64,000 nucleotides of DNA from Apostichopus japonicus (Eukaryota; Echinodermata; Holothuroidea; Aspidochirotida; Stichopodidae): contig NC_092569.1 in the NCBI RefSeq assembly GCF_037975245.1, positions 26,859,168 to 26,923,167 on the forward strand, read 5' to 3'. The notes beneath the pieces were generated by a model, which was given only the letters and a program-made list of their open reading frames with translations, did not search any database and was not told the origin of the DNA. The first letter of the stretch is position 1, and the number at the start of each line of letters is the position of its first letter. This document shows, piece by piece, positions 1-64,000 of the stretch. A program made the translations under genes and the position numbers.

Positions 1-480
1 TATTAAATATGAATGGTACATCAATTAGTAGTTGAGCATTTTAGCTAGAGTTTTTACTACTCTATTAAAGAAGACAATAACTCTAAAATCATTCTTGGTT
101 CATATGATATATGCCATGCATAACTTCTTTAAACATCTAAGAAAAATCTTATTTCATTTAGGAGATATGGTATAGATTTAATGCTTCTTTACACACAAGG
201 CTGGATAACTAACCAAGTTTACATATGACATCATATAGCCACATGTGATTCATTGTTCTTCTATTGTCCTTTACTAATTACATAATTACATCTGTTATGT
301 TTGCATAAATGATTGCTTTTGTGTAAATTTGTTTTTGAACAAATGCTGAATCTCAAATATTGAACCTCTTTAACACGATCAACAGCTAGTTTACCTAGGG
401 ATTGTGTCGAAAGAAAACCAAAGAGAAAGTATGAATGAAGAGAATCCAAGACAGAGATGGAACAAACACCATGGAAGTAC
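1..480. other. AT-rich intergenic stretch, nothing identified
   Basis: I find no exon with plausible splice sites and no repeat structure on either strand. The only longer open frame is on the minus strand (about 261-506), low in complexity and without recognisable similarity. Confidence 0.5.
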
Positions 481-484
481 AGGG

Positions 485-1030
485 ATGTGCCCACACTGGG
501 CGGCACTGGGTGGCCCCGCCCAGCACTAAAAATTACCGCCCAGCACTGCAGTCTTAAAAATCGTGAATCCCGCCCAGCACTACTTTCATCTAAAATCCCG
601 ATATTCCTTACATTATGTTCAACATAAATTGGCCCTGGTCTATGCCAAAATCATACAGACTAATAATGCATCAGTTACGCATGCGAGAAACATTACTTAC
701 GGCTCTAACTCGGTCCCTTGTAAAATCTCTTTGAAACAAACTAATAACTTTTACCAGGTACGTAATAAATTTCACTAAAAAAAAATAAAAAAGGAAATTT
801 TTAGCAAAACTAGTTCTTGTGTATGTGCTTAAAAAGCTACACAAGTGCTAGCATTTGGCATCTGAGCACCTTCAAAAATCGGGGGGATGGGGACACACCC
901 TCCCCCTTACACCCCTCCCCAGGACTGCGATCAGTATACCCGGCACTCAGAAAATCCTGGGCAGTATATGCTCTACTGACATATTTCTCCCTTTGCATCT
1001 TTACAAACAGTAGATCAGGAATATGTGACT
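485..1030. repeat. degraded interspersed repeat, related to the hAT MITE at 14276
   Basis: The motif CCGCCCAGCACT occurs three times between about 515 and 585. The stretch around 880-945 (G-run, GGGGACACACCC, ACACCCCTCCCCAGG) matches the inner part of the MITE copies at 14276-14656 and 29970-30332. No clean terminal repeats or target duplication were found, so the ends are uncertain. Confidence 0.35.
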
Positions 1031-2027
1031 ATACATTCCTGGATGTAAGCTGATCTTTACTTGCTATAGGCTTATACAGATTAGGCCTACTCTTAGCATT
1101 ACCATTGAGTAAAGGCCAGCAACGTTGCACTTAAATATCTGACATCATTGCCTTCTGTTTACAGCCATATGGTGTTATAATTATTTTACAGTTAGGCACA
1201 TTATTAACAATTTCTTTAAGATATGTTGCATTGCTCAGCCAAAACAAAGGAAAAGTAACTTAATTAAGATACTTTATTTAGATTCCTCAACTCACCCTTC
1301 ACTGCAAAGCAGCCCGCATTCTGTATGCAAAGTCTGTAAACATGGTTACACTGTTTCTCTTCCTAAAGTCTGAATGAATTGAATTTCCCGCCCAGCGCGT
1401 CTGTCGCGTGCCTTACCTCATTACTATGGATGTTTTCTAGTCTTGTCTTTCATCGAAGTCAGTCAACTATACATACTAAGCTGTTGGCAGCTAGACCAAG
1501 TAACCCCTGAAAGTTCTGCGTTTCTTTTCTTGTGGTTGACTGACTTCGTCTATGGGTATATTTTGGGTTCTACTTCCCAATTACACTTCACTACGGAACT
1601 ACTTGAGATTGTATAATTGAGGATTAGCTCCAGTGTGTGCTTTGGATTTGGAGAGTGTAGACGTATTTTGCGGCTCTCTCTCTCCTTTGCATGGTTTAAC
1701 GTTGAGGGTTTTGTTAACAAAACCGTCGCGCTTGAACTATGTGCTTCAGAAAACTTAGTGTTTTGTCAACTTTTGTCTTGCTCTTTAACAAGCCTGTGTT
1801 CAATTACGTAACAAAAAATCGCACAGCATTTAAACAATGCTGTCGGGTTATCTTCCGTTCTTCCTATTTAGTCGGTGACAATATCTTCCATTCTTGTCAC
1901 TTGCAAACGAAGCCTCCAGCTCTGTATAGTCCCCCTCAGCCAAGTAATCTCTTCGTTCGTGTAATGTCTCAGTAGAATCTCAATCAAACTTCAACATATG
2001 GTCTCGTTTAATTTTACGAATATATGC
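1031..2027. other. no gene recognised
   Basis: AT-rich sequence with only short open frames (for example 1617-1811 and 1739-1975, plus strand) that lack convincing splice sites or family motifs. The upstream half of the CIDE-N domain expected for the exon at 4454 was looked for here and not found. Confidence 0.4.
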
Positions 2028-2035
2028 ACTCCACG

Positions 2036-3091
2036 CATAGGCGTACGGGACCATTTCGGTTTGGGGGGGGGGGGCGTTCAGAAACTTTTGTGCCCAAAAG
2101 TTCCCGTGACACTATCTAAGCGGAGCGCCACCATCAGTTGGCGCGTAGCGTACAAGATTTTTTTTGGCAAAATATGCCTCTCAGGTTGCCGGAAATGGCA
2201 CTTCTGAGGCCTTGCAAGTTGCATCTAAACATTCTTTATTTTATAATCTCACGTTTAGAAATTTTCACTTCCCAAAAAATTTGGTAAATTAGAAGAAGAA
2301 AAATTGGTAAAATCACTTTGAAGGGGAAAATAGGACAGTATATTTTTTAAGCTCCTATTTAGTTACGGTATTTATTATATTAACACAGTACTCAGCTATC
2401 ACCAGAAAAACATAAATTGTAGGCGGGAAAATGTTGCTGTGTCGGGTAAGACTGCAATTTGTCTTACCATGGAGCTATAAACAGATGTTTATAGCTCCAT
2501 GGTCTTACAAAAAAGTGTAAAAAATAACAAAGAATATGATAAACCTGTACTTTTAGGCTTGAAGGCACCCCCCCCCCCCACCATCCATGAAGAAGAAAAT
2601 GTTTCTTATATACACTCATGTCGGGGATGTCCAGGTATACAGTTGACTAGTTCGAAAAAATGTTTGGTGCGGTTTTTTTCACTTCAGAGACTGCTAATCG
2701 CCATGCATGCATGTCACTACTATTGTGAGCGGCGTTCCCTGTTAAAATTTTGGGTGATAGTGCAAAAAGCGTGGTAGCCCAGATGAGCTGCGCTTACGGT
2801 GGTGTTACACGGAAATATTCGGGCATCATGATGCTAAATAAAGAAAATCATTAGGCCTATATCAATATTAATGTCACAAAACAAATAACACAGAACGCTC
2901 TCCACGGAATTGTAGGGCAAAAACATGAAAAAGATTCGGGCAAGATACTGCATATTTATATATATATTTTTTCTCTTCTTAGGCTGCCCGAACTTTCAGG
3001 ACTTTTGCCCTAATTTCTTGTCCTCTGGAAAAAAAAAATTGGGGGGTAGTCTGCCCCCTGCCCACCCCCCCCCCCGCCTCGTACGCCTATG
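2036..3091. mobile_element. non-autonomous hAT-type DNA transposon, 1056 bp
   Basis: The element starts CATAGGCGTACG and ends CGTACGCCTATG, a perfect 12-bp terminal inverted repeat. It is flanked by an exact 8-bp duplication, ACTCCACG, at 2028-2035 and 3092-3099. An 8-bp target duplication with short terminal repeats is the hAT signature. No transposase is recognisable. It contains long G and C runs and an internal block at about 2110-2156 shared with two other elements in the window. A 34-nt hairpin with its own flanking repeats sits inside it (2461-2508), so that insertion came later. The intact target duplication suggests a fairly recent insertion. Confidence 0.88.
2461..2508. mobile_element. 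mini-hairpin insertion 1 with 7-bp flanking direct repeats
   Basis: Positions 2468-2501 form a perfect 16-bp inverted repeat with a 2-nt loop; the arms begin CATGGAGCTATAAACA. It is flanked on both sides by GTCTTAC (2461-2467 and 2502-2508). Three similar structures occur at 60643, 61711 and 62651. The flanking repeats look like a target-site duplication. Confidence 0.6.
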
Positions 3092-3099
3092 ACTCCACG

Positions 3100-3890
3100 G
3101 CAGTGCTAGATCAAAGAGCTGGATCATTTCTACTAGCGGCAAATGATAATTTTCTCCGCTTCAGACTGAATTTCAGATTGAAACTGAATTGAATATTTCA
3201 AGATGAACAGTCGACGTTTCGAGATAAAAAGTCTCCAAATTTCGTTGAAGCCGAAATTTCAGAAACAAAATGTCAGCTGAATTTGAAGTTAAAGTGTCGC
3301 CCAATTCCCCCTTCCATGTTTATTTTCTAACCGTGCAAATAGATTACGTCATTGAAACCGTCACTCCTTATTGGTCCAAAGTAGTACCAGTAGTTATTAT
3401 AGGACAGTATGATACATTGCCGCGATGAGACGAGACGGGAAATAAGGCTGCTAAATGCCGATTATTCGTTCCGAATGAAACAAGGAAGGAAAATCCAGGG
3501 AATTCAGAGATTTAGTTGAAACCGGTTGGCATTTATTTTGGAGTTAATATTGAGTATGTTTATAACTTCTTATCAAAAGATATCATACGGAGAGGCGGTT
3601 GTACGTACGCGACTTCGGTCGAGCCTACAGAAAATAATAGTATTACTATCAAGATATTACACCTTGCTATATATGACTAGGCCCGTAGTACCACGCCTAG
3701 TTATTGCCTATACTATAGGCTTGGCCATAGTTGAGGTAACATTACATATTGAGTAAGGTTGACTAGGTCTAACGTTAGGCCTATACTTATTGCGAACTTG
3801 TGAACTAGTACTAGTAGTATAGTTGCGGTAGGGATGTTTGCCTACAAACTAGTGAACTAGCACTAGTAGTAGTAGCACTGGTAGTAGTAG
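3100..3890. other. no gene recognised; short TAG-rich repeat near the end
   Basis: Nothing coding is supported. From about 3800 to 3895 the sequence is rich in CTAGTAGTAG-type trinucleotide repetition, directly before the next transposon. Confidence 0.45.
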
Positions 3891-3897
3891 CTAGCAC

Positions 3898-4275
3898 CAG
3901 TGGCAGAGCTAGGGGTATTGGTCAAAGGGGGGGGGGGGGGGAGAATGGCTGTAGGGGCACTTTCCACACTATCTAAGAGTGCCACCTCAGGTTGGCGCGG
4001 AGCGTACAGACATTTTTTGAGTAAAGATACATCCCAGATCGCCGGAATTGACCCTTTCCTGGCCTTGCTAATTTGCAAATAAATGAAGAATAAATAGGTG
4101 TCATCGCCAACAAAATGTGACAAATGTCAATAGGTAGATGAGAGCGCAATTAAAAAGTAAATAAACGCAAACAAGTAAAAAGTGGTATAAAGCTGAAAAA
4201 GGCGCCAGCAGTCCATTTGAGTCCGTCAGGGGGGGGGGGGAGCCGCCCCCTGACTGTATGGACGCTCCGCCACTG
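3898..4275. mobile_element. hAT-like MITE, 378 bp
   Basis: It begins CAGTGGCAGAGC and ends GCTCCGCCACTG, terminal inverted repeats with one mismatch. CAGTGGCGNAG-type ends are typical of hAT elements. The 8-bp flanks GCTAGCAC and GCTGGTAC match at six of eight positions, consistent with an aged target duplication. It has internal G runs and shares an internal block (about 3967-4010) with the elements at 2036 and 17067, although the terminal repeats differ. Confidence 0.7.
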
Positions 4276-4453
4276 GCTGGTACGTACTTGCTGTAGGGGG
4301 GGGGGGGTTAGGCATACAATTTCAAAGGCAATATTAGTATTAATCGCACTTAATATGCATGGCTTAAACCTAACAATTGCGTAAACAAGTTTGTTACAAA
4401 TACTATTACTAGGCTGATATCAATATTTTCTTTCATTTATGTTATCACCAAAG

Positions 4454-4570
4454 ATGTGGTACTTGTGGATAAAGAGGATGAAGCAGAGATCAACAAAGAT
4501 GCTCTTGTACCTCTCATTGAAATGGAGCCAAACACAGCCATCAAAGTGGTAAAGAGAGATGGAATGTGGG
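4454..4570 (+). CDS. isolated exon resembling the second half of a CIDE-N domain
   Basis: Read in phase from an AG acceptor (4452-4453) to a GT donor (GGTAAGC, 4571), this 117-bp segment encodes about 39 residues beginning DVVLVDKEDEAEINKDAL and ending in a Lys/Arg-rich VVKRDGMW. The layout (hydrophobic strand, acidic Asp/Glu stretch, paired hydrophobics, then a charged loop before Trp) fits the C-terminal half of CIDE-N domains in DFFA/ICAD, DFFB/CAD and CIDE proteins, which act in DNA-fragmentation control and lipid droplets. I could not find the N-terminal half upstream. Two possible downstream in-phase pieces, both ending in a stop, are at 5963-6024 and 6064-6104. It may be a fragment of a real gene or a stray captured exon; the domain assignment rests on pattern alone. 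Confidence 0.42.
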
Positions 4571-4734
4571 GTAAGCGACAATTTAGCTCCAACCTAAACC
4601 TATCCAAAATACTCTGTTGACATGAATAATCAGCAGTGTTTCGAAATGTGTGCATAAAAGTTGGGGATGTTCTTTTCGTCAAACACACTAATGAAGTCTC
4701 ATGTGAAGGATTTCCCCGGTTCCTTCAAATATAA

Positions 4735-5936
4735 AAGCCCAGTCACATCTCACCGGATTGCAATAACGGAGAGGGAACGAAGACAAAAAATGGCACTCCG
4801 TTGATGTACGTTATTATCGTTTAGCATGCGGTTCTCCTCCGTCCGTTTACGTTTCATTACCGGGAGGGTCCGGTTTGTCCGGTGACGATTTTGAACATGC
4901 ACAAAACTTTGAATGGACATCCACCGAAAACTGTCTCCGTTATTTACTCGTTACTAATCCGTTGAGCTTCCGTTTTATCAGTTTCTCATGCATTTTGTTC
5001 GTTCTGTATGCGTTTGGCATACTGTATTTCTCCGTTCGTCTCTGGTTATTGCTATTGCTCACCGGATCATTAACGGACAAAGAACGGATGAAACGTAGAA
5101 GTACAGTACCTATACCGTATATTCAACGGACGCTAACGTAGAAATAACGGAAGTGTAAATGAATAGAACTGACAATGAACAGATAGGTAACGGACGTTAC
5201 ACGGAAGAAACGGAAGAACTTAGGCCAGGAAAGTATAACAGACAGACATAGAACGGAGATGCATCGTACCTCCACCATGTCCACTCCAAGCGTCCCATGC
5301 CTCATTCTGCTCCTATAACCTCTCCCGTCAACACCTACATCATGGACCCTTCAAAAAGATTCAAGCTTCAGACCGCAGTGTCAGCTTTACAAGCACAGAT
5401 GCGCATCACTGAAGCCAACATCAAGACCAATGAACTAGTCAAGAAGAGAAGGAAGAGACATGCTCGGCGTAAATGCTGGTCTAGGGCCTTGCTAGGTCCA
5501 GAAGACGGCAGTTTGGTCTTTATGACCAACTAATGCAGGAGCTGTGAATGGAAGACCAAAATCTTTCATCAACTTCATGAGGATGCCCCTGATTTTGAGG
5601 CACTCCGGAGGCCCAGGTTTTAGACCGTTTCTTCTCCGTTGTTAGTTCGGTATGTCCGTTACTTTTCCGGTACTGCAAAGTTTTGTATGTTCTTTATCCG
5701 TTAATTGTCCGTTGGTGTTCATTAGTTCGTATGTTGTTATTCCGTTGTTCATCCGTTGTTCGTCCGTTGCTGTCCGTCCCTTGTATGTTTGTAATCCGTT
5801 TTCACCGTTGAACTTCCGGTACGTTGCAATCTCCAGATGCATGCGCGACAACTTTTGCCAACGGAAATAACCGGATAACTGTTATTCGCGAGTACTCTTA
5901 TCCGTTTGTGTAATCCGGCGAGATGCGACTGGGCCT
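4735..5936. mobile_element. PIF/Harbinger-like DNA transposon remnant, 1202 bp
   Basis: The ends are inverted repeats of about 25 bp: the left end starts AAGCCCAGTCACATCTCACC and the right end reads back as AGGCCCAGTCGCATCTCGCC. Both sides are flanked by TAA (4732-4734 and 5937-5939), matching the 3-bp TWA target duplication of PIF/Harbinger elements. Long subterminal regions on both arms are packed with ACGGA on the left and the complement TCCGT on the right. The centre carries a broken transposase-like frame (see 5297-5623). Confidence 0.78.
5297..5623 (+). pseudogene. N-terminal fragment of a Harbinger-type transposase, stop-interrupted
   Basis: The frame includes an ATG at 5342 followed by a basic run (KKRRKRHARRKCWSR), then a stop at 5531-5533. 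In the same frame it continues with WKTKIFHQLHEDAPDFEALRR to another stop at 5621. HARBI1/PIF transposases commonly start with an Arg-rich segment, a W-x-R-P/A-like motif, then 'L-x-x-E-L...D...F...LR'. The match to that layout, plus the Harbinger-type ends around it, supports the call. There is no DDE domain, so the element cannot be autonomous. Confidence 0.55.
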
Positions 5937-5962
5937 TAACATTGGAGGTGTTCAAATTGCAG

Positions 5963-6104
5963 ATTCCCCATCAGTTGACAGGAGAGTAATTTTACTTATG
6001 AAAGAAGTTTCAACTTTGCTCTGAACGTGGATGATTCTTAAACAATCTTTAACTATCAAACAGGTGGCCTGAACAATTATGGGTTGAAGGGAATCACCTC
6101 TTGA
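5963..6104 (+). other. two candidate terminal exons for the CIDE-N-like exon
   Basis: Two acceptors here fit the phase left by the donor at 4571. One starts at 5963 and reads 19 codons to TGA at 6022. The other starts at 6064 and reads 13 codons (GLNNYGLKGITS) to TGA at 6102. Neither shows family similarity, and at most one can be right. Confidence 0.2.
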
Positions 6105-6984
6105 AAATTATAAGTGGATTTCCCAAGGTCTTTGAGTACCCCCGGCGAGAATTTCAAACACGCCAGGACTTGGAAGAACAATACTCATATTATGAAAGTT
6201 TTGTAGGCCTATAATTTATGTTATGTAAGCTCTGATTATGAACCTAATATATTCATTTCAATTTTCAAGAATACTTGTATTTTGTTTTCCACACGTAATT
6301 TAAAACTCAGTCATCTTGGCAGCTCTTCAGAAAGTCATGCTGGTGGTCGCTGTTTTAGCCAATTGTCAACATATCTGAATGCAGAATGCAGGAGTTCGTT
6401 GGTAAACATAGCAGTTGCTAACATGATGTACATGGGGAAGTATTTTTTTTTATCATCATGATTTCATATGAATTTGATGTATACAATAACATGTTTGTAA
6501 ACATTGATATATTGAGACTTGTAACCAGTATATGCTTATGCCCAATTGATATAAAATTTACATGGTCAACCCATGTTAAGGATATTCTGTTCAGGTCAAG
6601 TATTAGCAACATGTTCCAATTTTCCTGCTTAAAGGCATGATTGCATTGCAATGAACTTGAAAGCATTTCAATGTACACAGACAGAAGGTACGTATGCAGC
6701 TACTGAAGTGAGCTGTATGATGTCAAATTGTAGTTAGCAGCTGCCGAATTAAGATGTAAAATGCATGTTTAGTGGTGAAAAGTACTTTCATTAAGGTAAA
6801 ACTTGAGCTGTTGACCTCACTGCAATATCGGAATGAACGTTATAGATCTCCTAGTTGAACATACTGCGAGCGGCTGTTGCGAGCTGACACCTTGCCAAAC
6901 TTTGTCTGTTCAAGGTGAGAATACAGCTTGTCTAATGAACATAATATTACAGTACAGCGAGCGAATTGTAATGGGTCCATATGA
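6105..6984. other. no gene recognised
   Basis: Only short AT-rich frames on both strands; no repeat boundaries or splice-bounded coding segments seen. Confidence 0.45.
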
Positions 6985-7441
6985 CAAGATATTAAAGACT
7001 TAAGAGATAATTTAGGACTAAACGCTCACAGGTCTTCATGGCAACCGAAGTTAAAACAATAGGTCGAAGATCATTCATGCGTGAGATTATTGGCTTTTTG
7101 GGCACAGGGATGATACATGACTGTTTCGAAATAGATCATGGAATGGACTGTGTAGTGAAACACATATTGAAGATATGTAAGTAAATATACCAGCTAACTG
7201 TCGACTTGCACAATCTCTAAGCACACGGGGGGATAGATTATAAGGGCCAGCAGCCTTAGATGGAATAATCTTTCTAAAATTATGCCGAACTTCCTCTTTA
7301 GTAATCACCGTCAAAAAGGGCACAGAATTTGTGAGAATTAACACATAGGAGGTTGTCAACTCTGGTCGAGAAAATCATGACAATCAAAACGGCTGTAAAA
7401 TGCATTCAAAGCATTAGCATAATCAATGATTTGAGTCCGTC
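6985..7441 (-). pseudogene. decayed non-LTR retrotransposon reverse transcriptase (Rex1/CR1-like)
   Basis: On the minus strand, reading down from 7441, pieces in more than one frame give NALNAFYSRFDCHDF, then VRHNFRKIIPSKAAGPY, RVLRDC and QLAGIF, then NDLRPIVLTSVAMKTCERL. This order (a KAAGPDG-like motif, RVLRxCA, QLAxxF, then N-D-x-RP-I-x-LTS) is the N-terminal part of the reverse transcriptase of Jockey-group non-LTR elements such as Rex1 and CR1. Stops and frameshifts separate the blocks and there is no endonuclease or catalytic YADD segment, so it is a dead fragment. The edge at about 7441 abuts a G-run. Confidence 0.75.
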
Positions 7442-7459
7442 GGGGGGGGGGGGCATCAC

Positions 7460-8110
7460 CTCAAGCCCTGCTCACTAATTAATGTTCATAATATCACATT
7501 GAACATGCATTATCATGTACCCGCTATCTATCAACACCTTCACACAAATTATGATTCAATTCTGAAAATGTTTACATTTGACCCTGTGACCTCATTAATA
7601 TTCTTGAATTGTGCACCAAAATCAATGGGGCTCTGACTTTCGGTTGCGGAGTTATAAGCATTTGAAGATTTTTACGTTTGACCCTGTGACCTCATTATTG
7701 TTTATTAGATGAGCACCAAAATCAATAAGGTTCTTATACTCAGTATGGCGCATAAATGTTTCAAGTATGACTTCAATACATATACTTTTCATTGTCCAGT
7801 TACCGTATTGACAAGCTATTTTAGTGAAAATCAACTTAAGCCCCGCCCCTAATAAATATGCATAATATCAACTTGAACATATGTTACCATGTACCCACTA
7901 TCTACCAACACATTTAAACCAAGTATGAATAAATTCTGACTTTTGGTTGCGGAGTTATTAGCATTTGGAGATTTTCACATTTGACCCTGTGACCTCATTA
8001 TTCATTAGATGAGCACCAAAATCAATCTACTCACTATGGCGCATCTATGAACCAAGTATAACTTCAATCCAACTTGCCATTCTTGAGTTATCATGTTTAC
8101 GAACCAAGTG
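7460..8110. repeat. interspersed repeat with internal reiteration
   Basis: Phrases such as TTTGACCCTGTGACCTCATT, GAGCACCAAAATCAAT and ATGTACCC(A/G)CTATCTA recur two or three times. Related wording occurs at 26640-27250 and 36920-37680, so this is one dispersed family. There is no coding content; the element class is unknown. Confidence 0.6.
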
Positions 8111-8112
8111 TG

Positions 8113-8155
8113 TCACATACACACACATACACCCTGCACACACACACACACACAA
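8113..8155. repeat. (CA)n microsatellite
   Basis: Interrupted CA dinucleotide repeat (CACATACACACACATACACC, then an uninterrupted CA run). Confidence 0.85.
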
Positions 8156-8159
8156 AATC

Positions 8160-9521
8160 CCATAAGATATCAACAAAGATGATCCTCTATTACTTTTCGA
8201 CATTTTTTTTTTTGACGATGATCATTTACAAGTCAGAAATCATGGCTTGTTCTTATCAGTAAACCTGTAAGTTTAAATTTACATATAGTATTTTGTTCAC
8301 TCCAACGCTTATCCGTGATATTTCAATTGAGGGTATTATATTTAGTTGGAATTTGAATAAACGAAATAGGGTCATCAGAAACATCATCATTTTTTTCCTT
8401 TTAACTTTTTTTTTCTGGTTTCAATTTTTCTTGATACATCATTTTTTTAGTTTCGTTCATATCTCGTTCATATCTACTAGAAACGCGAATTGAACGGGTT
8501 TTAACTGTGCGGTCATTATGTGTAAACTGTTGGTTAAAGCGATTTTTTTCATTGTTATGACGTCATTTTAAAACTTTTGTAGGATTGGACGGACCTACAG
8601 AACATAGAAAGGAAAGACAGCCCAGCAACAACTAAATATCTAAGTTATTGCTCTGTCTAATCTCGACTAATTAATCCCATCTTAATCCCAGCTCCAAAAG
8701 CAAGCTGTACTGATAACGGCAATGTATAGAAATCAATTGATCGTACATAATACACGAAGCATTTATTTCGTCATGAAGCCATTAATCATAAATTTACGAG
8801 TAATTTTGAGACTTTCTTGGCTGTTAACCTCCTAATTCACGTGATTACAGATACGAAATCGGCTCATTAATTTTTATTGATCGACGTACGAAAGCAATAA
8901 AGTTATGAAAAGCACGCATTTTGGAACTTTATGGCGGATATTTATTAATGTTTGGTTAGTATTTTGGATGTTTAAATGTACGGTTTACTGTTATGTTAAT
9001 CACCCTGAAAAGAAAAGAAACGATGAACGCTTGTGTTGGTTGCCTAGGAAATCTATTGTGACTAAGAAAGAAATATACAGAAGAAATAGAAGAAGAACAA
9101 ATATCCATTTGAAAGGTACAACACGCTTGCTCGATTAAATCATATATTATTATGAGCTGTTTTAAAATCCACACCAGACATCAATTGGTTACGGAGGAAC
9201 CCGCCCAAATCATCCGCACCAGCGCTAGGAAATTTCCGTTAGAAATATTCTCCATTGTGAAGGACATTATATGCGGAGGACCTGTGTACTTTTGTTCATG
9301 GAAATGCACTTTCTATTGGATTTGTATCCTTACAGTTCAGTCTATGTCTGATAATAAGACGAGGATCCATTGTTCTTAAGGAAATTTGCATCGCTTTTTT
9401 TTATGGAACTTTGAGCTGAGGATTCATTTGCAAATTATTCTTGAATTTTCTTTACACCTCAATAGCTAAAGTGTCTCTGTGTGTTGGCTTTATCATAATT
9501 ATTTTTGTAACAAGAAGAAAC
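8160..9521. other. upstream region of the fibrinogen-related gene; promoter not resolved
   Basis: AT-rich, with no recognisable repeats or coding exons. It should hold the promoter and 5' UTR of the gene starting at 9522. I see no TATA box or initiator that I would defend. The stretch before the ATG (about 9441-9521) is an open frame without an in-frame ATG of its own. Confidence 0.4.
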
Positions 9522-9591
9522 ATGAAGCTTTCTAAATTGACCATTATCAAGCTTTTGATGGTTCATCTAGTAACTACTGCTTTGACTAAAG
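9522..9591 (+). CDS. FREP exon 1: signal peptide
   Basis: ATG at 9522 starts MKLSKLTIIKLLMVHLVTTA, a short Lys-containing N-region followed by a hydrophobic core. The donor GGTAAGC follows, leaving phase 1. The frame is open further upstream, but this is the first true ATG in it. Confidence 0.7.
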
Positions 9592-12500
9592 GTAAGCATA
9601 TTATATCCTTCTATAGTATCTTTATAAGTATCCTTCTATAGGTGTGGGTATTTTATATGATGGGAGGGCAGGAAGGGGTGTCTCAACTATCCTAGAAATT
9701 TATTTTATTTATGATTTTATTTATATTCTCGAAAGTCTAAAACCTAAGCTTCTCTCAAAGGCACACTGGAGGTGGGGCGTGGGGGGGGGTTGGGGAGGTT
9801 CTACACGATTGCAGAATCTCCCCATCCCTTTTTTTCCCTGGAGAGGGTTAAACACTCTCTGACAAAATGGTTCCTCTGTATATATTCCTAACAACAAATT
9901 CCAGTATTTGAATGTTATTTCAACATACGTGAAATTCTGTAATCACGTTTTCCAACGGGACTCTTTTTAACAACATTTTGATATAGCTTAAACAAAAGGC
10001 CCTTTGTTAGCTTGCTTAAAAGAAAAAAAGAGAGTATTTCTTCCCAAACGGTGCACTTATTATATATTAAAGTCGGCACTAGGGGTTTACCATCAATCCA
10101 ACTTTTTCAACCTCACACAAAGTATTTATAAAACAAAAATGCGTTTTGGGCTTCTTATATGTGGACCTCATACTATAGTCTAAATATATGCATCAGAAAT
10201 GCACCAGTTGGCGTGGCCGCGGACCACATACCTCCCTAATGGATAGGGAAACATAGGTTTTCAATTACCCCATGGAAGCACCCTCCTCCTTTATAAAGCC
10301 TTTGCTTTACTTCTGGCCCTCCCATTAAGGTTCAGGCCTCTACTTAAATTCGCCGGAGGAAATTTTGAGTCTAAATTTATACTTATTATTACAGCCTTCC
10401 TTTTAGACTTGACTCATATTATCTTAATAATAGTGTATATATGCCTCATACTGCATCATTTTTCTTCTAAGTTTTTAATTTTGTCTGGGTGTGGGGGGGG
10501 GGGGGGAGGGAGCGACACCCCTACATGTGAGTCGGCTTCAATATGCCCACGGCAAATACTTTATTCGCATCAGACCCTCCAACTAAGATTCAGGTGTCTA
10601 GCTTCAATCAGTCGGGGGATCGTTTGAGTCTATTATTATTTATTGTAGCAATCTTCCGTATAAAGTGTTACTTCTGTGTTACTCTCTTTGCGTCAGAATG
10701 CACCAAGTAAAATTGTATATATCTTTTGTGGGGAGGACCCCCAGACCCCCCTACCTACATAGGATTCGATTTTAAGGACCCCAGGGTAGTCCTCTGCCTT
10801 CATAAAAAAATATATATATTATTTTGCCTTTGGCCCTTCTATAAGAGTTCAGCTCCCTATCTTAATCTGTCCGAAAAGTTTTGAATTTGGCCTCTCCCCC
10901 TCCCCCTCTACCTCTAAAATGCTGCGCACGCCACTGGGCAACCGATTGCTGGGAGTAGGGTAATCCAAATTTGGCAATAATTAGATCATTTTTATATATG
11001 ATTCATTGATATTTTAAAGAAATCAAAGTGGGTATCAAAGATAGACTCGAAGAGCTGTTTTAGTGTTTCATACTAATTTAAATAACAACAGGAAATTGAA
11101 TGCAGCTTAACTGCTGACAATATATAAATAAAATCATTAAGAAAACGTACTATTTACAATACTAATCACAATTTCAGTATGATGATGCACTTTGAATTTG
11201 GCCCATCCCCCTCCCCCTCTACCTCTGACATGCTGCACACCACTGGGGCACTTTCCCTCACAAAATATCACTTTAATATTGTCTTATTGGCTCCCCCCCC
11301 CCCCCCCCCAATAAAAACTGTGACTGATGCACGACTCCAATATCAGCTTTCAGAGTCTGTTGTCCCATTGTTATTTCGTCAAACGCCTCCATCTCGACAA
11401 AGAGACTGAGATCACGTGACAAGGCTTGACAAATCATACAGCGACACAAGTTCATAATAGATATACAGCGTCTATGGAACGAACGGACCATAGGCTGTCG
11501 TGTTTTCGCATACATACGTCATAGGACTGTAAGCCGTCCAAATTGTCAAAGGACAGGATAATACTTTGCAAAACGTACGCATGTGTTAAAATACTCAAGG
11601 GGGAGGGGGAGGGTGGGGGTGGGTGGATTCTTCACTGTCACACCGATTTCGTCCTTATGGGACTCATTAGGCGAGGGTAGGAACCGAACCTGGACCTTCC
11701 GTGTCAGAGAGGTATAAGTCCGTATCACTGCGTCACAGTGATGTTACTTCTGTGATTGAGTATTATATATGGCTTTTTATTACGACATTTGTGGTTGCTT
11801 CCTCTCCATTGCAGATATGGTAGTTTACTTCGCCAAATTAATATACGTTGCGGGTTGTTTACTTTCCTTTCAAGTCGTATGCTCAGAAACCATGATTTGA
11901 TTTTTGATTTCTAAGAACCTGTCAGATTTTACTACCAACACCGAACCGTTAATATTTACTTTAAGATAATAGTTTACATGTTTACACTTACCGGGTGTGT
12001 TCGTTACGCAATTCAACCTAGCCTTTGGCGAGCATACTAAAAAATGAAATTACAATTGATTGTATACAACCATAAACTCCAAGATTGATTTTTTTGATGA
12101 ATATTAATGAGCAAGAAGTTACTGATTCAATTCCGTTCTCAATAGTTCTTCACACAGACACAGACGTTTGAGTACGATTAAACAGGTCTTACACTCAATA
12201 CAATTTTATAAAATTACAACATACCTTTTTTTCACTATATATTTGAAATGAAATTTGGAAAGTCAAGCGATTCCCTTTTCGGGTGTTGCAGGAAGCGGGG
12301 GCATCGGGGTGGGGGGGGGGTGGGAAATTTAACTTCCCCTGGACTGATTTAGGTAGGGCATGGATTAAGGTGGACTGGTGACAGGCGGATCCACTGTTTC
12401 ATAAAGGGGTATGGTGTGACCATGGGATCGTTGGACCTGACTCCACGTAGCTGGGGTAGGGGTTAGGGGGGGTGGTGATAAATAAATTTGAAATGGTGCA

Positions 12501-15500
12501 TTCTAAAGTATGTTAAGACTTTAAATTAGGCTTTATAATACGGTTAGACAATAAGCAGGGTTTATATTTTAATGAACGTCCCCTCTCCCAGTCTTATCAC
12601 CGAGGGACGTAAAGTTTGTTTATTCAGATCTATTCTCTTGGCTATAATGTTACCGCTCCCAGGATCGTAAGTATATGGGAAGAAAAAAACTCTACATAGA
12701 ATTATTGACCAAAATAACTATTTTATTTCGCATTTAAAATAACCGATTCTCCTCAAATATGCTAATTTTGTGGTTCTGAGAATGAAACTCTAGGCACCCG
12801 ATTTCGTATTACTGTTCTGTTAAGAACTTTGGAAGGAAACTTGTGTTAAAAAATCGAGAGATATGAGGGAGCATGGATTCATTATAGCGTTGCACAAAGT
12901 CTGATTAATTTTTCTTCTTATTCATGCACAACATTTTTAATATTCATGTGGAAGTCCGTTGCTCCTGATGAGACCAACCTGCTACTATAAATTCAAATTT
13001 ATCTATGCAGTTGTATACTTTCTATTTTAATTAAACGCAAGAATATCGAGATAATAATTAGTGCAATGCGTTCTTTAATTACATTTAATATTTAATGCTT
13101 TGTATACTGCTCTTTGTTCTAAAGTTTTGATCGTTTTTGCCAATTCGCTGCGCAGTTTTCCTTTCCACCGATGTCTTGAGTATTATGTACCCTATCTAGC
13201 ATTATGTAGTAAGAATCCATTTACGATAAAATACCATGCACCATATATGTCATATTTGGCTTCCCATGCTTAAGCTATTGTTATCGAAAAGAACGAAATT
13301 TATAAAAGAGAGAAGAAAAACTAAACAAAACTGTGCGACAAATCCTAAGTCTTCCAGACTTCCTACAACCCAAAGTACGTGTGGAGGTAACACTGGTTAT
13401 AAGGAACTCTACGCTGTTCGATATATCCCCGTGCACATTGCCAAAGAGACTAATGTTACTATACTCAATTCCCCATTAATATTCCTACCCTCTCTTTCTT
13501 GGGTCTAACAATGTTGTTTTAATTGTTGGATGTATAATTTGTAAAGGAGGCAAATGACGAATATAGGTGAAATAGACACTATTTTCTGCCTGCGTTTCAA
13601 TAACTGTAAGAAGTCGAAACGGGACCGTTTCTTTTTTGTGATACACCGTGGGCTGACCACTACAAATCTCCCCCATATTCCCGCCAAAATGTTAAATGTA
13701 TTTTAAAATATTTCAAATTTCAAATCTACTCAGTGCAGAACGAATGCGAAAAGAACTAGGGTATGATTTTTCCGGATCAATTCACGCCTCAACGATCTTG
13801 ACATAGAGTTATTTTTGCGAATACTAATAAAATTCCATATCATAATTTGATTAGTAAAAATCCTACTTATAACAATGTTGATTATAATTGGGCGATAGTT
13901 TTTTTGATGCCCTCTAATTAGGTCTTTAAATAAGTCTTCATTCATACTTAGTAAAGATTCCTAAATCCTATTGGTCCATTCAGGTCAGTATGCGGTAGTA
14001 TAGTAGTGTATGAATGAACGGGGTTAATCAACGGTCTAGCGTGCGTTACTCACAGGATCAATGCACTCCGGGTGTTAATGCTATCGCTGGATGCACTCGG
14101 GCTCCGCCCTCGTGCATCGCTTGCATTATCCCGTAAATACAATTAGATATAAAAATAAAATAAATGAATATCCGGAAGATATGACGTAAAATATGGATAT
14201 TTTAAATTGCAATCTCAACAACAAACGTCCCAACTATGTAGCATTTAATTATAAATTCAAGTGTTAACTTTCAAGCAAGGGCGTAGGAACCGGGGGGGCT
14301 GGGGGGGGGGGCGCCAGCCCCCCAGTGAAAAACATGGAGGGGCGGAAGTATCATTCCGCCCCCCCCCCCCCGCTTCGCAAGTCAAAAAACCCTTTTTCAT
14401 TTCCAAATTAAAAAAAAATCTCATTTGGAGCACCAAATTGCATCTAAGGCCAGGTGAAAATGCAAAATTATATTCAAAATGGTGTGGGTGGGTTGAAGTG
14501 TGCTATATTGCACCAAATTGCATCTGAGGCCACCTGGAAATGCCAAAAAAATCCAAAGGGGAGGGGGACACCCTTCCCCTTAGACCCCTCCCCCAGGCCG
14601 GCCATCAGTCTTCAGCCCCCCCCCCCCCCACTCAAAAGTACCTTCCTACGCCACAGCTTTCAAGAGAAGAACGTATTTTTCAAAAACAAACAAAAAACAA
14701 GAGCTATGTGGAACATATATTGTGTTGGTCAAAAGTGATTAAAACATGATATATTTGTAAAAGTGACCACAAAAATAAGCAATGACATGGCTGACCATCT
14801 GTAACTTTCACTGGACATGACATCAGAATACTGTATCAGTGTATGTGTTAGTATATCGTTAACAAGTTAAGATAACGCTTGGTAGCCTACTGACAATTAT
14901 TATTATCGATGATTACTGAGTGTCCGACTTGCAGCTTTCACTGGTCAGGTCTCGAGAATTGTCAATTTTTTGGGACTCAAAATTAATCCAATAAACTTCA
15001 TGTTGTTCATTTCGAGAAATGTAATGTCATTTCGGCAAAACAATTATTTTACGTTTGTTTCCTTGAAAGTTCAGTTCATATCAATACACTTCGTAGAAAG
15101 TCACCGCACCTGAAAATTCTCCGTACATAATGCACGTAAGAATAGTGAGCGGTTTTACACAGTTATCTCACATTCATATTGGTCGTTGAACAAAAATGCG
15201 ATTTGGACTTCCTTCAAGTTCACTACAATAAACTTTCTTATACTAATATACATTTACTGTTACTGACGAAGGAAGAAACCACCAAGCTCAGACAGCAGTT
15301 ACTTGTGATACTTTAAAACTTTTTTGGTGAAAATACGCGGGCTTTTTTTTCCCTTATTTTATTTTTTTAGCACACATTCTGTTTCTGCTAAGGTTCCGCG
15401 CATACTGCTGCTTACTTATCTTTGGGAAATGAATAAATGATGTTGTTGAATGAAATTGAATCTTTAGAAGATAAGGATGGGGACTTAAGACTAATTGAGT

Positions 15501-18500
15501 TGAGCCCACTCTTTTTTAATTTCTTCCTTTATTTCTTCAAGCCATCTGGGTTATTCTGATTATTAAGCAGCAAAGTAGTACTACAATGATCAACCATACT
15601 CCCAACTTCCCAAGTTCTTCAACACCCGATGAATTCAAAGTTTCGTCTTTTCTTGCTGGCCATTAATAAGGGTCAACAATTTGGTAACAGAACTGAAAGT
15701 TTGTCGACAAAAGCCGAAGCTATGACTCATATTACTGATTTGTGAATTGGGATACAAATGTTCTACTTATTGACATGTCAGACAGGCCTCATCGCACGAT
15801 TGCGGTTAACCTACTGACAACGTTGTTTCCATTTGTACCGATCGTACACACAAGGTACCCAGTTGTCGTTACGCATTTATTTAAGTTTGATGTTTTCCAT
15901 TTTCGTTACGCCATGGAGTACCTTCATGGTTACACCTATCGTGCATCAGTTTGAGAGATTAGTATCAAATTAGTTTCGAGTTGGTGAACAAAGCTCTTTA
16001 GGACATACTTGTAACAGTGCACTTGGTAATTACACTGTGATGTTTAACATTAGGCCTTTGTTGATTGGCTCACAAGTTAATAGTAATCCTATCGTATAAA
16101 GGCAGTGAGCGAATGAGCCACTCGCCAAAATGGCGAGCGTAATGCATATTTTGCTCGCCAGTCGCAAAATTCTAGTCGCCATTGGCGAGTTGGCGACCGT
16201 ATTTGTCGAGGCCTGCTGATCAGATACATATTCTATATCCATACGAGCTGAATATGTGTGAGTGTGTGTGCAGGGGGGTGGGGGTGGGGGGGGGTTTGAG
16301 TAGTGGATGTGGTACTAGACTGTTTCTGAATTTTTTATGTTGCATTTTCTTAGATATTACGTTCACTCTTTAAGTAATTGCAGGACAGAGTTATAATGGT
16401 ATGTTCTCTAACATTGAAAAAAGAAATCAAAGAGATTAAAGTGAAAAGAAAAAAGATTTTCAGTAACGTATGCATTGAGTAAAAATATGATTTGTTTTAT
16501 TTTACTAACAGCTCATTACGATGGCTATCGTGGTACCTTCAAATGTACTAACAGTAACACGAGAGAGGAAAAAGGTAGGGTGATATAATCATTATTATTT
16601 ATATACGTCTACAACTTTCTTCCCGTTCGTCCGCCCAGCTTTTGGTCTAAAAATAAAAAGTAAAAAAATCAGAAAAGCCATTTTGACGAATTCATGAAAA
16701 GCAATCTGTTTTCTCTAAAAGTGCCCTTTTGTTTAAAGCTTAGCAAATAGGAAATTGAATAGGCTAGTGCCATTTGCTGAAAATAAATTCAAAACTTGTG
16801 GAACAGCATGTGCAGTGGTTCCATTTTGTCTGGACGTATGATATGATTTAGTGGTTTGCAACCTCAAAGCCACATATCTCGCTGCCCTTCGAAACTCAGT
16901 TTGATCCTATAACCCTACAAAGAGGTACGTAAGTTGCGTTAGTTATATGAAAGGCATGATGTAACAGTGGGATACATTCAACAAAGGTTGCATCATTTAA
17001 AGCCTATATTTCTCGGGACCTTCAGCCAGTTTCTGCGGTCAAGTTAAATGATATTAGTATCATATTCAGGGTTCTGCCGATGCCGGTCGGGCCCGACCAG
17101 CACGCTGAATTACCGACCGCCACAATCTGCCTGAGCGACTTTTCCGACCGGCACTTATTTTCGATAGGAACTCCAAAAAACAGCTCCATATAGCCGGAGG
17201 GTCGAACGTACAGAAACAATCTGTTTGAGACTAGGGGAAATCCAGTTCATAACTGTTCAAAATATCAAACACATCACAGTGTGTCATACTTAGTAAAAAT
17301 TACCAGAGTTCCGCATTCCAGACCAATGACTGTTTTCCGTTTCCAACTCCCGATCGTACTTTTGATAGTTCCATTTATATCTATATTGATCGCGCGAGAC
17401 ACAGGCACTGTCCAGCTAGCTAGTACACATACGGCCGTTAACCTACATGAGAAGCTCAGTGTGTATATATCATAACTGTCGTAAATTAAGTCAGTTCCGG
17501 CGAGAAGACTGATAGAAAGAAGACAACCATTTTTCTGAGTTTTGATTTATTTAATAGGCACCACCGGCTGGTCTGTACTCTGGTGCTCCAGATATTTGTC
17601 CTAACTTTTTTCATTAATAATGAAAAATTCCAGACATGAGATCTCATTTCAAAGCTGTCTACATGTGGCTCAGAATACTCGGGATGGGCCGTTTCCGGCC
17701 ATCTGGGGGGTTTCCAAAACCCAAAATTTTCTTGTACGCTCCGCGCCAGCCGATGGTGGCGCTCCGCTTAGATAGTCCTGCCGGCACTCAATCCACCCTG
17801 GGCAGAACCCTGCATATTTTGTTCACATCTGTACCAATGTTACATCCAATGCCAGCTAGCTACCACGTAAGCTAACAACATGTAGTGCTTTATGCGTTTA
17901 CATTTGATGTTGCATGCAGGATTTTGATAGGGACTGTATAGTCATTGACATTAATACCCGTAAGATTGTGAAAGGATTTTTTATTTGAGGCGGTTCAAGG
18001 GTTATTTAATCAATTTTATGTCGTCTTTATGGAAAAGCAATGTCAAATATACTGTATGGTGTGCCCATTATGAACTTCTAATTTTTAACCAGTGATATAA
18101 GAAACAGCCAACAACAACAACAAGAACAAAATGTGATATTTATTTTATTAATTAGTTCCCATAACATTATTTAAAATATCACAAACATCACAAACATCTA
18201 ATAAGATAGAAATATATTGTTTTGTTGAATTCATTCTATTTGCAGGGTTAGACTCAATTATGAAACAATTTATTTTGTTATAAATGACACAAATAAGATA
18301 ATAAAATTAAAATATATTCTTGTTTTATATACAATCACATTATGTTCTTTATCTCTAACTACTAATTTTCATAATTAATTAACCATGTGAAGTTGTCGGC
18401 TATGTTTTATATTATCGGCAAAACAAACTCAAGATTCCACGGCAATTTTATGGATATGTCTTGGATTCAGAATACAACAATGAGCAACCATCACTGGATG

Positions 18501-21500
18501 AGTTAAATACTAATGACTCAACACTAACCCCCACAGGGCCCTTATACTTTGATATTCCCCAAGGTTAACTATTTTCTTGTGTTGTAATTGTCTCAGCTTA
18601 TAAAAGTTTATCCTAATCAGTTTCTTTTATAAGAATGGTGATAGTTCAAATAAACAGAATACTTTAATGCACCACTTTGAGTACAACATTTAGTGAACTT
18701 GTGGTGACCATAATTTGCTACAGTAAATTGTGCTTGGAACCTAAATTATGAACAGGATATTGCTGTCTTAAGAATTGATAAAATATCAAGATCTATTAGA
18801 AGTATGCAGTGTGATGGTGGCCATTTTGTGTGGCACTGTATGTATATCTGTAGTTGGTCAATTTTGTGATTTCAGACATGGTTTGAGCATAAGGAAAGGC
18901 AACTTTTGGAACAAGTTGATTATGATAGCGTCACGTCATTGCCAATGAACCTACCATTGCAAACTAGGCGTGCAGTATACGTGGGTATAAAGGGTAAAGG
19001 GGGCGCGGTAACATTAAATAAAGAAGCTTCTCTTTTGCATCACTTTAAGCACATATAGCTCATTTGTGATCATATTATGTTGTACCTTTCATACATACAT
19101 ACTGAACACATAGGCCTAATTTGTATTGTCTTTGCTAATTCATGTTAAAAATCATCTCTTCTTGAGACAATATTATTGTCTGTATTTTGACCTACTGATA
19201 GCTACCAATATGTACTCAAGCAAACCTGTGGAGACCACCCCAAAGCAAACTACTAGCAGTGAAACATCTGGCTCGACTGTCAGGGAAGGTACAGTAAATG
19301 TAGATGTTAGGTATGCAAGGGAAGAAGGAAGGATTCATGCTTACTAGTTCACCTGAGCCTCTTTCTTTGAGAACATTGCCACATTGTCTTTTATTGATTT
19401 TTGTTACACTTTTTGGATCTGAAATGTTTTGATAAAAACAGCATGGCATCCTTGGTTGTCTTTATTAAACAACATTTTTGCCACATGACAAACTCTAACT
19501 CCTTGTTAGTTACTCTTAGAGGCCACAACATTGTACATGTGTTTTATCACGTTTTTGTATTGCATCGCAACATGATGATTACCACTGTGCAATAGAATTA
19601 CAACCTTGACTGATAGAAATATACATGTTTAAATAGTCTACAACATATCAACATTAATTCTGTACCTAAAGCCATCCTTTAAGCTAACTGCTCACTGCCC
19701 CGACTGACCGACGTGACCCGACTGACGACGTGACCCGACTGACCGACATGACCTAACCCTACTCCACTGTTATGACCTAATTTTCAATAGTGTTAAAGAC
19801 CCATATAGTCTTTCAACTGACCCCTGCACATGTGAACTACATATAACAATGAGTGAAGACGTCCTCGTTAAGCTAGGTCTCATGTGTCATGCAAAAATAT
19901 TTCTCCATTTATAACTTTGCATAATTGGTTAAAACTGTTCAATGTCTGTACTGGTATATAAACATATATACCTGCTCTTTCAAACCTTTCCAATAACAAC
20001 TTTTAAAGCTCCTAATCAGTATTTTATTTCCTTTCACATTTATTTTGACCAACTGATAGCTACCAATCTGTCCTCAAGCAAACCTGTGGAGACCACCCCA
20101 ATGCAAACTACTAGCAGTGAAACAACTGGCTCGACTGTCAGGGAAGGTATAGTAAATGTAGATGTTAGGTATGCAAGGGAAGAAGGAAGGATTCATGCTT
20201 ACTAGTTCACCTGAGCATCTTTCTTTGAGAACATTGCCACATTGTCTTTTATTGATTTTTGTTTCACTTTTTGGATCTGAAATGTTTTTATAAAAACAGC
20301 ATGGCATCCTTGGTTGTCTTTATTAAACAACATTTTTGCCACGGCAAACTCTAACTCCTTGTAAGTTACTATTAGAGGCCACAACATTGTACATGTGTTT
20401 TATTACGTTTTGGTATTGCATCGCAACATCAGCTGACTTAACCATGGTCTCTGCATGTTAGACTACATAGTCCAGCCACTTAAATTAATGAGACTCAGAT
20501 GATTACCACTGTGCAATAGAATTACAACCTTGACTGATAGAAATATATACATGTTTAAGTAGTCTACAACATATCAACATTAATTCTGTACCTAAAGCCA
20601 TCCTTTAAGCTAGCTGCTCACTGCCCCGACTGACCGACGTGACCCGACTGACGACGTGACCCGACTGACCGACATGACCTAACCCTTCTCCACTGTTATG
20701 ACCTAATTTTCAATAGTGTTAAAGACCCATATAGTCTTTCAACTGACCCCTGCACATTTGAACTACATATAACAATGAGTGAAGACGTCCTCGTTAAGCT
20801 AGGTCTCATGTGTCATGCAAATTATTTCTCCATTTATAACTTTGCATAATTGGTTAAAACTGTTCAATGTCTGTACTGGTATATAAACATATATACCTGC
20901 TCTTTCAAACCTTTCCAATAACAACTTTTAAAGCTCCTAATCAGTATTTTATTTCCTTTCACATTTATTTTGACCAACTGATAGCTACCAATCTGTCCTC
21001 AAGCAAACCTGTGGAGACCACCCCAATGCAAACTACTAGCAGTGAAACAACTGGCTCGACTGTCAAGGAAGGTACAGTAAATGTAGATGTTAGGTATGCA
21101 AGGGAAGAAGGAAGGATTCATGCTTACTAGTTCACCTGAGCCTCTTTCTTTGAGAACATTGCCACATTGTCTTTTATTGATTTTTGTTTCACTTTTTGGA
21201 TCTGAAATGTTTTTATAAAAACAGCATGGCATCCTTGGTTGTCTTTATTAAACAACATTTTTGCCACGGCAGACTCTAACTCCTTGTAAGTTACTATTAG
21301 AGGCCACAACATTGTACATGTGTTTTATTACGTTTTGGTATTGCATCGCAACATCAGCTGACTTAACCATGGTCTCTGCATGTTAGACTACATAGTCCAG
21401 CCACTTAAATTAATGAGACTCAGATGATTACCACTGTGCAATAGAATTACAACCTTGACTGATAGAAATATATACATGTTTAAATAGTCTACAACATATC

Positions 21501-24500
21501 AACATTAATTCTGTACCTAAAGCCATCCTTTAAGCTAGCTGCTCACTGCCCCGACTGACCGACGTGACCCGACTGACGACGTGACCCGACTGACCGACAT
21601 GACCTAACCCTACTCCACTGTTATGACCTAATTTTCAATAGTGTTAAAGACCCATATAGTCTTTCAACTGACCCCTGCACATTTGAACTACATATAACAA
21701 TGAGTGAAGACGTCCTCGTTAAGCTAGGTCTCATGTGTCATGCAAATTATTTCTCCATTTATAACTTTGCATAATTGGTTAAAACTGTTCAATGTCTGTA
21801 CTGGTATATAAACATATATACCTGCTCTTTCAAACCTTTCCAATAACAACTTTTAAAGCTCCTAATCAGTATTTTATATCCTTTCACATTTATTTTGACC
21901 AACTGATAGCTACCAATCTGTCCTCAAGCAAACCTGTGGAGACCACCCCAATGCAAACTACTAGCAGTGAAACAACTGGCTCGACTGTCAAGGAAGGTAC
22001 AGTAAATGTAGATGTTAGGTATGCAAGGGAAGAAGGAAGGATTCATGCTTACTAGTTCACCTGAGCCTCTTTCTTTGAGAACATTGCCACATTGTCTTTT
22101 ATTGATTTTTGTTTCACTTTTTGGATCTGAAATGTTTTAATAAAAACAGCATGGCATCCTTGGTTGTCTTTATTAAACAACATTTTTGCCACGGCAAACT
22201 CTAACTCCTTGTAAGTTACTATTAGAGGCCACAACATTGTACATGTGTTTTATTACGTTTTGGTATTGCATCGCAACATCAGCTGACTTAACCATGGTCT
22301 CTGCATGTTAGACTACATAGTCCAGCCACTTAAATTAATGAGACTCAGATGATTACCACTGTGCAATAGAATTACAACCTTGACTGATCGAAATATATAC
22401 ATGTTTAAATAGTCTACAACATATCAACATTAATTCTGTACCTAAAGCCATCCTTTAAGCTAGCTGCTCACTGCCCCGACTGACCGACGTGACCCGACTG
22501 ACGACGTGACCCGACTGACCGACATGACCTAACCCTACTCCACTGTTATGACCTAATTTTCAATAGTGTTAAAGACCCATATAGTCTTTCAACTGACCCC
22601 TGCACATTTGAACTACATATAACAATGAGTGAAGACGTCCTCGTTAAGCTAGGTCTCATGTGTCATGCAAATTATTTCTCCATTTATAACTTTGCATAAT
22701 TGGTTAAAACTGTTCAATGTCTGTACTGGTATATAAACATATATACCTGCTCTTTCAAACCTTTCCAATAACAACTTTTAAAGCTCCTAATCAGTATTTT
22801 ATATCCTTTCACATTTATTTTGACCAACTGATAGCTACCAATCTGTCCTCAAGCAAACCTGTGGAGACCACCCCAATGCAAACTACTAGCAGTGAAACAA
22901 CTGGCTCGACTGTCAGGGAAGGTATAGTAAAGGTAGATGTTAGGTATGCAAGGGAAGAAGGAAGGATTCATGCTTACTAGTTCACCTGAGCCTCTTTCTT
23001 TGAGAACATTGCCACATTGTCTTTTATTGATTTTTGTTTCACTTTTTGGATCTGAAATGTTTTTATAAAAACAGCATGGCATCCTTGGTTGTCTTTATTA
23101 AACAACATTTTTGCCACGGCAAACTCTAACTCCTTGTAAGTTACTATTAGAGGCCACAACATTGTACATGTGTTTTATTACGTTTTGGTATTGCATCGCA
23201 ACATCAGCTGACTTAACCATGGTCTCTGCATGTTAGACTACATAGTCCAGCCACTTAAATTAATGAGACTCAGATGATTACCACTGTGCAATAGAATTAC
23301 AACCTTGACTGATAGAAATATATACATGTTTAAATAGTCTACAACATATCAACATTAATTCTGTACCTAAAGCCATCCTTTAAGCTAGCTGCTCACTGCC
23401 CCGACTGACCGACTTGACCCGACTGACCGACAATGACCCCACTGACCGACGTGACCCGACTGACGACGTGACCCGACTGACCGACATGACCTAACCCTAC
23501 TCCACTGTTATGACCTAATTTTCAATAGTGGTAAAGACCCATATAGTCTTTCAACTGACCCCTGCACATTTGAACTACATATATATTAACGATGCGTGAA
23601 GACTTCCTTGTTAAGCTAGGTCACATGTGTCATACAAAAATATTTCTCCATTTATAACTTTGCATAATTGGTTAAAACTGTTCAATGTCTGTACTGGTAT
23701 ATATACATATATACCTGCTCTTTCAAACCTTTCCAATAACAACTTTTAAAGCTCTTAATCAGTATTTTATTTCCTTTCACATTTATTTTGACCAACTGAT
23801 AGCTACCAATCTGTCCTCAAGCAAACCTGTGGAGACCACCCCAAAGCAAACTACTAGTAGTGAAACATCTGGCTCGACTGTCAAGGAAGGTACAGTAAAT
23901 GTAGATGTTAGGTATGCAAGGGAAGAAGGAAGGATTCATGCTTACTAGTTCACCTGAGCCTCTTTCTTTGAGAACATTGCCACATTGTCTTTTATTGATT
24001 TTTGTTACACTTTTTGGATCTGAAATGTTTTTATAAAAACAGCATGGCATCCTTGGTTGTCTTTATTAGACACCATTTTTGCCATGACAACTCTAACTCC
24101 TTGTTAGTTACTATTAGAGGCCACAACATTGTACATGTGTTTTATCACGTTTTTGTATTGCATCGCAACATCAGCTGACTTAACAATGGTCTCTGCATGT
24201 TAGACTACATAGTCCAGCGACTTTAATTAATGAGACTCAGATGATTACCACTGTGCAATAGAATTACAACCTTGACTGATAGAAATATATATACATGTTT
24301 AAATAGTCTTCAACATATCAACATTAATTCTGTACTTAAAGCCATCCTTTAAGCTAGCTGCTCACTGCCCTGACTGACTGACATGACCCGACTGACTGAC
24401 AATGACCCCACTGACCGGCGTGACCCAACTGTCGACGTGACCCGACTGACCGACATGACCTAACTCTACTGCACTGTTATGACCTAATTTTCAACAGTGG

Positions 24501-27500
24501 TTAAGATCTTTAAGGTTATAGTTTTTAGGTTATAGGTTATAGTCTTTCAACTGACCGGCCTGCACATTTGAACTACATATATTAACTATGAGTGGAGACG
24601 TCCTCGTTAATCTAGGTCACATGTGTCATGCAAAATTATTGATGCCTTCTTACATATGGATACGTGCAATATAAGTTACAAGAGTTATAGCTTATGCCTT
24701 CTTACAGATGGATACATACAATATAAGTTGCATGAGTTACAGCATATGCCTTCTTATACAGATGGAAACATGCAAAATAAGTTGTCAATGTTAAGCATAT
24801 GCCTTCTTACAGATGGATACATGCAATATAAGTTGCAAGAGCTAAGCTTATGCCTTCTTACAGATGGATACATACAATATAAGTTGCATGAGTTATAGTT
24901 TACGCCTTCTTACAAATGGAAGCTTGCAATATAGGTTGCATTTACAGTTTATGTCTTCTTTAATACAGATAGATACATGCAATATAAGTTGCATTAGTTA
25001 CAGCCTATGCCTTCTCACAATTGGATACTTGTAATATCAGTTGCATGAGTTATAGTTTATGCCTTCCTTCAGATGGCTACATGCAATATACGTTGCATAA
25101 GCTACAGTTAATGTCTTCTTACAGATGGATACATGCAATATAAGTTGCATATGTAATAACCTATGCCTTCTTATTCAGTGATACATGTAATATAGGTCGC
25201 ATGAGTTATCGCTAATGCTTTCTTATACAGATGTATACATGTAATGTAAGTTGCATGAGTTATTGCATACGCCTTTCTACAATGGATACAATCCATATTA
25301 GTTGCCTCAATATAGCTTATGCCGTGTTGCATCTCAATATATACATTAAATAATAATTGTATGAGATATAGCCTATGCCTCAGTGTTACAGTTGGATACG
25401 TTTCATAAAAGAAAACAAAATATTATATACATATTTGCAGCCCATGAGCAAGTTTCTTCTTCTCAACCAGTGGAGAGTACCACCATAATGACGACTGCTG
25501 CTAAATCTTGCACCAAGATAGAGACAATCAATGCTCAGGGTTCTTCTGATGAGGTAGGCTTCATACCAAAAATATGTGCCCTTAATCAACCTTTGTTCAG
25601 GCAGTGTATTTTGTGACTGTTTCATTCACTTGATTGCAAAGTTGGTTTGATGAATAGGCCTATACACTTCTTAAAAATTGATTAACTACGATACATGACA
25701 CGATGTTATAACGTTTTAGAACAAAGGAGAGTTATACAAAACACTTAATCATTGTGATTGCCCAGTTGTCACTCTCTGAACTGCTGATCGAAACTGTAAA
25801 AGAAAATCCTTTCACAGCAAATGCAAACCTACTGCTTGATTCACATTATTGGAATACAACTTCATTTGCTAAGGTTACTCAATTTGAATCATGAACTGAA
25901 ATCGAAATGAAGCATCATGTGAATACAAATAAGTTGTTAGTCAAAATTAGTTTTTTTTTTCCAATATGCTTTATCATCAGATATCAATAAGATTTCCCCG
26001 CCTCTAACTCTGTTTTGTCTTTGCTTCTTTGATCCTTTCTTCATTTCCATTCCTTTCTTCATCTCTATTTCCCCCTCTGCTAAGTTAATAAAATGTATAT
26101 TTCATGTCCAGATGAGCGAATAATACTTCAATCATTCATTCATTTCCTCAAAGCCGGGATTTGAATCAAATTTCGAGAAAGTTAATATCAACGTAACGAT
26201 CTGTTTCAAACAAATTGGGTCCATATCGAATCTTAACTTGGTGCATATTCGTTCACATTAATTATTATCAAAGTTAGACTAAAATATAATGATATATCAT
26301 ATTGCAAGATCATAACCATAAACAAAAGAACACACTGCCTACCGATATATCCTTCCTTTTCTATGGATTTCATAGCGATTGTGTGGATGATTGGATGATT
26401 TATTTCATCCATATATTCTTATTCCTTATCTCATTCAGACATGAATATTTATTGTGTAAAAGTAAGTTGGCCTGACGTTTCGATCCTAGCAGGATCTTCC
26501 TACAAGGCTTAATGACAAGTAACAGAAACAGAAGGGACAAAAACACGCACAGAATACAGACAGGTTAATGAGCATGGTGAACAGAAAGAGATAGATGTAA
26601 GGGGATTAGTAGACAAGGGATGCGAAGTATGAACTTTATCAAACCTTTTTGAGTAATTGTGTTTACAAAGTTTTTAGACTTTGACCTATCTTGACCTCAA
26701 ACGATCTTGGAACTCCCCAAATTTCAATAAGATTATTGAGCTGAAATAGCAAGACATAACTACCAAGTATGACCTACAACCAATTTGCATTATATGACTT
26801 ACAATGTTACAATGTTCTGAATTTGACCTTTATTAACCTTGAATTACTTTTTACGACCACCAATGTCAATAGGATTCATTTACTCACCAGAAAGATTAAC
26901 ATACCCAGTATGTACTTTAACTGAATCTGAATTATAGTGTTTACAGTCATTTCAGATTTTGACCTCTGTTGATCTCCAATTACAGTTGACATTCATAAAT
27001 TTCAATTAAGTTGTCTTGCTCAGCATATTGATCTATATGCATGGATTTTTCTGCTCACCAAGGGAAATCTACATATTACGTATTAACTTCAACTGAATGT
27101 ACTCTTTGAGTCGTTGAGTTTAAATAGTTTTCAGACTTATGTCATCTTTTGACCTGAAATGACTTTTAACCTGCATGGGAAAGAATAGGGTTCTTGCAAA
27201 TACCAAATATGAAGTTTATCCACCACATACTAACAGTGTTTACAAGCCAAGGTAACACAAACACACACACACGCCTTCAACATCAAATAAATTCATTTCG
27301 TCTATGGGAAGGAATAAGAAAATGCAAAAAATAAAGTGGCGAAAAGATATCAAGGGTCAAGCTGGACAAAATTTGTGCAAAACGTGTGTCACTCTCCTCT
27401 ATTACACCGAATTGCCGATGACCTTCAAACGTGATTCGAAAGGACTGGTGAATGGCTGTTGGGCTTCCATTAGTGATAACGTCAAAGGGTCAACGATTAG

Positions 27501-30500
27501 AGGTCAAGTTACTTAGCGTAGAACGCATAGCGCTTTTGTGCGTGGTCAATGGAGGTCAAAAGTTACACTTGGTCAGTCTATATGCGAAATATTGTGCCAA
27601 GAAATCTCTTAGATCGTTAAACCGTTGATTTCAAACTGTGTAGGTGCATGTATTGGCACACGCTATCATGCTTGCGTGTCGTATGGCACACTGTAAAAGG
27701 TATAGATGTCAAAGTTTATAATTTACAAATTCCAAATTATTCTTTTGGGTATTATGCATAATGTCAACATTCCGAAATGGCTGAAAGTGTCACGCCGGTG
27801 TACTAGAAACAATTCTCTATATTGTTTAGGTCGTATAAATTATCGTAAAATGTCAAAGGTCATGGGGACTATGTCGTTCAAACTGATGTTTCATAAGCTC
27901 GCAAAACGCATGGTTACACATTAAATCCCTGTGGTATTATGTTTCGGTATGTTACAATGTATCTATGTTAATTATTGCATCAGATGGTCAAAGGTCATCT
28001 TTCTAAATTTGGGATAGGAGCTGCCACTACATTAATTGACTGCTTGCTATTAAGTAACTTGATTATTTCAATGTTATTATTAGATGAAAGACTGCTTGGA
28101 TGTCTTCAATGCTGGTAATACAACCGATGGCATCTACACAATCAAACCAACTAACTGGAATGGGGCGTCATTTGATGTCTTCTGTAATATGACTGACGGA
28201 GGAGGATGGACGGTGAGTCTAGCATGACATCCTATAGTAAGGTGACCAGATGTCCCCGATTTTCGGGGACAGTCCCCGATTACAGTGTGCTGTCCCCGAT
28301 GAACAAGTGTCCCCGAAAATGTCCCCGATTCGTCAAAATGTTCAGGAATTTCGAACATAAAATAATTGTAAAAAAAAAATTTAGTCAAGTACGCAGTCAC
28401 AGAACGGAACTTATAACCAGTATTTCAGGTGGGCCAGTGTAAAGTGGAAACACTGTTAAAATTATGCTAGATCGATCTAGCCTAGCACTCTTTCGACCAT
28501 ATAAATTGCAACTACGGCGACACAATGACACTTATAGTGTGAGCATGAGCAAATCAAAAGCTCTCAAAGAACCACGTAAAGTAAGTGGATTTCATTTAAG
28601 AAAAAGCTACATTTTTGAAAATAAAATTGATTTAAAAAGTGCTTCAAAGTATCACCATTTTACATATAAGCACCTTAGGCACTTGAAAATTTTCCAAAGG
28701 GGACTGGGGACAGCCCCTTTCCTTAAACCCCTCCCCCATATCAGTCACGCAATAAATGTCCCTGATTTCAGTCACGAAAATATGGTCACCTTAGCCTATA
28801 GTATAGACGATATATTGTATATGTATAATATGACTGATGGAGGAGGATGGACGGTAAGTCTAGTATGACATCCTATAGTATCGACGATATATTGTATATG
28901 TATAATATGACTGACGGAGGAGGATGGACGGTAAGTCTAGAATGACATCCTATAGCATAGACGATATATTGTATATAGATGTATAATATGACTGACGGAG
29001 GAGGATGGACGGTAAGTCTAGTATGACATCCAATAGTATCGACGATATATTGTATATGTATAATATGACTGACGGAGGAGGATGGACGGTAAGTCTAGTA
29101 TGACATCCTATAGCATAGACGATATATTGTATATAGATGTATAATATGACTGACGGAGGAGGATGGACGGTAAGTCTAGTATGACATCCTATAGCATAGA
29201 CGATATATTGTATATGTATAATATGACTGACGGAGGTGGATGGACGGTAAGTCTAGTATGACATCCAATAGTATCGACGATATATTGTATATAGATGTAT
29301 AATATGACTGACGGAGGAGGATGGACGGTAAGTCTAGTATGACATCCTATGGCATAGACGATATATTGTATATGTATAATATGACTGACCGAGGTGGATG
29401 GACGGTAAGTCTAGTATGACATCCAATAGTATCGACGATATATTGTATATGTATAATATGACTGACGGAGGAGGATGGACGGTAAGTCTAGTATGACATC
29501 CTATAGCATAGACGATATATTGTATATAGATGTATAATATGACTGATGGAGGAGGATGGACGGTAAGTCTAGTATGACATCCAATACAGGGCCGTCTTAA
29601 GAGATCACCGGGCCCTGGGCCCGGCAATGGAGCGGGGCCCCTCAATCAAGTGAGTTCGAAAAAATATGGGTGAAAAATTGACATCCTTGACAATCGCTCA
29701 AGCATAGACATGCCTGCATTTACCACTCCTCCCTATGTCGCACATAAAGCATAAAACTTTAGCTGAATAACATACGTGATATATCTAAAAGCTGAAAAAC
29801 ATTGAGAAATAACAAGAGTAATCTTCCAGTTGCCCTCCATCCCCAATTCCCATAACAATACTGGACTCACCATTTGTAACACCCTTGTGTTGAGTCTTTC
29901 AACTGAGAGGGGGTACGTGTAGGCGGTTTTACACTATCTAACGCAACGTAGTCGCCAAGAACATGAAGTCAAGGGCGTAGGAATCAGGGAGCTGGGGGCG
30001 CCAGCCCCCGAGTGAAAAATATGGAGGGGCGGAAGTATCATTCCGCCCCCGCTTCGCAAGTCAGAAAACCCCTTTTTCATTTCCAAATGAGAAAAAAATC
30101 TCATTTGGAGCACCAAATTGCATCTAAGGCCAGGTGAAAATGCAAAATAATTTACAAAATGGAGTGGATGTTGAAGTGTGCTATATTGCACCAAATTGCA
30201 TCTGAGGCCACCTGGAAATGCAAACAAAAATCCAAAGGGGAGGGGGACACCCCTCCCCTTACACCCCTCCACCAGGCCGGCCATCAGTCTTCAGCCCCCC
30301 CCCCCACTCAAAAGTACCTTCCTACGCCACTGCATGAAGTATTTATATGGGAGGGCCCGAGGAACATGAAATTATAGCATGCTCCTCATGGTGAACATAA
30401 TTGCACCTATTAGGTGAATTAAGTGTACTGTCAATAGTCGGAGAGACTAGCGTAGGCTCTTATGACCAACTAGACCGGTTTCTGCTCTCAAACTTTATAG

Positions 30501-33500
30501 GAGGAGCTTCATCAGTAGTAGCCTTTGAATATTTTAGATTCGGCCTGAGCGTCTCGTTCTCAAAATGCATCTATTTCCTGTGCACGAGTTTTTATGCACT
30601 CATAGTGCAGCTATAAGAGCATCTAAAAGAGCTTCGTGTGAACCTTGGGAGTCAGCAGATTCTTCGTTAGTACAAAACCTTGATTTAACAAGTAAATCTT
30701 TGAGATTTTGGGCCCTTTTGTAGGCTAGAATCGGTTCTTTTGGAAACAGTTTGGATGATTCCACGTGTTGCGAGATTAAGTGCCAATGTTTCAAAAGTGT
30801 TTTTTCAAATGCGTGGTTTTGATATGGGGTGTATAAGTGAGCTTGAACACAAGTGCTGGTTCCTTTTTTTTAGCTTTGGTAGTGAGGTATTGCCCACGGT
30901 TTTCAAATTTTATGCCTTTCGTGGCTGAGGCAATTTCCTCTTTCTTATTGTTACGGAGTCACAGTTTCTCTGTGTAAGCCTTCGGGGCATTGTATATTCC
31001 AGGGTTGCCAACTCAGATTCGAATATTTAATGTCAAACTCTCTATTGTTTCACCAACTCTCGTCACAAGTTTTCAAGTATCGAATTCAATCAGGCATAAT
31101 GGCCTATTCAATAGTTTTCCTCCCAGATTAAGACATGGGGTTACTACGATCGCGGGCCCCTGACCACGCGGGGCCAGGGCCCAGTGGGCCCATGCATTAA
31201 GACGGCCCTGATCCTATAGCATAGACGATATATTGTATATAGATGTATAATATGACTGACGGAGGTGGATGGACGGTAAGTCTAGTATGACATCCTATAG
31301 TATGTGCGATATATTGTATATATGTATAATATGACTGACGGAGGTGGATGGACGGTAAGTCTAGTATGACATCCTATAGTATGTGCGATATATTGTATAT
31401 GTATAATATGACTGACGGAGGAGGATGGACGGTTAGTCTAGTATGACATCCTATATTATAGACGATGTATTGTATATGTATAATATGACTGACGGAGGAG
31501 GATGGACGGTCAGTCTAGTATGACATCCTATAGTATAGACGATATATTGTATATGTATAATATGACTGATGGAGGAGGATGGACGGTTAGTCTAGTATGA
31601 CATCCTATAGTAGGTGCGATATATTGTATATGTATAATATGACTGACGGAGGTGGATGGACGGTAAGTCTAGTATGACATCCTATAGTATGTGCGATATA
31701 TTGTATATGTATAATATGACTGATGGAGGAGGATGGACGGTTAGTCTAGTATGACATCCTATAGTATGTGCGATATATTGTATATGTATAATATGACTGA
31801 CGGAGGAGGATGGACGGTTAGTCTAGTATGACATCCTATAGTATAGACAATATATTGTACATGTATATAATATGACTGACGGAGGAGAATGGACGGTAAG
31901 TCTAGTATGAAAGTAAAATAAATGTAAGCCTAGATATTAATGGATGGATGGATGCATTGATTAATAGATGGATGAATTAATGGATGCATGGCTGGATGGA
32001 TAAAAGAATGAATGAGAGCATTAATGGATGAATGATTGACTGACTGAATGAATGATTAAACAACTTGTGTCTAGGAAGGCCGTTATATCCTGCTGCTGTC
32101 AATGTAGCCTGTCTTGGTATCTTAATATCAGGGATATATTCGTCTTTGGTTTGTCAATAAAGGGAAGCCCATTTCAGATGGGAAAGCCTTGAATTGCTCA
32201 GACTGGATAGAATTCCCACGTTACCACATTAGCCGTCCAAAAATAGAATCTACAACCTGTCAAGATGATAGGTTTCATAACTTCCGACCTGCCGCACTTT
32301 GTTCACTATAGAAAATTGCATGCACTAACTCCCTTTATAGTGTTATATAATTATCGTCAGAACATTTTATTACTGAATTAGGTGATACTAAGTTTGGGCA
32401 AATATTAATGATTTTTTAATCTAAATATTCTTAATTGTCTGAAAATGCAGTCATTGATACTTGTACGAATTAGTACATGAAGGTATACAAATGTATTTAT
32501 TTCCTTCTATCATTGAAAAGGTATTCCAACGTCGCGTTAATGGTTCTGTTGGCTTTTATCGTAACTGGAACAGCTATAAGGAAGGCTTTGGCGACCCCCG
32601 TCATGAGTTTTGGTTAGGTAATGATAAACTGTCCCACCTCACCAATCAAGGTGACTATGAAATCCGGATTGACGTGGTGAGCAAAGATGGATTCCCCTAC
32701 TACGCTAAATACGACTTGTTCCGCGTCAAGGATGAATGTGATAACTACAAGCTGTCTGAGCTGGGAGCTTACACTAGAACTGCAGGTTGGTATTGCAGCA
32801 TTAAAGCAACTCTTCGAGAGTTGTCACTTGTCTCTAATTTTGCCAAATCCCAAATTGTTCAAAAGTAGATTTCAATTGGTAATACTGCTATCAGACACCC
32901 ATCGAGTAAGGGGGAGGGAGGGGAGGGGAAGGGGGTAGATGTCAACCTTGCGACTGTGCTACTCATCTGGTACGTGTCTCTCTTGATTATTTACTGTTCT
33001 GATCTATTTTTACTTGACTTGCGTTGAATTACTCACCATCAGTTAAGTAGACTGCATACTTCACTATTAAAGCTGCAGGTTGGTATGCACAATTTAGTTT
33101 AAATTTGGCTAAATCCCAAAAATTGTTTAAAAGTACATTGTAATTGGTAATATTGCTATCAGACATCCATCGAGTAAGGGGGAGGGAGGGGAGGGGGAAG
33201 GGGGTTAGATGCCACCCTTGCGATTGTGCTACTCGTCTCGTACATGTATGTCTTTTTTGATTATTTACTGTTTTGATCTATATTTACTTGACTTTTTTTA
33301 ATTACCATCAGTTTAGTAGGCTGCATACTCCACTGTTAAAGCTTCAGGTTGATACGCAAAACTAAGAGGCATTTGAGCTTTGCCTACTGTTTGTCCTCAA
33401 ATTTGCCATATTAAAAACTTTTTCAAAAGTAGATAGCAATTGCTGTCAGACATCCATCGTGAAATGGGAGGAGAGAGAATTATTAGTTAGTAATTCACTA

Positions 33501-35135
33501 GTTGTGAGAAGCCAAATGGTTCTTAAGGTACCCTTAAATATTTGGGACACAAACATTTCTGTGATTGGCATAATTAGTTTCTAATTTACTTATAATGAGA
33601 AACCAAATAGGTGTTATGGTACAGTCAAATTATGGGACATAACATTTCCTGTGATTGGAACTATTAGTTAATAATTTTTAATGATCAATAAGTTACGATA
33701 TCTAATTAATACTCTGGTTTGTAATAGTGACAAATGCTGCAAATAGACGAGTTACTAAATGATGGTAACAAAAATGATGATATGAACTTTAATAACACCC
33801 ATTCGAGTTTAATTTCAGTTGAGTCGTGGAGAAGTAGAATTGGTAGTCCAGTTGTAGTGAAAACGGATTACACCGTCAGATATACGCACGACCTATAAAA
33901 GTATAAAGAGCATTCGGTATTGCTTACTCAAGTACAATCCCATTTTATTTGAGAGATAATGAGAAATATAGTTAAATTGAGGGGGGGGGGACACTGTACA
34001 TTTAGAAAGTTTATCTCACCTTAACCAAATTATTACAGGGGCTATTAATTGAAATTGTGAGTCACTTTGCAGATATTTACACATAAACTGGTCAAGATAC
34101 AACCTAGAGCAAGTTTTCTGCACCAAAACTTTCAAAGTATTTTTAATGCAACTTATTATTTTTTAAACCAGTGAGTGTGGTGGTGAGGGGGGGGGGGGGG
34201 GTAATTGTGTGCTAGAGTATGAAAGGTTTGATGAAACATATAAGCGACAATAATCGAGAGTGGAAAAGTTCTTTGAGCAACCCTCCATTAAGGGCTCCAA
34301 ACCACAAAAAGAATAAATAAAGAATAAATAAATGGGAATAAATTTATTAGTTCAAAGTGTTTACGTGGGGGGAAGGGGTGGAGAGGGGGTGCCGTCTCCA
34401 ATTATTGGAGTGATAAGGCGAATGACGAAAAGGCTGTTCGTGTTAGAGATTGCAAAATCTAAATAAAATTGAAAATTGAAATATTTTCTTCACAATAACA
34501 AGTTTGGATTAAAAATTCAAAATGATTGAAAAGTTTTTAAGACGGAAATATTTATTAAATCTGTTTGAAATTAGTGACCAATCTAATTAAAAATCTAAAG
34601 GCAATTAAAATAATCTTTAATGATTAGTAAAATACCTACAAGTAACTACCAAGATATAAAATACGTAGAAAATAAATGACGATGACGTACTAGGAAGTAG
34701 CTAAAGTTGAATTAATCGAAGAAGGTCAAGATTGTAACGATCGTCAGGAAATTGTCACATTGAAAAAAAAAATCAATAAAAATCCTGCCAATCTATGAAT
34801 GTCAGAGAAGTACATACTGATAATGTGATTCGTTATTTTTGTCATTCACAGATACAGACAACCAGCTTGATAAGGCAGGTTTGGAATATCACCGTCACCA
34901 GGCTTTTAGTACCTACGACAGAGATAATGATAATAACAAAGCTGGGAACTGCGCTGAGACGTATCACGGTGCGTGGTGGTATAAACACTGCCACCGCTCT
35001 AACCTCAATGGTGATTATCATGCTGTCGATGATAATCCTGAGCAAGGTAAACGTGGTGTTAGTATAACCTGGAAGTTTCTACCGGGAGACTCTCACAACA
35101 TCAAATACACTGAGATGAAGATCCGTCCTGTCTAG
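9522..35135 (+). CDS. secreted fibrinogen-related protein with Ser/Thr-rich stalk (FREP/ficolin-like), multi-exon
   Basis: Joined exons: 9522-9591, 16512-16574, six cassettes (19202-19288, 20060-20146, 20985-21071, 21910-21996, 22835-22921, 23803-23889), 25441-25553, 28084-28212, 32521-32785, 34852-35135. All junctions keep phase; with every cassette included the product is about 481 residues. Order: signal peptide (about 1-23), a short linker with one Cys, a Ser/Thr/Pro stalk whose length depends on how many cassettes are spliced in, then a fibrinogen C-terminal domain of about 225 residues. The domain starts DCLDVFNAGNTTDGIY, contains GGGWT-VFQRR, an Asp-rich DRDNDN calcium loop and the paired Cys of NCAETY...HCHRSNLNG, and ends KIRPV-stop. 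Such proteins (ficolins, tachylectins, invertebrate FREPs) bind acetylated sugars or microbial surfaces outside the cell. There is no collagen-like or transmembrane segment. Extra exons in the long introns cannot be excluded. Confidence 0.85.
10690..10938. repeat. dispersed repeat, possible hAT right end
   Basis: Begins near GCGTCAGAATGCACCA, includes GGGGAGGACCCCCAGACCCCCC, and ends GCTGCGCACGCCACTGG. The last 65 bp or so (TTTGAATTTGGCC, CCCCTCCCCCTCTACCTCT) are repeated at 11187-11250. An end in CGCCACTG fits a CAGTGGCG hAT terminus, but no left end or target duplication was found. Confidence 0.4.
11655..11745 (-). repeat. tRNA-derived SINE head (A-box/B-box-like)
   Basis: On the minus strand the sequence contains GTGACGCAGTGATACGG, resembling an A box, and GGTTCGGTTCC, one base from the B-box consensus, at tRNA-like spacing. 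It does not fold as an intact tRNA by eye, so a SINE head or tRNA pseudogene is more likely than a working tRNA. Confidence 0.45.
14276..14656. mobile_element. hAT MITE, family A copy 1 (381 bp)
   Basis: The ends are CAAGGGCGTAGGAA and TTCCTACGCCACAG, diverged from a CAGTGGCGTAGGAA-type repeat. It is flanked by an exact 8-bp duplication CTTTCAAG (14268-14275 and 14657-14664). It contains long G and C runs and a duplicated phrase (GCACCAAATTGCATCT). A second copy with its own exact target duplication lies at 29970-30332. Confidence 0.88.
16095..16215 (-). mobile_element. solo end of a hAT-like element
   Basis: Read on the minus strand it begins CAGGCCTCGACAAATACGG followed by alternating GGCGA/TCGCC motifs able to form stems. 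The start resembles hAT termini of the CAGGCCTCGACA type. The other end is not seen. Confidence 0.35.
16512..16574 (+). CDS. FREP exon 2: short linker
   Basis: 63 bp, symmetric phase 1-1, between a pyrimidine-rich acceptor (TTTTACTAACAG) and donor GTAGGG. It encodes HYDGYRGTFKCTNSNTREEK, with one Cys that could form an inter-chain bridge. The exon is supported by phase and splice sites only. Confidence 0.5.
17067..17812. mobile_element. hAT-like element, 746 bp
   Basis: Perfect 12-bp terminal inverted repeats: CAGGGTTCTGCC at the left and GGCAGAACCCTG at the right. The flanks share CATATT (17061-17066 and 17813-17818), a 6-bp duplication. On its minus strand it shares an internal block (17732-17776) with the elements at 2036 and 3898. 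No transposase is recognisable. Confidence 0.75.
17813..18382. other. intron sequence, nothing identified
   Basis: Strongly AT-rich, with short reiterations such as CACAAACATC. No coding signal. Confidence 0.5.
18383..18565 (+). pseudogene. coding-like segment, unidentified (part 1)
   Basis: Open for 61 codons with protein-like composition, including VGYVLYYRQNKLKIPRQFYG and ending GPLYFDIPQG before TAA at 18566. A similar open segment follows at 18876. I do not recognise the family. A possible donor (AAG|GTTAAC) would leave phase 1, which does not match the next segment, so this looks like a decayed gene or transposon piece inside the FREP intron. Confidence 0.3.
18876..19058 (+). pseudogene. 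coding-like segment, unidentified (part 2)
   Basis: After a good acceptor (TTGTGATTTCAG) the frame reads TWFEHKERQLLEQVDYDSV, then LPLQTRRAVYVGIKGKGGAV, to TAG at 19056. It sits directly before the cassette-exon array. It reads well as a continuation of the segment at 18383, but phase does not agree. Confidence 0.3.
19202..19288 (+). CDS. FREP cassette exon 1 (Ser/Thr-rich)
   Basis: 87 bp, phase 1-1, acceptor CTGATAG, donor GGTACAG. Encodes a 29-residue stalk piece with MYSSKPVETTPKQTTSSE and SGSTVRE. The K and S residues are shared with cassette 6, unlike the inner copies. Confidence 0.72.
20060..20146 (+). CDS. FREP cassette exon 2
   Basis: 87 bp, phase 1-1, donor GGTATAG. Contains LSSSKPVETTPMQTTSSE then TTGSTVRE. 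Confidence 0.72.
20985..21071 (+). CDS. FREP cassette exon 3
   Basis: As cassette 2, but the end reads STVKE; donor GGTACAG. Confidence 0.72.
21910..21996 (+). CDS. FREP cassette exon 4
   Basis: Protein identical to cassette 3, with the same splice sites; exactly 925 bp further on. Confidence 0.72.
22835..22921 (+). CDS. FREP cassette exon 5
   Basis: Protein identical to cassette 2 (STVRE ending); donor GGTATAG. Confidence 0.72.
23803..23889 (+). CDS. FREP cassette exon 6
   Basis: Contains PKQTTSSETSGSTVKE, sharing K and S with cassette 1. It is the last copy before the 50-60 bp repeat array. Confidence 0.72.
24635..25400. repeat. minisatellite, unit about 50-60 bp, roughly 12 copies
   Basis: Diverged tandem copies of TATGCCTTCTTACAGATGG followed by ATACATGCAATATAAGTTGC. 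It lies in the intron between cassette 6 and the next stalk exon. Several units contain CTTACAG, a weak acceptor-like motif. Confidence 0.9.
25441..25553 (+). CDS. FREP stalk exon after the cassettes
   Basis: 113 bp from acceptor TTTGCAG to donor GAG|GTAGGC, phase 1 to 0. It encodes HEQVSSSQPVESTTIMTTAA followed by KSCTKIETINAQGSSDE. The start (SSSQPVESTT) is a diverged relative of the cassette motif SSSKPVETTP, so it may be the ancestor or a sister of the array. One Cys is present. Confidence 0.7.
25554..26455. other. intron, nothing identified
   Basis: AT-rich sequence without recognised exons or repeats. Confidence 0.45.
26456..26640 (-). repeat. dispersed repeat B, copy 1 (minus orientation)
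   Basis: On the minus strand this about 185-bp stretch matches 61205-61400 nearly end to end, including CTGCTAGGATCGAAACGTCA and TTACTTTTACACAATAAATA. Such 'GAAGATCxTGCTAGGATCGAAA' tails resemble the 3' ends of Penelope-like or LINE elements, but I cannot prove the class. Confidence 0.65.
26641..27290. repeat. interspersed repeat, relative of the 7460-8110 family
   Basis: Reiterated TTTGACCT(C/T) and 'AAGTATGAACTT' type phrases at intervals of about 100-130 bp, plus a short CA run near 27255-27275. Confidence 0.45.
27291..28083. other. intron, nothing identified
   Basis: Short open frames only (27304-27516 and 27706-27924). No splice-bounded coding segment fits phase 0 before the fibrinogen exon. 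Confidence 0.4.
28084..28212 (+). CDS. FREP exon: start of the fibrinogen domain
   Basis: 129 bp, phase 0-0, acceptor ATTATTAG, donor ACG|GTGAGT. Encodes MKDCLDVFNAGNTTDGIY, IKPTNW, then FDVFCNMTDGGGWT, with the first conserved disulphide pair (Cys4 and Cys34 of the exon). The exon's last 30 bp or so plus its donor are the seed of the minisatellite that follows. Confidence 0.92.
28238..28793. mobile_element. hAT-like MITE, 556 bp, inside the minisatellite
   Basis: Starts TAAGGTGACCAGATGTCCCC and ends ATATGGTCACCTTA, inverted repeats of about 12 bp. The flanks TCCTATAG (28230-28237) and GCCTATAG (28794-28801) match at seven of eight positions. The interior repeats GTCCCCGAT several times. The open frame at 28464-28868 runs through this element and is not a gene. 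Confidence 0.75.
29970..30332. mobile_element. hAT MITE, family A copy 2 (363 bp), nested
   Basis: Same family as 14276-14656, with ends CAAGGGCGTAGGAA and TTCCTACGCCACTG. It has an exact 8-bp duplication CATGAAGT (29962-29969 and 30333-30340) and is inserted into the larger hAT element. Confidence 0.92.
30600..30794 (-). pseudogene. Penelope-like (or LINE-like) C-terminal fragment
   Basis: The minus-strand frame reads KHWHLISQH, then FPKEPILAYKRAQNLKDLLV and KSRF. The pattern 'HWH(I/L)L...F...P.(I/V).(Y)KR..NL(R/K)DLLV(R/K)S' is typical of the region before the GIY-YIG domain in Penelope-like elements. The rest of the protein is absent. It sits inside the hAT element, so it was either captured or inserted there. 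Confidence 0.5.
31921..32060. repeat. degenerate (GATG)n tetranucleotide repeat
   Basis: Runs of ATGGATGGATG, later GAATGAATGA, directly after the last minisatellite unit. Confidence 0.8.
32521..32785 (+). CDS. FREP exon: middle of the fibrinogen domain
   Basis: 265 bp, phase 0 to 1, acceptor TTGAAAAG, donor GCAG|GTTGGT. Begins VFQRRVNGSVGFYRNWNSYK, continues GDPRHEFWLGNDKLSHLT, then YEIRIDVVSKDG. These are hallmark segments of fibrinogen-related domains (W-T-V-x-Q-R-R, FWLGN, LT). The donor region is triplicated in the following intron. Confidence 0.93.
32780..33470 (+). repeat. three tandem copies of the exon-donor-proximal intron segment
   Basis: Copies begin at about 32780, 33072 and 33345 with (G)CAGGTTGGTATG-like sequence. 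Each contains GGCATTT-free tracts such as ATCCATCGAGTAAGGGGGAG (third copy degraded) and TTGATTATTTACTGTT. The first copy starts within the last bases of the fibrinogen exon, so its splice donor was duplicated with it. Confidence 0.8.
33480..33720. repeat. two-copy tandem repeat, about 115 bp
   Basis: AATTAGTT(A/T)(C)TAATTT, GAGAA(G/A)CCAAAT and GGGACA(C/T)AA...TTTC(T/C)(G)TGATTGG recur once. Confidence 0.65.
33721..34851. other. intron, nothing identified beyond G runs
   Basis: Long G runs near 33982 and 34190; otherwise AT-rich with no exon or element boundaries seen. Confidence 0.45.
34852..35135 (+). CDS. FREP terminal exon: end of the fibrinogen domain
   Basis: 284 bp including stop TAG; acceptor TCATTCACAG, phase 1. 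Contains LEYHRHQAFSTYDRDNDNN (calcium-binding Asp-x-Asp loop), then NCAETYHGAWWYKHCHRSNL and NGDYH, the ligand-pocket segment with the conserved Cys pair 13 residues apart, and ends YTEMKIRPV. This is the best-conserved part of the gene. Confidence 0.95.
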
Positions 35136-36910
35136 ATCTAGATTCAGGAATAAGTGATCCACAGATACAACAAAAGGATTGTGTATAGACTCACAGAGTA
35201 AGAGTCTGACGAAATAATACTATCTGTAAATGACTACATTTGTCGATCTCTGAAGTATTCATTACCAGGATTCGCTTTCTCTGCAATATTAGTTCTCTGT
35301 GGAAGTAAGATTGGAAGATAACTCCTTTATTGTGATAATATCATGTCATTGTTATGTAACATCTAAAGTTGTTCAATTATTGTTGTTTTTTTTCCACTGG
35401 TCATTGTATCGAGGTGTGGTGGGGGTAGGAGTTTGAATGGGTATGAGGGGGGGGGGGTGGTGTAGTGGTAATGTGAAAAGATGAAGTTTAATGACACAAT
35501 TGCTCAAAAATTCAAATTTAATGGACAGGTACAGTATATTAAGTGCTGTATTTACCACAGTATATATTAGTGTAATATATAACACATGTAGGTATCCACA
35601 AAGCCACCAGACTTTAATTGCAAATGAGGGATTGATGTTGTACTCCATGGAGCTAACTCTGACGAAATAACTGATAAAAAAGTTTAAACTTCCTTTTCAA
35701 GAGGAACTATATGTGAGTAGCTGTAAATATTCAGTCATGACCAGGGGCCGACTGGGGCATAAAATACTGGCTCAGAGACCCACCCAACCAGCGTCACTCA
35801 AACCTTGCCGCTCATTTTGCTCCTCGATGGAAATAGATTTTTTCTTTTGGAGGAAGATTGAAAAGAGGATAGAAAAATAATCCTCAATAGGAATACGTAT
35901 TAGAGATTAATTTTTCTCTCTCTCATGTTTATCACACAAGTTGTCGATAGAGGGAAAGAAGGGGGGGAGGCTAGGTGGGGGAGGGATATTAGGATCGTGC
36001 TCATTACAACTAAGGGACCGGACATCATTCTTCGCAGATCATTTCGAAGAAATAATAATACTTTTTTCACACACTTATTTCTTCTTGTACTCATGCTATC
36101 CTATATATAGAAATTTGAGCGACACAATTGTGCAAACAAAATATATGTTAACTACTTAATATCTGTATTTTGTTTTAATTTCTGTCTCTCTTCCATGGAT
36201 AATGACCTTAATATTTTAACCCCAGAATTAATTTTTTCCAGATAAAAGTCATCCAGAGTTTTCACTATTTGAGAGTTTCAACAATTAGGAAATGAGAATC
36301 AATTCTAAACATGATGGTAGGTTAGAGGTTGTATCTTGTTACCAAAATATTGTTATTGTTTGTTGCATTTCACGCAGTTATACAGACAACAAAGGGACAT
36401 TATTGAGACAATATAAGACATACCGGCAATCAACAAATGATAACACTGAATGAAAGACTTGATCATCTTGAAAATAAAACGACTTTTTCTGTGATGGTGA
36501 AAAGTAAAACAATCCATGAGCCCTTCATCAACGATCATGTTTGTAATCATGTGTGGACAAGTTTTCAGAGCATAAAAAAAAGAGAAAAAAAGCCCCCCCC
36601 CCACCCTCCAAAAAAAAATCTCACATAGAAAAAGTTTAAGAAAAGGATTTGTTTTCCATGATTCCATATTGTCACTCTTTTCCATGACTTTTGCATGCCT
36701 GGATATTGATTTTGAAATTTTCACAACTCTTGCATGTATCTTTTCTCATGACTGTAGGAACTATGTTATAAATGTCTGCTAAAGGCTATCATTTCCACCT
36801 TCTTACACAAAGCTGGGTCATGTAATAGGTCCCTGAAATTGTTGGTAGGGTGAAGAAGAGAATACAAAAACAGAAAATGAAAACATTTAGTGGTTCTGAT
36901 GCCTAAATAT
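35136..36910. other. FREP 3' flank and intergenic sequence
   Basis: No AATAAA was seen on the plus strand in the first 500 bp or so after the stop, so the 3' end is undefined. G runs occur near 35448 and 35961, and a C run near 36593. The open frames (for example 36353-36724, minus) have no recognisable similarity. Confidence 0.4.
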
Positions 36911-36919
36911 ATTCATAGT

Positions 36920-37680
36920 GTGGTAAGCCATGTACACGTTAATATTCATGTACTTGTGCTCCATGAATATTAATGAGGTAAAAATTGTTGTTTTGAAAGT
37001 ACATGTAGATGCTATGTAGTTACAGCACCATGCCGAGTATAATCTAAACTGAACATACGGTTGCAGCGAAATTCATGAATATTAATGAAGTAAAAGTTGT
37101 TGTTGCAAGGAACATGTACTTGTCATGTAGTTACATCACCATACCATGTATGTACTAAATCGGACATACGGTTGAAAAGATATTGACATTTTAAGAATTT
37201 TATGGTAAGACCCGCCTTCTCATTAATATTCATGAGATGGGAACCAGAAACAATATGGCACATATACTCTTAATAGGTCATCTACCTACCAAGTTTGACA
37301 TTGATTCAACTTGTGTTTGTTTGAGATGTTGTGTTTACAAGCTGTTTTTGAAGATTTCCCATTAGGCCCCATCCAACCATGAATATTAATGAGGTCAAAA
37401 TTCTTGTTGCTAAAGAACATGCACTTGCTATGTAGTTACATCACCATACCAAGTATGAACTAAATCGGACTTACGGTTGAACAGATATTGACATTTTTAA
37501 ATGTTAAGCCCCGCCAACTCATTAATATGCAAGACAACCCCACCACAAACAATAGGGATCATCTACCGGCCGTGTTCGACATATATCCAATGACTGACCT
37601 CACATATTTCCTTCATGAGAAACCATGTTTATAAGCTAGGGCATCACATACACTAACACACATACACCAATTTGACTGCA
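36920..37680. repeat. reiterated interspersed repeat between the two genes
   Basis: Three copies, some diverged, of ATGAATATTAATGAGGTAAAA...GT(A)GTTGTT...ACATGTACTTG...TGTAGTTACATCACCAT...CGGACATACGGTTGAA. The ending (TTTATAAGCTAGGGCATCACATACACTAACACACATACACC) resembles the end of the 7460-8110 family. Confidence 0.65.
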
Positions 37681-37752
37681 TAGGTTCCAATGGATGCAAA
37701 GCATCAGAACCCAAAGAAAAATGAAAAGTGTAAATAGTATTACTGTACTGCT

Positions 37753-37758
37753 TTTATT
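37753..37758 (-). promoter_or_regulatory. candidate poly(A) signal for THOC1
   Basis: AATAAA on the minus strand, about 850 bp past the stop codon at 38611. It is the first canonical hexamer I found downstream. The implied 3' UTR would include the repeat at 38154-38256. Confidence 0.35.
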
Positions 37759-38153
37759 GTCCTTTTCAAAATGGCCTTACAGCAAAACAAATTCATCGTT
37801 TAGGAACAAATCCTAAGAGAGAAACACAAGACAACAACATGTGTTAGTTTGCACTTTGGATTCAGTTATACTCTCTACATGGTATTGGTTTTAAAATACA
37901 TCCAATACATAAAAACACCGATGCGGATATCAGTGGGTCGTGCGTGCAGTTTTTCTTCTTGATTTTTATGTAATGGGATAACAAAGGCAGAGGGTTTCAT
38001 CTCATTAAATTAGATTCAAACAAAACATTTGAAGGATAAATTGGATGTAAAAAAAGAACAACAAAATATTTAGCACTAAAAAAGACACAGAAATAAAAGA
38101 AAACTATTTAGCCAACTGCGATTCCACTAAAGAATCTGTGTAAGAGAATGTGT

Positions 38154-38256
38154 TTAAGTAAGTTTGGCCTGACGTTTCAATCCCTAGCAGGAACTTCTGC
38201 TAGGATCCTGCTAGGATCGAAATGTCAGGCCAACTTACTTTTACACAAAAAAGAAA
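38154..38256. repeat. dispersed repeat B, copy 2, folded into a palindrome
   Basis: AAGTTTGGCCTGACGTTTCA leads into CTAGCAGGA; then GCTAGGATCCTGCTAGGATC and GAAATGTCAGGCCAACTTAC follow in the opposite sense. Two tails of the same repeat lie head to head. Confidence 0.7.
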
Positions 38257-38610
38257 TAGCTTCGAAAAGAACCATAAAGAACAGCGCTTACTTTATCGTC
38301 ACAGCGTAACAACCTATATATAGCATTCTGAATGGTTTCCTTTGGAAGAATGTTATCAATGAGAGAAGTCTGACTTATTTACAATGCCTTTTGTCAAGCA
38401 ATGGAACAGTCATAAACTTTCATGGTAGAATAGTTCACATTCCAACTCATAACAATATTCTCAACCGGAGCTTTCTCGTACAAATATTTAGCAGGAACCG
38501 TTTAGAGAGGTTTGCAGTCGTTGCTATGACGACCTCCAGCTCTGAATTGCAGATGAACTCTTCAAGTGGCTTCATTAATGCATTTTAAGAGAAAGATACA
38601 AAAAAGTCCA

Positions 38611-38909
38611 TCACAGTTTATCATCCGTCTCCAGTTTCTTCTTCTGGAAAACCGACTGCACGATGTCGTTTAGTCCGCTCTCGGTCAGTGCCTTGACCAA
38701 GACCTCCTCGCATGCTTCGTTGCCCTTTTCCTCGAGCCAGCTCTTTAAGACATGTCTGCTCTGCTCTTTGACTTCAGCGAATTCTGTCTGGGTGTTTGAA
38801 ATTTCATCTTCAGTCAAGCCTAGTTCTACTGCCAGAGTTTTCCAGTTGGCCCCCAGTTTGAGGGCGACAAGATCCATATCTTCAGGAGAAACTTTGGTCA
38901 CTTCCTTTT
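38611..38909 (-). CDS. THOC1: THOC1 terminal exon: death domain
   Basis: 299 bp including stop TGA; acceptor CTTTTACAG. Encodes [36 protein letters not shown] and so on, with the six-helix pattern, the W-x-x-L-A core and a final LNDIV. In vertebrates this C-terminal domain of THOC1 binds partners and was linked to apoptosis. The frame is open upstream of the acceptor to 39060 by chance. Confidence 0.96.
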
Positions 38910-41900
38910 CTGTAAAAGAAAGAAATTTCAATCGTGAAACTTTATGACCAGGACAAACAAAGATAAAAATGTCATACCATTTATTGTAGCTCAACATACC
39001 CAACTCAAACCAAGTCACTCTGTCGTATTTTGGTTTACTTTGGTCAATGCTATTTATCACCGTTGACCCACTCCAGCCCCACCCAAGTCAACGGGAGAGG
39101 ACACAAAACCGAAGTCAATATTTACAGGCTCAACCAGAACCAGAATGAAGAATAAATCAGCTCTGTGATCCAACTGATGGTGCTGGGAGCTTTCGATGAT
39201 TTTGACTATCATCTCTTGCGACCGAGAAAATAATAAAAGGTGCCATCGGTACCTTAAACTGGCAGCTGCACGCTGGTGCCGAGCCAGCAAATTGGTGGGT
39301 CAATCTGCCACTGACCACAACCCATCCAAGGTTGATCCAACTTGACACACTCACGTAAGCTCTACCACACAAGCTCCAGCAAACCTCACCAATTAGACTT
39401 TGACCTATTATGACACAGTTCTGCCCAAATTAACACTACCCAACTCAACCGAAACTCACACAAACGATTCTGAGCCAAACGGACACAGACCCACTCAAGT
39501 TACCTCTTCTCAGCCCAAGACAAACAGACACCAACATGATTTTGAGCCAACATTTCCAAACTACATTAATGAAACTTAAGAACATGACACTCCTCTAACC
39601 TGACCCCACCATGACCTCACATAAACTAAGATTATTAGAAAGACCATCATACCCTCTTCTCCAGCTTTAAGCAACTCGTCGTTATCCATGGCTTCGGTCT
39701 TGATTTCTTCAACGTTGTTGAATTGCTGTAGATGAATATTTGATACAGTTATCTAATTGGACATGTCGCTATGGGGCTGCAAGGAGGTTACACATAAGAT
39801 TATGACTTTTGAGTTTATAAATGATGACATCTTGCGTTGTAACCAAAGTCAATATAAATATAAAACACATGCAAACAATTTTGCCAGGTTATAAGGAAAG
39901 ATGCATATTAAAGACAAAAAGTAGGAGATAAAATGGGGAGACATTGCTTCTTTGAAATACCAAAGATCTAGAACAGGTTTTCTGACTTTGGGGTTACAGG
40001 TCCTGCTTCATGCCAACATAGCCATCTAGCCGTAAATTGGAGGCCATCGCTCCCGTCTTACAAACCGAGTCTTTGTCAAATGGAAACAAAATTAATCTGA
40101 ATAGAATGGTTCACTCCCAGAGAATGACAGGAAAATGAAACCAAGAGTATGGAACAATCGCTGCACAGTTTAACAAAAGAAATTTAATCAACTCATAATA
40201 ATGAGATGATATAAACTTCAGCTGCTCTGTAATATCGGTGATCATTGACATAGTATCAAACTGGAGGGCACAACCAGGGCCATCAAAAGCCAGGTTGGGC
40301 CCAGAGACAAATATATTACTGGGCTCCACTTTTGTACTATTCATTTTTCCTAGAGTTTATTGTGAAAAATGGGAACATAATTTAATTCTGTTATCTCATA
40401 TGTTTCCACATTTCCTGGCTCGTAATTGACAATGGGGGAGGGGGGGGGGGGTAGCCCTCCGACCTCCACCTTTCCCACTCAGGTCTGGACACATCAAATA
40501 AGGGAGACAACATGGTCTGCTAGACACCAACCACATTTCAAAGCTCGCTGGGAAACCTCTGAATTTTGGGTATGTCATGACCTCAATACTTATAATAGGA
40601 AATAAATGTACAGACTAAATAACAACAATTTCAATACAGTGCATATAAAAGGCTGGTGTTTGAGTATTAACATACATGTACGCTTATATGTTGAAGCCAG
40701 TACAGTACATATGCAACATACAGCCAGTACAGTACATATGCAGACCATCGGTTATGTGAAGCTGTGGGGATCTGAAAATATCGATAGTTTAGGGTTGATA
40801 AAATCCTTTTATTTGAAACCCTGGACAACGTATGCCCGGGGTGAGAGGTCATGCTGGACAAAGTATGGTGCTGTGACCTGTTCAGCCAGATGTATGACCA
40901 TCAGCCCTGTGACCTGTTCAGCCAGATGTTTGACCATCGCCCCTATGACCTGTTCAGCAAGATGTTTGACCATCGCCCCTGTGACCTGTTCAGCCAGATA
41001 TTGGCCCTCCTCTGGATGCATTTAAACCATTAATATATTGTGCTCTGAAGGATACTTCAGCAATGATATTGTTACTTTATTGCAATAATATCAAAGTGTT
41101 TTAAACTCTTGAGATAATCTAACATCTCAGCAGAGCCTACTTAAATTTCCATATAACAATCAGGGCTAAAAATATGTCTTTGTTACAAATTATGAAGAAC
41201 AACTAGCAGCTAACTGGACCCCTCTGGCCAAGTCCAAAACAATAAAAGGCAGAGGAGGTGGAAGATGGTTCTATGTGGAAGGAAGCTGGGGGGGGGCGGG
41301 GCGGGGGAGAGTGCAAATTTTGAGGGTGCAAGAGGACAGTCATGCCAGTTTAACATGAGAGTGGAACAACAAAATCACCTCAAAACTTCCCAACAATATG
41401 GATCCTCTGTGCTTTCTGTATCAATTTTTTCCATATTGGATGATTTTTTAATTTTTCAGTGAAGGAACTCCTTTTTAATCACATTTTTCTACAGTTCTCC
41501 ACACAAAGGAGTCTTCTAACTACAAAGTTAAACTCGTTCATAGAGACTTACAAGTTCATGAGATAGGACCCATTTAAGTTTTCCCCCACCCACCCACCCC
41601 CCCTTACTTCTCATCTGTGGCACCACTACCTTTAACAGCTAGTACAGATATTGCACAGCTGGATATGAAACATATGGCAATTCATGAAATGTCACTAGCT
41701 ACTTAAAACTTACCGGCATTTCCTTGGCCAGTTTTGTGGCCATCAATTCCAGATACGCTGGTATTGTCTTAACGGACGGCTGGGCAGCGATGGAGGTTGT
41801 CTGGAAAAAATGGGGGCTGCGTCTTGCCAGGAGCCTCAGGGCTTGCCAAGCATAGTTGCTATTATTAACAACTCTGAGTCGAAAAAAACGAAAAAGTAAA

Positions 41901-44900
41901 AATTAAAGTCACATTCGGGAGAAAACAAAAACGTCACCAAATATTGCTAACTGAATAAACATGTTTTGATAATCATAATTTTCAGATTCCTTGGACAACC
42001 AATATCATAAATGGTAAATAACACTTCTTAACAACGAACAGGTATCAAGTCCAGGGAATCATTTTAAAAACTGCTCCAGTTTTGCAAAGCCATGTGAAGG
42101 CTCTCTTGAACTTTCTCTCTTATGAAAGTTTATGGCTTCTGTGTTCCAAAACTGACAGGGCCCAGCTTTGTTAAACGAGGTTATTGATGTTGCTTGTACC
42201 ATAGGCTTACTTTATTTCAAGCTCAAGTTAACTCTCTCAGAAATTTTTGTTATCATTTTACAGAGGGGTGTTCACACCGAGGGGCCATACCATCCTTAGA
42301 AGAGCTAACTTGCATACTGTTGAGCATTGGTCGTTGAAAAGAGGGGACAGCCGGAATTAGGATTGTCAAGATAATTTTTTTTTTTTTTTTCAAATTATAT
42401 TTAACTGCCGGTGTGTTTACTGGTTAATCAACAGTCAGCTGATGACAACGAACCAATCAGATTCAAGAATTTTGAAGCATGAATGAACAAGAGATCGCCT
42501 ACTCGATACTCTTGCAAAAACCAAAATAAAAAATAATTACAGTGCTTGCCGTTAACGGGTAAGCAACTTCTACAGAATTGGTGCAAAAATTAAAAAGGCA
42601 CAAAAGATAACCCATTGCTAAACCTTTCACACCAATTACAGATTAGCTTAATAAGTAACATTTGCTAGTTTAAAATGCCCAATTTTACCACCCTGCCCAA
42701 TTTGACCACCTCAACAATGAAACTGGTTCGATTAAACATAACTCACTTGAAGTCATCTTCAATCATGGCCTCTGGATCAGCTTGCTCGATGGCTTCTTCA
42801 AAGAATGTCTCCAAAGATGGGAGGTACATTCTGCAAGAAGAGATACGTTAAGGAACAGTCCGTCATTTTGTAATTTAATATATCTACAAAAGCATGAAAA
42901 TGGCAACTTCATTAGCTATCGTATTGTTTAAAGCATTCGTTAATGTTGGTTTTTGAGGCTTTTTCTTCAATCGTCCTTTAATACTGTAATCTCAAAATTA
43001 ACATTTTCTATGTCACTTTTCCTCAGCGATTGATGAAATGATGAAATTGATGAAACTTGAACCTTGACCTCAAACATGGTCACACCGAATACAGCTAAAC
43101 CTACCATCATTTTGCAGATAAGAAGGTAAACAATATTAGCTTTCCATGGCAAATAATAACTCTAACCACCATCTGATGATCTGAGTGTAACTAATCAAAC
43201 AGAAAAAGTACAATCACTTTCTCAGGAAAATTCCGAAAACAATTGTGAATGAAAAACTGGCTAAATTTGGTGAGATTTGAACGAGGGAGAATTTTCTTTT
43301 TTAATGAGCTGCATTTCAGTGTCGGTAAGTGTACGCATGCATTGCGTATGAACTCTCTTTATTATGAATATAGACAGTAAAATAACAGATTGAATCAGGT
43401 GATATTACAAACAGCTGTTGAGTAAAAATCCAGAGCCGAGACAGCTGGACTATAAGACTTGGGGAGGGTGGCAGGGGGGGGGGGGGGTGGGGGTTACAAT
43501 GAAACCATTGTCAGTATGAGTTCATTTTAGGGATTTTCAATATAGGGTTGTAATAACATTTTATATTACCCATCTTTATCACAAGCAATCAGTACAAATT
43601 AACACAGAAAGCTATTTAACAATATTTCATGCATCTTGTGTTATTCAATGAAGTCACATTTAGACTTGTTCAAGTCTTCAGTCTTGTAGGTGATGGAACA
43701 GTAAAACTTCGAATAATAATAAATGGAATAATATTTGAATATAATAGCTGCTTGTGGGGAAGGCATTCATGTGACTTACCTCTATCCCAAAGACCGACAA
43801 TGGTTGAGTGCTTTTTTTCTTTAACTTTCTAGCTCTTATAAGTTATAAATTTTCGCCGACTGATACTTTACTCTTACCTTTTCTCTGATCTACAAGCCTC
43901 GAGATTATTTGAACTCTGGTTCCAGAGTCGAGTCAGTTCCGGGCTACCCATGTCTACTTTCTCACTAGTAGGATTGAGTTCCAACTCTTCTCCTAGGGTT
44001 CTCTTTCGCGGTCTAAAAGGATCAAAAACATTACGAGAGAATAAACGACAAATTACTATACATATCTTAGCTAGGCAGTAATCTAATTTTCAGGGTTCAA
44101 ATTCCAACCAAAGAAATGTTTACTCTCATAGTCCCCTATATCTCTCTAAACACTAGGGGTTACGAAAGGCATTATTACTTTGTTGGTTATTCAAGACACT
44201 AAACAATAATATGACAAATTTTTCCATCTAATTTTTCTCCAATTACTGTGTGTCTGAATTAACACAAAGGATTCCATAAGCACTAAAAACTATATTTTTA
44301 AATAGTATTTATTCTTAAAAACATAATCATGTATTCATACCTCCTCTTTGGTTCTGATTCCTCTTTTGGCCTGGTAAGAGCAAGGAAAAAAATATATATA
44401 TATAAATATTGAAACTTTAAACTGTAAACTTGAGATCAAATATAAGAAGAAATTAGAGTACTAGAGAGTGAGTACCTCCTGTGGATCTGGTCCTCGTTTA
44501 CAATTTTGAAAGCTAAACATGTTGACTACAGCAACTTGTTAGAATCTTTAAGAGACAATCAAACTGTTTCAATGAGTGGAAATATTCGCTCGTAACCTGA
44601 TATGACACGTTTATATTATATATCATTATCCCCTTAACACTGAACTTTCAATTGGATTTTGGCCACTGTTCCGTACACCACCGGTCACATACTTTGCTCG
44701 AGTTGTGAATTATCTCGACCGTACTAAACTTGATCATTCTGTGCATTGCCTCTTCGTTACCAACCATCCGATGCTTCCTCGGACACGAACGTGTTTATAT
44801 GTGATGTCGACCTGACAGAAAGTTTTGTACATTTAGTAACGTTGGCGACTCTCTGTGGACCCCGAACCGACTGAATACTTTTCTGACAAGGATGATATCA

Positions 44901-47900
44901 TATTTATTTCTTCGCCAGTTCCTACTAAACCAAAAATGTGATCAGTAGCTTTAATCTGTGTGGTAGTGGGTTGTAACCAGCAACTGCTTACATCTCCGAC
45001 AAGAAAGGTTTTGATGTGCTCTTCACTTTCTGGATAATGCTGATAGGATCTGTCAAGTACTTTTCATGGTCAAACTTTGTATTAAACACCTTTGGCATCT
45101 TTCTGGGTGGTACTGAACCATTTCAACTTTGCTCAACTTCACAGCAGTGTTAGCACTAGGATGTTAAGAAAGGGGGAATTCCCTCCCCCAGTCAATTAAT
45201 TTTTTTGGGGGGGGATAATAACAATAATATTAATAATAATAGCGATTTATAATGCGCACATATCCGCCCTGCGGGGTGCTTAAGACGCAAAATAGAGAAA
45301 ACAAAAGGTATGGTAAAAGAACAGAAAAACTTAAATTAAATCAAATTTGGGGAGGGAATTTCAATTTTTTCTTTTGGGTGGGAGGGGGAGAGGGGTGATT
45401 TCTTGATGTTAGTAGTTAGATGTAAATTGATATTTTGAGAACACAAAGGGCTGAAGCCTGAAGGAGTACTTTGTACTTACTTCTCCTTCACAAAACTTGG
45501 ACATCCTTCATTCTTCCAATTATTCCAGTGTTCCTCTCTGTCCAAAATATGCTGAGAGAAAAAATACAAGCAAAGTTACAATATAGCATTAACATTTTAA
45601 AATACTAAAAAATGAATATCTTTTTCTCTCATCTCTTAATATCCAGTCATCATTTCTTCTACTTTTCATCATATTTAGACAACAATTTCTCTAGATAACT
45701 AATTTTCAACATGAGTCCTCACTATGTGCCATATTTTTTTGGATGGACAGATATATGTGCAAAAGTCTGTCCGTTTCCATTCTTCTCTTTCTGTAATAAT
45801 AACAACATGTTGCTTCTTTGGAGACTGCAGAGGGCTTCGGGAACTTGTCTTGCCCTTGAGGAAATAATATAGCTGACTGAACGGGTCGCTGATTAATGTC
45901 GAACGAAACAGCATCACGTATGCGCCTAAAGTACACGATTGCTCAATACAAATCATTTAGTTAGTTATCATAATAGAGTGTGCTTGCCTTCAGGCTTGCA
46001 CCTATCTGTCTATCTTATGCACTAATGAAGAGGGCAAGTTACTGGAGATCTTGGGTTGCACGATTTCCAAGCATTAAAACTACGATCTTGATTGCCTTTG
46101 CGGGGGTTAGTGTCTCTGTGATAGGGAGAACTTACGGGGGTTTTTATCATGGCTAAGCAAGCATTCGAACTACAAAGTCAATCACCCTTGCAGTATAATA
46201 TGACCCCTTTACATTTTTAAATGTACACAAGGATGTATCATAACCACTCTTCATGGAGGTCGCCCTCCAGATATTTTGACCAGTTGTGAAATCGTTTTTA
46301 AGGTTACTATATGTTTTTTTATTGCAATTAATTGTGGAATTATTAGTCCCGTATGTTTGCCATTCCTACAGAAATATGCCCTTTTAATTATTTTAACGTT
46401 TTTAATTTTTTTTATATCACAAAGTGACATGCCGCCAATTAAAAAAATATGAACAGGTTCACCTTCTGTGTAAGGTAAGAATGAGACAAATTGATCACAA
46501 AATGACATGCCACCAATTAAAAACAATTGGGGAATAATTAGTTAGGTATGTTTGCCATTACTACAGAAAAATGACCATTTATTATTTTAACATTTATTAA
46601 ATTTTTTTTATCACAAGATGAAGAGGTTCACCTTCTGTGTAAGGTCAGAATGAGACAAGATCCTAGCATATTAAGTCATCTTATTAAAGCAGAATCCAGC
46701 CATCCCTGACCACTATCATTATACGATGCAATCAGATGCTGGTATAGCTAAATATAACTTTAATTCATGACGTTTGTGTTCACATGATTTAAAAAGGGCC
46801 TACATAGTCATCTAAAAACACTCTTGATACAGAAACAGGGGCGGGCAATCATGACTTTACAATTTACATCGATGACCAGGTCAGAGACATGGACTAATCC
46901 AAACTGCATGATCGATACCTAAGTTTAGCAACAAATTTAATCTGGTTAAGTTTAGCAACAAAATTAACCTCCCCTCCTCCTCCCCCTCCCCGAACCCAGG
47001 TTACTACCTTTATATCGGCAGCAAATTTCTGTCCATCTGGTGGAGTTTCCTTCAGGAGTTCATAAACTTTATCCAGAGTCGTCTTCATAAATAGTTGCAT
47101 CTCTTCCGTTAACACCAAAGTTGCTCTAGAGGAATGAAAAAGGAACAGAGATAAAAAGTTAATACAAAACACATCCCCCAGAGATAAAAAGTTGATACAA
47201 AAAACATCCCCCCCCCCAGAGATAAAGAGCTAATACAAAACACATCCCCCAGAGATAAAAAGCTAATACAAAACACATCCCCCCAGAGATAAAAAGTTAA
47301 TACAAAACACATCCCCCACAAACACACAAGAGAAAAAAAAGAAGGGGGCAAAAATAAAAAGGAAATATTTCGGAAAACCATGGGAACTACGACAGTACAT
47401 TTTCACAACACATTACTAGTACTACTACTACTACTAGTTGTAAAAACACATTAATATATAGCGCAGACAAATTTGCTCTTCACAGTCAATTTAAACAACG
47501 CACAACCAACTGAAAGCGATTTGAAATTCAACAGGCAAGAATACAAAAGTAAGAAAAGAATGGAACCGTACGTTTTGAATTTGACCTGCTGGCTGAGATA
47601 CTGGAAAAGAATAAGGAATTGGACCAGAACGTAACGACGGAAAGATGAATCGCTCAGCTGAAGGTCAAATAACTGCAAGGAACGATGAGAAATGAGTATT
47701 AATGGTGGGCAGATTATGCATACTATGCGAAGCTAACATGTGGAAAGAAAAACATACTTCACTCTGTTGAAAACCCCATACTCCATATCTGATGCCTAGT
47801 TCGAGATACGGCTCAAAGAATGCAACCTGATTTTACAGGCTACTAAAACTTTCGATTCTTCCCTGAAGTCAGACCACAGTAAGTGGTCTGTGATGTCATG

Positions 47901-50900
47901 ATGATAAATCACATTAGGTGGTCTGTGATGTCATGACGATAAATCACAGTAGGTGGTCTGTGATGTCATGACAATAAATCACAGTAGGCGGTCTGTGATG
48001 TCATGAAGATAAACCACAGTAGCTGGTCTGTGATGTCATGACAATAATCACAGTAGGTGGTCAGTGATGTCATGACGATAAACCACAGTAGGTGGTCTGT
48101 GATATCATGATGATCAATCACAGTAGGTGGTCTGTGATGTCATGACAATAATCACAGTAGGTGGTCTGTGAGGTCATGACCATAATCACAGTAGATGGTC
48201 TGTGATGTCATGACGATAATCACAGTAGGTGGTCTGTGATGCCATGACAATAAATAATCTGCAAAAGGTTCTAGATGCTATTATGATTTTCTTGTTGATT
48301 TTAACCTTGAAACCTGAAACATTTGAAACATCTGATTAATTGTCGATTAAGGTTCTTTTAATTGATTTTATGACATCCATCATTCACTCTCTGTTCTCGT
48401 CAGATACATTCACAAAATATCACCAAATCTGAAGGAATTTTTGTTTGTTTTCGCCATACCAAAGTGCGGTTTTGACCAAAAGATGCAGAATACTTTATAC
48501 AGTGCAATTTTATTAAAGAATGAACATCAGATAAATAACTACATGTCCCTTCAACGAAACTGTATGATACCACAGTATGTCTTTTAACGGGGCCAAAAGA
48601 GTTGCATCGTAACATCGTAAGTGTATCAGTTGAAACAGTACAAGCACGACAGCATGAGAATGAGTATATATCCCCTAAATATCCCCTATATATGATTTAT
48701 GTGATTCTGAGTACTGTATGAGTACAAGGTATCTAAGTACTAGTACTCATTTTTGCACTAGAGTGCTGTTCTGCGAGTACAGGTCCAGGAGGACGAGTAC
48801 CAATGTGTACTAAAAATGTACTAAATACATACCTATAAAAATATACCTATATGAAAATATATATACCTATATAGCCTATAGAATATACCTATAAAAAAAT
48901 GTATACCTATATACAAAAATAAATATACCAAAATATATATAACACAAATATACCTACAATGTATACTAAATACATACCTATAAAAATATACCTATATGAA
49001 AATATACATGAAAATATATATACCTATATAGCCTATACAAAAGAATATACCGAATATAAAAATATATACCTATATATACAAAAATAAATATACCAAAATA
49101 TATAACACAAATATACCTATATATGTATACTAAATACATACCTATAAAAATATACCTACATATATAAAAAAAATAGATACCTATACACTCAATATACATA
49201 TATAAAAACATATACCTATAGATGTAGACTAAATATGTTGACGGACAACTTAGTTTCTTGTATTTTGTAGGATTATGATTTCAAAGGCAAAAAACACCCC
49301 TCCAGACTATCTTTACCCACTAATTTTTGCAAACAACTTTTGGAGTGCTATACCTCCTAACACAGAACGATGTCTCACACAAGTCCACTCTCTATCTGAA
49401 GCAAACAATGTTTTTCTGCATTGGTAAATGTCAATCGTGCTAGTAGTAAGTTGGCCTTACATAGTCTTACGAGATGATAACCCCTAGGTGACGTACAGTG
49501 AAGGGATAATAAGTGCTTGGTTCTCAGTTAAATTGATTAAGCAGCAGTTTCCTTCTTTGGAGCACGGAGGAATTCTCCTTCTACTTGAAACAAATACTAT
49601 AAACTTATAATAATGAACAAACTTTCAGCTCTCCTAGATGCAATAAATTATTGACACGACAGTTTGGAAATGTTTGCTTCTTGCGGCAAGATAGAGAAAA
49701 GAACCAAAAAATCAGCTACTTTTGATGTTCAAGATGTACTTCAATTATCATCTGTACGTTTTTTTGCTGTTGTTTTTTCGTTGTTTAATACCCGAGTGTT
49801 CAGACCCAAGTTTTCAATGGTTTCTTTAAAATATAGCGTTCCTTATAAATTAATCTCAAGTACCCATTTGCAGAACTGCTTTGGAAAAGTTTAAGTTATG
49901 GCTATGGAAAGTGCATCCATATGTAGAAAAGTCGTTGAAATCTGAAACACCTACAGTAGAGTGAAATTTCAAGTCAGGGTCTCTCAACAGAAAACGTGAA
50001 TTCAGTCTGACCTTTGAAGACAAAATCTCACCCATAACTGCACTATTCTGGTATATGCATGTATAGGCTGAATACCCTACCATTCCACCCTGCCACATTT
50101 CATTTCATTTCTTTTATTTCATCATAGATACATAAAAACAATAGAACAAAGTGGTATAGTATAAACAGGACACTAGAAAAACAATAGTAGTTTATCAAGC
50201 TAGCGACCAAAAATAAACAAATAACAATGAAAGAAGGAAACAATTAAGTGTAGAGAAAAATAAACATGAGATTTTATCAATACTCAGTCAGCGTAGTTTT
50301 CAATTAGGTGGGCTTTTAGTTTGCGCTTAAACGTTACATAAGATTTAACATTGCTGAAACTAGGTTTGCATAGAGTCTGTTCCCACTGCCATACACTGTA
50401 CTGGTTACTATGTAAAGTCATTAACTACTTTGAAGATTACTAACACATATTCCCTTGCCATCTAAATTAAAAAAACAAAAAAACATAGATCTCACAGACT
50501 ATATTCGCATTATTATGAGCTGTTTCATTCAGGTGGGACTCCTATCGTTTGGTAGACAATAGCCTGAGCCTGCCGCAGTTGAATATTTATTTGTTGTCTG
50601 AAGTCTTTGGAGGTGACTACGTGATGTCATTAGCGATATTTGTAAGTCACTAGATTGTTCTCCCATTATGTCATCGAACTTTGAGATTTGTAGCGTCCCT
50701 GCAAAGCCTTTGTTGCAACCGATCTTGTTTTTCTGCTCTGGCTTAGTTAATTATGTGAGAATCCCGGCTCTTCAAAGGATTCCTGACCGCCTCAAAGTGC
50801 TTAAGAAAAATAGGTATTGAGATTGCTCTAACGCACACGACAGATTGGAAAATAGTGGAATTATGACAAAAACGTCACCATGACTACCCACGACTACTTC

Positions 50901-53900
50901 TTGGAAATAACCTATACAATATCAAATTACACAATAAGGTTTAAACATTTTCCTAAGTTAGGTTCAATATCACTTTGATCTTTTGTATGCAACCATCAGT
51001 TTCTTTGACAAAAAAAAAAAAATGACACAAGAAAACTTGGTTATCACAGCACTTCTTACAAGAAAATGAAAAAGACACATATTTGGTGACATACTGTAGG
51101 ATCAATATCACTATACAGTACCACACCATTTACTTTAAAAAAAAACCCAAAAGGCAGTTGTGGAAAAACTTCTTTTCAAGAATATTACCAAACCAATGCA
51201 TATTAAGTATCAAGCAAGGTCTTACCTTTTCACTGGTGAGATACTTAGCAAAGAAAACTGATGATTTGTCTTGAACGGTCGGCTTCTGTTTCGTTGTCAT
51301 CGGTTCTTTGCCTTTTGTCATCGACGACGACGACATGGAGTCTGGCTCTAACTTCATGCTACTGAAGGCGGCGAGAACGGAACGAGTATTCTGTGCAAAG
51401 TATTTCCAAGAGTTAAGTCAGTTAATTCAGAAATATAGAGGAGTGTACCCGTTATATTAAACTCAGTCTTAAAATGGGATCAAGATCTAGAATCGTAAAC
51501 GGGTGGGAAGAGGTTGGTATAAATGGTTTTATACCCTTTGGAAAGCAAAATTGAAAAAAGAAACACATGTCAGGGGCAGTATCAGTTCTATAGCAGCTGG
51601 GATTCCATTCACTCACAATCACCGCTAATCCCTCCCCCCTCCCTCCCTCCCCCTCTCTCCCACACCAGCTACACCCCACATCTTCTTATGATGGCACTCA
51701 AAGAAAACGGAGTAAACATATAAAATCCTTGACCCAAACATATATTACAAGACCTTTAAGGAGCAAACAGTTTATTAAAGTAGCAGTGATTTGTTAGACT
51801 CCCCCCCCCCCCCCCTTTAATTTAAAGTTTGGTTACAGGCTGCTGCAAAAAGAATTTTTCATTTTAAGTTTGACAAAATTACCTATACTGTTAGGAAAGG
51901 GGGAAATATACACAAGCAGTTCATTAGCCCCACCTCTCATATTAGGTCACTTTGCAACATAATGAAAATGTGCAATTCCCCCCCCCCCCCCACCCAAAAA
52001 AATCAAATACACTATGAACTGTGTGGCTCATACGATAACACAAACAATTTCTTACCACCATCTAGGGTCAGAACGGTCCATAAGAAAAGTAGATTTTTAG
52101 TTATCATGCAATTAAGGTACGTCCAATTATGAGATTGTTAGATTGCATTGCCAAAGATTGATTATACATGTAAGTTTACCTTCATAAACTGTTTCCATTT
52201 ATCCTTGGTGTAGCACTGTACAGGATCCCGGAAGTAGTCTTGCAGGGACCAGAACTTACGATACAGCTGGTAGTCGATGTGGTTCGAGGACGGTCCTTCA
52301 CTCATCTCACCCTCTTCGTACTCCATAGAATCATCCTTCTCTTCTACCTACCAACGTGATTTGATGGATATTTATTAATAATTTGTATTTGTATTTGTAT
52401 ATTTATTTGTTTTATCACAACTTACAATGTGACGGAAAGTCTCCTATAAAGCCTGCAAGGCTTAACAATGTAGGAGATTCCACAAAATGAAAAAAGAGAG
52501 AAAAACTTAATTTATAAATAATTAATTGATTGATTGTTTTAACTTACTTGATAATTGATTAATTGACAATTAATTAATTGCTTGATTTATAAGTTACGAA
52601 ATGTCATCAAATTACTGCTGTTTCTGATAGGTAATCTGCTCTAACATCCTGTGTTTTAGTCACCAAACAAGTTACAGCAGTACTGTCACACAACCCATCA
52701 TTTAAATGGAGAAACACCGTGCCAGTAACACCTATGAATATTGAAAAAGTCAAAATTCACATTTAAGGTGTCACCATATCTAGGTGTAACTGGGCATTGT
52801 TTGTAGTGTACATTGTGCACTTAATCTTTATATGCATGGCGATATGTAGTCTTGTTAAGACCCTAGTATACTATAGGCAGCTTCTCTATGTTAGCTCTGT
52901 GGTGTATGCTTATAGTGTGAGATTAAAGTATGCAAAAAAAACTAACATTACAAATGTCTTGACCAAGACATGTTGAAATTCATTTAAACGTGTCACCACC
53001 TATAAGTGTAACTGGCATTGCTTGTATTGTATATTGTGTACTTAATCTACATATATATATATATATATGCATATGCAGTTAAATGTGTCACCACCTGAAG
53101 GTGTAACTGGCATTGCATGTATTGTATATTGTGTACTTAATCTACATATATATATATATATATATGCATATGCAGTTAAATGTGTCACCACCTGAAGGTG
53201 TAACTGGCATTGCATGTATTGTACATTGTGTACTTAATCTACATATATATGCATATGCAATTAAATGTGTCACCACCTGAAGGTGTAACTGGCATTGCAA
53301 GTATTGTATATTGTGTACTTAATCTACATATATATATATATATATGCATATGCAGTTAAATGTGTCACCACCTGAAGGTGTAACTGGCATTGCATGTATT
53401 GTACATTGTGTACTTAATCTACATATATATGCATATGCAGTTAAATGTGTCACCACCAGTAGGTGTAACTGGCATTGCAAGTATTGTACATTGTGTACTT
53501 AATCTACATATATATGCATATGCAGTTAAATGTGTCACCACCAGTAGGTGTAACTGGCATTGCATGTATTGTACATTGTGTACTTAATCTACATATATAT
53601 GCATATGCAGTTAAATGTGTCACCATATATTGGTGGTAACTGATATTGCATGTACTGAACATTGTGTACCTAATCTGCATATGTATGGTGACATTTTGAA
53701 ATTCATTTAAACATGTCACCATATATATAGACTGTAACTGGCATTGCATGTATTGTGCAGTTAATAACTTGTACATGCAGTGATTTACAGCAATCAACTC
53801 TTTGTGACTCGAAGGTCAGGGTTTAGACCACCGATAAATACTGTACCTCCTTTAAAAGCGAAGAGGGGTGTATAACATGTTCCTTGCATACATAACATAC

Positions 53901-54360
53901 ATAACATTCAAACAGAACCGACGAATAAACAGTTAACAGGCTGATATCACTTGATATACAGTACATGATTTGCAGTGAAACAACAACCATCAGTGACTTC
54001 AAGTCTTAAGTTACAGGAACTTAATATTCCAAAGGCCAGTTCAGGTGACTTCTATACAAAACTTGACACTGTACTCAATCAATGTGAACAATACACGCCT
54101 TGATATCGTAAAGCTAAATCAGAACAAAATATGGCTGTTTGAGGGAAAAAGTGTTATTACATTTAATTATTTTTTTCCATTTATTTTCAGATTAATCTTT
54201 CATTTCTCTCTAGCAAACAGATATAGCCCTCTGGTGCTTTTCATTGATTTCATTAAACTTGCTGTTTGATCGATCGATACGATGTAATAGGTGTACGTGG
54301 GCTCACCAAAGTTCTCTGACCTCGAGACTTTAATTTCTCAAGTCAAATGTGATTTGTTTT

Positions 54361-54398
<38 letters not shown>

Positions 54399-57300
54399 TA
54401 TTATACTTTTCTGTTGATATTTCCTGATTGTGGACATAATTTATGTTGGCCAACTTCAGTTTGTGTTAGGTTACAATTAAACACTGTGTAATAACTGTAG
54501 GTCTGAAGTCAACTTGACAATTATCAGATCATGACATTCGTTTAATATTGTAGACACTTATTTTGCAAATCTGGTCCTTGTCACACTGTTTGAGCAATGG
54601 GGAGGGGTGGGGAGAGGTGCGGGAGAGTAGGAAGGGGTAAAAAAATTGCCTCTATCGTATCAAATAGTTTCAAAAGATGACCAATTCCCCTGGTGATATT
54701 TACTATCACTTTAGGGAAATTTTGTTTGGCAGTTAAGTGGGTGTTGAAAACATATTTCATATCCCTTTTAAAAAGTAAAATCACCTAGGCTTTTTTCATT
54801 TAATATAAACAATATTAATTGTGGGGATTTGGCAGTGAAACTGCAGATTTTTTTTTTTTATTATGTATTTTGTAGCACCAATTAGGTAATTTGAAGTAAC
54901 TGTCCCTGGCTTCACTGTGCATTCATATGTTTATTTCGCTCAGGGAGACTGTACATCAGGGATGAGCCTGGGGTAAAACAAAATTCATGGAATTTTGCAG
55001 AAATTGCGGTATAGGCTCCAGTTTGCATATGCTACAGTGTGTTAGGATAATAGTATTTGTCCCCGTGGAAGAAAAGAAATTACGGATATTCTGCGAATTT
55101 GCGGAAAAAGCTCATGCCTGGTACATGTTTTAACCCTGAGGTCAGCCGTCACTTAATAACTGGTGTCCATACATACAGAATTAAGTACTTTTCAAGACTA
55201 GCCACTGGGCAGGAACATCAAACAACACAATCCACTCTCAACCCCCAGTTTGTTCTCCCATCACATCGAGACTGTAACACAATCCACTCTCAACCCCCAG
55301 TCTGGTCCCCCTAACATGGAGACTGTAACACAATCCACTCTCAACACCCAGTTTGGTCCCCCTAACATGGAGACTGTAACACAATCCACTCTCAACCCCC
55401 AGTTTGGTCCCCCTAACATGGAGACTGAAACACAATCCACTCTCAACCCCCAGTTTGGTCCCCCTAACACCGAGACTGTAACACAATCCACTCTCAACCC
55501 CCAGTTTGGTCCCCTCACATCGAGACTGTAACACAATCCACTCTCAACCCCCAGTTTGATCCCCCTAACATGGAGACTGTAACACAATCCACTCTCAACC
55601 CCCAGTTTGGTCCCCCTAACATCCAGACTGTAACACAATCCACTCTCAAACCCCAGTTTGGTCCCCCTAACATGGAGACTGAAACACAATCCACTCTCAA
55701 CCCCCAGTTTGGTCCCCCTAACATGGAGACTGTAACACAATCCACTCTCAACCCCCAGTTTGGTCCCCCTAACACGGAGACTGTAACACAATCCACTCTC
55801 AACCCCAGTTTGGTCCCCTCACATCGAGACTGTAACACAATCCACTCTCAACCCCCAGTTTGATCCCCCTAACATGGAGACTGTAACACAATCCACTCTC
55901 AACCCCCAGTTTGGTCCCCCTAACATCCAGACTGTAACACAATCCAATCTCAAGCCCCAGTTTGGTCCCCCTCACATCGAGACTGAAACACAATCCACTC
56001 TCAACCCCCAGTTTGGTCCCCCTAACACGGAGACTGTAACACAATCCACTCTCAACCCCCAGTTTGGTCCCCCTAACACCGAGACTGTAACACAATCCAA
56101 TCTCAAGCCCCAGTTTGGTCCCCTCACATCGAGACTGTAACACAATCCACTCTCAACCCCCAGTTTGATCCCCCTAACATGGAGACTGTAACACAATCCA
56201 CTCTCAACCCCCAGTTTGGTCCCCCTAACATCCAGACTGTAACACAATCCAATCTCAAGCCCCAGTTTGGTCCCCCTCACATCGAGACTGAAACACAATC
56301 CACTCTCAACCCCCAGTTTGGTCCCCCTAACACGGAGACTGTAACACAATCCACTCTCAACCCCCAGTTTGGTCCCCCTAACACGGAGACTGTAACACAA
56401 TCCAATCTCAAGCCCCAGTTTGGTCCCCTCACATCGAGACTGTAACACAATCCACTCTCAACCCCCAGTTTGATCCCCCTAACATGGAGACTGTAACACA
56501 ATCCACTCTCAACCCCCAGTTTGGTCCCCCTAACATCCAGACTGTAACACAATCCAATCTCAAGCCCCAGTTTGGTCCCCCTCACATCGAGACTGAAACA
56601 CAATCCACTCTCAACCCACAGTTTGGTCCCCCTAACATGGAGACTGTAACACAATCCACTCATGAGAGAAAAAGAGATAGAGAGAGGGAGAGAGCAAGAG
56701 AGGGCTTGGGTGTGAGGGGATGAGGTTTGGAAGGATGGGGTCACAGGCTAGATGAGAGGGGTTACGGGCTACGGTCCCAGAGCTCAGGGTCCGGTGCAGG
56801 TTTGGGGAAATATTTGATCAATAATAAATTATTCTCAATATATGTAATATATGATAGCGAGAGAGAGAGCAAGAGAGGGCTTGGGTGTGAGGGGGAGGTT
56901 TGGAAGGACGGGGTCACAGGCTTGATGAGAGGGGTTAGGGAGAGGGGCTATGGTCCCAGGGCTCAGGGTCCGGTGCAGGTTTGGGGAAATATTTGATCAA
57001 TAATAAATTATTCTCAATATATGCAATATATGATAGGGAGAGAGAGAGCAAGAGAGGGCTTGGGTGTGATGGGGAGGTTTGGAAGGACGGGGTCACATGC
57101 TTGATGAGAGGGGTTACGGGCTACGGTCCCAGGGCTCAGGGTCCGGTGCAGGTTTGGGGAAATATTTGATCAATAATAAATTATTCTCAATATATGTAAT
57201 ATATGATAGCGAGAGAGAGAGGGCTTGGGTGTTAGGGGGAGGTTTGGAAGGACGGGGTCACAGGCTTGATGAGAGGGGTTAGGGGCTACGGTCCCAGGGC

Positions 57301-60300
57301 TCAGGGTCCGGTGCAGGTTTGGGGAAATATTTGATCAATAATAAATTATTCTCAATATATGCAATATATGATAGGGAGAGAGAGAGAGAGAGGGCTTGGG
57401 TGTGATGGGGAGGTTTGGAAGGACGGGGTCACAGGCTTGATGAGAGGGGTTAGGGAGAGGGGCTATGGTCCCAGGGCTCAGGGTCCGGTGCAGGTTTGGG
57501 GAAATATTTGATCAATAATAAATTATTCTCAATATATGCAATATCTTGATAACGAGAGAGAGAGAGAGAGAGAGGGCTTGGGTGTGAGGGGGAGGTTTGG
57601 CAGGACGGGGTCACATGCTGGATGAGAGGGGTTACGGAGAGGGGCTACGGTCCCAGGGCTCAGGGTCAAGTGCAGGTTCGGGGAAATATTTGATCAATAA
57701 CAAATTATTCTCAATATATGATAGCGAGAGAGAGAGAGAGAGAGAGAGGGGGCTTGGGTGTGAGGGGGAGGTTTGGAAGGACAGGGTCACAGGCTTGATG
57801 AGAGGGGTTAGGGAGAGGGGCTATGGTCCCAGGGCTGGGGAAATATATGGGATAAATAACAAATTATTCTCAAGATATGCTAAAGTAAAAATGAAGACTT
57901 CAAGAGAGGGGGCCCAGCCTGGATCTTGATGATCCTGTTTGGGGGGTTGGGGGTGGGGGGTATAGGTAAGACGGATATGAGAGGCTTACTTATTTTACAC
58001 AAAGTACCTGTATTGGGCCCTCTAGATTCTCCTTGTTATAGAAAGTCACATTTTCCTTGTTGAAGTTGCTCATCAAATTTAGACCTGTCAAAGAAATGAT
58101 AAAAGACATTAAATGCAGAAGGATGTACCACAAACTTAATTAAAACAATTGGAGAGTACTTTAAGGCATTCAAAATAGTTTGAAGCGAGAAAGAAAAGAA
58201 AATATCACCAAACTAATTATCTACCTGCAAAAGAGCCAGCTGTGTAGGTAAATATGAATATTTATCTAAGTTTAGAGGGCCTGATCTCTGTCCATCCTGG
58301 CAGTCTCTCTTCTTCAGAGACTGAGATCTTCCCGCTGATCAAAACCTTTGCGATCCCTTTAACTTTTACATAACATATTTTGTCACGAATAAAGTCAACG
58401 AAAGGCGACTGAGAACTTTATATAGGTCTCAAGGGAGCCAGTTTTATGGGTATGATTATTGGGCTTTTAGTGCAAACTCTCAATGTAACATAAAAAGGTT
58501 ATCGGGGGGGGGGGGGGGCCATTTTGATATGTCCTTTTAGAGGTATCGTTTCAATACTTCAACCATTTTACTACAGAGTAATCTATAGTTAATTCAAAAT
58601 ACCTTTTCTGAGTACAACAGAACATATAGAAGTTAGAGGGCCTGTGAAGATTAGCAATCCTTTATCCTCCTATTCAATCTTTCCTCTTAATACAATGTAC
58701 AGGGTTGTATCTGTAGGGGGAACCTCTCTTTTATACATCTATTTTTTTTTAATATTCATTGCTCATTATTTCCCAATTTACATAACTTGTCTCTCCTCCA
58801 CCTGTGTCTCTTCATGTGTTCTCACTTTGTTTTCATTTCAGTAATAGCCTAGAGCTGAAGATTCCAAAACTTACTGGTTTGGATATTTACAAGTTATGAG
58901 CTTACCTGTCTCCTCACAACCTTAGCACCTCGTTCTAACGTGCCAATAAAGTCCTGGTAAAATAATAACACTGTGCGCCCTCTATAACCGGACCCCCCCC
59001 TGGGTCACTGCCCTTCCTTCTCATGAGACCACTCCTTTAAAGTTTCCCCAAAACTAACTGGGTTGGGGATTTACTTCGCTCCTCTCTTCCCTGTCTTCCA
59101 CTTCACATCTGCACTTTCCCATCTACATAAACTATGAACTGGAATGTTTCAGCACTGCGCCCTCTCTCCCTGGGACACCGCCCACTTGCACATTCTTCCG
59201 GTTTTGTGTTAATTTCAGTGATAGTAATGAGATCCTGGCAGGACCGTAACGTCAAGCACTCTGACATTTAAATTATATTTATCAGCTACTCAGGCTTTTT
59301 TGCTGTCGATAAGCTTGAAATTTTTTTCCAGATGGTGAAATCTTGGAGATTGATTTACATCCATTGATCAAAGTTCGGCTCATTGATCGTCATTCGATCT
59401 TGCGAGAACCAAAGTTTATTCTAATAGAATATCTTCGTTTGCAATGTTCACTGTGAGTGATTACATTCGGTAGGTCTCAAAAAAAGGTCTGATTGAACTC
59501 AAAAAGATGTTTTTATGATCCAGAAAGCATAAACCTGCATATTTAAAATATTGGGTGAGAAATTTCTCCCTTTTCTCGGTGTTTGCCACAGAGGCAGACG
59601 ACGCACTATTACTGTTCGTGCAATGGAAAAATGGTCTTGGCTTGGTATCAATATCATACACTGTCATTTATAAGTACTGTGCATAGCCCACCAAAGGCAG
59701 TGCACTAATGGTCATAAAAATGGAAACCACAATTAACAACTCGGATTCAATAAGCAATATTTTAGCTACCATTTAGCTACCAATAACTGCCTGGAAAATC
59801 CTTGATGTACAGTTTCTATCTATATAATACATGACAGTTCCTATAACAATTTGTATGACCCTTTACAGGTCACAGACTCAAATATGAATCAAAATGGCTG
59901 CCAGAGTAGAGTCTACAAACAGGTATATATGTCATTGGGTGACTAGTGCACATCGGGCATGCATGTGCTCGACGACGGCCAAACAACAGACTATTATGAC
60001 GGTCATAGAATAACATGTTTACAATCTATTGTTTGCATCGTAAAATGGTGTTCAGTTTCATCTTGTTGGACGGGCGTGTCATCCAATACCATGTCGAGTA
60101 AGGAAAGAGAACAAATATAATATTGCTGCTAAACAAATTAGACTTGACCGTATCGAACTGTCACTCAAACCCATTGAATATGACTTTTTATTAAGTTGTG
60201 CTCTTAGATATTTCCCATAATTCATAGGGCAAACTGCATGGATCTATTAAGATCTAAAAGCAGAGATTTAATCTGTTCCATATCTTCTTATAACGATATT

Positions 60301-63300
60301 ACTGATCATTTACAGAAAGTACGGGTACTATTATGCACAGTGTAGCATGGCTGTCGGCATTACGGTGACTATGGGGCATGACATTAAAGTCGGTACCTCA
60401 AATTCTTTCTGTACCTGGCCCATGGGTAATAATTACTGGAATTTTCCAACAAGGTGGAAAGAAAGTTATCTTAAGATATGTCTGGAAGCTTGCTGATGGA
60501 GATTGCTTGAACTGAATTTTTTTGTCCTTAGTCCAAGAGGCTAGGTTTTTTGACATTCTGAGCGTCGATTCTGAAGGGGTGGGGCCAGTCCTCGTGGAAG
60601 ATCCTGGGTCATGGGGCCTTAACGGCTGGCATCTGACAGTCTGTCCTACCATGGAGTGTTTTACCTCCATGGTCCTACGTTGTTTGTTTCAGTGGACAGA
60701 AATACAATGGTGCATAATTTGCATAAATTTCCTTTTGTGACTGACAAACCAATCATCTTGAATAAGGAACTGAAATGATAGACCATATCATCAGTGTACC
60801 AGCAAGTTCTGACAGATTATTAAGTTGGAGAACACTTTAACCTTCCCAACCATACCATTAACGACATGTCCCTACAGGGGATTGAATCCTTAGGTAGCTG
60901 CCCTGACCTAGTACGAATCAGCAGAGAGAGGCTGTGGATGCAACGCCTTCGCACCATTCAACCTCATGGGCTCAACATGCAGGAAGAACATGACTAACTT
61001 TTCTTCTTCTGTCCCCCCCCTCCATCAGCCCTTGTCCCCCATCCCCCCATCACTCCTCTTCTCATAGCTCTCTTCCACCCTTTTTTTCTCCACACCTTTC
61101 TGTCTTAGTCCTTCTCCAGCTTATTCCCTACCCCCTTCCCTTAATCCTCTCTTTGTCCCTCTACTGCTCATCTCCTACCTCTCCTCTTCCCTGGTTGGTT
61201 TCTTTCTTTCTTCTCTCCATCCCTTGTCTACTAATCCCCTTACATCTATCTCTTTGTGTTCACCATGCTCATTAGCCTGTCTGTATTCTGTGCGTGTTTT
61301 TGTCCCTTCTGTTACTGTTACTTGTCAGTTAGCCTCTGAAGAAGATCTTGCTAGGATCGAAATGTCAGGTCAACTGACTTTTACACATTCTCTTACACAG
61401 GCACTCTAGTGGATAAGCAGTTTGCTAACAGTTTTATTAGATTATTAAGTTCATGAATTGGCCTACATTATGGCCACCAATTAGGTCTCTGTTGACAGTA
61501 TCAGCTTACAACTTACCAGTTTCTACTATCAAGTTACAATGTTTCAGCTGCATCAATAGTATTCATTATCTCATTATGGTTTGTATTACAGTAACTAAAG
61601 CTCTTTCATTCTAGTTTTGTAAACAGTTACTTGATCCTATACAAAACAAGGCCAAAAAGAAGAAATAACAAAACAATTAGGTCTCAGATGACAGTACTGT
61701 AGATCTCTACTTACAACCATGGAGCTATAATCTGTTTATAGCTCCATGCTACAACTTACCAGTTTCTACTGTCAAGTTACAATGTTTTAGCTGCATCAAC
61801 GATATTCGTTTTCTCGTTCTGGTTTATATTACAGTATTTTAACTATCTATTCAGAGTATGTCATTCTAGTGTTGTAACAGTTATTTGACCCTAAAAGAAA
61901 ACAATGCTCAAAAATAGAAACAAAGTCAAAAAAGAAAGAAAAATGAAAAAGAAGAAAATTAAATAACCCAAAAAATAACAAAGATGTACTGTAACTTTGA
62001 TCATTAAATTAACTAATTAATAATTGTTTTAGGAGAAAGAGATATATTTAACTGTCATAAGCAGTTCCCCACACAGCTAAGAAAAGTCATTTTTATCATA
62101 ATTCGGGAGATGATGATCGAAGATTTAATGTTCGTTCTCACAATAGGCCGAAGACACAAAAGATGGAAGACTATTAAAAGACCAAAGTAAAAAAGACATC
62201 GTTGAGCCAACTGCGCATTGCTTTATTTAACTCATTTTTGATTCTTTAAACTTACAGTATTACTGCATTTGTCTCCTGTAAAATGGACATGGGATTTACG
62301 TGGTTTGCTGAAACCCAAAATTTTGAAGCTCATAACATTTACCTCCCAATTAATGGCATTGATTTCAGTGTTGATTAAAGCAGCATTTTGCGTCCTTTTC
62401 TATGATTGTTCTCAACCTCACTGACTCCACGATGCCATAACGACATACATAACTAGCTTATCTATTTAAATCTTACTTCAAAAGGTGACATAAAAGTCGA
62501 AAAATTTGCAACTCTCAACTTTGTTTTTCTCCAAGATATTTTCCGCTGGGATCCCAATCAACCTTGCCCATAATATGAATATTTATACACTACGAACGTC
62601 ATTGGCCAATACGTAATACAACACCATGCTTGTGTACAGTCTATATGGCAGTTGTACCAGGGAGTTCCATAACAACTCCCTGGTTGTACCAACGCAAAGT
62701 CTTGAATCTACTTTTAGCAACGGCTCATAACTAAACCTGCATCTCTGATTGGTTGAATTCAAACTAGTGGGCTTGGGGGAACTTTATGCGATTAAATTTG
62801 AATGTAGAATTTGTCGTGGACACTTTTCTCATTATCTGCAAATATCCTTAATTACTCGCCAATTAACGTTGTTGGCAGGGAAAAACTTGGCTAATATCTT
62901 AGTTTGCTGTTTTGTGATTGATATATGTAAAAACTTGATGGACATGTCAAAAAAGTAGAAAACGGTGACCAAATGCAATATGCCGCTTTAAACACAAAAT
63001 GCTGTTCTAACATTCTATCTTGAAAAGTATGACAATCAAAAGTCAATTTTTGGTTTCAGAATCCTCACTGTATGGGGGTGACAATTAGATCACATATTTA
63101 CAAAGGTATCTCCCAACTGGCACAAGATGTTTCTTAGCTATTTATGGAAGTCATGACACCTTCATATTCGGTTGGGTCGGTTGGGTTGGTGTCTCCTTCG
63201 AGACAAAATCAGTAATTGTGTTCTTACCTGATTTTTCATCTAGCGGGAAGAACTTTGCGAGGAAGAGTTGAATTCGCCCACAGAAAACGGTATTGTGCGC

Positions 63301-63323
63301 TTTGGACAAACGGCGGAGTAAAT
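38611..63323 (-). CDS. THOC1: THO complex subunit 1 (partial, 5' exons outside the window)
   Basis: Thirteen exons on the minus strand join in phase (63228-63323, 58008-58084, 52180-52347, 51226-51390, 47572-47672, 47008-47125, 45481-45551, 44341-44370, 43878-44012, 42747-42830, 41714-41873, 39653-39725, 38611-38909) to give about 524 residues. THOC1 (Hpr1/p84) is a core subunit of the nuclear THO/TREX complex, which couples transcription to mRNA packaging and export. Diagnostic stretches: [115 protein letters not shown]; and a C-terminal death domain. Relative to vertebrate THOC1 roughly the first 147 residues are missing, beyond base 64,000. No stop or frameshift interrupts the exons. Confidence 0.96.
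39653..39725 (-). CDS. THOC1: THOC1 exon l: acidic linker
   Basis: 73 bp; acceptor CATCTACAG, donor GTATGA. Encodes [20 protein letters not shown] then AGEE, the acidic linker before the death domain. Confidence 0.88.
39726..41713. other. THOC1 intron between exons k and l
   Basis: Holds a G run (40436-40450) and the 36-bp minisatellite at 40855-41018. The open frame at 40606-41025 runs through the minisatellite and is not a gene. Confidence 0.55.
40855..41018. repeat. 36-bp minisatellite, about 4 copies
   Basis: Repeats of CTGTGACCTGTTCAGCCAGA followed by TGTTTGACCATCGCCC. The unit is a multiple of three, so both strands stay open. Confidence 0.92.
41714..41873 (-). CDS. THOC1: THOC1 exon k
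   Basis: 160 bp; encodes [24 protein letters not shown], then [14 protein letters not shown]; phase 2 to 0. Confidence 0.96.
42747..42830 (-). CDS. THOC1: THOC1 exon j
   Basis: 84 bp; encodes [20 protein letters not shown] then AMIEDDF; donor GTGAGT. Confidence 0.95.
43878..44012 (-). CDS. THOC1: THOC1 exon i
   Basis: 135 bp; begins [13 protein letters not shown], then [20 protein letters not shown]. Phase 2-2; donor GTAAGA. Confidence 0.94.
44341..44370 (-). CDS. THOC1: THOC1 exon h: 30-bp microexon
   Basis: Acceptor TTGCTCTTACCAG, donor GTATGA. It adds [10 protein letters not shown] between VKE and the basic RPRKRT of the next exon. Same phase on both sides (2-2), so skipping keeps the frame. 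Together with the next exon it forms a Lys/Arg-rich, nuclear-localisation-like patch. Confidence 0.85.
45160..45420. repeat. interspersed repeat in a THOC1 intron
   Basis: A (TAA/ATA)n stretch is followed by GCGATTTATAATGCGCACAT and CCGCCCTGCGGGGTGCTTAA, wording seen in a dispersed short repeat of many animals, and is bordered by G-rich runs (45201, 45380). Confidence 0.5.
45481..45551 (-). CDS. THOC1: THOC1 exon g
   Basis: 71 bp; acceptor TTCTCTCAG, donor GTAAGT. Encodes [20 protein letters not shown] then VKE; leaves phase 2. Confidence 0.96.
46320..46660. repeat. two-copy tandem duplication, about 180 bp
   Basis: TATGTTTGCCATT(C/A)CTACAG, ATTATTTTAAC, TCACAA and GGTTCACCTTCTGTGTAAGG recur once, with small differences. 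Confidence 0.8.
47008..47125 (-). CDS. THOC1: THOC1 exon f
   Basis: 118 bp; acceptor TTCCTCTAG, donor GTAGTA. Encodes [20 protein letters not shown] then [16 protein letters not shown]. The 446-bp intron before it contains a five-copy minisatellite. Confidence 0.93.
47146..47323. repeat. 34-37 bp minisatellite, about 5 copies
   Basis: Units of CAGAGATAAAAAG(T/C)TAATAC followed by AAAACACATCCCCC, within the short intron between THOC1 exons e and f, starting about 20 bp from exon f. Confidence 0.92.
47572..47672 (-). CDS. THOC1: THOC1 exon e
   Basis: 101 bp; acceptor CCTTGCAG, donor GTACGG. Encodes [20 protein letters not shown] then [11 protein letters not shown]; leaves phase 2. Confidence 0.95.
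47870..48250. repeat. 34-35 bp minisatellite, about 11 copies
   Basis: Units of CACAGTAGGTGGTCTGTGAT followed by GTCATGACGATAA(AT), in the intron between THOC1 exons d and e. Confidence 0.95.
48815..49235. repeat. AT-rich satellite-like block
   Basis: CTAAATACATACCTATAAAA and ATATACCTATAT repeated many times, with a higher period of roughly 130-160 bp visible at 48820, 48965 and 49130. Confidence 0.85.
49236..51225. other. THOC1 intron d-e, remaining part
   Basis: No coding signal. A segment at 50096-50270 (CATTTCATTTC..., GATACATAAAAACAATAG) looks like the end of an interspersed element, with short open frames only. Confidence 0.4.
51226..51390 (-). CDS. THOC1: THOC1 exon d
   Basis: 165 bp, phase 0-0. 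Encodes [16 protein letters not shown], a Ser/Lys-rich loop, then [11 protein letters not shown]. Confidence 0.95.
52180..52347 (-). CDS. THOC1: THOC1 exon c
   Basis: 168 bp, phase 0-0. An acidic start ([18 protein letters not shown]) is followed by [16 protein letters not shown] and [14 protein letters not shown], the most conserved THOC1 block. Confidence 0.96.
52378..52510. repeat. probable 3' tail of an interspersed element
   Basis: TTTGTATTTGTATTTGTATA leads into TTATCACAACTTACAATGTG and AGCCTGCAAGGCTTAACAAT. The short tandem tail suggests a non-LTR element end; class not determined. Confidence 0.35.
53020..53770. repeat. 75-95 bp minisatellite with (TA)n, about 8 copies
   Basis: Units contain GCATATGCAGTTAAATGTGT, CACCACCTGAAGGTGTAACT and GTGTACTTAATCTACATATA with a TA run of varying length. 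CACCACCTGAAGGTG-type segments are partly self-complementary. Confidence 0.93.
54366..54396. repeat. (GA)n microsatellite
   Basis: Uninterrupted AGAGAG run of about 30 bp. Confidence 0.95.
55223..56660. repeat. 51-bp minisatellite, about 28 copies, with 305-bp higher-order period
   Basis: Units of AACACAATCCACTCTCAACC, CCCAGTTTGGTCCCCCTAAC and ATGGAGACTGT. Because 51 is a multiple of three, several frames on both strands remain open for over 100 codons; these are not genes. A variant unit with CTCACATCGAG and one missing base recurs every 304-305 bp (six units), in step with other variants (ATCCAG, GATCCCC, CTCAAGCCCC). Confidence 0.96.
56664..57900. repeat. 150-190 bp satellite-like array, about 7 copies
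   Basis: Each unit has a GA run of variable length, GGGCTTGGGTGTGAGGGGGA, GGTTTGGAAGGACGGGGTCA, GGGCTCAGGGTCCGGTGCAG and AAATATTTGATCAATAATAA. It directly abuts the 51-bp array; the junction is at CAATCCACTCATGAGAG. Confidence 0.95.
58008..58084 (-). CDS. THOC1: THOC1 exon b
   Basis: 77 bp; acceptor CTTTGACAG, donor GTACTT. Encodes [20 protein letters not shown] then LEGPIQ. The intron on its 3' side holds four different tandem arrays. Confidence 0.93.
58085..60640. other. THOC1 intron a-b, first part: nothing coding
   Basis: A G run at 58504-58516. A stretch at 58920-59250 contains two diverged copies of CACTGTGCGCCCTCT / CACTGCGCCCTCTCTCCCTGGG, a possible small duplication. No exon is supported. 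Confidence 0.45.
60643..60678. mobile_element. mini-hairpin insertion 2
   Basis: 22-nt palindromic core 60650-60671 (arms CATGGAG / CTCCATG) flanked by GTCCTAC on both sides (60643-60649 and 60672-60678). Confidence 0.5.
61205..61400 (+). repeat. dispersed repeat B, copy 3 (plus orientation)
   Basis: Matches the minus strand of 26456-26640: CCCTTGTCTACTAATCCCCT, TGCTCATTAGCCTGTCTGTA, TGCTAGGATCGAAATGTCAG. Preceded by a pyrimidine-rich tract (61005-61200). Confidence 0.7.
61711..61755. mobile_element. mini-hairpin insertion 3
   Basis: 31-nt core 61718-61748 (arms CATGGAGCTATAA / TTATAGCTCCATG), flanked by TTACAAC and CTACAAC. The arms are nearly the same sequence as hairpin 1, 59 kb away. 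Confidence 0.6.
62651..62689. mobile_element. mini-hairpin insertion 4
   Basis: 25-nt core 62658-62682 (arms CAGGGAGTT / AACTCCCTG) flanked by GTTGTAC on both sides. Confidence 0.5.
63228..63323 (-). CDS. THOC1: THOC1 exon a (most 5' in the window)
   Basis: 96 bp between acceptor TTTTTTTATCCAG and donor GTAAGAA. Encodes [20 protein letters not shown] then [11 protein letters not shown]. It begins with two bases of a split codon, so at least one exon precedes it. Confidence 0.95.
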
Positions 63324-64000
63324 CTGGATAAAAAAATATGTCGAAACCATTGATAAACGTTTTATATATTAGGTCATGTCAACATTGTCACATATATACA
63401 TACCATAGTGACCTTTGATAATTGAACAATCATACCCTATTCATTCGTTGCCATTATTTTGAACAGAACTGACGGTAACAATTTTTTTACTTTTTTATGT
63501 CGTTTTTCTAATAATTTATAAATCTTAACAGACTTAACTGTTTCGTCAGTTTGATCAATAAAACTTTTATTCAATTTACAAAAATGGAAACAACAATTAC
63601 ACAAGATTCCTCCTTTACACTTTTCTAACTCAGGCAGATAATTTAACATTATTACTGCTTATAAACAATCAGTGTGTCAGTGATCAGAATTGAACAGACT
63701 TCTCTACATTGAAATTTAAAACAAAAATGGTGAAATGGTGTTACTGATGTTCACCTTGGATTATATTTGGAACGATCCTTTAAGGCTAACCTGATGACAA
63801 TGATGTCATCCACCCAGTGCAGGACTACTGTAAATGCTACGGTAATATTGTCAATCCATCGTGTTATATAATTTTAATATGTACTCAAACCAAAACATTG
63901 TTCTCTTAACATCCTATAACTACTGAGAAAAATGAAGTTCAACGTTTCGTTCCCCTCGTTTCGCCTACTGAGGTATGTTTAAAAAAAAAATATTAGCCCA
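63324..64000. other. THOC1 intron upstream of exon a
   Basis: AT-rich. A short splice-bounded segment around 63789-63837 was examined and does not match THOC1. The missing N-terminal exons must lie beyond the window. Confidence 0.5.

Follow-up and report, generated by a model that had tools for sequence, protein, structure and literature searches.

Tiny hairpins flanked by target duplications in Apostichopus japonicus as probable excision footprints of P-superfamily transposons

Within a 64,000-nt window of the Apostichopus japonicus genome (the whole stretch of DNA analysed here; NC_092569.1, positions 26,859,168 to 26,923,167, forward strand), four tiny hairpins are bounded by short direct repeats, and each of them is almost certainly the healed excision footprint of a P-superfamily DNA transposon. 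As far as sequence can tell, this reading is carried by parent elements with the hairpin ends and a P transposase, by target duplications, by empty sites, and by the structure and limited length of the hairpin arms. An earlier note had taken the hairpins for insertions with target-site duplication, either minimal mobile elements at the extreme end of the MITEs or products of an unusual repair or transposition process. The insertion sites with their duplications hold, the mobile elements do not, and the repair part of the second proposal survives as the repair of excision scars.

Results

Hairpins and flanking repeats in the window

Hairpins with 7-bp flanking repeats were read directly at all four sites (Table 1), the duplications being exact at three and matching at 6/7 positions at the fourth, and all four cores consist of two truncated copies of a P-type terminal repeat placed head to head. 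When the window was scanned for cores of 18-60 nt that have perfect 7-bp inverted ends and lie between perfect 7-bp direct repeats, the three exact cases were recovered, against none in 20 order-1 Markov shuffles. Under looser criteria (at least 6/7 for both direct and inverted repeats, ends CA...TG, core 14-45 nt), the four sites reappeared with a fifth, weak candidate, which would be a decayed footprint if real; the same scan of 20 shuffles gave five matches, i.e. 0.25 expected per window. The placing of one hairpin inside a hAT element, also suggested earlier, was left unconfirmed by a domain search that detected no transposase domain at E <=0.01 in the nine ORFs of the window that reach 130 aa.

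Table 1. Positions of the hairpin sites in the window and of the full-size parent elements.
Feature	Position	Strand	Basis
Site 1, left target duplication GTCTTAC	2461..2467	.	direct reading and repeat scan
Site 1, core, 34 nt: 18 nt of repeat A (CATGGAGCTATAAACAGA) + 16 nt reverse complement	2468..2501	.	arm splitting
Site 1, right target duplication GTCTTAC	2502..2508	.	direct reading and repeat scan
Weak fifth candidate, GTTACGC-CATGGAGTACCTTCATG-GTTACAC	15905..15935	.	looser scan
Site 2, left target duplication GTCCTAC	60643..60649	.	direct reading and repeat scan
Site 2, core, 22 nt: 7 + 15 nt of repeat C (CATGGAGGTAAAACAGA)	60650..60671	.	arm splitting
Site 2, right target duplication GTCCTAC	60672..60678	.	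direct reading and repeat scan
Likely empty counterpart of site 3: undivided TTACAAC in related sequence, ~200 bp upstream	61506..61512	.	direct reading and alignment
Site 3, left target duplication TTACAAC	61711..61717	.	direct reading
Site 3, core, 31 nt: 13 + 18 nt of repeat A	61718..61748	.	arm splitting
Site 3, right target duplication CTACAAC, one base off the left copy	61749..61755	.	direct reading
Site 4, left target duplication GTTGTAC	62651..62657	.	direct reading and repeat scan
Site 4, core, 25 nt: 9 + 18 nt of repeat B (CAGGGAGTTGTTATGGAA), 2-nt overlap	62658..62682	.	arm splitting
Site 4, right target duplication GTTGTAC	62683..62689	.	direct reading and repeat scan
Parent element with repeat A ends	C17:16770475-16781120		
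Parent element	C17:20911684-20921137		
Parent element with repeat B ends	C3:19626415-19638456		

Genome-wide abundance and target preference

Across the 671.6-Mb genome, CATGGAG...CTCCATG hairpins gave 1,748 matches, against 54 for the reversed-pattern control. The flanked pattern GTNNNAC-CATGGAG-N6-30-CTCCATG-GTNNNAC matched 282 times and the CAGGGAG form with GTNNNAC flanks 620 times, both reversed controls giving 0. A preferred target ending in TAC had been proposed; the preference is real and its form needed correction, the target resembling the 7-bp palindrome GTNNNAC.

The earlier note held that insertion would be contradicted if most such palindromes lacked flanking repeats. Among 49 CATGGAG palindromes fetched irrespective of their flanks (the C1 sites), these were identical over 7 bp at 30, matched at 6/7 at 13 and at 5/7 at two, and were worse at four, so that 45/49 match at 5/7 or better and insertion survives; mismatched pairs of flanks were identical in 6/2,352 comparisons and reached at least 5/7 in 306/2,352. 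The four sites devoid of duplications are L035 and L071 (one repeat), L062 and L067. The last two are among the few matches that look fortuitous; as an account of the whole, palindromes arising by chance or for regulation, with no link to transposition, have practically no chance of being right, refuted as they are by the pattern counts and the flank matches.

At the CATGGAG sites listed with GTNNNAC on both sides, some of which are copies of one another, the NNN are also equal in 43/50, where 1/64 would be expected. Flanks of the CAGGGAG form agree at 37/50 listed sites. Ten of the 13 non-matching sites have one common core and the reverse-complement flanks GTTGTAC/GTACAAC; this group consists of amplified copies, whose flanks speak against the footprint reading. 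One GTTGTAC/GTACAAC junction sits among the 31 A/B junctions used for the arm limit below.

Empty sites and copied scars

The empty sites that had been proposed as a check exist, all eight fetched paralogues of site 1 being empty, exactly 41 bp shorter and endowed with a single GTYTYAC. The related stretch that holds the likely empty counterpart of site 3 aligns well to the right of the site and poorly to the left. Site 4 lies in a dispersed repeat. Of 1,410 candidate matches to this repeat 40 were scored, counting the copy in the window, and all 40 align over the hairpin; embedded as it is in the repeat, site 4 is an older footprint copied as a passenger. Two large groups of hairpins carry GTTACAC and GTTAAAC flanks, consistent with copying inside repeats.

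Copying of this sort, going back to a single founding event or to very few, might be invoked for all hairpins, and it does fit site 4 and the GTTACAC and GTTAAAC groups. Against it, the site 2 locus is single-copy except for one partial 78% match, site 1 is missing from its paralogues, and target duplications differ among the 49 C1 sites, where only five pairs have common flanks. Passenger origin is accepted for site 4, rejected for sites 1 and 2, and refuted as a general account, for which it is extremely improbable.

Parent elements

Longer relatives with the hairpin ends, another check proposed at the outset, were found as full and shorter P-superfamily elements. Three full-size parents of 9.5-12 kb have P transposase ORFs and terminal repeats of roughly 35 bp that begin CATGGAGCTATAAAC or CAGGGAGTTGTTATGG. 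Identical 7-bp duplications bound these three (GCCCAAC, GTATGCC, GTCTGAC) and three shorter copies (GTCTAAC, GTTCTAC, GTTGGAC), duplication and terminal inverted repeats being present in 6/6 elements seen end to end. Six loci were fetched for candidate ends, both of which are present in L007-L009 and only one in L010-L012; repeat A is also known from elements in L008 and L009. Relatives (32-43%) of a 157-aa fragment of L007 lie 3.5-6 kb from P transposase matches and led to the whole elements; the fragment itself had no Pfam match, and only two chance-level matches in the PDB. Near the six strongest PF21787 matches (L001-L006, 3.4-kb loci), neither CATGGAG nor CAGGGAG was present, as an exact match, where an element end would be plausible; these copies either belong to other P lineages or have their ends beyond the loci.

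The parents have a two-gene layout, in which a P transposase with a RAG1-N-like start is accompanied by a convergent second gene. The P-type RNase H-like domain PF21787 exceeded the cut-off in all three parent ORFs (2.2e-26, 3e-27 and 1.8e-29), the GTP-binding insertion PF21788 in exons of both loci examined (L020 and L021), an exon with PF21789 in both elements examined, and the P-type HTH PF12017 in one ORF of three (L021), falling below it in the other two. RAG1_imp_bd (PF12560) was over the cut-off in two of the three transposase ORFs and below it in the third. An N-terminal THAP domain, which Drosophila P and THAP9 have, gave no match at E 0.1 within these three ORFs. Drosophila P transposase (6p5a) was the sole PDB match at E <=0.01 for the two ORFs tried.

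Arm structure and length limits

Repeats A and B were taken from whole elements, and C, D and F from the footprints themselves, no intact element with repeat C ends having been found. All four window sites and 72/116 entered sites split completely into two repeat arms; the 44 others may be mutated, contain templated filler, or represent subfamilies with ends outside this set. Arms are at most 19 nt long in 31/31 distinct complete A/B junctions (18-19 nt in 20 of them) and the repeats run to 33-35 nt, throughout which a random junction would respect that bound in 32% of cases. Arms reach 20-21 nt in subfamilies D and F (CATGGAGCTATAAACCTGGGA, CAGGGAGCTGCTACTCTAAC), whose repeats come from footprints and not from intact parents; the 18-nt limit is accordingly shown for A and B.

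For the CATGGAG form, spacers of 31-61 nt gave nine matches vs 282 for spacers of 6-30 nt; seven of the nine are two footprints in tandem and two are not double footprints, so single cores of 45-75 nt are almost missing (2 vs 282 shorter matches). Short cores of 14-19 nt occur at 17 sites, 16 of which have identical flanks, and the AGCT-microhomology product accounts for four of the 17, against the expectation that it would be common. Junction microhomology is mildly above expectation, though not decisively so, reaching at least 1 nt in 22/31 junctions (41-44% simulated) and at least 2 nt in 9/31 (15-16% simulated).

MITEs, like these footprints, are inverted repeats flanked by target duplications, and the hairpins might be ultra-short MITEs, 22-36-bp palindromes bound, excised and re-inserted by the P transposase. 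Identical cores with differing duplications speak for this, as with the 26-nt CATGGAGGTAAAAACAGACCTCCATG, which recurs among the 49 C1 sites with GATCAGC, CTTGCAC, GTAATAG, GATAGAC and CTTCTAC. However, recurring cores are also predicted by a preferred junction, and an 18+9-nt join is found again in each of four repeats of different sequence, A, B, C and F (C and F as deduced from footprints). A MITE has an internal sequence that is present in many copies and mobile as a whole, whereas the footprints have no internal sequence, a length limited to about two overhangs and many junctions rather than one copied sequence; here the junctions vary and there is a near-gap above 44 nt. Arms of A and B ending at 18-19 nt and the near absence of 45-75-nt cores are odd for deletion derivatives, and a cut at or near the middle of a hairpin would presumably destroy it. 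Ultra-short MITEs are consequently very unlikely: the arm limit, the length gap and the recurrent joins across different repeats rule out 22-34-bp mobile elements or extreme MITEs.

Discussion

For excision footprints, we infer an 18-nt stagger, an overhang polarity and a priming by overhang tips as follows. A P-type element inserts at a 7-bp site near GTNNNAC, duplicating it. Its transposase would then cut one strand at the element end and the other ~18 nt within the terminal repeat, leaving on both chromosome ends 3' overhangs made of ~18 nt of terminal repeat. The host would join these ends and fill them in; in many cases one overhang would use its tip as a primer on the other, with 0-2 bases matching. 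Polymerase theta is suggested as the joining enzyme only by work in Drosophila. The product would run from target through at most 18 nt of repeat and a shorter inverted piece of it to target, and some footprints, such as site 4, were later copied as passengers inside other repeats.

Drosophila P footprints have the same make-up of duplication, partial repeat, optional microhomology or filler, partial inverted repeat and duplication, from a terminal repeat that likewise starts with CATG and with the longest kept arm equal to the overhang length (PMC2895639). The end-joining junctions reported there (Table 1 of that paper) involve 8-bp targets and joined 17-nt 3' overhangs, compared with the 7 bp and inferred 18 nt of Apostichopus. 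Long-microhomology joins keeping nearly none of the repeat were frequent in flies (20 isolates; PMC2895639), a kind of scar to which our search patterns are blind. The fly scars were obtained at a single engineered locus in flies mutant for repair (PMC2895639), whereas those of Apostichopus are natural and number hundreds to thousands; no title among the literature matches listed concerned natural P footprints at genome scale.

Galileo, a Drosophila member of the P superfamily, makes 7-bp duplications with the consensus GTAGTAC (PMC2775673), which fits the GTNNNAC of Apostichopus targets; it has long terminal repeats, in contrast to the Apostichopus parents, whose repeats measure roughly 35 bp and which have a second gene and a transposase with a RAG1-N-like start, and the main text of that paper does not use the word 'footprint'. 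Outside insects, the P-superfamily element of zebrafish THAP9/Pdre2 has an active transposase and repeats starting with CATA (PMC10983969), with 8-bp duplications and 13-bp repeats vs 7 bp and roughly 35 bp in Apostichopus.

The kind of element is not new; the scale, the re-used targets and the two-gene layout of the parents with its RAG1-N-like start are. In the literature searched, no description was found of a two-gene P lineage combining a RAG1-N-like zinc region with a convergent second gene. Tentatively, and with slightly less than even confidence, the genome may hold a germline archive of ~1,600 CATGGAG scars (1,748 matches x 45/49, copies in repeats included) and several hundred CAGGGAG scars (from the 620 GTNNNAC-flanked matches and the 37/50 agreement), left by this two-gene P lineage cutting 18 nt inside its ends, with many breaks closed by end joining over template repair and the scars serving as recurrent landing pads.

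Natural scars in such numbers reveal, without experiment, where an unstudied transposase probably cuts, together with the rules of germline end-joining junctions in a non-model animal, and they warn against annotating tiny hairpins with target duplications as mobile elements. In the parents, a RAG1-N-like domain is linked with a P transposase that has a convergent second gene as its neighbour, which bears on the origin of parts of the RAG recombinase. Scars may act as recurrent landing pads because each holds two copies of a favoured target; tripled target duplications were seen at long-spacer sites, and scars of two different families were found at one target.

Genome-wide distribution and flanks of the hairpins

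The four hairpins of the window appear to be footprints, i.e. scars remaining after the excision of P-superfamily transposons, rather than mobile elements in their own right; such footprints are of a known kind, and their scale in this genome is unusual. As the earlier note had claimed, each hairpin lies between 7-bp direct repeats, with three of the four repeat pairs exact in the sequence read directly, and an exact-pattern scan returned 3 in the window against 0 in 20 shuffles. The window also holds a weak fifth scar candidate (15905-15935, GTTACGC-CATGGAGTACCTTCATG-GTTACAC) and two host-type domains, Fibrinogen_C (1.7e-27; 32458-32868) and Death (5.3e-14; 38611-39087).

Across the genome, CATGGAG-N6-34-CTCCATG matched 1,748 times against 54 for the reversed control pattern, a count in which one site can score twice through overlapping spacers. 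With GTNNNAC on both sides, 282 CATGGAG matches were obtained at spacers 6-30, 17 further at spacers 0-5, and 620 for CAGGGAG...CTCCCTG (control 0 in each case). Flanks were also scored for palindromes chosen regardless of them, namely all 49 distinct CATGGAG places among the matches listed, every one on contig C1: 30 had identical 7 bp, 13 agreed at 6/7, 2 at 5/7 and 4 worse, bearing out the association of hairpins with duplications. Among mismatched pairs, 6 of 2,352 were identical and 306 reached 5/7 or better, so the weight rests on the identical and 6/7 flanks. Two of the four failures (L035, L071) are copies of one repeat, and the others (L062, L067) do not resemble transposon ends.

The flanks resemble the palindrome GTNNNAC. 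This target preference is real but loose: in the left flanks of the 45 duplication-bearing unbiased sites, G1 was present in 26, T2 in 38, A6 in 38 and C7 in 36, and since all four bases occurred in at least one flank at only 16 of the 45, counts requiring GTNNNAC on both sides run low. Among 50 GTNNNAC-flanked matches listed for each form, the three free bases agreed left and right in 43 (CATGGAG) and 37 (CAGGGAG), and 10 of the 13 non-agreeing CAGGGAG sites were one amplified core with reverse-complement flanks, GTTGTAC/GTACAAC (e.g. C1:4159937-4159975). Reverse-complement flanks (GTTGCAC/GTGCAAC) also border a CATGGAG scar at C4:2614351-2614399, and some pairs differ in the central base only (GTCAGAC/GTCTGAC and GTATTAC/GTAATAC at spacers 6-30, GTTTAAC/GTTAAAC at spacers 0-5).

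Parent elements of the P superfamily

The longer relatives anticipated for these hairpin ends exist as whole P-superfamily elements in the same genome. Searching with an arm plus further sequence returned many footprints and, among them, real element ends: two elements (L008 and L009; 4.78 and 4.80 kb, 97.7% alike) whose terminal repeats are 35 bp long and whose targets, GTCTAAC and GTTCTAC, are duplicated, a 1.4-kb copy (L007) duplicating GTTGGAC, and three loci (L010-L012) each with a single visible end. A 157-aa fragment of L007 had 67 genome matches, the diverged ones of which (32-43%) lay 3.5-6 kb from PF21787 matches on the opposite strand; three such regions, once fetched, contained three whole elements.

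Coordinates of the window hairpins, parent elements and their open reading frames
Feature	Location	Strand	Repeat, split or domain	Duplication	ORF
Site 1 core	2468-2501		18+16 nt of repeat A, exact split
Site 2 core	60650-60671		7+15 nt of repeat C (inferred), exact split
Site 3 core	61718-61748		13+18 nt of repeat A, exact split
Site 4 core	62658-62682		9+18 nt of repeat B, 2 nt common to both arms
Parent element (L019)	C17:16770475-16781120		Repeat A	GCCCAAC twice	673 aa
Parent element (L020)	C17:20911684-20921137		Variant A2	GTATGCC twice	635 aa
Parent element (L021)	C3:19626415-19638456		Repeat B, CAGGGAGTTGTTATGGAATGG...	GTCTGAC twice	625 aa
P transposase ORF	L019:7054-9075	-	PF21787
P transposase ORF	L020:648-2555	+	PF21787
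P transposase ORF	L021:585-2462	+	PF21787
Second ORF	L019:2167-2625	+	Opposite transposase
Second ORF	L020:5581-6516	-	Opposite transposase
Second ORF	L021:6535-7629	-	Opposite transposase

PF21787 was matched in all three whole elements, and downstream exons of the L020 and L021 elements matched PF21788 (GTP-binding insertion) and PF21789, placing the parents, by catalytic core and GTP-binding insertion, in the P superfamily. Against the PDB, the sole match of two parent ORFs at E 0.01 was 6p5a, the Drosophila P transposase. Because whole elements with those ends bear P transposase ORFs, the window's two hairpin classes, CATGGAG and CAGGGAG, carry ends of P-superfamily elements from their own genome, repeat C of site 2 being reconstructed from footprints. 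The intact-end 23-mer of repeat A occurred 48 times, far below the number of CATGGAG-type scars, in a rough comparison that sets one subfamily's exact end against scars of all subfamilies, some copied within repeats.

The transposase N-terminus matched RAG1_imp_bd (PF12560) in all three ORFs (9.7e-11, 1.4e-9 and 0.0017, the last below the cut-off), and no THAP domain was among their profile matches; the parents are thus predicted to combine a P-type catalytic core with a RAG1-N-like region. PMC8355894 discusses N-RAG-TP, a transposon built of RAG1-N-like sequence; a limited literature search, including parts of PMC7204232, did not find it tied to P transposases. The second ORF, kept in all three parents at 30-43% identity, gave no Pfam match over the cut-off in the two scanned, and the predicted layout is one of two convergent genes. 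A CATGGAG hairpin with 4/7 flanks at L020:2543-2569, at the 3' end of the first transposase ORF, is possibly a scar inside a P element.

Scar structure and proposed excision

A complete split into two arms of the repeats used was found at 72 of 116 sites (44 without). The two ends of an element agree over 35 nt (repeat A) or 33 nt (B), and all 31 distinct A/B junctions retain at most 19 nt, the longest arm being 18-19 nt in 20; deletions falling anywhere in these repeats would leave 32% at 19 nt or less. Long cores are scarce, with 9 CATGGAG matches at spacers 31-61 against 282 at 6-30 (CAGGGAG spacers were covered up to 34). Of these nine, seven are double scars in which the duplication is tripled; the other two are a rearranged site and a lone 49-nt core in which one piece is repeated. 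This arm limit and scarcity are what 18-nt internal cuts followed by end joining would produce. The two-arm splits, arm limit and scarcity of long cores led us to set aside minimal mobile elements for excision footprints, every membership feature of which that is open to sequence testing was found.

We propose that the transposase would cut 18 nt inside each element end, after which the two chromosome ends would be closed by end joining, the tip of one 3' overhang priming on the other. Repeats A, B, C and F all show one recurrent join, of a full 18-nt arm to a 9-nt arm at 1-2 shared bases, as expected if overhang tips prime on each other; the 3' polarity and a role for polymerase theta are what we infer. 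The expected 14-nt AGCT product was present and rare (4 of 17 short-core sites). The Drosophila P transposase makes an unusually long staggered cut of 17 nt (PMC7776569), whereas 18 nt would apply here; in the fly, excision leaves 17-nt 3' overhangs on the chromosome, and joining gives target, CATGATGAAATAACAT, filler, inverted copy and target (PMC2895639). Long-microhomology joins, frequent in the fly (20 isolates; PMC2895639), would keep almost no repeat, and our search patterns are therefore blind to them. The 7-bp duplications are shared with Galileo, also of the P superfamily (GTAGTAC; PMC2775673).

Empty, copied and probably re-used sites

Site 1 sits within a repeat, and the empty sites predicted for an insertion were recovered: all eight fetched paralogues (of 40 scored candidates) lack the hairpin and have a single GTYTYAC, and the window's filled copy exceeds them by exactly 41 bp (34 + 7). 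For site 3, a related stretch ~200 bp upstream has an undivided TTACAAC, in an alignment good on the right side only, and the surroundings of site 2 had one partial 78% match elsewhere in the genome. Site 4 is an old scar copied as a passenger of the dispersed repeat in which it lies, because alignments cover the hairpin in 40 of 40 scored matches, the window's own copy included.

The seven double scars read duplication-scar-duplication-scar-duplication (e.g. C7:19920165-19920225 and C21:16369129-16369205), although two of them (both GTATAAC, C9) are possibly copies of one another. Two P families are represented at C1:17825273-17825348, where one scar of CATGGAG type and one of CAGGGAG type have the middle GTACAAC in common. 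With two copies of a preferred target left at every scar, the simplest reading is re-use, the target having undergone repeated rounds of insertion and excision.
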